From Mixia osmundae IAM 14324 (lineage: Eukaryota; Basidiomycota; Mixiomycetes; Mixiales; Mixiaceae): 64,000 bases of DNA. A model generated the notes under the pieces. It was not told the DNA's origin. It worked only from the letters and a program-made list of their open reading frames with translations, and searched no databases. Positions 1 to 64,000 of the stretch are shown piece after piece; the first letter of the stretch is position 1; each line of letters starts with the position of its first letter. A program made the position numbers and the translations under genes. The stretch spans positions 62,001 to 126,000 of the forward strand of contig NW_014575551.1 of NCBI RefSeq assembly GCF_000708205.1, given 5' to 3'.

Positions 1-1480
1 TCGCCATCCAGATTCTTGGTCTCAACGTAGCAGACATTTTCCTCCTCGGAAGTGGCGCAGATGACAATATCGGCTGGTATGCTGTCGTCGTTCCTCAAAA
101 GGACAAAGTCGCCTACCCGCAGGTTTTCCCAAGTCTGATTGGTCCAGCCTGTACCATCGCCGGACGAAGCTTTTGATGCCTCGTTGTCAATTTCGCCAAG
201 TGGAGATTCTGAATAGTCTGGCTCAATCACGCCGGCCTCCTCAGCTCGCTTGCCTGTCGCAGACTGGAGGTTGCCACCGCCTGGAGCATCGATAGGCGGG
301 GAGGCGTACTGCTTTTCTGGGTCCACCGAGGGGTCCGTCTCGTCATACGCAGGCGCGGGCATTTTACTAACTCTGCGCTTCTTCCTGCCCCAGAAGTTCC
401 TCGTATGATCCTTGTGGTGTTTCTCGCTAATCTGCTTCAGCTCGGCCTCTTCTGCCAGGCGCTGCCGTTCACTTTCTTCTGCTGCCTTTTTGACATCGTG
501 CTTCGTGCCGATATGGAAGCCAGAAAGGAAGGGAAAGAGCGTGACGAGCGAGACTGCCTTGCGTTTCTCCTCGGTGATGTTCACATTGTGGAAGCCAGGG
601 CCCTTGAGGGTCTTGATGGTAAGATTGTTGATAGTGCGATCCGAGCGGTGCCTTTGGACATCCTCGTATGCGTCTTTGACAGCAGCGAGTGCCAAGACGA
701 CGATGAGCGGCAGTGCAGCGAGGGCGGGCGAGACATTGGAGAATCTAGGGAAGAATTGCAAGATGACGAGGATCAAGAAGAAGATGTTGGCGACTCTTCT
801 GAACTGTTCGAGCAGATTCTTGGGGATGAATGTGAGGACGTTGTATTTGCTTGTCAGAACCTACTTCGCGCGATCAGCGCACGGAATGATTGCAAGCGAC
901 AGCAGAGCTTGCCTGGTTGCTGCTGAACTCCCACTCAGGTGCAGGGACTTTGCCTACCGCGCGATCGAGCTGATCGGACTGAGGATCCATGCCTTGCTTC
1001 TTGATCTGCTTCTGACCTGCTTTGGAGGGGGCCCATGCCTGAACCGGGAGCGGATGGCCGAAGAGGACTGTCCTCGGTCGGCCGGGCTTGCGCTTGGGCT
1101 CGAACATGGCCAGCAAGTCAAAGTCGGTCACTGCAATGCTGACGATCATCAGCTCGTTCAACGAGGGTGAAACAGGATGACTTGCTCTTGTCGAAGCGTT
1201 GTCTGATCTTGCTTTTGCTTCGACTCTCAGAGATAGGGACCATACGAGCTCCCGAGTGGGAGGCCTGCATGGTGCTGTGACGAGGCAGCTGGCCATCTTC
1301 TTCGTCTCTCGAGCGCAAGGGCGTCATGCCGGCTTGCTGAGATGAGCCGCCGAAATTGGAGGACCGTCGGGCAAGCTCGTCTCTGTGATCTGCCGAGCGG
1401 ATCTGATGAGATGCAGCAGACGGCACGAGCGAGGACCTACTGTGATGCGTTGTGTTTGTGTTGCGGTCAAAGATTCCCAT
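1..1480 (-). CDS. P4-type phospholipid-translocating ATPase (flippase), N-terminal part, runs off the window
   Basis: The protein would flip phospholipids to the cytosolic leaflet of plasma or Golgi membranes (Dnf1/Dnf2-like branch of P4-ATPases). The minus strand encodes the family entry motif TSKYNVLTFIPKNLLEQFRR followed by two hydrophobic helices (VANIFFLILVILQF and LAALPLIVVLALAAVKDAYED), a charged insertion rich in Lys/Glu, then the actuator-domain start (NLRVGDFVLLRNDDSIPADIV, ending CYVETKNLDGE). The catalytic DKTG region lies beyond base 1. An intron at 861-912 joins SSNQ to VLTSKYN and begins with GC rather than GT. The first exon, starting at ATG 1480 (MGIFDRNTN), is low-complexity Ser/Arg-rich. 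Its junction to the MFEPKRK segment, near 1120-1165, is my best guess. The 5' end is therefore less certain than the core. Confidence 0.8.
861..912 (-). other. GC-AG intron in the P4-ATPase gene
   Basis: On the minus strand the exon ends CAG, followed by GCAAGC, and the intron ends AAGTAG before GTTCTGACAAGC. Splicing here restores the family sequence SNQVLTSKYN. The GT donor I tried just upstream (GTGGGA) runs into a stop codon. A CTGAT branch-like element precedes the acceptor. The CAG/GCAAG context is what known GC-AG introns use. Confidence 0.75.
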
Positions 1481-2063
1481 GCCTCTTCAGCGTGAGATTG
1501 CGTGTCGCCCTCTTCAGGTTTGTGACAGTGCGCGATGGCGATGTGTAGCTGACAACGCTCCGCTGGTGTGCGTGGCAGGATGTTCTGTGCTGTGTCAGAT
1601 AGGGGTGGCCATGGACTGCGCCGAGTGATTGCTTCCGCCGCGGGAATTAGGCTGCCGCAGTGTACGAGTGTGAGCTCGATCTGACGTCGCTCGGAGTGAA
1701 GTCCGGGCCGTCGTGCGAGCTCAGAGTGGCTTGTATGTCTGTGGTGTCGGTGATAGTCTGGCTCGAGATCGAGTCCGAGCCGGCTTGGCCAAGAATGTGC
1801 AGGCAAAGCGCGCGAGGAGATAGGGCGACGGCGTGGGTGATGCCGACTGAGCTAGGCGGCCGGCGGTCACTACGCACGGACCTAGTCTTCTCTGCAAGGC
1901 AGTTCGCTCTACTCGGACTGCGGCTCTCAGGACAGACACGGGACAGCTCCGCCTCTCTGAGATCCTCCTCTCAGATCAGGCCGTGATTTGTCACGCCCAG
2001 GCTTCTCGGCCGAGCTGATCAACAACCAGCGCGCGGCGTTCCGATCGCCTGGACCGGTCAGGC
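1481..2063. other. Divergent intergenic region between the flippase and the hydrolase
   Basis: This is 583 bases between two divergently transcribed start codons. Several open frames cross it on both strands but none shows family similarity or a good start, so I read it as promoters and 5' untranslated sequence. I see no repeat or RNA gene. Confidence 0.4.
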
Positions 2064-2756
2064 ATGCTGGTCGAGCGAGTTTCAGCAGGGACTCAGCTTC
2101 GTACGAGACTGTTCAGAGCGAGCGAGTTGCATCTAGCGTCGCAGTTTGCCGTCATAGCACACCCTCTCGCGGCATATGGCGGAGACTTTGACGATCCCAT
2201 CGTCAAGCTCCTCACGAAGTGCTGTCTGGAGCAAGGCATCGACGTGCTCACCTACAATGCCCGTGGGACACCCTCGAGTGGCTTGAGCGCAACATGGACC
2301 CGTCAGACCGAGGCAAAGGACTTCCTTGCGCTCGTGCAAGAGATGATTGACGCGAGAGGTCATCTTGGACGGCTTCATGGATTTTGCATTGGCTACTCCG
2401 CTGGAGCAATGAGTGCTGCTCTTGGTCATCATGCTGCCACCCAAGACGTCGAGCTGAGCTTCTGCTGGATCGCGATGCCTGTCAGCTTGATCTGGGCTTT
2501 GTGCTCCTTCCAGACCGGTTGGCTCTACACGTCCTTTGACAGCGTTGCGAGGCATCATCGGATCCTCGTCGTCTTTGGCACGCAAGATGCCTTTACTTCG
2601 CATTCGGCATACGCGCGCTGGACGGGTGTGCTCAGTCGCAAAGCGACTCCCGCCAGCCTGACTGTTCGTCCGCTAGCTGGCGCCGACCATTTTTTCCTGG
2701 AACACCGTGAAGAGCTGGCTGACGCCGTTCGGAGCTGGCTGAAAGCGCAACGCTAG
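2064..2756 (+). CDS. Alpha/beta hydrolase fold protein
   Basis: A 230-residue intronless protein with an alpha/beta hydrolase layout. An early strand and loop (AVIAHPLAAYGGDFDDP) resembles the oxyanion region, then VLTYNARG, then the nucleophile elbow GYSAGA near residue 113. Asp in FGTQDA and His in GADHFF fit the other two triad residues. It resembles the compact COG2945-type hydrolases more than large lipases. I cannot name its substrate. Start ATG 2064 is the first in frame. The stop codon TAG (2754-2756) overlaps the stop of the convergent SWD1 gene. Confidence 0.7.
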   Translation: MLVERVSAGTQLRTRLFRASELHLASQFAVIAHPLAAYGGDFDDPIVKLLTKCCLEQGIDVLTYNARGTPSSGLSATWTRQTEAKDFLALVQEMIDARGHLGRLHGFCIGYSAGAMSAALGHHAATQDVELSFCWIAMPVSLIWALCSFQTGWLYTSFDSVARHHRILVVFGTQDAFTSHSAYARWTGVLSRKATPASLTVRPLAGADHFFLEHREELADAVRSWLKAQR

Positions 2757-4482
2757 ACGAGCTCTTCTAGACGGCCTCGACCTGGTCCAGCCACGGTAGG
2801 ATAGAACTCGAAAGCGTCCTCGTCAGGCGATTCATCTGCATAGTCATCTAGCGGCGGCGTAGCAGGCCGGTCGATCGTGAAAGCATCGACTGGAAAGTCT
2901 TGTTCGTCTTGCTTCCTCTGCTTCACGATCGTCTCGTCTTCCTACGGTGCGTCCTGTGAGCACGATGTGCCTACGGATAAGCAAGGAGACCGACAATGTC
3001 GAATTCGTCCTCTGCTTCTTGATACTCGACGTTCTCTTGAAGCTCCTCGAAGCCAGGCGCATAGGCGGACCAGCTTTCTGTCGTACTGGTGACCCAGACA
3101 TGGATCAGCCCGAGGCTCGATGCGCTGATCACGATCGGCTTGAGGGGATGCCACTATCGCTGCGGATCAGCTCGGTCCTGGCAAGAATGAGGCGCAACAT
3201 ACGTCTATCGCCTCTAGAGGATCTTTCGGACCTTCGAGAATCTTTGTGAGCGTGCCGGTGGCGACATCCCAGATGTAGACATTATGGGAAGAGCTTGAAT
3301 CTGCGCCGCCGATGACGTAGTCGCCGTCTGGTGAGAATGCACAGTCTTTCCAGGGTGTGCGACTGATGAGATCGGTAAATTTGTGTTGCATGATCATGCT
3401 TCCGTCTTGCGCGTCCATCGCATAGATCCGAACGCATCTGTCGCCTGAATTGACGACCAAAGAGCTGCATAATCGCAATCAGGCTTGCTCTACCAGAAGT
3501 GATGCGATCAGACTGACGCGCCCCGTTTGTCGAAGCGCAAGCCTCTCAACGCCGAGTTGGGAGAGACGATCTCAGTATGAAGCAACTGGTCGCGCTATAA
3601 GCTCTGTGCAAGCTTCTAGCGAGTGGACGCAAACCTGGCGCGTGGCAGTCTCGTAGATATGCAGACTGCCTTGGCTTGTGCCGACAAAGATGAGCTCGCC
3701 GGTCGTGTTGAAGGTGACCGCAGTGGCCGCATTCCTGTCATGGGATTGCTGCCCCGGTCAGCTCTGTTGACTCGTAGGGTGAGCGCTCGACCTTCTGCGC
3801 GGGGCCTTCTTTGGCGCCTGATCGTCTGTCGTGTCCATATCGTCTTCCTGCTCAGCCTCAAGGAGCCAGCGTCCGCCGCGTTGCTTGCGCAGGTCGATCA
3901 GCATCGCGTCGGCTTGGTTCTGCAGCGTAGCGACGAGCACCTTACTGTCCAGCAGGCGGCGTGAGTCGTGGCACATCGACGCACCTCGGCATCGCCTACC
4001 TGTTGCGAGGATGGAATTGCGCGTTAGTGACGGGTGCATCGCACCTGACAGCGTCGCGACGTTCGCCCGTCTCGACATCCCAGATGATGACGTTCCAGTC
4101 TTTGGATGCACTCAGTAGATAGCGACCGTTCTTTGACCAGCTGACGACCTCGCTCCTCCGTCAGACTCGCGCGTCACCTCGTCGTTTCGAGAGAGAGAGT
4201 CAACTGACCAGATGGACGTGATGGCCTTGACATGGCCTTCGAAGAATTTGATAGTGCCCTTTGTCTCAAAGTCGATGATGCTGATGCAGCCATCTGAGCG
4301 GCCGACGGCGATGAAGTGACCTGCAAAGAGGCCGCCAGAATTGAATTTGACGATGCTCGCATAGCTGTCGAGTGAGCAGTCTATCGTCTCTGGAAAGCTC
4401 TGGGCGAAGGGATCTGCCCGGCCTGCATGAGATGTGTGCTGCTAGAAGATGGCATTGGCTGACTGGTGAGCTCAAGATTCAT
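2753..4482 (-). CDS. SWD1: COMPASS histone H3K4 methyltransferase subunit Swd1 (RBBP5-like WD40 protein)
   Basis: RBBP5/Swd1 is the beta-propeller scaffold of the Set1/COMPASS complex in the nucleus. At least six short exons are visible on the minus strand. A 19-nt first coding exon MNLELT spliced to RADPFAQSFPETID gives the family N-terminus. Later come the blades VSWSKNGRYLLSASKDWNV, KVLVATLQNQADAMLIDL, FNTTGELIFVGTSQGSLH, the RBBP5 hallmark FTDLISRTPWKDCAFSPDGD and HPLKPIVISASSLGLIHVWV, then an acidic tail DDYADESPDEDAFEF. Introns use unusual GTCAGC, GTCAGT and GTCGGT donors. The stop (2753-2755) overlaps the hydrolase stop on the other strand. The start lies 106 bp from the divergent 5-phosphatase gene. 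Confidence 0.85.
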
Positions 4483-4526
4483 CCAAGGTCGTCGACAAGC
4501 AGGCGCGCGCGCATCACAAGCCGACC

Positions 4527-4546
4527 AGGACAGGACAGGACAGGAC
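4527..4546 (+). repeat. (AGGAC)x4 microsatellite in the SWD1/5-phosphatase divergent promoter
   Basis: Four perfect copies of AGGAC lie between the two start codons (4482 and 4589). Such short repeats can slip and may bind a factor, but nothing in the sequence shows a function. Confidence 0.6.
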
Positions 4547-4588
4547 ATGGCGACAAGCTGAACTGCTCCGGCTAGATGGAAGCAGATC

Positions 4589-7500
4589 ATGGCCGGAGTA
4601 GCAGAGGCCGAGCAAGATGAGGTCTACGATGTCCGCTCGCTCAAGAGTCGCTTCGAGCAGCTCAGCCTCGCCAAACCGAGCCAGAGCACGCCGGCGACCG
4701 TACAGCCCGTCAGGCCGGCAAATGGATCAAGGACTTCTCTGCTCAGCTCCGGATCGTCGGGCCAGTATGGGACAGCTCCATCACTGACACGGGATGCTCA
4801 GACACTCAGCGACGATGACGCTGCACTGTCTCGGCGGGGTAGCAAGGTCAGTTTGGCCTCGGCGCCAGACTTGCCAACTCGTCCGAGCCAGTCTGGCCAG
4901 AGCAGTCGAAGAGGGTCATCCTCGGACCCGCTCTCACAGGTCGTCGCTCGCTCCTTGCCCCCGCCAGAGAGTATGCCTGCCTGGCGACGCAAAGCACCGC
5001 CGCCGCCGCTCCCGCTCGAAAGGCCATCGGTGCTGACGGTCTCCCCTGCTCGTTCGCTCTCGCTTGCCTCGTCCGACAATGACTCGTATGACGAGTCTGA
5101 ACTGCCCAAGCCAAAGCTGATCCGCACTCATCGACTGTACGACGAACAGCATTCGCCAGTGACCGAACGCAAGACCTACTTTGCCTCGCCCTCGTCATCG
5201 CCAGGCGAGCCCACTGCCTTGGCCGAGCCGTCTCCCAAGCCAGTTGTGCCTCCGAGACCGACACATACCCTCATAGGAGCTTCTGCTGAAGATCCGTTCG
5301 ATTCGAGACCGCTTACACCCTCGCAGGCTCCGCCCAAAGTGCCGCCGAGGCCATCCCAGCAAGCGCTTGCCAATGCACGCAGCGTCCAGACGGCAAACGG
5401 TCTCACAGCTCCGCCTGTCCCGCCTAGACCTCTCACGCCGCCAAGAACCGAGCCAGGCATCACGTCGCTGGCAGGCCTGCCAGTGCCACCTTCGCGTACC
5501 GCAGCCGCTGCAGCGCTTGCGGTGCCCATCAGACGTTCTCGAGCGATGACGTCGTCATCTTTTGCGAACGGCAACGACTCGGAGTCCGATGAAAGCCCAG
5601 AAGCGGACGACGACTCGAGCGCGAAAGGCCGTGCCGACGAATTGCCAGAATCTGCATTCGCTAATCGCAGGCCGCCGGTGACGGACCCACCCCGGTCCTG
5701 TCATTCGAAACATCAGATCTTAGCTTTCGCGGTGCATGATCGACTCGTTTGTGCGGCTGGACAGCACCATCTCCGCGTCTATGACTCGCTCTCGGGCTTC
5801 GAGCGATATTCGATCGCTCTTGCAAGCAGCGAGCATCGCATCACAGCACTCTGTTTTCGCGCAGAGGCTAATCCTCGCGATTCACCTCGCATTGTATGGG
5901 CCGGGACGCGTGACGGTGTGCTCGCGGAGATCGACATACAGCAGGATCGGGTCGTTCAACATCGCTCATCGCTTCATACTGGGCGCATCACAACTATACA
6001 GCAGATCGGCCGAAGTATGGTCACCATCGATGAGTCTGGCAAAGTGCAAACTTTCACCAGCGACGTCGCTGCCGGCGATCAGAGCACCTGCAGCATTACA
6101 GACGTGCCGAGGACGCAGCGCATACATCTATTTGACCATCAGACTGCCGTCTTGCTCATAGGTAACAAGATCTGGACAGCTCAACCCCCGCCAAAAGGTG
6201 CACGCGGTCCCCTGATACGCGTCTATGATCCTCTCGCCACTTCTGGCGCATTTAGTCTCACGTCAAAGCCTGCAATGACGACAGACACTTTTGCCTTTGT
6301 GGGCGCAGTAACGAGTGGCACGATTGTGCCCAGGTATGATCATGTCTACCTTGGCCACGAGACGGGGCATGTCAGTGTCTGGTCGCAGCGTACGCTCGAG
6401 TGTCTCAAAGTCGTCAGAATATCCAATTACCAAGTGACTGCGCTCTGTGGGGTGACCGACTTACTCTGGGCAGGCTTCCGAACTGGTTCGACTTACGTCT
6501 ACGACCTGAGCAAGGAGCCCTGGATCGTACGCAAAGTTTGGCGCGCCCACAGCGAAGGCGTCGTCAAGATCATTGCAGACCTAAGCGTCCTGCTCTCGGT
6601 GCGCCTGGCCATTCGCTTGGTAACTGACACTAAATTTCTTGCACAGAGAGGCGAACTACATGTCGTCAGCGCGGGACTCGATGGTTATATTCACTTTTGG
6701 GATGGCTTTCTCAAGACAGACTGGACTGACGCGCGCCTAGACGCACGCAAAGAAGAGTACTGCACTTTCCGAGACATCAGCGTCTTCATCTCTTCCTGGA
6801 ACGTCGACGCAAACAAGCCTCGCGAGCTCAATCGCGATGGCAAAGATATGACTTATCTCCACGATCTCCTTTCGTCGAGCGGCTCGCCTGATCTCCTCGT
6901 CTTTGGCTTCCAAGAGATGATCGATCTCGAGAGCAAGAAGCTGACGGCCAAGACGATGCTCTTTGGTCGCAAGCGAGCGGATTCGGTCTATTCGGATGCC
7001 GTCTCGCATACCTATCGTGCTTGGCACGAGACGCTCGCTCAGTCTGTTCGAATGGCCATGGATCCTGCGCAGCCTTACGAGGTATTGCAAGCTGAGAATC
7101 TCGTCGGTCTGTTCACGTGCATCTTTGTCAAGTCATCCGAGCGGGCTGCCTTACGCGATGTAGCGCTCACGAACGTCAAGACTGGCATGGGCGGGCGATA
7201 TGGTAATAAAGTAAGCTAAGCACGGGGTCTCGGCGGCTTTGACTTACATCTTCGTAGGGCGCGATACTCGCAAGGCTTGTCGTTGACGACACTTCACTCT
7301 GTTTCATCAACATGCATCTCGCGGCAGGTCAGCGACACCTTCGCCAGCGCAACAAAGACTTGGTCGACATTCTGGAAGCAAAGTCAAGTTTTGCTGAGCA
7401 CCCGGTTCATGCACCATATGCCTACTATGGAGGCGGTAGTGGTGTAAATGTATTCGACCACGAAGTCGTCTGGGCGCAAGGCGATCTCAACTATAGGATA

Positions 7501-7947
7501 GACATGCGGCGCGACGCAGTACTGGAAGCTATCAAGCAAGGAGATCTGGAAGCCCTGTGGGCGCAAGACCAGTTGCACAAACAGATGAAGACAAATCAGT
7601 CGTTCAGACTGCGTGCGTTTACAGAAGCAAAGATATCTTTCAATCCGACGTACAAGTATGATCCCGGAACGGACGAATACGACTCCTCCGAAAAGAAGAG
7701 GATACCCGCCTGGTGCGACCGCATTCTGTGGCGGGCCTCGCACAAAGGCCAAGTGACGCCGCTTAGCTACCAGCGTCACGAGGTCAAGATTTCGGATCAC
7801 AGACCGATTTCTGCCAGGTTCATGGTCAAAGCGAAGCGGATACAGCATTCTCAGAGAGACGCTTTGCTGGCCGGCATTAACGCAGAATGGAAGACTGAGC
7901 AAGCCAGACTGGCGTCACTGGCTACAGAGACATACTTCGGGCCGTAG
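4589..7947 (+). CDS. Inositol polyphosphate 5-phosphatase with proline-rich N-terminus and WD40-like domain
   Basis: This enzyme would remove the 5-phosphate from phosphoinositides or soluble inositol phosphates. About 1087 residues after removing introns at 6599-6646 (48 nt, in frame and stop-free) and 7211-7257 (47 nt). Residues 1-320 are disordered and carry repeated class II SH3-ligand motifs (VVPPRPTH, PPKVPPRPSQ, PPVPPRPLTPPR). Residues about 370-720 read as a WD40-type propeller (HLRVYDSLSGFERYSI, HVVSAGLDGYIHFWDGF). The C-terminal third has the 5-phosphatase motifs: SSWNVDANKP, FGFQEM, FINMHLAAGQ, WAQGDLNYRID, PAWCDRILW and SDHRPISARF. The catalytic set looks intact. The stop is 72 bp from the convergent carrier gene. 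Confidence 0.88.
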
Positions 7948-8019
7948 AAGAGTGATTGTACACCTTGTTGCATGTTTTTCTACTTGTACTGCTCTCATGT
8001 GTCGTCTACAATCGATGAT

Positions 8020-9259
8020 CTACCGTGTGCGCAGCGAATCAGCCAACACTCGCAGCTGCTCTAAGATGAGGAAGATGGCCACGGTGTCTGTCGATTTTGT
8101 CAGCTGCTTACTTGAGTCTGATGTAGTCACGCACTTGGCCCGAGTCTAATCCACGCCGGTGTCCACCCTCGAAATACCCAGCCAGGCCCTTCCGCCTTGA
8201 AGGACTTTGCCACCACGCCCAGGGCCTGCCATGATGGTCAGAGAAGTCGTTGTAGGTGGCAGTGAAACTCACAGTCTCTTTGCCGGAAGCATTCATGATC
8301 TGTGCGACACATCAAGACCTGGGCAGACTTCTTTTGATTGGCTTACGCGTGACTTTATTACGTCGAACGGAGAGCAGATGGTAGTAGCGACGGTGCCAGC
8401 ACAGAAACTTGCGCTGAAGTGAAGCCAGAGGCCTTCTTCGTAGAGCTTGGAGCTGAGCAGGAAGTCCTTGAAGGTGTCATAGGTCGCGAGCTGACTGGCG
8501 TTCATGAGGATGGCGCGCGTCACATTTGGGCCCAAGCCACGAAAGAGCGTCAAGGCGCCTTCGGTATTGACAATGCGAGCGAGACCATCAAAGCTGTGGT
8601 GTGCGTCAGCGGAGAGAATGCAGCCTCTGGCCCGACACGGACCAATGGCGATAGCGCAATTGCTCCGCGGGCGGCCGGTTCACGTCGCCAATCATCCGGA
8701 CAAGAATCACATCTGCTGGGTTACCCGCCAGACCGCCGAGTCCGCCAGCTCCCCCTGCAGCTAGCGCTAGTTTCCAGACGGACAGGGAACCGTCTGTGAC
8801 GCGCGCATGTTCAGCGCGATAAAGGCTGCAGAAATGACTTTAGCAGGCCTTGCTTGTCTCTGAGAGCGGTTTTGAATGAGTCATAGACACCGAATCGAGT
8901 CAGGGAATCTGTTGAGGGGCAAGGGGGCACCCGAAGAGGCAGAAGGAGCGCTCAGCTGACGATTGCAGAGAATGGAGCTCTCGAGACTGACAAGTCATCT
9001 GTCGCAGCAGGCTTGCAGACAGGCCGGTGTAAGCACCTTTCCTGATACCTGCATCACGTATACTGCCTGCGAGTGTACCGAACATGCCCTGTCGTTTGCC
9101 TGCTTTGCCGAGCGTTTGCATCCGCACTTTCGTCAAGTCGAGCGGATGTGTAAGGCATGCTGCCATGGATGCAGCTGCGCCGCCGAGCCAGAACGGATAC
9201 TGCGTCGGGGCTCGCTGCTTCTCAGCCCGTCTAGCGCTGCCAGCTGGAGCATCGCTCAT
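8020..9259 (-). CDS. DIC1: Mitochondrial dicarboxylate carrier (SLC25 family, Dic1-like)
   Basis: This inner-membrane carrier would exchange malate or succinate for phosphate. Three carrier repeats are visible, each with the PxDxxK/R signature: PLDLTKVRMQ, PADVILVRM and PFDVIKSR. The third repeat ends with the Dic1-like WVFRGWTPAWIRLGPNTV, which is recovered only by splicing out a 47-nt GTGCGT intron. The MSDAPAGSARR start at ATG 9259 gives a normal short N-terminus. Several other 45-60 nt introns interrupt the gene (for example before TRFGVYDSF and before FDGLARIVNTEG). It sits head-to-head, 102 bp away, with another mitochondrial gene (uL11m). Confidence 0.85.
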
Positions 9260-9361
9260 GCCTTGGCCCGGTTAGTGACGCCGGCAAAGCGCAGGCAATG
9301 TGCGCCAGCTTGCTCGCGCCGATCATCTTTTGCTAGCAGCCTGGCTGTCAGGGCCGGAGCG
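9260..9361. promoter_or_regulatory. Shared divergent promoter of two nuclear-encoded mitochondrial genes
   Basis: The 102 bp between the DIC1 and uL11m start codons must contain both promoters and 5' untranslated regions. Co-regulation is inference from spacing and shared organelle. No TATA box is obvious. Confidence 0.4.
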
Positions 9362-9948
9362 ATGGCTACCAAAGCTGCACAGCGAGTCAGGTAGGCCATG
9401 CATAAGGAGCAGACAGGACAATGCTGACGTGGGACTCACTCGAGGCTCATCGTCGGCGGCGGGAGAGCGACTCCAGCGCCGCCAATCGGTCCTGCGCTCG
9501 GCAGTCGAGGACTCAAAGCAGCTGACTTCTGCAAGGAGTTCAATGCTCGCACGGCTCATCTCGAGCCAGGTATACCCACCCGTGAGCAGCTATACCCGAG
9601 ACCAAGCAGGCGGTGGCTGATCCAGCAGTGGATTCAGCTGTCATTTTGACCATTCAGCCCGACAGGACGTTCACGTTCACGATCAAGACACCGCCGACGT
9701 CTTACTTCTTGCTCAAGGCAGCAGGCGTCAATATTGGAAGCGGCGCGACGCCGGCAGGAAGGCAACTCTTTGACACGGCCAAGGATATCGCGTCGAGTGG
9801 CCAAGTCGGCCAAGTGACGCTCAAGCATATCTACGAGATTGCGCGGATAAAGTCAACAGACGATCATCTGAAGCATGTGCCCATACAGAGCTTAGCCACG
9901 AGTGTCCTTGGCTCCTGCCGAAGTATGGGCATTCGCGTTGTACGATGA
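9362..9948 (+). CDS. MRPL19: Mitochondrial ribosomal protein uL11m
   Basis: Large-subunit protein of the mitoribosome GTPase-associated region. Three exons (introns 9391-9444 and 9582-9628) give 161 residues. The sequence reads [20 protein letters not shown], then [20 protein letters not shown], the L11 linker [20 protein letters not shown], then [18 protein letters not shown] and a C-terminal rRNA-binding domain ending SMGIRVVR. The second 3' splice site (GCTGAT branch, then CCAGCAG) is chosen because it keeps L11 spacing. An earlier acceptor would add about six residues. There is no obvious long presequence. Confidence 0.85.
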
Positions 9949-10083
9949 CGCAAGAGACAGAGCATGTAGATCAATCGTGTTGCATTGCATTGCATTCTTC
10001 ATGTTTATACAACGTCGCGAAGTGGCCAGGCATTGCGCTGTGGGCGTGCAAACAGACATACTGTACAGCCAAAGTCTTCTCAC

Positions 10084-11895
10084 TTACAGAGCCCGACCGG
10101 TCGTCTCGCATGATTGGAAGGAGTCCGTTGAGCGCGAAATAAAGGCCGGTCGATGCAGCTCGTGCGCCTCGTTGACTGCCTCGCTGACATTCTGAACCTG
10201 CAGAACGTGGACATGGACTGCATCGGCAAGCGAGACTGCGCGGCGACCTTGCCGACTGAGACTCGGCGCGGACAGAACGCTCGTTGTGGTGCGCATAGGA
10301 GCAGATGCAAATGCATGGCCAATGTCGAGATGCGCAACTTCGTTTTCTGCGTTGCAAGACTCGACCGCACGTTTGTCGACGAACGATGCACGAACGAAGA
10401 AGATTTGCATGATAAGGCCGAGGATGCAGTAGATCATGAGAGATGCGACAGTGTTGACGGTGAAGCTGCTCTCGTCCATGATGACCTGTGCCGGGTCGAC
10501 GGCCAGCCAGATCACGAGCACGGCGTATAACGCGACCACGATGGTAATGACGACGACGGAGTACAGTCGTAGGCGGCAAGCGCGTCGTAGCGCGCGAATG
10601 TGTCGCTCGGCAGATGACAGACCATCATCGTGGCTTCCGAGCGCTCTCTGAAAACGCGATGGCACGCGAGCAAGGGCATGCGGTGCCTCCTGCTGCAAGC
10701 TCACGCGGGCCAGCTCGTAAGGTGTGACTGAGGAACTGTAAGATGGCTTCGATGCATGCGACTTGTCGCTCGACAGCGTCTTCTCGTCACTTCCGAAGCT
10801 CGTCTGGCTGTTCTGGCTATTGTGCGTGCGGTCCATCTCGACGGCAGGATAGGGTTTCGATAAGATGTGACCAGAGGAAGGCAGCTGAGCTGCGACTCTC
10901 TCGGAAGCAGTCAGGTGCACGATCTGGCGCTTCAGATCGCGAACGTGGACGAGCACAAATGGCACATAAATCTGGCACCATCGTCAGCAGCTGCTCGGCT
11001 GTCCATGTGCGCTGAACCTACAGAGTACATGATGCCAGTACAGACCGCAAGTGAGATCCAGCCGGCAGAGAACCAGCGCAAGAAGGGCGTCTGGCGATCA
11101 TAAATGACGGCAGTGAGATGTAGGAGCTCTTGCGAGAGCGCCATGCCTTGGACGGTTGCCGCGCCGGCTGGCGTCCAGGATGGCTCGTACTGTACAAGGA
11201 TAGCGCGCGTTTGTAGATAGACCGAGTACATTTGATCAAACTTGATGGAGGCCAGGCTGAAGAGACCCATCTGTAGACCCACCAACACGGCTGGCATAAC
11301 GAGCGCGACCGTGTTGAACGCCCAGGCAGGAATGCGAGACTTGCGTACGCCGAGCTGGCCGCGGGAGCTTGTCAGGTATTGACTGGCGACGCCTGTTGTT
11401 TCTGCCCAGCCAGACAGCCAGAGCGGTGTCCAAATGAGACCCTTCCACGCAATGATCCTGTCGAGATTGGCGCCGACATCGAGTGCTTGTAGGCTCTTCC
11501 AGATGTATGCTTCCGCTAATACGATGAAGATAAAGGCGAAGAAACTGTGCAGGACCGTCGCGTTGGGGCGAATGAACGTGCCGCTCGGGGTTGTCTTGAG
11601 CCTGACGAGCCAGAACGCGCCTCTTCGCCATCGAGCAAAGAAGCCGGTGAGCAAGCAAATGATGCCTCTGCAAGCACTGCATCAGCCGCCGCGTCTTCTG
11701 ACTTTCGCAATTGACCGACATGGCATACAGACCAGCAAGGACATAGAGCAATATGCGACCGGCCGTTGGCATACCCACGAAGAAGGCGTGGTCGAGTCCG
11801 ATGATAGAGGTCGCGAACAGATTGCCTCCATGGGGCGTTGCTGCCTGAGCCTTGGCGGCCGCTCCCAACGCTTTTGCCGTTCCTTCCTTAGACAT
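10084..11895 (-). CDS. Seven-transmembrane protein of unknown function, receptor-like topology
   Basis: I do not recognise the family. Three exons (introns 10972-11021 and 11668-11728) give a clean 566-residue frame. Seven hydrophobic segments are visible in order: GRILLYVLAGLGIICLLTGF, VLHSFFAFIFIVLAEAYIW, LIWTPLWLSGWAETTGVA, FNTVALVMPAVLVGLQMGL, WISLAVCTGIMYSIYVPFVL, YSVVVITIVVALYAVLVIWL and VASLMIYCILGLIMQIFF. Between segments 5 and 6 lies a Ser/Thr-rich hydrophilic loop of roughly 140 residues, and about 100 polar residues follow segment 7. This is the topology of a GPCR-like receptor, but no fungal receptor signature (Ste2/Ste3, Gpr1, PQ-loop) is evident. A good donor (GTAAGT) at the stop codon leaves open an alternative C-terminus extending to about 9971. 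Confidence 0.7.
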
Positions 11896-12240
11896 ACTTG
11901 CGATTGAGGCAGCGGACGAGGAACTGGCGCGAGGCTAGGGCGCCAGTTGGGGAGGGTGGCTCCTATATGAGCGAGACGACGCGCCGGTCATGAAGCTTCC
12001 GAAGCTTCTGAGAACAGTACTTTTGATCGAGTAGGCATGGTGCTAATGAAGCTGCGGGGCTGGACCAAGGGACGGGCGTAGCACATGGCCGCGTGGCTCC
12101 TCCGTCGCGTAGTCTGCGCGTTGCGCGCCGTGCCTGCTCGATCGGTAGCGTCCTCTTGCGGAGTTTGTACGGAGAAAGGCTCAGCCTCATTTGCCGGACG
12201 AATTATTGGAGGGCATCCGGACACAAATCTAGCCGGAACC
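11896..12240. other. Divergent intergenic region, possibly partly coding upstream of the reductase
   Basis: 345 bases separate the 7TM and reductase start codons. The reductase frame stays open up to an ATG at 12085, which would add 52 residues rich in Arg/Ala/Ser (MAAWLLRRVVCALRAVPARS) like a mitochondrial presequence. I treat it as 5' leader because ATG 12241 fits the family length. Confidence 0.4.
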
Positions 12241-13302
12241 ATGGTGCCCAATAGAGCGCTGACGTTGTCAGAGAGACCCACTGCAGAGCTCATTCGGGGC
12301 AAGCATCTCAAGCTCGTTGACGGGCAGATTGATCTGGACAATGTTCCACTCAATGGCGGAGCTCTCGCCAAGGTACACTGGCTCAGTCCCGACCCATACA
12401 TCAAGCAGCGTATGCGACCGCCGACGGTCAAGTCGTATGTGCCTATGTTCGAGATCGGTCAAGCCGTGGAGGGGCATGCGATCGTCGAGATACTGCGAAG
12501 CGAGCATAGCTCGGTGAAGAAGGACGACATGCTCTTTGCGTCCGGCGTCCCTTGGAGCGAATATGCAGTGTTGCCGGCCAGAGGTCTCCAAAGCTCTGTC
12601 GTGCTCAACGCCAACGATATGCCGAAGCTACCGCGCTATTCGGCTTGGCTGTCTGCATGCGGCATGCCGGCCATGACTGCCTTTACCGGCATGGAAGTCT
12701 TTTCCAAAGCCAAGTCGGGCGAGAAGCTCTTCGTGACGGCAGCGAGCGGCGCAGTGGGTCAGATGGTTTGTCAGTGGAGCAAGAAGCAGGGCTTGTTCGT
12801 CATTGCCTCTGCTGGCTCTGACGACAAGGTTGCCTATCTGCGCGACGTACTCAAGGTGGATCACGCATTCAACTACCGCACGGCGAACGTACTCGATGAG
12901 CTCAAGAAGCACGGACCGATCGATATCTTCTTCGACAACACTGGCGGGTCCGACATTGATGCCTTCTTCGAGACGGCAGCAGACTTTGCGCGCCACTTGG
13001 TGTGCGGAGCAATCAGTCAGTACTCCAAGGCGGCAGCGGACCAACACGGCATCAGAAATTGGTTCTACGTCATCACCAAGAAGTTGACGATCAGGGGATT
13101 CGTCTACAGTGACGACTTTGCGAAAGTGAAGGAGAGGTTCTACCATCAGGAATGGGCCCAATGGGTCGCAGACGGCGAGATCAAATACGTCGAGGATGAG
13201 AGTGTCGGGATCGAGAACCTCGAGCAGGCTTTCATCTCGCTCTTCTCTTCGAGAGCAGGCTCCGGGAAAGTGATTGTCAAGATTGCGCCCGAAGCTAACT
13301 GA
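12241..13302 (+). CDS. NADP-dependent, zinc-independent MDR oxidoreductase (prostaglandin/leukotriene reductase-like)
   Basis: A 353-residue intronless member of the medium-chain reductase subfamily that includes 15-oxoprostaglandin 13-reductases and bacterial CurA/YncB. These reduce alpha,beta-unsaturated carbonyls with NADPH. Visible features are WLSPDPYIKQRMRP near the N-terminus (substrate pocket, matching the family DPYMRxR block), the nucleotide-binding ASGAVGQMVCQWSKKQG and the conserved DIFFDNTGGSDIDA. There are no zinc-ligand cysteines. Start ATG 12241 gives the usual family length; an in-frame ATG at 12085 would append a mitochondrial-like leader. It converges on ATP7, 99 bp away. 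Confidence 0.82.
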   Translation: MVPNRALTLSERPTAELIRGKHLKLVDGQIDLDNVPLNGGALAKVHWLSPDPYIKQRMRPPTVKSYVPMFEIGQAVEGHAIVEILRSEHSSVKKDDMLFASGVPWSEYAVLPARGLQSSVVLNANDMPKLPRYSAWLSACGMPAMTAFTGMEVFSKAKSGEKLFVTAASGAVGQMVCQWSKKQGLFVIASAGSDDKVAYLRDVLKVDHAFNYRTANVLDELKKHGPIDIFFDNTGGSDIDAFFETAADFARHLVCGAISQYSKAAADQHGIRNWFYVITKKLTIRGFVYSDDFAKVKERFYHQEWAQWVADGEIKYVEDESVGIENLEQAFISLFSSRAGSGKVIVKIAPEAN

Positions 13303-13401
13303 TGATGAACGTCACGCGGACACGTTTTACGTGTGTATCAGTCGCAATCACCCACTCGGAGCGCACATGCTCAAAAGCCACGATGCATCTCATCAATGAG
13401 C

Positions 13402-14085
13402 CTAGATGGCACCTGTTTGACGGTCAGGCCAAGTCCGCTCGTCTCACACGACAGACTCACTGAGGTTGCCAAACTTCTCTTGATATCCATCGACGGTGAA
13501 TTTACCACGTTTCATCATCGATTCTACGACCTGGGCAATTTCTGGTCGAGCCTTGTTGAGGTCGTGCAGGGTGAGATCCTCAAACGGACGAGCGTCCTCA
13601 ATGTCCTTGAGGGTGCCGTTGAGCTGCTGAAGCTCGGTATCGATCTTTGACTCTGCCTGAGTGGCTGCCTCGACTGCTTTGGCCTCGAAGGCATCGATAG
13701 CCTTGAGTTGCGCTCCGAGATCGTAGTCGACAGGCTTAAAGTCGTTGTACAGCTTCTCTGCCTGGCTGATGACATCCTTGTTCTTCAGTACCTCACGGTA
13801 GTGAGCAAAGTCGATGTCCGCCTTTTGCTCCTTCAGGCCATTGTTCGCGATCCTGGCATCATCGTGACGCTTTCGGAAGGCTTGCAGAGTCGAGACGGTC
13901 TCTACAAGCATCACAAAGTGAGCATACGCTGCCGTCATCGTGCAGCGGGCAAGCTGCGGACCTTTGGATAAGCCAAGCTTGCTGTATACTCGCGTCCATT
14001 CGACGGCTCTGTGCATAGACACAGCGAGTCAGCGCTATTGCAAGGAGCAGCTGAGCAGCACGCACGCTGCGGCTGCCTTCGACAT
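13402..14085 (-). CDS. ATP7: Mitochondrial F1Fo ATP synthase subunit d (peripheral stalk)
   Basis: Four exons assemble to 172 residues with an exact frame. A 20-nt first exon gives MSKAAA, then AAVEWTRVYSKLGLSK, then ETVSTLQAFRKRHDDAR, then the helical stalk IDFAHYREVLKNKDVI and KPVDYDLGAQLKAIDAFEAK, with DLTLHDLNKARPEIAQV near the end. Introns are 57, 60 and 48 nt. The 60-nt one (GTCCGC donor) is in frame and stop-free, so naive translation retains 20 wrong residues. The last intron (13413-13460, GTGAGT and CTGAC) gives the tail FGNLSAI. If it is retained the protein ends at 13444 instead. The gene is divergent with MOG1, 103 bp apart. Confidence 0.87.
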
Positions 14086-14188
14086 GGCTCGTCAAACAGT
14101 GTTTGCTGCTTGTGCCTGGCACGAGAAGGGCTCGGTTACCCCCACATGCATCCTCCGCGCCGACCTCACATGAAAGCCCGCTCATGCA

Positions 14189-14809
14189 ATGGCACGGCGC
14201 TCGCTGTGGGGCGAAGCAGTCATAGCGACGCTACCTGCCGAATACATCGATGCAAGCGATCTGAGACAGGTTCCAGACACGCAAGAAGTCTTCCTTGCCC
14301 CAGATTCGGATATTTCCGTGATCCTTGAAATCTTGCAAGCTGTCGACTTGAAGCAAGATGAAGAAGCCATCAGGTGGGCCACCGCCCATCTTGTCTTCGC
14401 CGAGACGGATCTCATGCTGCGTGACTATAGACACATCTTTGATTCCCTCGCGCATGACAACGACGCATTCTCGTCCAAAGTGACGGATGTGACAGCTCTT
14501 TCGACCAGCCAAGATGGTCTCTCTCGTGCATCGCTTCGAGGATGGCAGTCAGTGTCCAAATTCAACAAGTCGAGCGATCAAGCAGATCTCGTTCGGATCT
14601 ACCTAGGTCTCATTCGCATTCCGGCAAATCTGACGCGTTCAAAGACCCAGGGCGCCGAGATGCTGGTCTGCGTCAACGCACCGGCCGGTAAAGCGCTCGA
14701 GCTGCTACAACAGAATGCGACAGCGCTCCAGGACGAATCCGTACCGTTGGCCGTGTTCGAGCAGATCATGGACAGCTTGCACATCGTCGATTACAGCCTC
14801 TTCGCCTGA
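14189..14809 (+). CDS. MOG1: Ran GTPase-interacting nuclear import factor Mog1
   Basis: Mog1 binds Gsp1/Ran and helps nucleotide release during nuclear protein import. A 206-residue intronless frame, the family's normal size, starts MARRSLWGEAVIATLPAEY and carries the signature DASDLRQVPDTQEVFLAP and SDISVILEILQAV. The helical C-terminal half ends IMDSLHIVDYSLFA. ATG 14189 is the first in frame. The stop is only 14 bp from the convergent PQ-loop gene. Confidence 0.85.
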   Translation: MARRSLWGEAVIATLPAEYIDASDLRQVPDTQEVFLAPDSDISVILEILQAVDLKQDEEAIRWATAHLVFAETDLMLRDYRHIFDSLAHDNDAFSSKVTDVTALSTSQDGLSRASLRGWQSVSKFNKSSDQADLVRIYLGLIRIPANLTRSKTQGAEMLVCVNAPAGKALELLQQNATALQDESVPLAVFEQIMDSLHIVDYSLFA

Positions 14810-14823
14810 TGTGCTTGAGCTGG

Positions 14824-16831
14824 CTATGCTCGGGGCGTACCATTACCGCCAAAGCGAGTCACGCCGCTCTCGCTCAGCTCTGGTATGGGCGACCCAGCTT
14901 CGAAGTCGCCCAGAGCCGTATGAATGGCTCTCGTCCTGCTCTGACTGCTGTTCGCTCCTGCAATGTTGTACGGCAATCGGCCGCCACCAAGTTGTGGAAT
15001 GTCGTTGTACTCTTGCGAGTTTTGTCTAGTATGCGTGTGTGACTGGGATGAGATGCTCGATGCGAGACTCGCTGATCGCTCCTGTGAGAGCCTGCGATGC
15101 GAAGCTGCACGCTCCCGGGACGCACTGGACATGATACCCGTCCAGCGTTTGGCATCGTCTGTGCGAGCTTGCCGTTGTCTGCCTCGCGTTGACGGCGCGT
15201 CATCGTCATATTCGAACGGTAGCCAGTCGTCAGTGTGCGAGTCATCGTCGGTATCTTCTGTCATGCTGAGCAGACCCGCTTCTTCGTCATGGGGCCCGTC
15301 CTGAGCGACGGTCTGGCTCAGATCTGTTACGCTGCTAGCCAATCTCCTCGAGACTGCCCGTTTGCGCATCGGCTTGCGATTGGGGTCATAGATGTAAGAC
15401 TGTGCGACGATAGTCACATCGAAACAGAGTGTGCCGCCCGAACCAATCAGGAAGGGTAGACTCTCCCTGAGATCAGTCGACGGATCGACGAGGATCGAGA
15501 TGACATAGAACAGATTGCCCATGAATGCGGCTACGAAGAGAAGCATTGCGAGACCTTCAACTGACCGCCGCCGATACTGTGTTCTCATTCAGCTCCATGT
15601 TCACCGTTCCCTGGCAGACTGACATTCTGATAGATCTGCGGACAACGCGAAGTGAGGTATCTGAGACGCTTGTGAGTTTTTGAGAGACGGGCACTGCAAG
15701 TCGCTCACAGTGTAGCACAGACCCATGCTGACACTCTGCCGATGATTCTTTGGGTATCAAGAGCAGGCTGAGGGTCCTCATCGGGAGCATCCCCATCGCT
15801 CGTGCTCGGAAACGCCAGTGAGCGCTTTCTGTGGCGCGTGCCCAGCCAATTCGAAGACGGCGATGTGCTTCGCACAACCCATCCTTGAGCCGGTGTCCAT
15901 GCAGCCTCCCCATAGCTGATACTTCTCGCGCTAGGCCCCGCGTTGTATTGTCGCAAGCCCAGGACGGCGGCTACGCTCAGAAAGACCATCGTTTTTGCTT
16001 TTTGTTTAGATACCGCTCGCTGGGCTCTCCTGCCTTGTGCGGGCGAGGAGAACGTCCGAGTCGATTGCAGCGTGGCTGGACTGGCTTCGTCGGCGGACTG
16101 CCCAAGGTGGGTAGCTCTTCGGGAAGTTGGCGCGTGAGATAGAGCATGATCGCGCGAGTCGTGTCTCCCTCTGCTGTTCGCTTCGACCGAAGGCGTAGAT
16201 GCATACGAGACGATGGAAGTGAGTGTAGCTACAGAGGCGTCTAACGGTTCGCCATGCGTTGGCGGAGAAGTGACGGTACTGCCAGAATAGGTATGCTTGG
16301 GCATGATCGGTCGCTGTTTACCGTGACCGAGCCGCGCACCGCGTTCGCTGGACGTCCTCCGACGGAGATGACGGTGTTCTGGATATACTTCGCTTGGCGC
16401 AGAGAAGAGTAGCTTCTCGTCAAAGGTGGAAGTCTGGCGTGCATAGTAGATGTATTGCGACATCAAGCACAAGTCGACAACGCAGAAGTACGATGCAAGC
16501 CATGTCTGCTCAGATCCATGAATTTTTGGGTAGCGGCGAGCGATGCTCATGCTTACCTGAAAGGGAAGCTGATGGGTGAGCAGACAGCCGGCGAGATTGG
16601 TCAGATCGCCAGCAAGCCAGGACAGCAAAAAAGGCAACGAGAGCCCTTCTACAGACTCTGCGAGCACAGTGGAGCTTCAGACAGAGCCTCGAAGTCTTTG
16701 ACGGATGACAGACTGTTGCGATAATTGGCGACGACTTGAGGAAACACGACGCCAAGCCAGGCGGCAATAGACAAGGCACCGGTCAGATTGGCGACGGCGG
16801 TACGGTCCAGTACCGACACGATAGCTCCCAT
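14824..16831 (-). CDS. PQ-loop membrane transporter (vacuolar Ypq1/PQLC2-like)
   Basis: PQ-loop proteins of this type export cationic amino acids from the vacuole or lysosome. Five exons give 601 residues in a clean frame. The first PQ motif is AWLGVVFPQVVANYRNK followed by SVEGLSLPFLLSWLAGDLTN. After a Ser-rich insertion of about 200 residues comes the second motif YLTSRCPQIYQN followed by RRRSVEGLAMLLFVAAFMGN. The large insertion between the repeats and a long disordered C-terminus (about 160 residues, acidic then Ser/Arg-rich) are typical of fungal members. Introns are 56, 51, 48 and 47 nt; two use GTC donors and the 51-nt one is in frame and stop-free. Substrate identity is inferred from the family. 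Confidence 0.82.
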
Positions 16832-17000
16832 TGCATCGTCTACCGCTGCCGGAGGAGCGGCCTCGCGTGCTGAGTGCAGAAGTGGCCGGGAGAGACGATA
16901 CCAAAATGTCGGTGCTGCTGTTGCTGATAGTCGACTTGGCTCGTCGCGTCGCCTATCGGCCTCCTCAAGCTAGCATCATCGACCATCCCAGCGGCAGGCC

Positions 17001-17816
17001 ATGGAGGACCTTGTGGAGCTCTCGGCAGCCTTCCCCGAGCTCTTCGAGAACCGTTCGTGGCTGCGCTTCTCGCCTATCACAGATCTGGCTGGCTTCATTA
17101 ACGGCATCGGGAGGCTTGCCGAACAGGACGACGGTCGCCTTGCTCGGCTGATCACTTCGTGATGGGCAATGCTGCCCTTGCCTGGTCACTCGACTTGAGT
17201 AGATCAAGCCTACTCACAGCTTTCGACCTCGACAAGCAGCAAGGTTGGTGGTCGGCGCGCGTTACCTTTGGGAAAGGCAACATCAGACCCCTCGCGGAGC
17301 TCTTCAGGCTGAAGTCTGTCGATAGTGCGGTATAGCTGTTCGCAAGGTCTACTGGGATATTGACATGTCGTGCCTGTTGCGACAGTGCCTGATCCTGACC
17401 ATACATGCCTCGACAAAAGTGTCTGCAAAAAGTGCTTTGACGGCAACGAGCTCAAGGGCCTCATCAAAAATCTGCCCAGGCTAGCGCTTGGGTTGATTGA
17501 GCAGATCGTGTACGTAGTTGCCGACAGGCAGCAGCTCAGAGTACCACATCGATCTTCCTTATGCACAGCTAGGTAATACTGCAACACGAAAGCATGGGAC
17601 CCCTTCAGATACCGGCTCGAGGTCCTTGCCATTGCGTTCGAGGAGGATCTAGCTCGGCCACTTCGCAGTCGCTGGGGGAACGATAACCACTACTTCGAGT
17701 ACCGCGACTGCTACGGCTATGACCAGGTTGACGAGGAGAACCTTGACGAGTATGGCTCGGATGGCTCATACGGCTACGACGAGGGAGAGATCTCTGCCCG
17801 CGTACGGCTCCAATGA
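17001..17816 (+). CDS. Hypothetical protein with acidic, Tyr-rich C-terminus (tentative multi-exon model)
   Basis: Coding signal is clear at the 3' end, where an exon ends in an acidic Tyr/Asp/Gly-rich tail (EYRDCYGYDQVDEENLDEYG) with C/G-ending codons. Working back, GTACGT, GTGCGG and GTCGCC donors join it in frame to LDKSVCKKCFDGNELKGLIK, FDLDKQQGWWSARVTFGKG and MEDLVELSAAFPELFENRSW. The composition recalls basidiomycete F-box-like proteins, but no F-box is seen. An additional 5' exon (ATG at 16906) is possible. Long antisense frames also cross this interval, so confidence is limited. Confidence 0.4.
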
Positions 17817-17937
17817 ACAGGGTCACGATAAGATACTGATGAAAGTGGTGGCGCTGCAGCGCACTTCCTGCAAGTCTGTTGTTGAACGTTAGATGACCTG
17901 GTGCATTGGTATGTCGTGAACCCGCGAACGCGCCGCG

Positions 17938-17944
17938 TGACGTC
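17938..17944 (+). promoter_or_regulatory. CRE-like TGACGTC site upstream of the EDEM-like gene
   Basis: The 7-mer lies 53 bp before the start codon of a gene whose family is a standard target of the unfolded-protein response in fungi and animals. bZIP factors of that response bind TGACGT cores. One site is weak evidence. Confidence 0.25.
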
Positions 17945-17997
17945 GACAAGTTAGTCGCTTGGGCTTTAGCGCTGTCAGCTCCTTCCTTCACCTGAGC

Positions 17998-20549
17998 ATG
18001 CGATGGCGCACCTCCTACTGGAGTGTGATAGCATGCGTCTGGCTATGCGTCAGCGCAGGCGGCCGCGCCAGAGCTGGGCCAGCCATGTCAAACGAACGCA
18101 AGCGGCAACTACGAGAGCTCACGCGAGAGACGTTCAATCATGGCATGCGACATTACATGCGAGTCGCCTATCCTCAAGCAGAGCTACGGCCGCTTTCATG
18201 TCAGCCTCTCGGTCCCTCACCAGATCCGACAGATGAGATCAATGACGTCGTCGGCCACTTTCCCTTGACACTCATCGACGCCTTGGACACCTTTGTGGTG
18301 TTCCAGGACAAGGCAGGCTTCGAGCGAGCCGTCAAAGACGTCCTGCGTCAGCTCAGCTCGTTTGATATGGATAGCAAAGTCCAAGTCTTCGAGGTCACCA
18401 TCCGTGTTATGGGCGGTTTGCTGTCGGCGCACATCTTTGCTAGCGACGAAACTCGAGGGTTTGCCATCTCAGGCTACAAGGGAGAATTGCTCTCGCTCGC
18501 ACAAGACCTCGGTGAACGTCTCTTGCCTGCGTTCCAGTACAGCTTGACGGGCATGCCGTTTGCGCGCATCAACCTGCGACATGGCATTTCGCGAACGGAA
18601 AGCACAGAGACGTGCACTGCAGGTGCTGGTTCGCTATTGCTCGAGTTTGCCACGCTCAGCAGATTGACGGACAACCCCATCTACGAGCAAGTCGCACGCA
18701 AAGCCTTTTTCTCCCTGTGGGCCAAGCGATCAGCACTCAATTTGCTCGGCAACACGATTGACTTGCAGACCGGCGCATGGATCTATGGCATCGCGAGTGT
18801 CGGTGCAGGCATCGACAGCTTTATGGAGTATATGATCAAAGCTTATGTTCTATTGGGTGATGAAGAGTATTGGAACGTCTTTGCAGAGAGCTACGATGCC
18901 ATACAGCAGCATGTCAAGAGCTCAGAAGGTCACTGGTACCGCGGCGTCAACATGCACTCCGGCAAGATCGCACAGACGCACATCGATAGTCTCGGCGCTT
19001 TCTGGCCGGGTACGCAAGTCCTTGCCGGCGACGTCGAATCGGCCATCAAGGGTCACCTCGTCTATGCGAACATTTGGGCTCGCTATTCAGGCTTACCGGA
19101 GACGTTCAGCATACAGAACAGAGAGGCCGTCTCCGCGGGCTATCCACTGCGGCCTGAGTTCATAGAGTCGTGCGCCAAGAGCTTTGCCTGCGTTAACGAG
19201 TCTGATGAGGACGCAGAACGCTCTATCTGTATCGAGCAACAGGCGATCCGTACTATCTCTTTGTGGGCGAGCGATTCATCGAGGATTTCGTCAATCGTAC
19301 CCGGGTCGACTGCGGACTAGCTAGCCTCAAGAACGTCAAGACTGGCGGGCATGACGACCGCATGCATTCCTTCGTCCTCAGCGAGACCCTCAAATACGCC
19401 TATCTGCTATTCGATGAATCAAATCCGGTCCACAAAGATGAGAGCAACGCCGTCTGGTCAACCGAGGGCCATTACCTCGCGGTCGATCGGCATAAGCTCA
19501 ACCACTCGACACATCCGCTAGTGTCCACTTCACCACAGCGAGGTGCTCTGAGGGCTACTTGCGTCAATCCGGTACAGCCAACACCATGGACGACTAGCAT
19601 TGCAGCTCGAGGAGATGCAGATGTAGCCCGAGCGCTGGTGAATTGGGATGTGAGCGAGTCATTCGCGCTTCAGACCGGCATGTGGTCGCCATATAGTCAG
19701 TGCGCGAAGCCAGAGCTCGAGCAGTATGTCCGTCCAAGCACTGTCGAAGTTGTCTTTTCACCCAACGGTCAAGTCGAGGATCCCAATCCTGGCGCCGACA
19801 AAGTGATCATGCTCTCGAACGGTTTCGTCGTCCGCAAGATGGAAGGTCTCCGGCTTACATTGACCCAACGGCCAGACTCTGGCGGCGCCTACGATATCAC
19901 CAGGATATCGCAATACATGATACCAAAGGGTGCGACCGTCTTCTTTGCAGACCCCAGCGTGCTCGATGCGTTCCGGCACGATCCGCAATCGACGCAAGAA
20001 GTCCGGCTGAAGACGCGCTACCTCGACACTGCTGGACGGCATGCTGTCGAGTCTCATCTCGGCATGAGGGCGACATTTGGACCCAACCCACTGCTGCCGA
20101 ACGTACTCAGTCAGACGCACTTTGCTCGCAATGCCCCGATGCGGAGCCTCATCAAGCCTTCTTCGACCACGTACGGTTGTCATCCTTACAGTGTCGCGCG
20201 GCCAGCCAACCCGAAAGCGTCGGGGCCGGTCGTCTTCTTGCTGAGAGGACACTGTACGTTTGTCGACAAGGCATACTATGCAGCTCAGAGTGGTGCATCT
20301 GGTCTCATCGTCAGCTCGGACCACGACGAGGCGTTGCAGGCATCCGGGGACGGCGAGCCAGTCGACCTTCTTGCAAAGCTTAGCGTACCTTTGATCACCG
20401 TCAGCAATTCGACGGGTACACGACTCGACGAGTTACTCTCTGTCAGCAATCGAAGCATACAGATCGAAGCCATGCCGCCGGAGCTTGTGCCCGATAGCAA
20501 GATTCAGATCAATAATTGCCTCTTGCTCAACGTGAAACTCTTAGAATGA
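17998..20549 (+). CDS. HTM1: EDEM-like GH47 alpha-mannosidase of ER-associated degradation, with C-terminal PA domain
   Basis: EDEM/Htm1 proteins trim mannose from misfolded ER glycoproteins to mark them for degradation. Two exons (intron 19170-19216) give 834 residues. An N-terminal hydrophobic signal (SVIACVWLCVSAGGRARA) precedes the GH47 core: FNHGMRHYMRVAYPQAEL, PLTLIDALDTFVVF, FEVTIRVMGGLLSAH, HIDSLGAFWPGTQVLAGD, STLYLYRATGDPYYLFVGER and SFVLSETLKYAYLLF. A protease-associated domain follows at about residues 670-775 (GPVVFLLRGHCTFVDKAYYA). No HDEL-type retrieval tail is present; the protein ends LLNVKLLE. It converges on APT1, 64 bp away. Confidence 0.88.
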
Positions 20550-20613
20550 ACACAACCCGACGAATGTTCGCAAATCCCTGTTGTTGCTACAATCTAGTAA
20601 GGTATCCTTGCCT

Positions 20614-21321
20614 CTATCCGTCATCCTGGACGATCGAATAAGCCGGCGCGTTCAGCTTTGCGGTACCTTTGAGGAAGGTGAGCTCGATGACGAAGAGGTA
20701 CTCGAGCGTCTTTGCGCCGACTTGCTGGACGAGATCTCCCGCGGCGAAAGCAGAGCCGCCCGTCGCGATGAGATCGTCGATGACGATGACGTTCTGATCG
20801 GGCTGTATGGCTCCCTTTTGCATCTCAAACGAGTCCTGTCGGCGCCAGCATGAGCTCTGGCACGGTGTCGCGTCATATTGAGAACGCACTGTGCCATATT
20901 CCTTGACGTATTCTGCTCTGACGCACTCTCCTGGCAGCTTGCCTGCCTTTCTCACGGGTACGAACGCCGCCCCCAGTCTGAGGGCGATGATGGGTCCGAG
21001 CAAAAACCCTCTGGCGTCGAGACCGACGACGACGTCTATTCGTTTGGACTGCGTCCTTGGCAGCGTGACGGTGAAGATGTGTTGTAGAAAGTGCGTGATC
21101 AGGCTTGAGACTAGCATGAGCGCTCGTCCACTCGACGGGAGACAGAGACGGACGACTCGAAAGCGACTGGATCACGCAAGATAGGGAACATGTCGAGAAA
21201 GACGATTCCCTTCTTGGGGAAATCGGGACTGTCTTGGGCTTCAGCATGCGGTGGCACTGATGAGGATGGGCATAGCATACTGCTCGCCCAGAAGGCTTTT
21301 GAGATGCGCTACGTCAGCCAT
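20614..21321 (-). CDS. APT1: Adenine phosphoribosyltransferase
   Basis: This cytosolic salvage enzyme converts adenine plus PRPP to AMP. Four exons assemble to 183 residues in a clean frame. MADVAHLKSLLGE joins to HPDFPKKGIVFLDMFPILRD, then LITHFLQHIFTVTL, DVVVGLDARGFLLGPIIALR, VPVRKAGKLPG, and the PRPP-binding loop VIVIDDLIATGGSA. Introns are 52, 50 and 54 nt. The 54-nt intron (GTGCGT to CAG) lies just before DSFEMQKGAI, is in frame and stop-free, and is easily mistaken for coding sequence. Confidence 0.88.
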
Positions 21322-21645
21322 GACTGCACTAAGATCTGGCGCTCAGCGTGGTCGGCTCGTCGCGACGATTGTCGGCCGTCGGCGTCGATAGTGCACCTGA
21401 TCAGAGGCTTCACACCTCTCGGTCGAGCATGTTTGGGAGGGTGAGGCTGGCAGGCATCATGCAGAGCATAGTAGCTGACCTGCCGTCGAGCCACGCAGCT
21501 AGCGCACCTCTTCTTCGATGCGCTGCTCGTCTCTGCCTGTCTAGCAGGCATCAAGCGATCTACAGGACTGTCGCCTGCCCTGAGCAAGGTCAGTGTCTCT
21601 GCGATGTCGTTCACTGGCGATCGCTGAGCACGCCAGACTGCACAG
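21322..21645. other. Intergenic region upstream of APT1
   Basis: 324 bases with overlapping open frames on both strands and no recognisable product. I read it as the APT1 promoter and the leader of the small plus-strand ORF. Confidence 0.35.
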
Positions 21646-21820
21646 ATGGGCAGCAAGGATCTCAAGCAACTCATGGCGACCTATCTCGAGTGAGTCGTCC
21701 GCCTCTTTCGTAGTCGAGATCTCGCTCAACTGACTGCGCTCGTTCAGATTCGGCGAATGGGCCCTCGATCTATCCATCGTTGCAATGGGAAGATCAAATG
21801 CCTTTGAGCGACGGAGATGA
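21646..21820 (+). CDS. Possible 38-residue spliced small protein
   Basis: MGSKDLKQLMATYLE (21646-21689) is followed by a textbook intron (21690-21747, GTGAGT donor, CTGAC branch, TTCAG acceptor) and then FGEWALDLSIVAMGRSNAF to a stop at 21820. The intron quality is better than chance would suggest, but the peptide matches no family I know. It could instead be the end of a longer gene or a spliced non-coding transcript. Confidence 0.35.
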
Positions 21821-21927
21821 CACGATCGTTGGGAGCATCTGTGGGCTCATCATCTGTATCGTTCCACTTATCAGTTGCTTGTTCGGGCCGTCTCGTGCAC
21901 CCCTCTGCTACACTCAGGAATTGCAAC

Positions 21928-23710
21928 TCAATGTGACAACATATACATGGGTGACATGAACGCCTTTGCCGTCAGCAAATCGGCCGTCCCATTGACGAAA
22001 GAGGTCGCGTTTGCAATCGATGTGACATTGCTGCCGATCGCGCTCGTCAGCTCTGGATCCGGGCCGAGGCTCTTGTATGATAGCGAAAAGGCGAGCACAA
22101 GCAAGCCTTGGCCGACGACGTCTGTGAGCGATGTGATGAGCGGCAGCGCGTTGATGTCTGGATCGTAGTCGTTTCGCCACAAGTGGATCGTGAGCAGATA
22201 GGCAAAGGTGAGCGATGCAAACACCTGCACGTCCTCCTGTAGGAGTCAGATCACTGGATCTGAGCACTTCAAAGAGCACTCGCCGTTCCGGCCGCAACGC
22301 CGGTAAAGGTAAGACAGAATACGAGACCAACTCGCGCGCCGTTGGTGAGCCAGACGAAGAGCACGAAGCCGCACAGGACGGGCATCGAGATTGCGAAGAG
22401 GGTCGATGCCACGAGCAGGTGATTCTCCTCTCGAGACGCATGCAGCGAAGTCGAGATGCGCGAGCAAAAGATGCCGCCCACGTTGCCACATATTGCTGCG
22501 ACCAGCTCATCATCAGCGCTTGGTCTGTAAACCTCGGAGACGTCGCACCTGTGGTGACAGCTGCCACGAGACCGTAGCCTCGAAAGTTGTTGACGGCATG
22601 CTCCAAGATCACGCCCGTCGCACTGAGCCAACCGTCAGCTCGTCCAGATCGCGAGATGGGCAAGTCACCTCGACAGGAGCATGGCGGTGATGAGCGGGAT
22701 CCATCCGCTCCAGAGCAGCTCTTGTACGTAGGCATTGCGGAAGGTCACGAAGAAATGGAGCACGATGGAGAGTAGCAAGCCCAGAAAGATAAAGGTCGAG
22801 ACGAAGCTGCCGAGCACGCCGACGAGAGCGCTACTGATGACGGCAAGGATCGTCAGCGTGATGAGATCGCCGAACGAACTAGCGAGCGGGGTTGCTATGT
22901 TGTCTGGATTGATGCGTGCCCATCTGCTGAGGACGACTAGACTGCACATGAACGAGCCAGTGACGGCGCTGCTGAGACTAGCTGCCAGCATACCCGCGCA
23001 GAGTACCATGATGAGCTCAAAATAAGTGCCCGGCCGCGTACTGGCGGTGATGCCGGTCTCGTCGAGGGCAGCCTTGGCAGGCAAGGGTAGACCGGTTCGC
23101 GACGCGAGGCCGAGCAAGAAGGCGATGACGCCTGCGATGAGGGCGACGATGAGACCCTGCACTTGCAGCAATGCAAGATTGCCCAGCACGAGCGCTCTCC
23201 TCGTCCTCCTGACGTCTAACTCGCCAATGTTAGCCTGCGCGGTGGCGATGAGCTCGAGCGACAGGACAATGGCATGCGAGACTGACGCTGGTCGAGAAGC
23301 GAGCGGCGAGACAGAGCTCGAGATTGCCCTTGAGGTTGAGCAAGATCGGGACGAGGATGAAGAGCTCCGGTACTCGGACGAAGACGGTCCAAGTCTGCTC
23401 GTAGCGTCAAGCTGGCAGGTACCCCTTCGGCTTGAAAGCGGCATACCTTGAGTCTCGCGAGCACTTCGCCTGCCAATACAGAGCCCAGCGTGGCCAGCAG
23501 AAGCGAAGGTACGGTCTGTCTGATCATCTCCTGAGCAAAGCCGGCTCTGAAGAGCTTGTCTCGCTTGGCTTTACGCCGGCTGCTCGTTCCACTGCTCGTC
23601 GAGCCGTCATTGCTCGCACGTCTGGACTGGGATGATGGGACCGCCAGTCTGCTGTGCGGCGTGTCAGGGAGCAGCTGATGCTTATCCTCTGCGCCCGCAT
23701 CCTGTGGCAT
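21928..23710 (-). CDS. SLC41/MgtE-type divalent cation transporter
   Basis: MgtE-family proteins move Mg2+ or other divalent cations across membranes. Six exons give 510 residues in an exact frame. A disordered cytosolic N-terminus ([14 protein letters not shown]) precedes [20 protein letters not shown], then [20 protein letters not shown], the conserved [20 protein letters not shown] (first MgtE repeat), then [19 protein letters not shown] and [20 protein letters not shown] (second repeat). About ten hydrophobic segments are visible. No CBS or N-terminal MgtE regulatory domain is present, as in eukaryotic SLC41 proteins. The fifth intron (22237-22283) appears to be GC-AG. Ion specificity cannot be read from sequence. 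Confidence 0.82.
22237..22283 (-). other. GC-AG intron in the SLC41-like transporter
   Basis: Exon ...GGAACG is followed by GCGAGT, and the intron ends CCTACAG before GAGGACGTGCAG. Only this splice keeps phase with [13 protein letters not shown] and gives a total coding length divisible by three. The nearby GT site has the wrong phase for any acceptor I could find. Confidence 0.6.
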
Positions 23711-23967
23711 CGAGCTGCAAAGGACGCCAGCGAGTCGGCTTGCTCGAACCTCAAAGTCGCGTTTGCCAAGTCGCCAGCGCGTCAGAGCGTCAAGCGCCAG
23801 GCATCCATCGATGCACGTTATGTACAGACAACAGTGATCATGACCTGACAATCAGAAGAAGGACAGCTGCTCTCTTGAAAAGACGGGCGGACGCCAAAGT
23901 AGGGAAGAAGGCACGATTTTGCGCCTCCGCTTCTTCTTTGCGCGCTCGTGGTTCTGCAGATGCATGA

Positions 23968-25719
<1,752 letters not shown>

Positions 25720-25814
25720 TCAGGCGCGAGCTGAGCTCAGCGCTCGATCGCCCAAGGCTTCTTCAAGCCATCGAGCGCTTCATTGTCCGCTTCCCACGGT
25801 CGGCCGTCGATGGG

Positions 25815-26270
25815 ATGTCTGGCATCTCGTCGGCCGAGTATGCTCGACGGAAGGACAAGACCCAGGCTGCCTATGAGCTCCAGGTGAAGGGCGCGAAAGA
25901 GGGTGCGCTCAGGTGGACCGTCTACGCTCTCGGGCTGGTCACCGCGGCACACTTTACGTTTCCCGGCTTTGCACGCCAGACGTTGGCCGGCAAGGCCTTC
26001 CTCGTGAGCTCGGCGAGCATCTTTGGCATGGTGACCTGGGCGGATCACTACTTGCTCCACTACGAAAGCGAGCAGAAAGAGTCCGAGCGTGCCATGCGTA
26101 CGCTCGCCATGGCAGGTGAGCCCCACTGTGGTTCATCACAGGCGCCTCAACAGCCGATTGACGAGCTCTGGACGAGCGTGACAGATATAGCAGGAGCAGG
26201 CGGTGTAGCAACAGAGACGGAGATCCGTCGATGGCAAGAGCGTAGACGAGCAGCCAAGCCGGTCGCATGA
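25815..26270 (+). CDS. Small two-helix membrane protein, possibly mitochondrial (Rcf/HIG1-like)
   Basis: Two hydrophobic stretches (RWTVYALGLVTAAHFTFPGF and AFLVSSASIFGMVTWADHYL) flank a short basic loop, with charged ends. The size and pattern recall HIG1/Rcf respiratory supercomplex factors, but I cannot point to a diagnostic motif. A GTGAGC donor at about 26118 and a GATATAGCAG acceptor would remove 78 nt in frame and join LAMA to GAGGVATETEIRRWQ, the more natural ending. Without splicing the frame stays open with a polar insert. The gene is divergent with ESA1. Confidence 0.6.
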   Translation: MSGISSAEYARRKDKTQAAYELQVKGAKEGALRWTVYALGLVTAAHFTFPGFARQTLAGKAFLVSSASIFGMVTWADHYLLHYESEQKESERAMRTLAMAGEPHCGSSQAPQQPIDELWTSVTDIAGAGGVATETEIRRWQERRRAAKPVA

Positions 26271-26332
26271 AGAGCTGTCCGGGTCCTTCCTCGAGGCCAC
26301 GCAGAGAGAGAGAGATGCATGCTGTACTGAGA

Positions 26333-27511
26333 TCATCGCATGCCCTGTCTCGCGATGCGCGAGTAGGAAGCAGAGACTGCCTGCCAGTCGATGTGGTCCC
26401 AGTATTGCCGGATGTAGTCCTCCTTCCCCCAGACGCCGTGGTCGAAGAGCCAGGACCGCTCGTGCACGCTCAGACAGAGCAGAGGGGCGAGCTCACTGCC
26501 CACTCGACCCAGTTTGGTGACTTCCAGCCCACCCGCGAGCTCGTATTGCTGTCTGGCGCTCGTGGAGAAAGCGCGTTCGCCTGGACGGGTCGGCCTTGCG
26601 TTTGTGGCAGATGCCGACGATGCGACGGCAGGACCGGCTGCGGTATCGGAAGGCGGTGCTTCGACCGCCGTCCCTCGCGCGACAGACTCGCCGAGGATCT
26701 CGTGAAAGTAGCCTCGCTGTTCGGCGCCCTGGACGAGCACGGTGCCTGAGCCATAGGTAGCAAGGATGCCCATCTGGTCGACGCCGTCGATGACGAGCCA
26801 GATGTAGCCGGTGCCATGCATGCCCATGGCGGCAGATGAGAACTTGTTCTTGAAGGCAGTGAAGTCGCCGAATTGGGCGGCGAGCGCAGTGTCGAGCGCG
26901 GGTGTGCGCTCCTTACTCCTCTCCTCGCTCGTCTGCGCGCGAGCGGTCATGAGCAACGCAGGGACAGGTGGTAGGTCTCACTGACAAAGTGATGCAGGAA
27001 GAAGTTGTTGTTGAGCGCTTCGGATGCCAGGTTGAAGGCGAGGATCTGATTGCGGTCGCCGGCCGTGCGAGTGACGGTGCTGAACACGGTCGCATTCTCG
27101 AGGGGCGTGCCTGTCTCCCCCGGCATGAGCACATGGCCAACGACTCATCAGCAGAGGGGGCGGACCTCTGACCTGATCGTTCAGACGGTGAAGCAGTCCA
27201 TCTTGGAAATCGACGGCGAGCATCTTGAGCGTGCGACTCGACATGAAGCTGCCCAGGTCTTGATCGAGATCGTACGTGAGCGGCCTCCGTCTGTGGAGCG
27301 CCCGTCGCTCTGTCCTCGGCTGAGCCGGAGAGGGTAGGGAAGGACGAGCAAGGGCGGATCTTGGAGCTGCTCCTCCTGCTGTCCTCGCAGGGCTACTGTA
27401 TGGCCGTCTGGTGCGCGCTGGCAGGGCTAGCTCTGCTGCTGGCCGCCTTGTGGCCGTACATGCTGACGCACACACCGCCGTCAGCCTGCTCGTGCTGGCC
27501 TGTCTCTGCAT
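26333..27511 (-). CDS. Mitochondrial small-subunit ribosomal protein of the Fe/Mn superoxide dismutase fold (mS42/mS43 type)
   Basis: Fungal mitoribosomes contain two SOD-derived proteins (yeast Rsm26 and Mrp1). The product starts with an Arg/Ala/Ser-rich presequence (MQRQASTSRLTAVCASAC). Then come RPLTYDLDQDLGSFMSSRTL, GTPLENATVFSTVTRTAG, ALNNNFFLHHFVSETYH, the SOD core GMHGTGYIWLVIDGVDQMG, an Ala/Ser-rich insertion, and PLLCLSVHERSWLFDHGVWG with EDYIRQYWDHIDW. The DxWEHAYY metal motif of real SODs is altered, so dismutase activity is unlikely. One intron (GTCCGC donor) is clear; the second, near 26930-26970, is short and its exact ends are uncertain. Confidence 0.75.
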
Positions 27512-27617
27512 GCTCGGTCACTGGCTCGACTGATGCTGATCAGGCTGTCGACAAATTTCCTTTCGCTCAGCCGCACGCGAGTCAGCGCTTCAGCCAGCCA
27601 GCCAGCTCCTCGAGAGG

Positions 27618-32602
<4,985 letters not shown>

Positions 32603-32625
32603 TAGGTCTACATGCTAGTTCTTCG

Positions 32626-34875
32626 TCAATGTAGGTCCACTTGCAGCTTTGTCGCGATGTGAGTCGGAAAGCGAAATTCTGAGAGATACGGCTTGAAGGC
32701 AGACAATACGTCGCTGATTGCCAAGTGGAGCGCTGCCTCGTGGGACTGCGTGTCAGCTGACGGCGTCCAAGAGGACGAATGACAGACCATTGGCGAGCTC
32801 TTGAATAGCCCGTGCGTTAGCGGGCGGGCGCTTAGAGGCCAGCATTGCTTGTAGCGATTCGCACAAGAGGACAAACGCCTCTAGTGTACGCGGGAGCTCT
32901 CGCGAAGCTGTGCCGTAACGATCTTCGTCAAGCGAAACGACGAGCATCGAGCTCAAGACTGCAAGCCGAATGAGTACCTCGTCATCGTATCGGTAAGACG
33001 CGTCGCTCACTGTGCACAGCACAGAGACTAATGTCAACATTGCGTAGATTGCGGACGCCGGGGAGAGGCATGCTCGGCAATTTCAATGAAGCATGCTGAG
33101 AGCTGCAGATCCTCCGGTGAGCGCAGCAGATAAGTCCTTGACGGGAGGACTCACGCTTGCGCGAATGCGGTCGAAGCTTTCGAGACAAGCTTGTCTTGGG
33201 TTGCCTGACCTTCCAAGGGTGCGTCTGAACCAATCAAACGCTCGTAGAAGAGTGGCTTGACTGGCTGAAAAACGTTCGTGTTCTGGATTGGCAGCTTGGC
33301 CAGTGCAATTGGCGCTTTGCTTGGTTTGGCGAGCGAGCCTTCTCCTGGTGTGGCAGCTGCGACAGAGCCTGCAGGAGACGCACGTTGCAATACCTTGGCC
33401 TGCTGATGCGTATGTCCAAGTAGCTTGAGACACTCCCGGGTAAGGGTTGCAAAGGCTGGCGGGCTCGCCACATCTTCGAATAATTGTTTCCGGCGTGGTG
33501 GCGAGATCTCAACGAGATGTGCGAGCTCATGATAAGCAAGACGCTACGCTCTCGTTATGAGTGCGTCTAGCTGAATCTGCAAAGGACGCACTTTGAGGTG
33601 CGGGTTGGCTTCCACGAGTCCGCTGATGATACAGCGGCTTGGCACCGGCGAAAATTGCGAGACTGCCATGGTCTTGTCGTCCGTCTATTAGCATGCTCCC
33701 TTCCGGCGGAGGTAGCTCATGAGACTGACCTGCGAGAAGTAGACATCGGTCAGGCTGTGCACGAGCGCCCATGCAAGGTGTAGCAGACAGGCTGCCAGGA
33801 GCGACCGGACGATGAGCGAGGGCGACCAGACAGCGTTCTGCCGCATAAAGGCGTGTAGCCAAGGTCTTAAATGACGTCCACCGGGTATACGAAAGATGAG
33901 CAGCTTCAAAAAGGGCTTGCGCAGCGTCAGGTGGCAGACGCTGTAGACCACTGTCTGAGAGATGGCAAGCCGCAATGCCAGCGGCACTCGAGCGCGCAGT
34001 CTCGAGACGATCCTCGAAGGTATCTTTTGCATCCTACGCTCGAACTCAAAGGCGCCTTCGTGTAGATGCGCAGAACGGAAGCCCGAGACGATCGCAATGA
34101 AGAGAGCCTGACAGACGAGGTACATGCAGCGCTCGTTGAGCTGTGCGCGTTCGTAGCTGCAGGCGTTGATTATGAGCTCGTGGTCATGCGTGCAGCTCGG
34201 CCGCAGCTCACGCACCGTTCTGGCCAGGACGTGAACAGCGCGAAACTCTGATCGCTGCGGTTGAGTCGAGTCAGCAGCGCGATAGTCAAAGCGGCTGACG
34301 AGGCGGCGTATGCCAGGCAGACAAGATAGGTAGATAGCCGTTTCGCAGAGGAGAGCAACGCTCGTGGTGACCATGCAGCTGGTGTGAGCTCGACTGCATG
34401 CATGAGCCGTCATCAGCCGAGTATGGGGGGGCTTTGCAGGTTGCGTACATTCCGGCTGAGACTTGCGCAAGACGACGATGGGCACGCAAGTGAGCCAGAC
34501 GCAGAAGAGTACAGTGGGAGACATTGCGATCGTCGGACTGGTCAAAGAGAGCGAGGCAAACCAGAGCATACAAGTTGTGCCAGTCCAAGCGAGCGCGTAG
34601 ATATGGCGGAGACGGGATGCCATGACAGTCTTTGCAAAGAAGCCATATTGCGCATTGAGTGGACCAGCGGGCAGGGTGACTTTGGCCGGTGCAAAGGTGT
34701 CGAGCGATTGAAGTGTCGCCTGGCTCGGCTCGACGCGAGAAGTCGTGCTGGACAGAGCCGTTCGCAGCCGGCCAATGCTGGCAGACGAGGTGCTCTTGGG
34801 CAGCGCGAAGGAGCCACCGGGTGCTCGCCTGAGCGGCGTCACGACCGCTGTCATGGCCCCATTTGAGCTCGTCAT
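32626..34875 (-). CDS. NDC1: Nuclear pore / spindle pole body membrane nucleoporin Ndc1
   Basis: Ndc1 anchors pore complexes (and spindle pole bodies in fungi) in the nuclear envelope. A Ser-rich N-terminus from ATG 34875 is followed by several hydrophobic segments (LAWTGTTCMLWFASLSL, MSPTVLFCVWLTCVPIVVL, SLLAACLLHLAWALVHSLTD). The soluble C-terminal domain is recovered over five short introns: VEANPHLK to RLAYHELAHLVEISPPRRK, then LVSKASTAFAQA, VRNLRNVDISLCAVH to ILSSMLVVSLDEDRYG, and QELANALHLAISDVL. A TAG that appears in frame after ITRA is the end of a 48-nt GTGCGT intron. The family assignment rests on topology and the DEDRYG C-terminal block. It is moderately secure. Confidence 0.7.
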
Positions 34876-34931
34876 GATCAAAGAGGAGGATTTGATGCGC
34901 AAGCAAGCTGGCGAGACAGAAAGCGCGCTCG

Positions 34932-35819
34932 ATGTCGATCGGTGACGTTGATGACATGACGGCAGCAGCAGTGGACTTTGAAGAGCGACATGTTCACTCG
35001 GTCTACGAAGCGATAGCGTCCCACTTCTCGGCGACTCGCTACAAGCCATGGCCACTCATCGCCCGCTTCCTGGACACCTTGCCGCTCAGCAGCATCGGCG
35101 CAGATTGTGGCTGCGGCAACGGCAAATATCTCTCGCTTAGGGCAGGGAGCCTGATCATGCTGGGCACAGATCGCTCACAAGGGCTGCTAGACATTGCTGC
35201 AGAGCGCGGACACGACGCAGTGCGGGCTGACTGTCTTTCGCTGCCGTTCAGGGACGACAGCATCGTGAGCGACGCGACCAAGCTGATATTGAGCAGGCCG
35301 AGCTCATCGTCAGCGCAGGATTTTGCCATCTCGATAGCGACCATTCATCACTTTGCGACTGAGGAGCGCAGGCTAGCGGCAATTGAGGTGAGCACGATCG
35401 ATTTGCACAGATGCAACGGCAATCTGACTATGCCTCCCGCACAGGAGATGCTGCGTGTCCTCGACAAACGCCATGGCAAGCTCTTCATCCAGGTCTGGGC
35501 CAAGGAACAGAAGGACGAGAAGCAGCTGTACAGAAGCTCAGGTGCGCAGGAGAAACGACTGCAGACTGCCGACGACGAGGCAGTTCTCTCTTCAGCGGGT
35601 GCAGATGTGTTTGTGCCTTGGCATCTTGACGTGGCGCAGAACAAGAGTGATCAAGCAGAGGCGCGGGTCTATCGGCGGTTTTACCATCTCTTCGAAGACG
35701 GCGAGCTGTCCGACCTTGTTCAGCGCGCCATTACGTCCTCCAAGGTCGACGCGCAAATCGACGAAGCTGGCTGGGAGCGAGGAAACTGGTATGCCATTGC
35801 AACCATCAAGGCCTGCTAA
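34932..35819 (+). CDS. TRM9: tRNA wobble-uridine carboxymethyl methyltransferase Trm9
   Basis: Trm9, with Trm112, methylates cm5U at the tRNA wobble position. Three exons give 258 residues. Features are ERHVHSVYEAIASHFSATRY, the SAM-binding motif IGADCGCGNGKYLSL, LGTDRSQGLLDIAAERGHDA, LSLPFRDDSI joined to DFAISIATIHHFATEERRLA, and EMLRVLDKRHGKLFIQVWAK. Both introns (54 and 57 nt, GTGAGC donors) are multiples of three without stops, so unspliced translation looks open. ATG 34956 is an alternative start. The stop (35817-35819) overlaps that of SRP102 on the other strand. Confidence 0.88.
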   Translation: MSIGDVDDMTAAAVDFEERHVHSVYEAIASHFSATRYKPWPLIARFLDTLPLSSIGADCGCGNGKYLSLRAGSLIMLGTDRSQGLLDIAAERGHDAVRADCLSLPFRDDSIVSDATKLILSRPSSSSAQDFAISIATIHHFATEERRLAAIEVSTIDLHRCNGNLTMPPAQEMLRVLDKRHGKLFIQVWAKEQKDEKQLYRSSGAQEKRLQTADDEAVLSSAGADVFVPWHLDVAQNKSDQAEARVYRRFYHLFEDGELSDLVQRAITSSKVDAQIDEAGWERGNWYAIATIKAC

Positions 35820-36763
35820 GTCGCGAGCAGCCAGTCGACGATGGACTGAGTACTACTGGCTGCAGTCAGCGAGTAGTCTGTCCAGTCGACGTCGAAGCCG
35901 AGACGCTCTCGCGCCAGCTGCCAGCTCCATTCGCCGTCGAAGGACAATGCGTCGCTGGCAAGGATGTCCTGCTCATCGGAAGGCAACCCCTTTTGCGAGC
36001 CGAGATGGGTTGCCTGCTGCCCGGGCCGTCGAAGCCAGCCGAACGGTGAGGCAAGGAAGGATGCTGTGGGCAGCGGCACGGCATCCATGCCTTCGATCCT
36101 CGTCAAGGTCGGCGGTCCCGTCAGAGCGGGACTCTCGCTGCCGGCTGCTACGTTGCGTCGTCTGTCGAGCTCGCGTGCGATTGCAAGCTTGGCTCGCTCG
36201 AGCAGTGCCAATCGAGCCCCTTCTGCCCTTGAAGATGGGACTTTGTCGGTTTTGGAAAGGGCAATGAGTAGCCTGGGCTGCCTGTTGACAGACTTGCTTT
36301 GTGCAATCAGCCAGAGGAGTGAGAGTAGGACATGCAAGTTCTCGCCAGCTTCGCGTAGACCTTTGCCCGTCAAGCTCGAGCTTGCATCGACGACGAAGAC
36401 GACGGCGTTTGCCAAAGGCAGATGTTGTACGAGCTCTATCGTGCGCAGACGAGGATGGCCAGGCGTGTCGATGATCCTGATCGGCTCTTTGGAGCCTCTT
36501 AGCGTTGCCTGATTGGTCTGGAGCGACGAGACCGTGACTGGGCTCGCCGACACGTCGACGGAGTCCGGTCCTAGTACCAGGTGTGCCCACAATGCTGTCT
36601 TGCCAGCTTCAAGGGGCCCGGCGAGGACGACAGAGCGTCTGGAGGTGCCGGCCTTGATAGCTGTTGCGGACTGCGCCGTTCTTCGCAACACATAGCTCGA
36701 GAGGAGGGCGGCGAGGATGGTAAGCGCTGTCGCTGCTGCGTAGTAGGCAGCGGCATCGTTCAT
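35816..36763 (-). CDS. SRP102: Signal recognition particle receptor beta subunit
   Basis: This ER membrane GTPase anchors SRP receptor alpha. A single exon of 315 residues begins with a transmembrane helix (AAATALTILAALLSSYVL). A small GTPase fold follows: P-loop VVLAGPLEAGKTALWAHLV, switch II IRIIDTPGHPRLRTIELVQH, NAVVFVVDASSS, and the specificity motif LIALSKTDKVP. The P-loop reads GPLEAGKT, close to the family's GxxxxGKT. A 60-residue insertion with Gly/Pro precedes the C-terminal helix. The gene is head-to-head (64 bp) with the dynactin-like gene. Confidence 0.88.
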   Translation of the reverse strand: MNDAAAYYAAATALTILAALLSSYVLRRTAQSATAIKAGTSRRSVVLAGPLEAGKTALWAHLVLGPDSVDVSASPVTVSSLQTNQATLRGSKEPIRIIDTPGHPRLRTIELVQHLPLANAVVFVVDASSSLTGKGLREAGENLHVLLSLLWLIAQSKSVNRQPRLLIALSKTDKVPSSRAEGARLALLERAKLAIARELDRRRNVAAGSESPALTGPPTLTRIEGMDAVPLPTASFLASPFGWLRRPGQQATHLGSQKGLPSDEQDILASDALSFDGEWSWQLARERLGFDVDWTDYSLTAASSTQSIVDWLLAT

Positions 36764-36827
36764 TGAGTGCGTGCAGTCGGCCGGCCAATGCGCGCGCTGC
36801 TAGTGGCCTGGTGCTCGGTCTGCCGAG

Positions 36828-37552
36828 ATGAGTCGAAAGGATGCCATGCTGGCGCTCGAGCTCAGATTGAGCGCATTAGAGAGCCTCATCGGTACGGGCA
36901 GAGTGGAGAGGCCGCTAGCAGACCTACAAAGTCAGCTGGCCGAGCTGGCTGGTACTCATGATGACATTGCCAACTATCTGACCGTCTGTACGCTCACGCG
37001 GCTGCTGTCTGGGCTCCTCTGCCTGCTGATTTGGATTGGATAAGCTACAGACGACAGCAACGCAGCCTTGCTTGAAGCCAGCTTTGCAGCGCAGCAGCAG
37101 CTGCCGGCAAGCCTTTCGCTCGCCGGCAAAGCCTCAGTCGTGACCGAAGCGGAGCAAGACTTGCGCGAAACAGAGCGCTCTCTGCGCGAGATCGAGACGC
37201 ATGCATCTCGAGACGTGCACGGTCAAGGCCAGCTTGCCCGTACGTCTGCTGTCGAGCGTGTCAGGTCACTCGAGGCTAAGCGAGACGCGCTATTTAGGCC
37301 ATACACCCCTCAAAGCGTCTCTTGAGCGACTTGGCTTGACAGACCTGCCTGACTGCACGAGGAACTGCGAAGGACAGGAAGCTCGTCTGTCGGACTTGCT
37401 GCATCGCTTCGATCGATATGTGCGCGCGTTGTGCGACTCGGGTTCTTCCGCCGCGCTGACTGTAGGCGACACAGACTGAGATCGTCTCGCAAGTCTTTGT
37501 ACACTGGAGCGACTTGCTCGACACGCTCGAAAAGCAGCATGCCAAGCCATAG
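36828..37552 (+). CDS. Dynactin p24 (DCTN3/Ldb18-like) coiled-coil subunit
   Basis: Dynactin p24 sits in the shoulder complex and links dynein to cargo. Four exons assemble in frame to 191 residues: MSRKDAMLALELRLSALESL and LADLQSQLAELAG, then DDSNAALLEASFAAQQQ, LKASLERLGLTDL, LSDLLHRFDRYATQTEIV and the end SQVFVHWSDLLDTLEKQHAK. The ALELRLSALE start and the final QVFVHWSDLLDTLE helix match the p24 family pattern. Introns are 63, 40 and 46 nt. The low-complexity helical nature limits certainty. The stop lies 7 bp from MED6's. Confidence 0.65.
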
Positions 37553-37559
37553 CATAACG

Positions 37560-38367
37560 TCACACAGACTCTGCTTCGATCTGCGCGTCTCTGGCAGGCC
37601 CGCTGGGAGATGTCTCGGCAGTCCGCTCCGCTCCTCGCTCGGCTTTGACGATTCGCCAGGGATAAGTCGACTGCACCCATGGATCATACGCTGGTTGGTT
37701 GCTGTGCACGCGATCATACGAATCCTTCAACCTCGCCCCAGCGCCCAGCTAGTTCGCGAATGAGAATGTCAGCCGGTCAGCTCGAGCAGATGTAGCGCCA
37801 TGCAGACTTACTAGTCGGCTAGAAAGAACAGCATAGAGATCTGGTGCTTGGCTGCGCTTTTCGTGAGCCTACACCGTTGACCGGTCTGCGTGCTTGACCC
37901 ACTAGACGTTGCCGTGAAGCACATAATACGCTGCAATGGGCTGAGCTGCGCGCGCTCCTTTGGTGAGCTATTGCATCGACCTATCGTCGAGCGTGCTACC
38001 TTCATGTTGGCTTGTACGCTTGCGCTTATGGATCACGAATAGCCCCGGCGGCTGTGCGTGTACGATCGCAAATTCGATGCCGATGAATTGCCTGTGCCGG
38101 CAGGGGCGGTCAGCAGGCCAGCCGGCTTTCGTGCAACAGGCACTGGCTGCCTACTAACTTGAGCTGCTCTGCTTCGTTCACGAGGGGTACGCCAGAGTAC
38201 ATCGTCTGCATACGCAGTGTCTGGTTGTTCGAGCGATTGTCCCAGAATGGCGATAGGGCAAAGTAGTCCATAGCTCCAGCGGCCGTTAGCGAGCCGAGCT
38301 GGACGAGGAACTCGGGAAATCGCCACTGCTGTGTAGTCTGATTGTCCGCAAAGGTCCCATCGCTCAT
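37560..38367 (-). CDS. MED6: Mediator complex subunit 6
   Basis: Med6 is a conserved head-module subunit of RNA polymerase II Mediator. Five exons (introns 67, 54, 51 and 63 nt) give 190 residues in an exact frame. The diagnostic block is QQWRFPEFLVQLGSL, then AMDYFALSPFWDNRSNNQTL and RMQTMYSG. It continues with QFIGIEFAIVHAQPPGLFVI, AQPIAAYYVLHGNVYQAPDL, YAVLSSRL and DSYDRVHSNQPAYDPWV. Start ATG 38367 is the first methionine in frame. The protein is shorter than animal Med6 because the Gln-rich tail is missing. Confidence 0.9.
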
Positions 38368-38726
38368 GCTACTCACGCCTTCCCGTGGCCAAGTGAAGGC
38401 AACTCGCGCGCGTGCATTATGCCGGATTGCTGAGGCACCCTACGCGAGCGCACACCCGTCGTCAAAGGAGCAATCGTACTTCTTATGCGCATAGGACATC
38501 GCTAGCTCAAGTTTTGGACCCCTTGGGAAAGGCATGCGATCACGAGAGCTTTAAGCATTCCATGGCGTCTCTCAAACTGGCTTAGCTTCATGTGAGACTA
38601 TGTATGCAAGCATGAGCACAATCAGGTGTCGTCCATGAATTGGATGCACACCTCAAGTCGCACTGCATCCGCCAATGGTGGGCCACAACTGTATCCGAGT
38701 GAGCTCGAGGTCAATTTGCAAAGGCT

Positions 38727-38905
38727 TCAAATGGCTCGTGTTTCCTCGCGCTGAAATGCCTGATTGATCGAGATCCTGATCGACCGGGCGCCAATGGCTA
38801 GGCTCGGCGCTTGCCGAAGCCAGACTCGAGCGATATCGCCCTCGAGCTGGCCAAGTGTACGAAGGTGAATCGACAGCTCGATGACACGTGGCGAGTCCGC
38901 GTCGT
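38727..38905 (-). pseudogene. Coding-like fragment, no start codon
   Basis: On the minus strand the frame RVIELSIHLRTLGQLEGDIA, continuing RVWLRQAPSLAIGARSIRIS, shows the C/G-ending codons of neighbouring genes and ends at a stop at 38727. There is no in-frame ATG upstream and I found no exon to join. It may be the remnant of a degraded gene or a short exon of an unrecognised one. I cannot assign a family. Confidence 0.25.
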
Positions 38906-38956
38906 GAGCACGTGTCAACTCACCATCACATACACGTGTCAAGTGAACATCACGTG
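38885..38956 (+). repeat. Array of four CACGTG E-boxes within a 24-bp tandem repeat
   Basis: CACGTG occurs at 38885, 38909, 38933 and 38951 (spacings 24, 24, 18). Positions 38909-38932 and 38933-38956 are imperfect copies of one 24-bp unit. CACGTG is the classic bHLH (Cbf1/Pho4/Myc-type) site and is palindromic, so strand is arbitrary. Confidence 0.6.
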
Positions 38957-39695
38957 ATCTTGGTGCACGTCAGATAGCTAAAGGTCACCAAGGTCACAAA
39001 CTTTTAGTGGTACCGATGCGACGGTTCATAGAGCATCTTGATCTTGTTTGAGCAAAAACGGGCTGAATCTTCTGTAGCGATACTTACGTAGCGTATAGTA
39101 AACGCTGAGACAGTTTTGCTCAAACTGCTCAGATCGCGCTCACGCTGACTGTAACACATTGATAGCTTCTGTACGACCACTAGACAGAGCTCGAGAGCAT
39201 TTGGATTTACTTTGATTGTAGTCATGACGTGGAGCTGTGTAGTCTAGCTGATCACGTGCTAGCTTGCTCTCGTCGGGCGCCACCTTTGCTCGGACTCGAA
39301 GTCTTGCGAGCAGACGGACGCCTTCGGAATGCCGTTGAGCGGGATCCTCCTCACAGTAGATCTGTGGTGATGTTGAGGGGAAGCAGCTACGGACACACAA
39401 AACTTTCATTCACAGAACGCACAAGCACTCTCATATTTATAGCGGAAAGATGCATGTAGCTCTGTCTGCCTGTGTGTGACCCGTAGTATACATTCCTCTT
39501 TGCAAGCATATCGCAACATCATGTTATTAAATCGGTCGAGAGATCAGACGAGATCTGGCCACCAGCTTGGGGCTGAGTAGCAATCTTTCTCCAGGGCATG
39601 CTTGTGACTTGACTACTCGAGGGCACTGTCACCCAGCTCCTTCGATTGCATCTTCTAGTATCCGTTGACTGCAGTAGAGTGTCTTCGGCTATCGC

Positions 39696-39741
39696 ACTCG
39701 TGTGCGGTTGCAATTTAAAGTGACTGCAACCGCACACAAGT
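39696..39741. repeat. 17-bp inverted repeat with 12-nt AT-rich loop
   Basis: The left arm (39696-39712) reads ACTCGTGTGCGGTTGCA and the right arm (39725-39741) is its reverse complement with one mismatch. The loop contains ATTTAAAG. It could form a hairpin or be a paired protein-binding site. It lies in the gene-poor interval, far from any recognised 3' end. Confidence 0.65.
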
Positions 39742-40130
39742 CGAGCATCGTGCAATTGTTAATTTTGCTATATCAGCTCGCTGGTGTCGTGACTGACTGC
39801 CGTCTTGGTGCCGGACGAGCAACCGACGATCCGTGATCTTACGGCCAGACTTTGTTGCACGAGCAGATGCAGCATGTCATCGTCGCTCTTCATGGACCAC
39901 AAGGTTGAAGTCATTCCGCGCAAAACTCGGCGAGCCTGCCAGGCCGTCGAAAGAGCTTCAAGAGTATGCATTCCTGGCCAGATCAGAGGATGCGACGGGT
40001 GTGCGTGTACAGAGAGGAGGCACGGTGCGAGGAGGTGCAAGTCTAAATGTCTGGTGGCAAAAGGCTGCGTGGCATTTCGCGGCACGATTGACGCGATCTG
40101 ATTCCTCGCTGTCACAAGCTCGCATCGAAC

Positions 40131-40472
40131 ATGGGCTGGCTATGGACTAGCACGAGCAGAGACAGCGACAGCGATCGGGGTTCCATCAGCTCGAGCGACA
40201 GCGCTACCGCATCGATCGAGAAGGCCAACAAATTTGTCACGCCTCTCAACCCCCAGGGTATCAAGCCGTGAGTCTGCCTGCACACGGAGCTTGACAGGTC
40301 CTGACCATCGGTCGCTCGCAGTTGCTGTGCTTGTCCAGAAACGAAGAAGCCTCGGGACGACTGTTTCCTCCGCAACGGACCCCCTGAGCCTGGATCGAGG
40401 GCGGAGCAAGCCTGTCAAGAGCTGATTGCTCAGCATCGGCAGTGCATGGCCAATCTAGGGTTCACCATCTGA
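40131..40472 (+). CDS. COX17: Copper chaperone for cytochrome c oxidase, Cox17
   Basis: Cox17 delivers copper to Sco1 and Cox11 in the mitochondrial intermembrane space. Two exons (intron 40268-40321: GTGAGT donor, CTGAC branch) give 95 residues. The copper-binding motif KPCCACPETKKPRDDCFLRN is split by the intron between KP and CC. It is followed by ACQELIAQHRQCMANLGFTI, the twin-cysteine helix and typical GF-hydrophobic end. The N-terminal 40 residues are Ser/Asp-rich and longer than in yeast. Both exons are short and easily missed. Confidence 0.92.
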
Positions 40473-40530
40473 ATGCTCAGGATCGGTTGGGATGCATAGT
40501 GCGGCAATGTGCATGTCCAGACAACGAGGC

Positions 40531-41579
40531 TCAGAGCATCTGGACATCCGCAAGGCGGTCTTCGAGGAGCCTGATCAATGTCGAGAGACCTAGCTCGAAG
40601 CCAACATCTTTGCCTGCTCCCGGCGTCGCTCGCGTGTGAGCAAAATCGATCAAGCGCACATCGCAACAAGGCAGGTGAGGCTGTCCGGTTTCTGCCAGAG
40701 TCTCGATTGGACGGTGAGGCAGTTGTTGTCGCCATGCAGTCCCACAACTTTCGTAAGCGATCAAAACGCTGCTGGCTCGCGCTCGCCATTCAAGCTGACC
40801 TGTCAAGCGAGCAAACTGCCTCAGTCTCGATATCAACGTTGTCAGGATGTATTCGAGACTGCGGGCGGCCATTCCGGCCGGGCTGTGAGACTTCTCAGCT
40901 TCCGTGGTAGGCAGACATTCCTCTGCGCAAGGGAAGAAGCGCTGCATTGCAGTCGGCAGCTCGGTTGCGGTGATATGCTTGCCATACTGCTTGTCTGTGA
41001 GAGCATATGCCTGACGCGCTTCGTCCCACACCTGCGCGCTCACGGGTCAATAGCTGAGGACTGCCAGCGAATACTCTGCTCGCCTTGAAGCCAGTGATGC
41101 GGAGACCCATCGAGCTCGAGGTGGTCGTCAGACTGGCTTGCAGCATACGAGCCTGCTTGTCAGGCGGCGCATCCTCATCGAAAAGTTGTTGCCCAAGCTT
41201 GACGTCTATGACGTTCGGCCGCTCGAATGGGGCCAGGACATTCTCGACAGCGAGCCACTGTATCCTTTGTCAGCGTGCCTGCAGCGTTGCGCGGACGTCG
41301 CCGACATACATGAGGATGCGGAGGCAGATGAGCAAGCCAGGCCGGCTTGATGTTGCGCAGTCGAGGTAGACAGTCCGCCATCAGGCGAGCGCTCAGACGA
41401 GGTCCGTCCCCAGTGTAGAACTGTATCTCACGAGCGGACGATCGCTTGAGCAGTGTACGCCCTTGATCGACAAGGAAGAGGGTGTCGCGGTGACCAGCGA
41501 CTTGATGCTCAAAGGGCGTAAAGGGAGAGTCTGAGCCTGCTGCTGCGTCATCTGAAAAGCTCGTCGGGCTCTTCTGCAT
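40531..41579 (-). CDS. ARG82: Inositol polyphosphate multikinase (IPK superfamily)
   Basis: IPMK/Arg82 phosphorylates inositol phosphates and PIP2 and has nuclear roles. Three exons give 314 residues: FTPFEHQVAGHRDTLFLVDQ and SAREIQFYTGDGP, then after a perfect GTATGT-CTGAC-CAG intron WLAVENVLAPFERPNVIDVK (PxxxDxKxG motif, continuing LGQQLFDEDA), SSSMGLRITGFK, then VWDEARQAYALTDKQYGKHI and the C-terminal motif DVRLIDFAHTRATPG. The second intron (41032-41083) looks GC-AG. Start ATG 41579 lies 32 nt inside the end of PCC1 on the same strand; an unseen alternative 5' exon is possible. Confidence 0.85.
41032..41083 (-). other. Probable GC-AG intron in the inositol polyphosphate kinase gene
   Basis: Exon TTCAAG is followed by GCGAGC, with the intron ending GCGCGCAG before GTGTGGGAC. 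This joins TGFK directly to VWDE, the spacing I expect for fungal IPMKs. A GT site nine bases downstream (GTATTC) would also keep frame but insert Ala-Ser-Arg. Confidence 0.5.
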
Positions 41580-41917
41580 CTCTGAAACCAGCCGATGGGC
41601 CGAGCTCGTCGATGGTCTGGACGATGAGCTCGATGTCGCTGAGAAAGTGGTTGAGCGACACCCGGGCTTGGCGTATCGAGAGAGCTTCGAAGCTGGCCTG
41701 GAGCGATGTACCTGCGGCGGTGAGCGTGCGTTTGATCATGTAAGGCTTGATCTCTTGGTCTATGGACAGTATCGTGCGTGCGAGCTCGGCCTGCTCCTCC
41801 GTCAGGAACGGCACGACAACTTTACTGCAGCCACCCGTTCGTGCGGTCAGCTCGTCGTGCGCACTCGAGGCTGGCTGGACGCTTGCATCGTGTGCCAATC
41901 GGTCGGTGCTGCAGCAT
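41548..41917 (-). CDS. PCC1: KEOPS/EKC complex subunit Pcc1
   Basis: Pcc1 is the dimerisation subunit of KEOPS, which makes the tRNA t6A modification. Two exons (40-nt intron, GTGCGC donor, CTGAC branch) give 109 residues, close to the family's usual 80-100. MLQHRPIGTRCKRPASL is followed by DKVVVPFLTEEQAELARTIL, then IDQEIKPYMIKRTLTAAGTS, SLQASFEALSIRQARVSLNH and FLSDIELIVQTIDELG. The C-terminal GFRDAEEPDELFR overlaps the start of the downstream kinase. It is the only clear same-strand overlap in the window. Confidence 0.85.
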
Positions 41918-42241
41918 TCATGGCCCCGCCAGCTCTGACGAAGGCGCACGCAAACCGGGGGCTCACACACGGCAGCCTGACTTTGAAGCTTGAGAGCCCG
42001 CGCCAGCTTGGCTCTTGGCCCAAGCCTGATTGACCAGATGTGAGTCCTCCCCGCCAGCACAGCGACTTGCACACTCTCTATGATGAGGCACAAAACCAAT
42101 ACAGCATGTTAGACTTCCGATTGCTCGGCCACCGAGCGCTGAAGGACACCAGTTTTGCACGTCAGCCTGACCGTTTTCCCTTTGCGATCCTTGTCCGATG
42201 CCTGCTCGTCTCAGAGCTGATCGTGCCTCTGCTACAGCACC
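41918..42241. other. Divergent intergenic region between PCC1 and TFB2
   Basis: 324 bases between divergent start codons. The PCC1-side frame remains open upstream but lacks an ATG and splices badly, so I treat it as leader and promoter sequence. No repeat or RNA gene seen. Confidence 0.4.
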
Positions 42242-44116
42242 ATGGACGGTGTCATCGTCGATCGCAGCACAGACGAGCAGGCTCTTTCGGGCATCTATCG
42301 CTATCTGGACTCTTTGCCCGAATCGACGCTCTCGAGATTGTACGCCTTGCCGTCATCAAGCTTGGCAGTCTTCCGCCTGCTGCCGAGCACTGCTCAGCAC
42401 CTCATCGTCAACGCACTCTGGCAGGAGCATGACATACCCCAGCAGGATCTGCATACTTATACAAAGCGTGGCGAGGGCCGCAGGCAAGCCCTCTGGCTTT
42501 CCTGAAGCTTCAACACTGACGCAGCATGAGCGTCACACAGGCAGCTAGACACTGCCATAGCCGCACTACAGCGGCTACACATCGTCCAGCTCATCGCGGG
42601 CGAGCCCACCGGTAATACCGTGTTTGCGTTGTCGCACATCTTTCGAAAGAGTCTGCGCAAGGCTCTGACCGGCGCGTGCGTATAAGTCGGCATCTTCCAG
42701 CAAAGGCATGCTGACAAGTCCCAAATCGATCGAACAGCGGCAAGGATAGCTCGTTCGGCTGGTTTGCACGCTCGAGCCGCGACGAGAACGCGCTGTCTAT
42801 ACCCCAACTCGACGAGTATGCGACAGATCAATGGGATAGCTTGCTGCACTGTCTCGTCGGCTCAGAGAGATCACAGCAGCCCAGCAAGGCTGTCATAGAT
42901 CTCCTTGTTGCTGCAGGCCTACTATCGAGCGGTGACCGGGACACAAGAAGGATCACCTCGCTCGGCTTTCAATTTCTTCTCGAGGATGTCAATAGTCAGC
43001 TATGGAGCCTCTTGCTTCACTATCTCAAGCTGTCCGAGGTTCGCTCGTCCGACCAATCGCCTGCAAGTACTGACACGACAGGCCGCAGGATGCGGGGACC
43101 GATCTCAAGGAGGTGATTGCGCTCGTGTTCCAGATTGGTAATCAGGAGCTTGGAAGGGTACGTCTCGTAGGCGCGCGAGCTACCTCCGTCTGAGAAGAGG
43201 GCCAGGTATATTCGAGCGAGACACTCAACCCGCTGCAGCTGCACATCTTGAAGACTTTCGGCGGACTCGGCCTTGTTTACGTCTATAAGGCAGATCTGCT
43301 GAGCTCTGTTCGGTCCGCTAGCTTATCTGCACATTGCAGTCCGGTGACTATAGCCCAACGCGGCTTGCGGTCACCCTCACCTCCGGTGCGCCGCCTCTTC
43401 TCAAGGCCGGCACAGCAGAAGAAGAGCAAGGCTTTCTCATACTCGAGACGAATTATCGAGTGTACGCTTACACGCGTGAGTGCTCGATCTGGTGCTTTAT
43501 GCATGCCGCTGAATAAGCTAGCCATAGAGAATCCACTGCAGATTGCTGTCTTGAATCTTTTCGTCGCGCTAAAGTCTCGCTTTCCCGGACTTGTCGTCGG
43601 CATGATCACTCGCGAAAGCATAAAAGCAGGCTTGGCCAACGGCATCAAGTCTGATCAGGTCTGCTTGCAGCTTCAATTCGCCTTTGCTGAGCTGACCCTG
43701 CAAACACCAGATTATCGCATTCCTGACCGCTCATGCACACCCACAGATGCGCAAACAGGTTCGCTATCACCAATCGCAATCCTTGCCATGGCTCAACGAA
43801 GTCCTCAGGAGCCGCTGCTACCGCCAACTGTGGTTGATCAGATCAAACTTTGGGAACGGGAGAAGAACCGAGTCAAAACCGAGCCTTGTCAGCTCCTTGT
43901 TAAACGTGCTCTGCATTACGCTGACACCAACGTTAAGGCTTCCTCTACGATGACTTTCGCTCGCAGGCCGACTACGATCTCGTCTGCGACTACGCGAAAC
44001 AAATCGGTGCTGTCCTCTGGCTCGGCGAACCGGGCAGCAGACGCTTTGCTACGACAGAGGACGGTCATGTGCAGGTGAGGGGATTCATCCAGCGTCGAAT
44101 GGCTGTCACTTCTTAG
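42242..44116 (+). CDS. TFB2: TFIIH core subunit Tfb2 (p52)
   Basis: Tfb2 anchors the XPB/Ssl2 helicase in TFIIH for transcription and nucleotide excision repair. Many short exons are visible: YRYLDSLPESTLSRLYALPS with LAVFRLLPSTAQHLIVNALW, LDTAIAALQRLHIVQLIAGE with FALSHIFRKSLRKALTGA, LDEYATDQWDSLLHCLVGSE, ITSLGFQFLLEDVNSQLWSL, LGRLAIYSSETLNPLQLHI, GFLILETNYRVYAYT, NPLQIAVLNLFVALKSRFPG with GMITRESIKAGLANGIKSDQ, IIAFLTAHAHPQMRKQ and EPLLPPTVVDQIKLWEREKN. The C-terminal domain reads YDDFRSQADYDLVCDYAKQI and ends RRMAVTS. Not every splice site is resolved. The stop is 10 bp from THO2's. Confidence 0.85.
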
Positions 44117-44126
44117 GCGCCATTGC

Positions 44127-47100
44127 CTAGGCGCGTCGTCTTGTACGCCTTGCGGAGTCGTTTGTCGGTGATCTCGAGTGTAGCCTAGACGTACGCGAAG
44201 TAGTCTGACCGGGCTCCGAAAGCCGGTCGTTCAGTCGCAACGCATTGCTTTCTGAGTTGCTAGCTCGCTCTGTCGGTGTAGCGCGTCGCTGAGAGCGCGC
44301 GGACTGTTCACTGACTCTTCGAGATGAAGCAGATCGATCTGGACGTGATTGACCGCTCGCATCGGCTAAGCTTGTCGGCGGGAAGAGCGGTGCTGCAATG
44401 CGGTTGGTGGCCTGCCCTCTTATTGATACTCTGCCCGGCTCGCGTTCGGCTGCAGCGTTTGCTGTGGACGCTTCTATGTCGCGGTCACTGCGTTCTTTTG
44501 GCGAGTCGCGTGCCGAATCAACACGACGTGAGCTACGTAACTCTTGTTGACGTGCGGCGAGCTCGCTCATCCTCTGACGCTTGTCGGGCGGCGGTGGCTC
44601 ACCATCGTCAGCATCACGCTGTCGATCGTCCCGGCTAGCAGGACGGCGATACGTCGATGAAGCGGAAGCATGTCGTCCGTCGTCTGCTTCCAGGTCTCTA
44701 CCACGTCGTCGGGCTCTATCGCGATCACTGTCCCAATCCGTACGACTTGACTTTGACGCGCCATTGCGTTGACTGTCAAAGTCACCATCAGCGGCCGACC
44801 TGTGCATGCCGCTGCGCCCGTTGCTGATGTATTGCGCCCGGCTCGATGGCTCAGCCGGCTTGATTTCATCCTGACCCAATCGTGCACGCTCATGTTTGCC
44901 AGGCTCCGCCGGAGCAGCGGGAGGCTGCCGGCTCGATCGCGCCCTGGCATAGGAAGCCTCACTGGCAGCGTCCGACTCAGTGCGGCTATGACGAGGGCCT
45001 GTGGGCACGGCTCGAACAGTGTTGTCGCCGTGAGTACTTCGTGGCGAAGCTGCGCGTGAAGATGTGCCCGGCGTGCCATTGTAGCTCGCGCGGTCTTGCT
45101 TTGCGTCCTCCTGTGGCGCGCCTGATCCATTTGGCAGGCCATTATCAGGTGCTGCCCTGCCAGTCCGAGCGTTACCCATGTTTTCGGAAGCTTTCCTGAG
45201 GGCAGCTTCGCGGTCGCGAGGCATGTAGGAGGCCTTCTCGGATGTCGCTGAAACAGGCTGTGATCTACTTGGATCGGCACTGTCTGTCAGCTGTGAAAAT
45301 GGCGTGCTCCGGTCGTCTGCAGGGTCTGTTGCCTTTCCGTTGACAGCACGTTGTTCGACGCTGGGCATCGCAACGCTTGCTTGCATGTCGCCTGAGACTG
45401 CCGGCTTGGCGAACTCGTCAGCTCGGCTTTCACTTGACAGACCAGCGGTCATCGCAACCGTGTTCTGAGCTGACGGTGTGCCGCTAATTGGGGGTTGCGG
45501 CGTAGCAGCAGGCCGCACGGGGATTGGCGCCTTTGCCTCTCGAGAGGACATTATCTGTTGGGCTTTCTGAAGAACGGCAGAATACCTGAGAGGCACACCT
45601 CAGCAAAGTAGACTTGAGTCAAGGTCCCTTACCCAGCTGCTTGAATCTTCAAGTCCTCTCTGGTCTCTGTCTTCGACAATTCAGTGACATCTGCAAGCAT
45701 GAGTTGGCAGAGATTGAGGTTGTATGGGAATGAAGGCGACAATTTGTTCAGTACAATGAGTGCGTTTCGAATGCGCATATAGTCACCCGAGAGCAAGCAA
45801 GCTTTGCAGCTCTGCATCGTGCAACCAGGTCAGAAGAAAGAAGCACGATAGAGGGCGACGCATACGCTCTGAATTCGATTCTGCCATTTGTTGAAGACTG
45901 TGCGAAAATCGTTGTGCGGCAAAGGCTTGCCAGGATGGAGGTCAAAACCAGTAATCTTCCGATCCTCGGGCAGATCCGTGCCCGTTGCTTCTTTTGCGAA
46001 AAGGTTTGCATCGCGAAACCAATTGCTTAGCGTTCCGAGGACTTCTGCGAGGAATCGCGCTGGATTGTGTTGCGTCAACAGCGAGTCTGTGCTACGCGTG
46101 CGCCTGTACTTACAGTAATTGCGGACCTCGTACTCTGTGCACGTCCAGATCTCGCCAGCAAGCCACTCACCGAATATCTGCACGTCGACGTCAGCACAGG
46201 GCTATTCAAGAGGCGCGGATCATTTCCGACTGACTCGATCGTACAGCGATAGCGTTGGGAATTGTCGTGATCCAAGCGAATGCGCGGTGCGGATGAACTG
46301 TGCGCAGAAAACGGCGTCGATAGGTGACATGCGAGCGCGAGGCAAGATGCACATCTGCATGAGTTGATGCGCGGTCTGGCTCTTCTGCCGTTTGTGCATA
46401 GATTTGAACCAGTGATCCTTCTCGGTGTTGAGACGCTTCATAGTCCTTTTTCGCCAGGCATTCTGCTCGCCAACCTCTGCCAGTAAACCGTTCGCGATTT
46501 CTGTCAGTCTGGCTTGCGTCTTGGGCTCGGCATCATTGCCCATTGTGCTTAATCGAGTTATTTCCCGCTCATATGACGCAGTTGGCACAATGATATCGAA
46601 CATCGACAGCTGCCAGAACGTCACATAGAAGCCAGGCGCAAAAAATGCTTTGGCTGTGCGCGGTAGGTGCCTTTCCGCTTCAAGAATGAATGGCTGCAAA
46701 GACTCCTGCCATATGGCCTCGCTGGGCTCAGCAATCGCCGGTATACTGTTGACGGACACAGAGGCATTGTCCGCATCTGCCATGGTGGCGTCGTCGTTAG
46801 TCTGATCCAATGTCTTGCCCGCAGACAAAGGCGTCGTCAAACCTTCGGCGGTATCGCCGTTGACGACCGGCGCGACAGATGTCGAGCTTTCCTCGAGCTG
46901 CATGGACACGTCTGCCGCAACCTCCGGGAGGCGAGGGGCTGCAAGCGCGAGTAGATGGGTAAGTTTGGGTCGCAAGAGGCTCAGCGCCATGCTCATATCA
47001 ATGTCGAATGTGCCGACGAGTGCGTCGAGGGATGGCAGGAGCTCTGCATATTCAGCCTCGTTCAATTGGGTTTGCAGGAATTCTGCATACTGCAGTAAGA

Positions 47101-50091
47101 CAGTATGACATTGGTCGAAGAGGCTGCCTAGATATTTCAGATGCGCCGAGTCATTGCCTTCGCCATAAATGCAGGCTTGCCGTTGCAAAGCGATATGGAG
47201 CATCATGACTAGATCCAGCCGGTGGCTTTGCAAAGTGCGCAAGAGCCTCGTCGCGCTACGCTTGGGCGCTGTGCGTGTGACAGTCAATGTCGAGGGCTGC
47301 AGTACTTCCTGTCGTAGTCGCGGCCCGCCACCCAGCGCAACTACTTGTCCGTCTGTCAAATCAAGCTGGGTTTCGATGCCTGTCATTTGCGTAACCATCT
47401 CGCGCAGGATGATGAGGTCTTTCGGATTGCCTTCGCCTAGCTGACAGGCGATGTAGCGTAATACTGGAGCCGGATCACATCGGCTCCATTTCTTATATAA
47501 GTTGCCTGTAAAGTTGGCCAAGCCTTGCAGCCAAAGAGAAACGTTCGTTCCATCTGTCTTTGTGCGAGCTTTGAGTGGGTCCGCCAAGGCATCGATCAGT
47601 GAAAAGGTGAGCACATCGTACTCGAGATCGGTCATGTACCGCGTTGCGTCGACAACGGGCGCGATTAGGTTATCGTAAGATTGGACTTGCCCCAGCGCTA
47701 TCGGAAACAAGATACAGGCAGACGAGTGCGCTAATTTGGCGAGACTGCGCCCGAATTGCTTGACATTCTCGGTCGATAGACGCCTGAGCAGAGCTTTGGT
47801 CTGCGATTCTGCTTCTGCTCGCTTGACTCTGAGCTCGAGAATCGTCTTGTAAGATCGATCGCGCCATTCGCCATAGAAGCTAAAACGTTGCTCGTACGAG
47901 AAGACTTGCAGGACCATCCAGACCTCTGCCACGAATGCTTGATTGGTGTCCGATAACGCGAGCGCGGGCAGCAGGCTGGTTCGGATAACCGTTAGCCATT
48001 GCGCACGGGGCGCTTCACTCATGCTGTTTTCGTGAGTCAGGCAATACCGAGCGATCCGGCAGAGACGCGTTGCAAAGGTCAGATGTCGCCCTAGCTGGAT
48101 GCCAACGAGCTTGAGGAGATCCCAGAGAGTATCAAGGACATTTTCAGCAGATGCAGCTTGCCGCAGCATCTTCGACCAATCTGGCATGAAGAACACAGAT
48201 TCTTGCCCAGGTTTCGGCGGATTGTTGATGGCTCTCACCGAGAGAGCGTAGCTGACCAGGCCATGAGGTGGGATCAATCTGCGCTCACTTAGCGAATATC
48301 GAGACTTTGGCGTTGCCAGCGATGCTGATCGATCAACTCTGTTCGCTTGCAGTGGCAAGCTGCGATAGGCCGGCATTACGAGGTAGTCCATGATACGTAG
48401 AAGTAGATCTGCGACATCGGGATGCGCGTTGATGAACAGGGGCCAGTCGGCGAGGATGAATAAACCCTCTTCCAGACAGCCGATCGACAAGAGCGCTCTA
48501 AGTAGCCCAAGCTTTTCATTTGGCGGCTCGCGGACGGGAAGCGCGACAGGCGTTACAATTGCCGCATCTTTGCTGTTTGCATCATTCGACCTCGATGGAA
48601 GAGCGTCGTCCACCAGTGCCGCAGCAGTCGCAAGCGCATTCGACTTGGCAGCGTCTACGCGGTCAAGTAAGGCATTTTCGTAGTCGGAGCGCATCTTATC
48701 GGCAGCAGACATGTCCGGCGAGAGCTACGGATGGCCAGGATCTTGTCAGCGTACGCTCAAAAGGCCGAGTCGCGGAAACATACGTATGGGTATAAATCTG
48801 CGAGTCTGATGATGCCGTCCTTGATCAAGATTGCTGTAAGCATGTAGAGGCGCTCCGGCGGGTCTGAAGGTGCCAAGGGCGACTGGCACGAGCAGCGTAA
48901 GTGATATCACGCAACGACACCACCGGCGACTGACCTGATAGTATTGAAATTTGAAGCCCATCAGCTGTGCGCAGAGGGCAGAGCCCTTGGGTCGCAGCGG
49001 AGTCTTTGCCACGGACGGCACATTCTGCGGCGGTGGCTCATCGTGATATTGAGCAGCATGTGTATGCCAAGGCGACAGCTTGAGCAAGGCGCGAAAGAAG
49101 TCTGAATGATGGACGAGGTTGTCGCCAAAGACATCGAGCATGACGTCAAGAGTGCGGTTGGGATCGAGATCAAAGAAGCCGATGAGACCTTGGACATTGC
49201 GAGTGACTGTCCTTGCGCGAGCGAGCATTTCGGATGCTGATTCGGTCGGACTGGCTGTCTGCGAGTCTGCTGGAGGACCCATGGACTCGGTGAGCTCGAC
49301 GACGAGCTTGGCGTAGCCTTCCGATTCCTCTCGCAGTAGATTGAACTTTTTCTGCTTGTATCTGAATGCCCGACGAGCAGGCATGAGCTTGTGCTGGCGT
49401 ACATGACCAGAGCAGACGGAAGACGCACAGCAGTGTAGTCCGCAAGCGAGTCTCTGCGCGTGCCCAGAGCAGCTGCTGAGCAGAGTCAAACAGGCCACTC
49501 GAGTTGAGCAGGTTTTCCTTGGCAGCACTGTCGGTCGACAGCTTGAGTGCATCGAGCGAGATCAGAGACGCGTCGAGACACTGGCGGGTCAGCCTAGCGA
49601 GCTGAGCCTTGTCTGCAGCGTAGATCGTGCTGCTCGACTGGGCCTGTGCTGTCCCCTCGAGGTCGATGGCATTCTCTGGTCGTGCCATGTAGCTCTTTTG
49701 TCGTGCGAGCGCGCTCTCGAGGAGATGGTCGAGTGTACAGACGACATCGACGAGCGCCTGGCCGGCCGAGCTGGCTGCGAAGTCGGTCATCTCGCAAGCT
49801 ATGACGGTGCGGGCGAGCAGGCCGGGCAGACGATCGAGTGGTCGTTCGACTGAGACGGGCGTCGCTCGTGCGTCTTCGAGTGCCTGCTCGAGGAGAAGCA
49901 GGAGCGCATCTGTCCAAGCCTGCCGTGCCGACGATTGAGAGGTCTCATCTGTGCGGGCTGTCGATGCTGGCGCTGGCTGCGCTGCGCTGTCTGCCTGTGT
50001 GAGTCTGCGAAGAAGCTGCACGAGAGCCGCCTCGCTGTCGGCTGGCCATGAGCTCGAGCGTCGCTGGACTGGCCAAGTACGCACATCGCAT
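44127..50091 (-). CDS. THO2: THO complex subunit Tho2 (THOC2)
   Basis: Tho2 is the large scaffold of the THO/TREX complex coupling transcription to mRNA export. Starting at ATG 50091 (MR spliced to SDSEAALVQLLRRLT; GTGCGT donor), exons cover an N-terminal helical region. Then come QKKFNLLREESEGYAKLVVE, VQGLIGFFDLDPNRTLDVML and MGFKFQYY, then one very long exon (about 46220-48712) with VGIQLGRHLTFATRLCRIAR and YDVLTFSLIDALADPLKA, the Tho2 block AKAFFAPGFYVTFWQLSMFD, and finally an Arg/Ser/Asp-rich disordered tail of about 480 residues (44127-45596). The tail resembles RNA-binding RS-like regions. ATG 50130 is an alternative start. Small introns at about 45600-46220 and 48750-49400 are inferred. 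Confidence 0.85.
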
Positions 50092-50284
50092 CGTCTGTGC
50101 CGGACCGCAGCAGCTCCTCCGGCAGCCCATCGGATGGCATGCTCCCTTGATCGGAGCGGCGGTCACTCGCTCTCTCCCCAGTCTCGCTGGCTGGCCGCGC
50201 TGCTGCCGCCTGTCGCCTGTCGCCCGTCGCCCGCCTTGGCCTCCGTCTCCTCGCCTCGTCTCCCGCCAAGCATGGCCTGAGACG

Positions 50285-53200
50285 ATGGCAGCGAGTACCG
50301 ACGCTGCCGGGGGACGTCGTCTACTGCGGAAGCACAGCGCCAGCGTGGACGAACAGGCAGGCGCCAGCTCGTTCGCTTCCAGTGCGAGCGCAACTCCCTC
50401 CTCGTCCACTCTGTTGACCGGCAGCATGGCATCCAGCCAGCCGAGCAATCGCCTCGCGGACGGCTCCATCGTGCTCGTCACTCAGGACAGCGAGCAGCTC
50501 ACCACAGTCGATCTCTCCGGCCTGCCAAGCCCCGAAGCCGTCAGAGAACGACTGCTGTCCAGGCTCAGGATAGAGGACGACGACTATGAGCAGTGCACGA
50601 TCCACAAGGCACGCATCGGACAGTCCGCTGATCCGACTGCCATGTCATCAGCTCAGCTTTGGTCCATCTGTCTCGAGTCTGCAAACGCACCGGCCCCGCC
50701 GCTCTTCATGGTCAAGAGCTTGCAGGCCTTTGGCTACGAGACCTCCTCCATCTCTGCCGCCTACAACAGAGCCGTCTCCGTGTCAACAGCCGCAAACAAG
50801 CCTGCGCCCAACGAACGGCGCATCCAGCCAACTGCAGCCATGTCTGCCTCTGGCGACCGCATGACTTCCAACTCGGCTAACAACGAGCGCACGAGTCGCA
50901 AACCGCCTGCCCTGTCTGATCAGTTACTCGAGAACTTCTTTCTCCAACCAAATCCGGCCCGCGAAGATGAACAGCACTCTGCCGCACGCAGCGCACCCAT
51001 GCACTCCTACGGCTCTTCCTCGTCCGCACGTCAGCCTCAGCAGCAAGCTGGGCCCTCTCGGGGGCGCACGAGCGACGGCCAGCAGCTACCCACCTCGACC
51101 TCGCCCAGCATGCCCTCGCCCTTGCTCGAGACCGACAGACGATCGTCCGCGAGCTCGGCAAGAAGCGAACGCGAGCGCCGTAACGTGCCACCTGCCGTCC
51201 CAGACGAGCGCCTGCGTCAGTATGCTTACGATCAAAGTCGCCAGGAGCAGTACACCAGGAGGACCTCTGGCGGTCGCTCAACCGACCTGACGCGCGACGA
51301 TATTCTTGCCGCCCACAGTCAGCAGTATGATCACGATCCTCGTATGCGACCAGCCCAGACACGCAAAGGTATGCACTCGACGGAAGAGCTGATCATTCAA
51401 TGGCTGATGCGTCCGAGACAGTACCGCCAGCTCCTGCGCCTCGCAACCAGCACGATGAAGAAGGACCGCATTGGTCTGGCTTACGGCTGCAAACACCCAC
51501 TGGTCATGAACCGGACCAGTATCATCGCGGGAACTCGAGACAGGGCGTTCCGTTTGCACCGAGCCATAGCGTACCGCCGCCATCCTCGAGAGATCGAAGG
51601 TATGATACGGCTCCCTTGCAAGCTCGCGCAGGGCCGCCCCGTCAGCAAGCCATGGAGCATAGCTACAGCCAAGACCAATATCGCGGTTTGCCCCCGCCTG
51701 TCGGTCCGCGACAGCGCAATGAGTACTATCCTCAGGTAGGCATGAGCTCCATCGATCTTGGGCGCAGAAATGTGCCTGGCCAGCCATTCATAGCTCAGCA
51801 ATCACCGGCAAGAACCAAACGGATTGATCTGCACGACCAACTCCCACTGAAACCAGGCGAGACGCTCCAGCATGCGTTGCGAGAGTCCAAACAGCAACAG
51901 AAGAGCGCCAACGCTCTTCGGTCTGGGTCTGGCGCGCCCTACACTGGTCCCCCAAGAAATCAGTACATGGTTCAGCCAGATCGCAGCACGCCTTTGTCCA
52001 GCGAGCAGCACCCTCGTGACGATCTGGATCTGTCCTTCGTCAGTCCGAGGCGTCATCTTGTCCCCACCGAGACGAGTCCGAACGAAGCTCGCGACGAGGC
52101 TCGCGAGCGCAGGCGGCAGGACATCATGAGCCATCCAAAGGTGCTACAGGCGGGCAGAGGTGCGGGAAGTCCCAGTATGGCTATGCGGTCAAGCCCAGTG
52201 ACGACTTCAAGTCTATCCTCTGGATCATCTCCGCCCTCGCAGCCAGCTCAGTATGTCCACGACCTCTCAAGCGACACCGACGCCGAGCGGCCGATCAGTC
52301 TGTACTCTGCAGGCACTCGGTCGACTACTTCTGAGCCCCTCACACCAGCGAATGAGCACTCCCTGCCGTCTGCGCCTCCGACCGAGTTGCGCTTGCCTTC
52401 GCCGACCGCGCCGGATCTATGGGAAGATGACTTTGCGGACGGTGATACCGCGACATGGAAGCCGACAACGAGCGACCTGTCAGCAGAGGCCGATAACGAG
52501 GGAGGCACCGTACGGCTCGGCGGTCGGAATGACTACAAAGCAGGAACAGCGCGACAGGAGTCGCCTGCCCAAGCAAGAGCAGAACACCGCTCGCCGCAGC
52601 TGGCAAACAGTAGCCCAGCTCTCAGTGGGCCATCACGAACGGATCTGAGTGATGATGATGACATCGATGCCGAGGCAGCCACTTGGGGCATGCCGATGAT
52701 CGCAAGCAGCAGTCTCTCCAGCAGCGCGACATCCGCGCAGCCCGATGAGAGCGAGACTGGCTCAGAGAAACGCCGACCACAACTCTCACGACTCCAGATC
52801 GTCCCTTCAGCAGCTCATGCGGGAGCAAGTCAGCTCAGTGGTACACATCCACCTCTTTCGCAGACGTCTGATAGGAATCAAGGCTTGCCTAGCGGTCCAG
52901 CTGATTCTGTTCGAAACAACACTCGTCTGCGTGCTTTACGTACAAGCTCACCTATCGCCCGCCGAAACTCGTTCGCTCGACCGGACGACTGGGCTCACCG
53001 ACCTGCGGTCACTCAAATTCTCGATAACATCGAGGATTACTTCCCAGAGCACGACGTCGATAAACCGATCGTTGACAGCGCAGCGGGTGCAGGCGAATCG
53101 CCTCGCTCATCGAGCTCGGCACAAGGCGAGCTACCTATCAGATCGCTGCCACCCGGCATCGGCATCCGGTCGAAGAAGTCTATCCGGGTCGTGGCTCAGG

Positions 53201-54421
53201 ATCGTCGCAGGGTGCTACAGCGTGGGCGAGGCTCCAAGCCTGGCCTGACAGCTGCTCAAGATGTCAACGCGAATCTCCTGCGACGCAAAAGTACTCGTTT
53301 GTGGGGCAACCGTGTTGAAGAAGTCACGCCCAGCCAGATGGCAGCACTTGCTTCTTCGGCGGGAGCAGACAGCGAGAATCCGGAGAATTGTAAGTATTTG
53401 TCTGCCATCTGCAGCTTTGTCACTGGCTGATAAAGGCGAGCAGTCTCATTCAAGTGGGTCAAGGGCGATCTCATTGGCAAAGGCTCCTTCGGTTCCGTCT
53501 ATCTTGCGCTCAATGCCACCACGGGCGACATGCTGGCTGTCAAGCAGGTCGCGCTGCCCAAAGCATCTGATGCAGATGACGGACGACAAGCTTCCTCGAT
53601 ACAAGCGCTGCGTTTCGAGATTGAGACTCTCAAGGATCTCGATCATCCTCACATTGTCCAGTACCTCGGTTTCGAGGAAACGACAGACTTTATCAGTATT
53701 TTCCTGGAGTATGTCCCGGGCGGATCAGTCGGCCGCTGCCTGCGCAAGCACGGCAAGTTCGAAGAACCGGTGATCGTCTCCTTCACAATGCAGATCCTGG
53801 AAGGGCTTACGTACCTTCACGACCGCGGCATTCTCCATCGAGACCTCAAGGCGGACAACATCTTACTCGACCTTAATGGAACATGCAAGATCACCGACTT
53901 TGGTATCTCCAAGAAGAGCACTAGCGGAATTTATGACCCCGACGAGAACACGATGATGCAAGGCTCCATCTTCTGGATGGCGCCTGAGGTCGTGCATAGC
54001 GCCAACAAGGGCTACAGTGCCAAATGTGACACGTGGTCCCTTGGCTGCGTGACTTTGGAGATGTTCTCGGGCAGACGGCCATGGGACAGCGAGCAAGCGG
54101 TTGCTGCCATGTTCAAAGTAGGCTATTCCTTTATGCGAGCAAATGAGCTCGGCTGACAGTGTTCATATAGCTCGGCGCCGAACGACTGGCGCCACCGATT
54201 CCACGCGACGTCAAGTTGACGACAATGTCGGCTCACTTCATATCGCAGTGCTTCATCATGTGAGCAAGCTCTATCTACCGGTTTGCGCCCTGACGTTTGC
54301 GGTCAGTAATCCTGACCTGCGCCCGACTGCGCAAAAGCTTCTCGATCACCGCTTCCTTGAGCTTCCTGCCGACTGGACGTTCGAGCAATCGAGCCTGTAC
54401 AAGTCAGTCGTCTCCCGTTAA
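50285..54421 (+). CDS. BCK1: Bck1-type MAP kinase kinase kinase (cell wall integrity pathway)
   Basis: Bck1 relays protein kinase C signals to the cell-integrity MAPK cascade. A Ser-rich N-terminus is followed by a small domain (GSIVLVTQDSEQLTTVDLSG, SPEAVRERLLSRLRIED) resembling the Ras-binding-like region of Byr2/Bck1. About 850 residues of disordered Ser/Pro/Gln sequence follow. The family signature KKSIRVVAQDRRRVLQR and LLRRKSTRLWGNRVEEVTP precedes the kinase domain: LIGKGSFGSVYLALNATTGD, AVKQVAL (Lys), GILHRDLKADNILLD, CKITDFGISKK, SIFWMAPEVVHS, and DLRPTAQKLLDHRFLEL at the end. The active site is intact. Introns follow QTRK (GTATGC) and ENPEN (GTAAGT), with two more near 54118 and 54270. 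Confidence 0.88.
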
Positions 54422-54609
54422 GCTGCTGCTCCAATCACTCATAGCTCACGACAGATCCATCCGATCGAGAGCGAGATAAGGCCGTCCCTTGGCACTTTGT
54501 TCCACCTTTCCCTGCTTGTTGTTTTTGGACGACGCATAGACGCATTCATACAATGTACAACATCTAGACAGAACGACTGCTGCAACAGGACCGAGGGAAA
54601 AGGCAAAGC

Positions 54610-55194
54610 TCAAGCGAAGAGCCAGACAGTGGCGAGCCAGATTGCGAGCAAGCCGAGGCCCATAGCTTCATGATCGTCAAGCCCGCCGAGATTGAGCTTG
54701 ATCTTGTTGGCTATGTCTGCAGTAGGTGCAGAGACGGGCTTGCTGCTGCCGAGCGATTGACCCTGTCCCCAGGCGTGGGGACCAGACTGAGCCTCGCCGG
54801 ATGCGTGTTTCTTGATCGCTCGTTCAAGTGCTGCCTTGTCTGCGCCCCGCACCTGGTCGACTTTTGCTCTGTTCTTGAGGACGATGAACGTCGGCATAGC
54901 GGAGACGGAGTACTTTGAGGCCACGTCCCTTGCTTGGTCTACATCGACCTTGAGAAAGACCGCCTGACGGTACTTGCTGGCCAAATCGCGATAGGCGGGC
55001 GCAATGACTTTGCAGGGCCCGCACCACGTCTAGAGATCCTCAATTAGCCGTCGACGCATGGACAGTGAGAGAGACAGGCGGCATACCGCATAAAAGTCAA
55101 TGATGACCGCTCTCGAAGCTGCCTTGTCGAGGATGCGGTCGAGTGCCGCTAGGGATGACACTGGCGTGACGTAGTCTGCTGCCGTGGTGCTCAT
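54610..55194 (-). CDS. Thioredoxin-like protein with C-terminal membrane anchor
   Basis: Two exons (57-nt intron, GTATGC donor) give 175 residues. The thioredoxin fold is clear: [20 protein letters not shown] with the CxxC active site at about residues 39-42, then FLKVDVDQARDVASKYSVSA, MPTFIVLKNRAKVDQVRGAD with the cis-proline. After a 40-residue polar linker the protein ends in a hydrophobic helix (GLGLLAIWLATVWLFA) at the very C-terminus, the pattern of a tail-anchored protein. Ordinary cytosolic thioredoxins stop at about residue 105. The target membrane cannot be read from sequence. ATG 55194 follows a long open leader without another methionine at a sensible place. Confidence 0.8.
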
Positions 55195-55714
55195 GGCCGT
55201 CGAGATCGATCCACTCGCCGTCGATCTGCTGTGTTGATCACAAGCAGCGGGCGCTCGGCGGTGACTGCTGAGGGGGTCCGCTGACGGTGTCGGTCGAGGC
55301 GCGTCGTTCGGCGGTCGTCGACTCGTCGTGGCTTGTGTGACGCCCTCAAAGGCCGTGTCGAGGCGAGCATTGTCGGACAGAACGCAGGGTAGGACTCGGA
55401 TTGTGATACTTTGTACTTCAGCTTCGCCTTTCTCCTTTCGCTGGTCGCCCACCTTTGCCTTTGACGACCGCTACCACGCTTTGACGCATCGACTGATCAA
55501 CACGGCCATACTCACTTCAGCTGGACTGAGCTTGCGAGGTGAGCAGGCCAGCGTGTGGCACTGGACCATCTGCGCGCGCTGACTCGCCTGTCCCGAGCAG
55601 AGCTCGCCCTTTGCAACCCTCACCGGCCAACGTTGGATCCGACCGGCCATCACAACCGAATCAGACCTGGCCTGACCTACCTGCAACCCGCTAACGAGCG
55701 AGCGAGCGAGTGAG
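55195..55714. other. Divergent intergenic region between the thioredoxin and Q-rich genes
   Basis: 520 bases. The thioredoxin frame is open upstream to about 55452 but reads as low-quality Arg/Pro/Ser sequence, probably leader. Just before the Q-rich start there is a short GAGC repeat (55693-55710). No RNA gene seen. Confidence 0.35.
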
Positions 55715-56377
55715 ATGGCATACCGACAGCAGACTCGCCCGGGACAGCCTGCCAATGGCAGCGCTCAGTTGCACGGACCGATCGACTATTACGCGCTACA
55801 GCAACATCAGATGCTGCTCGAGATGCAGCAGCAGGCTCAACATGCCGCATGGGAGATGCAGCAGCTCGAGTATCAACAGATGCTCATCCAGCAGATGCAC
55901 TACCAGCAGCACTACCAGCAACAGCAGCAGCCGCAGCAGCCGCAGCAGTACTATGCGGGTTCCCAACACGTCACTCCCGCCCGACGTCAGCCTCGCCAAC
56001 TTTACCACGGCCAACACGGTCCACCACACTCTTTCGCAACGCCTTCGCCCCCTTACACTGCTGCCGGTCATCCCGCTCGCGTCTCGCCTCCCATCGCGCA
56101 GCCCTCAGAACGCAAGCCGTCCGGCCCCATGCAGCGCCTTCACTCTGGCGGCCCGCGCAATGCCTGCCAGGCCATGCGCCAGCCCATCGGTCCCCCTCGC
56201 GATGATGAGATAGCTTCCAAGAACTTCTCAACTCGCATCAGAGCCAGCGCTATCGGGTGGGCTCATCATCAGCAACGCTCATAAGGTTATCCGCTGATGC
56301 ATCGCTCGCGTAGCACACTTGGCTCGGCGGTGCGCGGCCGCATGACCAGTGCTAGCTACATCGACGTCTCCGCCTGA
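55715..56377 (+). CDS. Gln-rich protein with basic conserved-looking C-terminus
   Basis: Two exons (intron 56257-56313: GTGGGC donor, CTGATG branch, GCGTAG acceptor) give 201 residues. Residues 28-75 are dominated by Gln (YQQHYQQQQQPQQPQQYY, encoded by CAG/CAA runs), then Pro/Ser/His-rich sequence. The last 35 residues (NFSTRIRASAIGTLGSAVRG, then RMTSASYIDVSA) are basic and ordered-looking. Without the intron the protein would end in an unrelated HHQQRS at 56284. I do not recognise a family. Q-rich fungal proteins are often transcriptional or RNA-granule factors, but that is speculation here. Confidence 0.65.
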
Positions 56378-56474
56378 GCTTGCTGTACTGTCAGTCATTG
56401 CTCAACTCCAAAGCAAAGCTGTCACGACGACCAAATGCATGAGCGTCATACACCGTAGTGCGTCAATGTCTCAC

Positions 56475-59400
56475 TCACTTTGCAAGGTATAGCGTCTCGC
56501 GAGCCTTCTGGACGCTCAAGCCTGTGAAGAAGCCACTTCCGAAGAGCATGAGAGAGATGCCTTGAAAATAGCAGCGGGTCGGATTGAGAGTCGACTGAGC
56601 AACCTCGGATGACCCTTGTGTACTGAGTAGCGTGTCGTGCAAGTCATTCTCGAGCGCGCGAGGACCTTGACATTCAAAGCATTCGTCTGTTTGCAGTCAG
56701 CCTCGCGCGCTGCATTGTGACTTCAGCTTGCCTGTCTCGCGTTTCACTGTCGCTTGGGACGATGTAAACGTCACGTCTGTAGCTTGCGTTGCGAGAGCTA
56801 CGTGCTCATCAGCAGTATCTCCAGATCGACGGGACGGCTTCGTACTGTCATTAACAAAGATGGATACTTTCATCGAAGCAGGCGAAGTCTGAGCAATGCA
56901 TATGTCGAGCTTGCTCCAGGAACCGGCAGGGAACGACCATGCTCCGATGCCCGCGTAGATCTTGCCCTTCCATCTGCAGTCCGTTTGCGGAGGCGCTTTA
57001 CAAGCTTGTCCAGATTGCCGGACATTCTCTGCGTCGATCAGAAGGAGACCAGTCCCATTCTTTTCCCACTGTAGGCACCCCTTCAAAACATGCACTTGAG
57101 GGACGGCAGATCACGCACTGTCGGGCTGATCGTGTAGTTCGCGGTACCTAGCCTTCCGTGAAGACCAGGAAGCTTCCCTTGGCTTCGAAAGTTAAAGGTC
57201 TCCGGAAAGAGCACGTCGTAAGTGAGCCGCATGGTTGATACACTGCGGGGAGCCACTATCCGAAGCTATTAGCTCCGTTTGTGCTGATATCTTTCGGACG
57301 GTACCAGGTAGGCCAACAGCTTGTTCCAATCCCACAGACAGACTACGGGCCGGTGAGCTATCCGGTCGCGCTTCCAGAATGACATCGTGTTGTCGAGCTG
57401 GTTCTTTCGATGTCGCTGCTTGCTCTTCCAAATGCGACGTAGCAATCGAGCCGTGAGCGGTCGATGAGCTAGTAATGACTTCAGCGGAGTAATCGCGATG
57501 CTGACCTGGACCGAGAGAGCGGGCGCGCAGTATGGTCTCTACCGTCATAATGATGACACGAGTCGAGTGTATCGCGTCCACGCTTGAAGGCGCATAGCCG
57601 GAAGCAAAGGCTGCCTGAGAGAGAGACGAGCTGGTAAGGTGCTCGAAATGTAGAGGTATCGCGGGGTCGACACTCTCGACGAACTCGACTTTCGTGTTGC
57701 CCCAGGGCCAGCCATCTGAATAGCCAAATATATAGGCAAGATCTCTACCGCCACTCGCATTCTGAATACGCCATATTTGTGTGCTGGTGTCTGTCGTTCC
57801 ACTCGGTAACGCACGACGTTTGACGCCGCCACCAGAAGGTGAATGATCATGATGATGCTTGTTCTGGTGTTGAGCGTGTCGCGCCTGCCTGGCTCGCTCG
57901 CGCGCCTCTTTGTGTATGCGATGTGTCGAATCAGCTTCCATCGTCACTGTGGCGTAGGAGAGATCGGTGACGACTGCCGTAGCCGTCTCGTACACGGTCT
58001 CTGGCTCCTCCTCAGCGTCGAAGGAAGAGCTTGTCGTTTGCTCGTTTTGCTCTTCGATCGACGAGGTCATGGAAGCCGCCGCTGTCGCTTCAGCCTGCTG
58101 AATTGTGACGGTCTTGGTATGGACGATAATTGCATGGATGGTCTGCTTCGTCGTTCTGACCGCAGTCTCTGTGACGCTATCTGTCGTCAGGCGAGTCTTG
58201 TAGACTGTCGTAGTATCCTGGTCGGTCTCCGTCACTGTCGACGTGTGAAAAATATTGCGTGTCTTGATTGTCGTCACCGTTGCTGCAGGCACGCTCTCGA
58301 CGATGACTTGTGTGCTGGGAAATGGGACAGTGCAAGTGACGACAGTTGTGCTCGTGGCGAGGTCTCGTTTACGCAACGCGCTGCTACGATCATCCTTATC
58401 CCATCTGAGTGTCCACAAGATCTACATGCAGTGCATGAGACAGAATGGTAGCATATGGCTGAAAGGTACTCACCTCTTCGCCTGCGTCCTTCGGGTGACC
58501 ATGCTGATGGTGATGGTGATGTTTGTGGCTATGTACATGTGCATGCGTGCGGTGCGCTTGACGAGCCGAGCTGGTCGACTGGTCACTACTAGCGGTAGGC
58601 TTCGTCGTAGCATCGTCAATACCTGCAACAGACGAATGCGGTCCTTGCTGGGCGTAAATAGTCAGTCATAGATTGCCGTCATCCGATCGGACGACACACC
58701 ACCATGATTCCACTTCGAACGCCATAGGGCAGACCGTACATGCGCTGAGCATAATTGTCGATGGCGGCGAGGGGAAGGATGCCAAATGTATCGCTGCTCA
58801 AATTGGCCTGCGTGATACCTAGGTCGTCTTTCACGAGCTGGTAGGCCAAGGCGATCTCTCGCTCCGACTGCGTAATCGCTTCTTGATATGTGCTACTGTC
58901 TATCACTTCCGGATTGAGCCATTCGTAGCCCACGCTGGCATTTTCGGCACGCGACTGGCTGCGACGCGCATGAAAATGAGGCAAAAGGACAGTGTCTATT
59001 GATGATGTGTCGATCCGCGATAGTATGACCAGCGATGCGCCGATGAGCAACACTGAGAGGACTAAAGCTCTCGCGACTGCCCTTTTGCGCCGCTCGTGCT
59101 GCGCAATGTTGCGTGCCAGGCGATCGCGTTCGTTTGCTTGCCATCTCTGCCTTGCATCGCTGGCACGCTGAGACCTTGTCAAGCCCGGCAGCTTGCGCGA
59201 TGCAGCGTGACCATGGGGTGAAGTGTCCCAGACCTGGTTGAATAGGTCATCCCTGAGCGCGTACTGTCGCTTGGGCGTGCTCGGCGGTCGAGGGCTGTCT
59301 GAGAGACTCTCGTATCGATCATGTAGCTTCTGTGGACTACTCGTGCGCGCTGCACGATCCGGGCTGCCGCGAGGGGAGCTCGGACGGCCCTTGCCATCTA

Positions 59401-59884
59401 CCCATCGACTTGAGCCAGGCCAGACAGGCCGAGGAGGTGTGCAAGGTAGAGGGGACCCGGCCGCAGGCGTCGAAGCTTGTGCAAGCGGAGGCGCAGTCCG
59501 CGCGGCTGTGATCACTGCATTTTCATAACCCGCTATTGCTTCAGTAGGCGCGCAGACGTCCGACATCGCTTGTCCGTGCTCTCCCAATATATCGATCGAT
59601 TTGGATTCGGTAGTAAGATCGATGACTTCAGTCGTCGGCGTGGAGAGCTCGCTGGCCTGAGTGGACGTCGCGATCTCGCTCGCCAAACTCGGATGAGCGG
59701 CAGCTGAGCTGATCGAGCAGAGAGCTGAGCTGAGGTCGGATCTCTGCTCCGAGTCGCTTGACGCCGGACCGAATAGATATCCTTCGCCTGCAGAGGGTGG
59801 CCCTTGTGGATTCGCTCTGAAGGGCAAATGGTGAGTGTCCAGCTGGCTCGCAGTCTGACATGGTATGTCAATAGGCTCGGACAT
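56475..59884 (-). CDS. Type II membrane protein with disordered cytosolic head, Thr-rich stalk and PL14-like polysaccharide lyase domain
   Basis: From ATG 59884, about 265 disordered Ser/Pro-rich residues lead to one transmembrane helix (ARALVLSVLLIGASLVILSR). The outer part includes YEWLNPEVIDSSTYQEAI, then YGLPYGVRSGIMV spliced (52-nt intron, CTGAC branch) to QGPHSSVAGIDDATTKPTAS, a His-rich stretch and a long Thr/Val stalk (TSTVTETDQDTTTVYKTRLT). The C-terminal third resembles family 14 polysaccharide lyases: LTYDVLFPETFNFRSQGKLP (continuing GLHG), GAWSFPAGSWSKLDICIAQ and ISLMLFGSGFFTG. The downstream exons have no methionine of their own before the stalk, which forces the joined model. 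The last splice, near 56540-56700, is unresolved. Confidence 0.6.
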
Positions 59885-60201
59885 GACCGTCTCGTTCAAG
59901 TCTGGGCGAGCATCATCTCACTGCCGGGAGGTCACGGGCGAGCCCATGTGCCGGGCGGGCACGCGTCGAGGGCAGGCATGATCAGTGATCACCGTGATCG
60001 ATGACAAGCGTGTGCGAGTGCAGGCAGTGCTCGACGAGTATGTTTCTGAGGAGGGGAATGCCATCGTGGTCATTGAAAGTCGAAAGGCCAGGTAGCAAAG
60101 GCCGTTCGTCGTCGTAGCCGTAGGCTTGCAAGCGCGACGCGTAGAATCGTTGCTCGACTCGTCGACTCGCTAGCCGCTGCTGGCACGACGCTAGATTGGT
60201 C
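59885..60201. other. Divergent intergenic region upstream of PHO85
   Basis: 317 bases between the lyase and PHO85 start codons. Near 59980-60002 there is a TGATCA/TGATCAC cluster with partial dyad symmetry (GATCAGTGATCACCGTGATC). No coding signal. Confidence 0.35.
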
Positions 60202-61302
60202 ATGAAGTGCGTGGTGTGCTGCTTGTCGGACTGATCATCGACTGATGGAGTGACCTGGCAGCTATGTCCAGCTCGAGAAGCTCGGCGAGGTGCACAGCGC
60301 TCGAATGTTGACTCGCGTTCGACGCTGATGCGTTTGCGTCACTGCAGGGTACCTATGCGACCGTACACAAGGGCAAGAGCCGCACGACGAACGAGATTGT
60401 CGCCTTGAAAGAGATGTGAGCGAGACAGGCCAGGCTCGCTCGCTGGCAGTCTGGCTGACGGACAAGCATAGCCATCTTGATGCAGAGGACGGCACGCCTT
60501 CGACGGCCATCCGAGAGATCTCGCTCATGAAGGAGCTCAAGCATCCCAACATCGTCCAGCTCTACGATGTCTATCACACAGAATCAAAACTCATGCTCGT
60601 CTTTGAGTTCATGGACCTCGACCTCAAGAAGTACATGGACTCCCAGGGCGACAGAGGCGCGCTCGAGCCAGGCGTCGTGCGCTCCTTCATGTACCAGCTC
60701 CTGAAAGGCACAGCCTTCTGTCACGAAAACCGGGTGCTCCATCGGGACCTCAAGCCACAGAACCTGCTCATCAACAAGCGCGGCGAGCTCAAGTTGGCCG
60801 ACTTTGGTCTCGCCAGAGCGTTCGGCATTCCCGTCAACACCTTTTCCAACGAGGTCGTCACGCTCTGGTACCGCGCCCCGGATGTGCTCATGGGTAGCAG
60901 GACCTACTCGACCTCTATTGATGTCTGGAGCGCGGGCTGTATCATGGCCGAAATGATATCTGGCGTGCCTCTCTTCAGAGGCCGTGACAACAACGATCAG
61001 CTCAACCAGATCCTGCGCATCGTCGGCACGCCGGATGAAGCGACACTGATGCGCATTGCTAACGAATCTGTATGTCTCCGCGCGCAAGTCGTGCCATTAC
61101 GGGCAGCTAATGAGCAATTTTTCAGCCTGAGATCCAGATGCGTCCGTTCCCGAGAACGCCAAAGATACCCTTTGCTCAGCTATATCCCAAGGCCCACCCT
61201 CTGGCGATCGATCTATTAGAAAAGTTGCTCGTCTTTGACCCATCGCGCAGGCTGTCGTGCGAAGAAGCGTTGCGCCATCCGTACTTTCTGCCACCCAGCT
61301 AG
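60202..61302 (+). CDS. PHO85: Cyclin-dependent kinase Pho85 (Cdk5-like)
   Basis: Pho85 with Pcl/Pho80 cyclins controls phosphate, nutrient and cell-cycle responses. Five exons (introns 55, 58, 56 and 56 nt) give 291 residues in an exact frame. The first coding exon is only 5 nt (ATG AA), then [30 protein letters not shown] (catalytic Lys in ALKEI), the cyclin-binding PSTAIRE helix in [68 protein letters not shown], and [20 protein letters not shown] near the end. The [10 protein letters not shown] and Asn-Thr-Phe-Ser activation loop are Pho85/Cdk5-specific. The stop is 83 bp from LSC1's. Confidence 0.92.
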
Positions 61303-61385
61303 CCGCTTGCGCGACCCATCAGGGAAGGCACAGGTGGCCCATTCGTTGTCATTTGTACCTATGCAATTTCTACACGAGAGCTCGT

Positions 61386-62774
61386 CTATGCCAGTCCTGC
61401 ATCCTTCATGGCTTTGAGCATGATGCTTCCCAGCTTGGCAGGACTGTCCGAGACAAAGGCGCCTGCAGCCTCGAGCGCCTTTACTTTGTCGTCTGCACCG
61501 CCTTTGCCACCGCTGATGATCGCACCAGCATGGCCCATTCTTCGACCGGGCGGCGCCGTCCTCTGCCGAGCTAGTGGTCAGCAAGAGCACGAGCCAGAGA
61601 AAGTCCAACCTACGCCAGCAATGAAGGCGACGACGGGCTTGGGTACGCTTCGGGACTTGTTGAATTCTTCGAGGTAAGCAGCCGCCTCCTCTTCCATCGT
61701 ACCCCCAATCTCGCCGATGAGCACAATACCCTTTGTATTCTCATCTTCCATAAAGGCCTTCAAAACGTCGATGTGCTGTCATGCCGATAAGCTTGCGCAT
61801 AGCAGACATTGGGCTGGCTCACCTGGGTGCCTGGGAAAGGATCGCCTCCGATGCCAACGCAGAGTGTCTGGCCGAGTCCCACCTTTGTTGTCTGGTCAAC
61901 AGCTTCGTAGGTGAGCGTGCCCGACCGCGAGACGACGCCGATACAGCCCGGGCTGAAGATATTGGCAGGCATGATGCCAATCTGATCGAGTCAGCATCAG
62001 CCTGGGCGCGACACTCTTTGCCCTCGGCAATACACAAACCTTGCAGCCTCCGCCGGAAGCAGGCGCCATGATACCGGGACAGTTGGGACCGATCATGCGG
62101 GACTTTGTCTGGCTACGGAGGACTTGAGCAATTCGAACTTCGTCTTGCTGTGGGATGCCCTCGGTGATGGTGACAATGAGAGGGATCTCATTTTCGATGG
62201 CGTCGATGACCGCGTCCGCTGCGAACGGAGGCGGAACGTAGAGTACTGTTGCGTCCGGCTTGCCTTCTCTGACGGCCTGTCTTGTCCACACAGCTCAGCC
62301 CGAGCGCATGAAGAGGAGCCAAGCGCAAGCAGCGCGACGAACATCCTTGACGCTGCCCCATACGGGCAGACCGAGATGCTCCTGGCCTGCTTTCTTGGGC
62401 GATACACCTCCGATGAGCTTGGTGCCATAGTCGAGCGCCTCCTTGCAGTGGAACGTCGCCTGTCACGCCTCACTGTCAGCGACGGGCGCGGTACGTTCGT
62501 GTCTGGCAAAGCCACTGACCGTCTTGCCCGTGAAGCCTTGGCAGAGCACCTTTGTGTCCTTGTGGATGCGGATGTTGGCAATCGTCTGTTCGTACCTGAG
62601 GACAGCGAAGACCATGAGCTCCTTGCTGGTGGAGAGGCAACTCGAGGCGCGGGGCGGGCTCGAGCTGCCTTGCCAGCTCTGCAGGCTTGCTTACAGGGAC
62701 GACGAGGCTCGGGAGGTACTGGCAAACGTGCGCACGCCGCTCCGAGCGACGGCTGTCCTGCCTAGGCTGAGCAT
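61386..62774 (-). CDS. LSC1: Mitochondrial succinyl-CoA ligase alpha subunit
   Basis: This TCA-cycle enzyme makes succinate and ATP/GTP from succinyl-CoA in the mitochondrial matrix. At least six short exons are seen. A presequence ([20 protein letters not shown]) leads to [20 protein letters not shown], then [94 protein letters not shown] and [20 protein letters not shown]. The C-terminus is [19 protein letters not shown], which contains the GHAGAI phosphohistidine site, ending [10 protein letters not shown]. All family landmarks are intact. Confidence 0.92.
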
Positions 62775-62894
62775 CCTAGCCGCTGAAACGTTGGCAGTGG
62801 ACCGAAGCGTGGAGCTTTGCGCCTGCGCAACTTGCTCGCGACCGTCGACGTCAGTCCAATTTTGCTGATTCGCCCCTTTTCGAGACCGTGCAAC

Positions 62895-64000
62895 ATGGTG
62901 AGCGCTGTCCCTGCTCGCAGTCGGCACTCTGACTGATGAGGACGGCTGACCCTTGCAGAAGGTACGAGTCATCCAGCGCTCGCTCGACGATCACATGCCG
63001 GCAACATTGGGCGCACCTCCGCCGACAAAACGCAACCTTGATCCATCTCAGCATCCCTTTGGCAGGCAGAGGGAGTACCAGCGAGCACTCACTGCAGCCA
63101 AGATGGACAGGATGTTCGCCAAACCGTTTGTCGCTTCACTAGAAGCCCACGCAGAGGGTGTCTACTCTCTCGCTCGCGATCCAGAAAGACTGGGCGTCAT
63201 GGCAAGCGGCGGCGCAGAGGGTGAGATCAAGCTTTGGTCGCTCCCAACACAGTCTTCTCTTCTCACGGTCAAGAACGCCCACAAGGGAATCGTCAGAGGC
63301 ATCTCCTTCTGTCCGCCTGCACACGGCGCATCGCGTCGTCAGTTGCCGACTGCTTCCACCTCGCACGACGATCCAGACGGAGCGCAAGACGACGCGAACG
63401 AAGACGCCGCCGATGATGACGATCGCATGCTGGCTCGTCTTCACGGTCTGCCAGACACAGATGACGGCTCCCACGTTCGCGGCGAGAGCAAATTTCTGAC
63501 CTGCAGCGTCGACAAGACAGTCAAGCTCTGGTCTTCGGCTGGCCAGCACAACAGCAGCGACTCGCCACCTCGGCCATTGCAAGTCTACTCCGGCACACAC
63601 GGCTTCAACGGTGTCGACCATCATCGTCGAGAGGCCATGTTCGCTACTGCATCGGATCGCGTGCTCATTTGGGATCAATCAAAGACGACTCCCATCACCA
63701 CGCTCTCATTCGCGAACAACTTGTCTGCTAGATCGGCAAACAAACGTGACGAGGGTTATGCAGCGGGCGAGCATCTGACGAGCGTCAAGTTCCATCCCTC
63801 CGAGACCTCTGTTCTCGCCTCGACGGGCAGTGATCGCTCTTTGACATTGTATGATCTCCGTAGTGGCACCGCGACCGGACAGACTATCATGCGCATGCGT
63901 GCCAATGGTCTCTCGTTCAATCCTTTGCAGGCCTCTGTACTACTCATCGCCTCTGAGGATCACAATCTGTATACCTACGATATTCGCAACATGTCTAGCG
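62895..64000 (+). CDS. SOF1: Sof1/DCAF13 WD40 protein of the small-subunit processome, partial at the window end
   Basis: Sof1 is a U3 snoRNP-associated WD40 protein needed for 18S rRNA maturation in the nucleolus. The start codon forms a 3-nt exon of its own (ATG at 62895-62897), followed by an intron (62898-62958, GTGAGC to TTGCAG), then KVRVIQRSLDDHM. WD repeats follow: PFVASLEAHAEGVYSLARDP, VMASGGAEGEIKLWSLPTQ, KFLTCSVDKTVKLWSSAGQ, AMFATASDRVLIWDQSKTT, ETSVLASTGSDRSLTLYDLR and SEDHNLYTYDIRNM. An acidic insertion (DDANEDAADDDDRM) sits in the second blade. The frame is open at 64000. The gene is divergent with LSC1, 120 bp apart. Confidence 0.9.

Follow-up and report, generated by a model that had tools for sequence, protein, structure and literature searches.

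Gene Orientation in the Window

Neighboring genes alternate between the two strands almost without exception in the 64-kb window, that is, the whole stretch of DNA that was analyzed. The DNA is fungal and nuclear, and its source is probably a basidiomycete yeast with a compact genome. The gene map, which combines six-frame Pfam searches of doubtful stretches, Pfam searches of long open reading frames (ORFs) and a self-trained gene finder, comprises 36 genes, 17 on the plus and 19 on the minus strand, and 33 of the 35 pairs of neighbors lie on opposite strands. The two remaining pairs correspond to a same-strand fraction of 5.7% (95% interval 0.7–19%, from one window), far from the one half or so of a random orientation. 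The binomial probability of two or fewer same-strand pairs is 1.8e-8, and an exact runs test conditional on the strand counts gives 3.8e-8. The alternation in the window is thereby confirmed as real and far beyond chance. A sequence-only reading had arrived at 31 of 34 opposite pairs, or 33 of 36 with doubtful ORFs included, and had proposed that almost all promoter regions are divergent and all 3' ends convergent; the recount bears out the former and the 36-gene map supports the latter.

Strands were assigned by Pfam match for 31 genes, and in all 29 ab initio models the sense frame surpassed every other frame in a leave-one-out coding score. Several models are approximate in their start codons and small exons; the strands are firm, perhaps with the exception of a Q-rich ORF (55715–56377). 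Among adjacent pairs with Pfam support on both genes, 24 of 26 are opposite (P = 5e-6), and after removal of the five genes without Pfam support, 5 of 30 pairs share a strand (P = 1.6e-4). The longest run on one strand comprises two genes, and no unidirectional polycistronic cluster is present. A similarly low fraction across the whole genome is plausible, because two or fewer same-strand pairs among 35 would have a probability of only 5e-5 even at a genome-wide fraction of 35%.

Gene Content

At its left edge, the window cuts the gene of a P4-type ATPase (phospholipid flippase), of which the 5' part is present (1..1149, minus; gene model; PF16209, 5.6e-20). An alpha/beta-hydrolase-like protein (2064..2756, plus; PF00326, 2.9e-5 on the ORF) and a WD40-repeat protein of about nine exons (2753..4482, minus; gene model; several beta-propeller models, best 6.9e-11) follow, and their stops overlap by 4 bp (CTAG). 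Next are a protein with WD40 and inositol polyphosphate 5-phosphatase parts (4589..7947, plus; PF22669, 6.8e-22 and 3.4e-59), a mitochondrial carrier (8020..9259, minus; PF00153, 5.1e-51 on the spliced model), the mitochondrial ribosomal protein uL11m (9362..9948, plus; PF00298, 8e-22; solved uL11m chains, 3.8e-41) and a multi-pass membrane protein with no family assigned (10084..11895, minus; ab initio, sense score 53 vs. antisense −67). A zinc-binding dehydrogenase/reductase (12085..13302, plus; PF00107, 4.7e-15) precedes mitochondrial ATP synthase subunit d (13444..14016, minus; PF05873, 1.4e-15), MOG1 (14189..14809, plus; PF04603, 5.4e-31), a PQ-loop membrane protein (14824..16836, minus; PF04193, 1.5e-7 and 4.8e-7) and an EDEM-like GH47 mannosidase with a PA domain (17998..20549, plus; PF01532, 7.1e-75; PF02225, 8.5e-10).

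The adenine phosphoribosyltransferase gene APT1 (20614..21117, minus; PF00156, 1.3e-7) and the gene of an SLC41/MgtE-like Mg transporter (21928..23710, minus; PF01769, 3e-13 and 1.6e-11) had previously been regarded as a same-strand pair interrupted by a doubtful ORF. By its predicted product, this ORF is a genuine gene for mitofissin (ATG44) with four exons (21429..21820, plus; PF08520, 1.1e-27, full length on the spliced model), and the exception disappears. The other two, SLC41/ESA1 and IPMK/PCC1, were upheld in the recount. ESA1, a MYST acetyltransferase (23852..25602, minus; PF01853, 1.8e-85; last exon from the gene model), forms a true tandem pair with SLC41 at a distance of 141 bp. It is followed by a small membrane protein with no family assigned (25815..26270, plus; ab initio, sense 12.7 vs. 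−14.7), a Fe/Mn-SOD-like protein (26333..27126, minus; PF02777, 1.4e-16), the pentafunctional AROM protein ARO1 (27618..32602, plus; AROM Pfam domains; solved AROM chains, 2e-294) and the nucleoporin NDC1 (32626..34854, minus; PF09531, 1.7e-10). A methyltransferase (34932..35819, plus; PF08241, 1.1e-6) and the SRP receptor beta subunit (35816..36763, minus; PF09439, 4.3e-12) again have overlapping stops (CTAA). A possible dynactin p22/DCTN3-like protein (36828..37552, plus; spliced model; PF07426 at only 0.025), MED6 with an approximate 3' end (37902..38367, minus; PF04934, 2.9e-10 and 4.8e-8) and COX17 (40134..40472, plus; PF05051, 6.6e-16) lead to the second tandem pair. Here, the coding regions of the inositol polyphosphate kinase IPMK (40531..41579, minus; PF03770, 1.8e-13 and 4.5e-13; first ATG of the frame at 41579) and of PCC1 (41548..41917, minus; PF09341, 1.4e-15, and sequence) overlap by 32 bp, and the two genes may constitute a single transcription unit.

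The remainder of the window carries TFB2 (TFIIH p52; 42242..44116, plus; PF03849, 1e-31; PF18307, 4.8e-13) and THO2 (44127..50140, minus; PF16134, 7.7e-64; PF11262; PF11732; joined in one model), to which a charged, RS-rich exon (44127–45585) was assigned as the C-terminal tail. A BYR2/STE11-type MAPKKK (50285..54156, plus; one model; PF00069, 5.7e-60; PF14847, 0.011) and a thioredoxin-domain protein (54610..55194, minus; PF00085, 4.3e-21) are succeeded by the doubtful Q-rich protein (55715..56377, plus; ab initio only, sense 15.3 vs. −25.7) and by a Ser/Thr-rich single-TM protein with no family assigned (57083..59884, minus; ab initio, no Pfam match), which is assumed to be one gene. A protein kinase (60202..61302, plus; PF00069, 1.8e-55), succinyl-CoA ligase alpha (61386..62615, minus; PF02629, 2.7e-18; PF00549, 4.4e-12) and a WD40-repeat protein that runs off the window (62895..64000, plus; beta-propeller models, best 4e-19) complete the map. 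No tRNA genes or Rfam families were found in the 64-kb window, and a generic intron-pattern scan performed no better on it than on shuffled sequence. Searches of viral contigs with AROM, ESA1, GH47 and the MAPKKK kinase domain, and of genome contigs with ESA1 and AROM, returned no fungal contig; the AROM matches were bacterial.

Intergenic Spacing and Signals

Coding exons and introns cover approximately 85% of the window, which has one gene per 1.8 kb and a GC content of 57%; the introns are few and short (about 50–60 bp). The median gap of the 16 convergent pairs is 68 bp, and in two of them the stop codons overlap; they combine tail-to-tail orientation with very short gaps, like the convergent genes with overlapping 3' UTRs in C. 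neoformans. The median distance between divergent coding starts is 279 bp, and 15 of 17 pairs have their starts within 1 kb, as bidirectional promoter pairs do, measured here by coding start rather than transcript start. Divergent neighbors show no evident functional link by their Pfam names (e.g., MED6/COX17 and PCC1/TFB2), which points to layout rather than to co-regulated pairs.

TGTA is the top-ranked 4-mer of the convergent gaps, with 29 occurrences against 9.7 expected (threefold) and 10.5 in shuffles, a count reached in none of 2000 shuffles, whereas the divergent gaps show no enrichment (24 vs. 21). With 40-bp flanks included, it occurs on both strands in 7 of 16 convergent gaps. UGUA is a CFI-type 3'-processing element, and TGTA is a candidate 3'-end signal in this genome. 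Together, the gap sizes and the presence of TGTA on both strands suggest that 3' UTRs overlap at convergent gaps. An enrichment of CACGTG in divergent gaps was due to one gap alone, and this motif was dismissed as a signal.

Three divergent gaps measure 0.9–1.8 kb (1150–2063, 16837–17997, and 38368–40133). In the latter two, neither strand yields a coding model, and Pfam matches are confined to the flanking genes; within 16837–17997, no model of a plus-strand gene reached a positive score, and such a gene would have raised the number of same-strand pairs by one. A Malassezia-type centromere at 38.4–40.1 kb was rejected, as the lowest GC fraction per 200 bp (0.445) is too high in comparison with the very low values, about 16–23%, of Malassezia centromere cores (PMC7025860).

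Origin of the Alternating Layout

The explanation toward which we lean is strong genome compaction, in which neighbors share promoters and terminators and tandem arrangements have largely been eliminated. In this model, the two genes flanking a short divergent gap would be transcribed from a single bidirectional promoter region, and those flanking a tiny convergent gap would have a bidirectional 3'-end region in common, with their 3' UTRs overlapping. Between tandem genes at such spacing, a terminator would have to be followed directly by a promoter, which transcription reading through from the upstream gene would disturb. Rearrangements leaving tandem pairs would consequently be selected against or be impossible to compact, and the genome-wide same-strand fraction would be expected well below 0.5 (our guess is 0.1–0.35), with the window near the low end. 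Of 2,189 tail-to-tail pairs in C. neoformans, 72.7% have overlapping 3' UTRs (PMC3990503), which shows that a basidiomycete can tolerate such overlap at convergent ends. Against this model, compaction alone does not force alternation: in Ashbya and other compact ascomycete yeasts, co-oriented pairs persist as a class of their own, at a mean gap of 291 bp vs. 106 bp for convergent pairs (PMC3128071). The two same-strand pairs in the window (141 bp apart and overlapping, respectively) likewise show that tandem pairs are possible, and the three long divergent gaps that squeezing does not reach all DNA.

Alternation might instead be near-perfect genome-wide (same-strand pairs below about 10–15%) and kept by a specific requirement, e.g., a lack of insulating termination, such that promoter must face promoter, or cancellation of supercoils between neighbors. 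The 5.7% estimate and its interval agree with this, torsional coupling models predict mutual help in eukaryotic divergent pairs (PMC4154641), and one true exception is left if IPMK/PCC1 is one transcription unit. However, the evidence is a single window flagged for looking extreme, and a literature search turned up no genome with so low a fraction; we consider this reading unlikely, if a serious contender. Rather unlikely, too, is that the whole nuclear genome alternates almost strictly, with fewer than 10% same-strand pairs, and that its unit of organization is a chain in which shared promoters and shared terminators link practically all genes. If the divergent pairs were functional partners sharing promoters, co-regulation rather than spacing would produce the alternation, and conserved divergent fungal pairs do tend to be functionally related (PMC2871058). 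Yet, judged by their Pfam names, the divergently paired genes of the window are housekeeping genes unrelated to one another, and divergent pairing on its own would leave the strictness of the convergent side unexplained, which renders this origin very improbable.

The window was chosen for its pattern and could be a chance or selected outlier of a genome with ordinary orientation statistics (about half same-strand), given that a survey of 64 eukaryotes found about 50% co-directional pairs in most of them (PMC2871058). Probabilities of 1.8e-8 under a fraction of 0.5, and of 5e-6 under an assumed 0.4, are hard to reach by scanning windows, and we judge this improbable. There is also little likelihood that the pattern is an artefact of missed same-strand genes or of two such genes fused in the map. 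The three long gaps would offer room for the former, 44127–50140 and 57083–59884 were each assumed to be a single gene, and the spacing of IPMK and PCC1 is odd. But a gene inserted between opposite neighbors shares its strand with just one of them, so that both counts rise by one, and in the worst case, with one missed gene in each of the four largest gaps, 6 of 39 pairs would be same-strand (P about 7e-6); moreover, two of the long gaps lack a coding model, and the tail and body of THO2 fall into one model.

Comparison With Known Systems

Gene orientation in eukaryotes is usually near random. Strict genome-wide alternation, if true, would be to our knowledge the most extreme alternating layout in a eukaryote. 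A genome nearly forbidding tandem neighbors would provide a natural test of the effects of compaction, readthrough, polymerase collision and supercoiling on gene order. The 5' and 3' control regions of every gene would be shared, which would directly affect annotation (merged transcripts), the design of gene deletions and the way in which inversions reshape gene order in evolution.

The head-to-head neighbors, 15 of 17 with starts less than 1 kb apart, resemble genes paired at bidirectional promoters, which usually make up a minority of the pairs in a genome; here, nearly all 5' ends are arranged in this way, with putative shared promoters. Convergent gaps far shorter than divergent ones are shared with Saccharomycetes and Ashbya (PMC3128071), where, unlike in this window, co-oriented pairs are a major class. 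The unidirectional arrays of kinetoplastids are also strongly non-random, but in the other direction, with 98% of pairs on the same strand in Leishmania (PMC2871058). Malassezia is compact like this window, M. globosa having 4,223 genes in 9.0 Mb and 0.92 introns per gene (PMC4634964), with introns of 79 bp compared to about 50–60 bp here. Given its gene density, few short introns and GC content, the window may belong to a related fungus. The literature search found neither published orientation counts for Malassezia or Ustilago nor a published statement of near-perfect alternation.

C. neoformans is named as one of four species with non-random gene orientation (PMC2871058). Its 6,962 genes include 2,189 tail-to-tail pairs (PMC3990503), which puts the convergent share at 31% of pairs or more. 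Since divergent and convergent pairs are about equally numerous along a chromosome, at most about 37% would be same-strand, a derived rather than published value. This basidiomycete is thus biased in the same way, but much more weakly than the 5.7% of this window, and under 37% two or fewer of 35 would have a probability of about 2e-5. A weaker orientation bias in a basidiomycete was already known; what is new is the extreme degree in this window.

Strand Order of Neighbouring Genes

Thirty-six genes were mapped in the window, and their strands follow the order - + - + - + - + - + - + - + - - + - + - + - + - + - - + - + - + - + - +. Two of the 35 neighbouring pairs share a strand, which has P = 1.8e-8 if independent random strands are assumed, and an exact runs test on the strand order gave 3.8e-8. 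The same-strand fraction in the window is 5.7% (95% interval 0.7–19%). The near-perfect alternation reported by the sequence-only reading, which had counted 31 of 34 pairs on opposite strands, is thereby confirmed and slightly strengthened.

Strands were called from two kinds of evidence. Long ORFs went into the Pfam search unaltered. Where no clear long ORF was present, six-frame translations with X in place of stops were searched, independently of gene models. Gene models were built with a simple self-trained gene finder that uses intron signals, and small spliced genes in the gaps were recovered by forward-only runs of this gene finder. The sense frame outscored every other frame in all 29 ab initio models, each of which had been left out of training. 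Pfam support was obtained for 31 genes, leaving five without it. The gene at 57083-59884 (-), perhaps extending to 56448, encodes a single-TM protein that is rich in Ser and Thr and matched no Pfam family, and this region could contain more than one minus-strand gene.

The alternation is robust to the choice of genes. When only adjacent pairs with Pfam support for both members are counted, 24 of 26 are on opposite strands (P = 5e-6). Removing the five unsupported genes altogether, a worst-direction test that can only weaken alternation, leaves 25 of 30 pairs opposite (P = 1.6e-4). Conversely, each missed gene inserted between opposite neighbours adds one same-strand pair, and P would therefore still be near 7e-6, by arithmetic, with four hypothetical missed genes.

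Exceptions to the Alternation

Three same-strand exceptions had been named previously, and their fates differ. The pair formed by APT1 (20614-21117, -) and SLC41 (21928-23710, -) is no exception, since the intervening ORF, previously considered doubtful, is a real plus-strand gene coding for mitofissin (ATG44; 21429-21820), with four exons and a full-length PF08520 match (E = 1.1e-27). This gene lies hidden between its neighbours and is easy to overlook when ORFs are read. SLC41 and ESA1 (23852-25602, -), in contrast, form a genuine tandem pair, their coding regions being 141 bp apart when the last exon of ESA1 is included. For IPMK (40531-41579, -) and PCC1 (41548-41917, -), the shared strand of the coding regions was borne out; their status as separate units is less certain. 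The IPMK frame has its first ATG at 41579, upstream of the PCC1 stop (41548) on the minus strand, so that the two coding regions overlap by 32 bp (41548-41579) in different frames. This overlap suggests that PCC1 and IPMK may be expressed from a single unit, bicistronic or alternatively spliced; the alternation of transcription units would then be unbroken at this locus.

Gene Content and Intergenic Gaps

The window is fungal nuclear DNA, as indicated by its introns and by genes for pentafunctional AROM, MED6, TFB2, THO2, NDC1, and a BYR2-type kinase. Its GC content is fairly even at about 57%, its 36 genes in 64 kb correspond to 1.8 kb per gene, and its introns are few and mostly near 50–60 bp in length. 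Such features suggest a compact basidiomycete yeast, perhaps one close to Malassezia. The 16 convergent gaps, which separate tail-to-tail neighbours, have a median of 68 bp. In two convergent pairs the stop codons overlap by 4 bp (CTAG at 2753-2756 and CTAA at 35816-35819) and, consequently, each 3' UTR must fall within the opposite gene. The 17 divergent gaps, between head-to-head neighbours, have a median of 279 bp, and 15 of them are shorter than 1 kb. The longest gap of the window (38368-40133, 1.77 kb) lies between MED6 (37902-38367, -) and COX17 (40134-40472, +); it holds the sole 200-bp stretches in the window below 46% GC as well as five CACGTG E-boxes, and no gene, tRNA, or Rfam match was found in it. 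A Malassezia-type centromere core was ruled out for this gap, as its GC content is too high.

TGTA ranks first among 4-mers in the convergent gaps, where 29 occurrences were counted over both strands; the expectation based on the window is 9.7, and Markov shuffles gave 10.5, with none of 2000 reaching the observed count. This roughly threefold enrichment, which includes the palindrome TGTACA, persists without the two largest convergent gaps (17 vs. 6, P = 0.0005), while the divergent gaps give no enrichment signal (24 vs. 21). UGUA is known as an element of the cleavage-factor-I type. Together with the enrichment, this makes the convergent gaps resemble two-way 3'-end regions, and TGTA is a candidate two-way 3'-end signal. 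In the divergent gaps, the palindrome TGATCA is enriched (11 vs. 4.0 expected; present in 9 of 17 gaps) and is a candidate orientation-free promoter element. Both motifs were picked post hoc and are to be read as leads.

Proposed Mechanism and Comparison With Known Gene Orientation

The window combines strand alternation with tiny gaps and a 3'-type signal in the convergent gaps. In the most likely model, divergent neighbours would share promoters and convergent neighbours would have overlapping terminators, while tandem pairs would be disfavoured because a terminator and a promoter in series would take more space and suffer readthrough. A basidiomycete precedent for overlapping convergent ends exists in C. 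neoformans, where 72.7% of 2,189 tail-to-tail pairs that have annotated 3' UTRs overlap (PMC3990503). Compaction by itself is insufficient to explain the alternation, since compact ascomycete yeasts retain co-oriented pairs (PMC3128071).

Near-perfect alternation was not described in any published statement found in the literature searched. In a survey of 64 eukaryotes, about 50% of pairs were co-directional in most species; C. neoformans was among those noted as less random, the direction of the bias not being stated there (PMC2871058). Counts from another study place same-strand pairs in C. neoformans at no more than about 37% (derived from PMC3990503). Even at 37%, two or fewer same-strand pairs among 35 would have P ~2e-5 by arithmetic, and the alternation in the window therefore exceeds this precedent. 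It is plausible, on the evidence of one 64-kb window, that the alternation extends genome-wide. Compared with known systems, the arrangement in the window takes to an extreme a bias that is known in weaker form.
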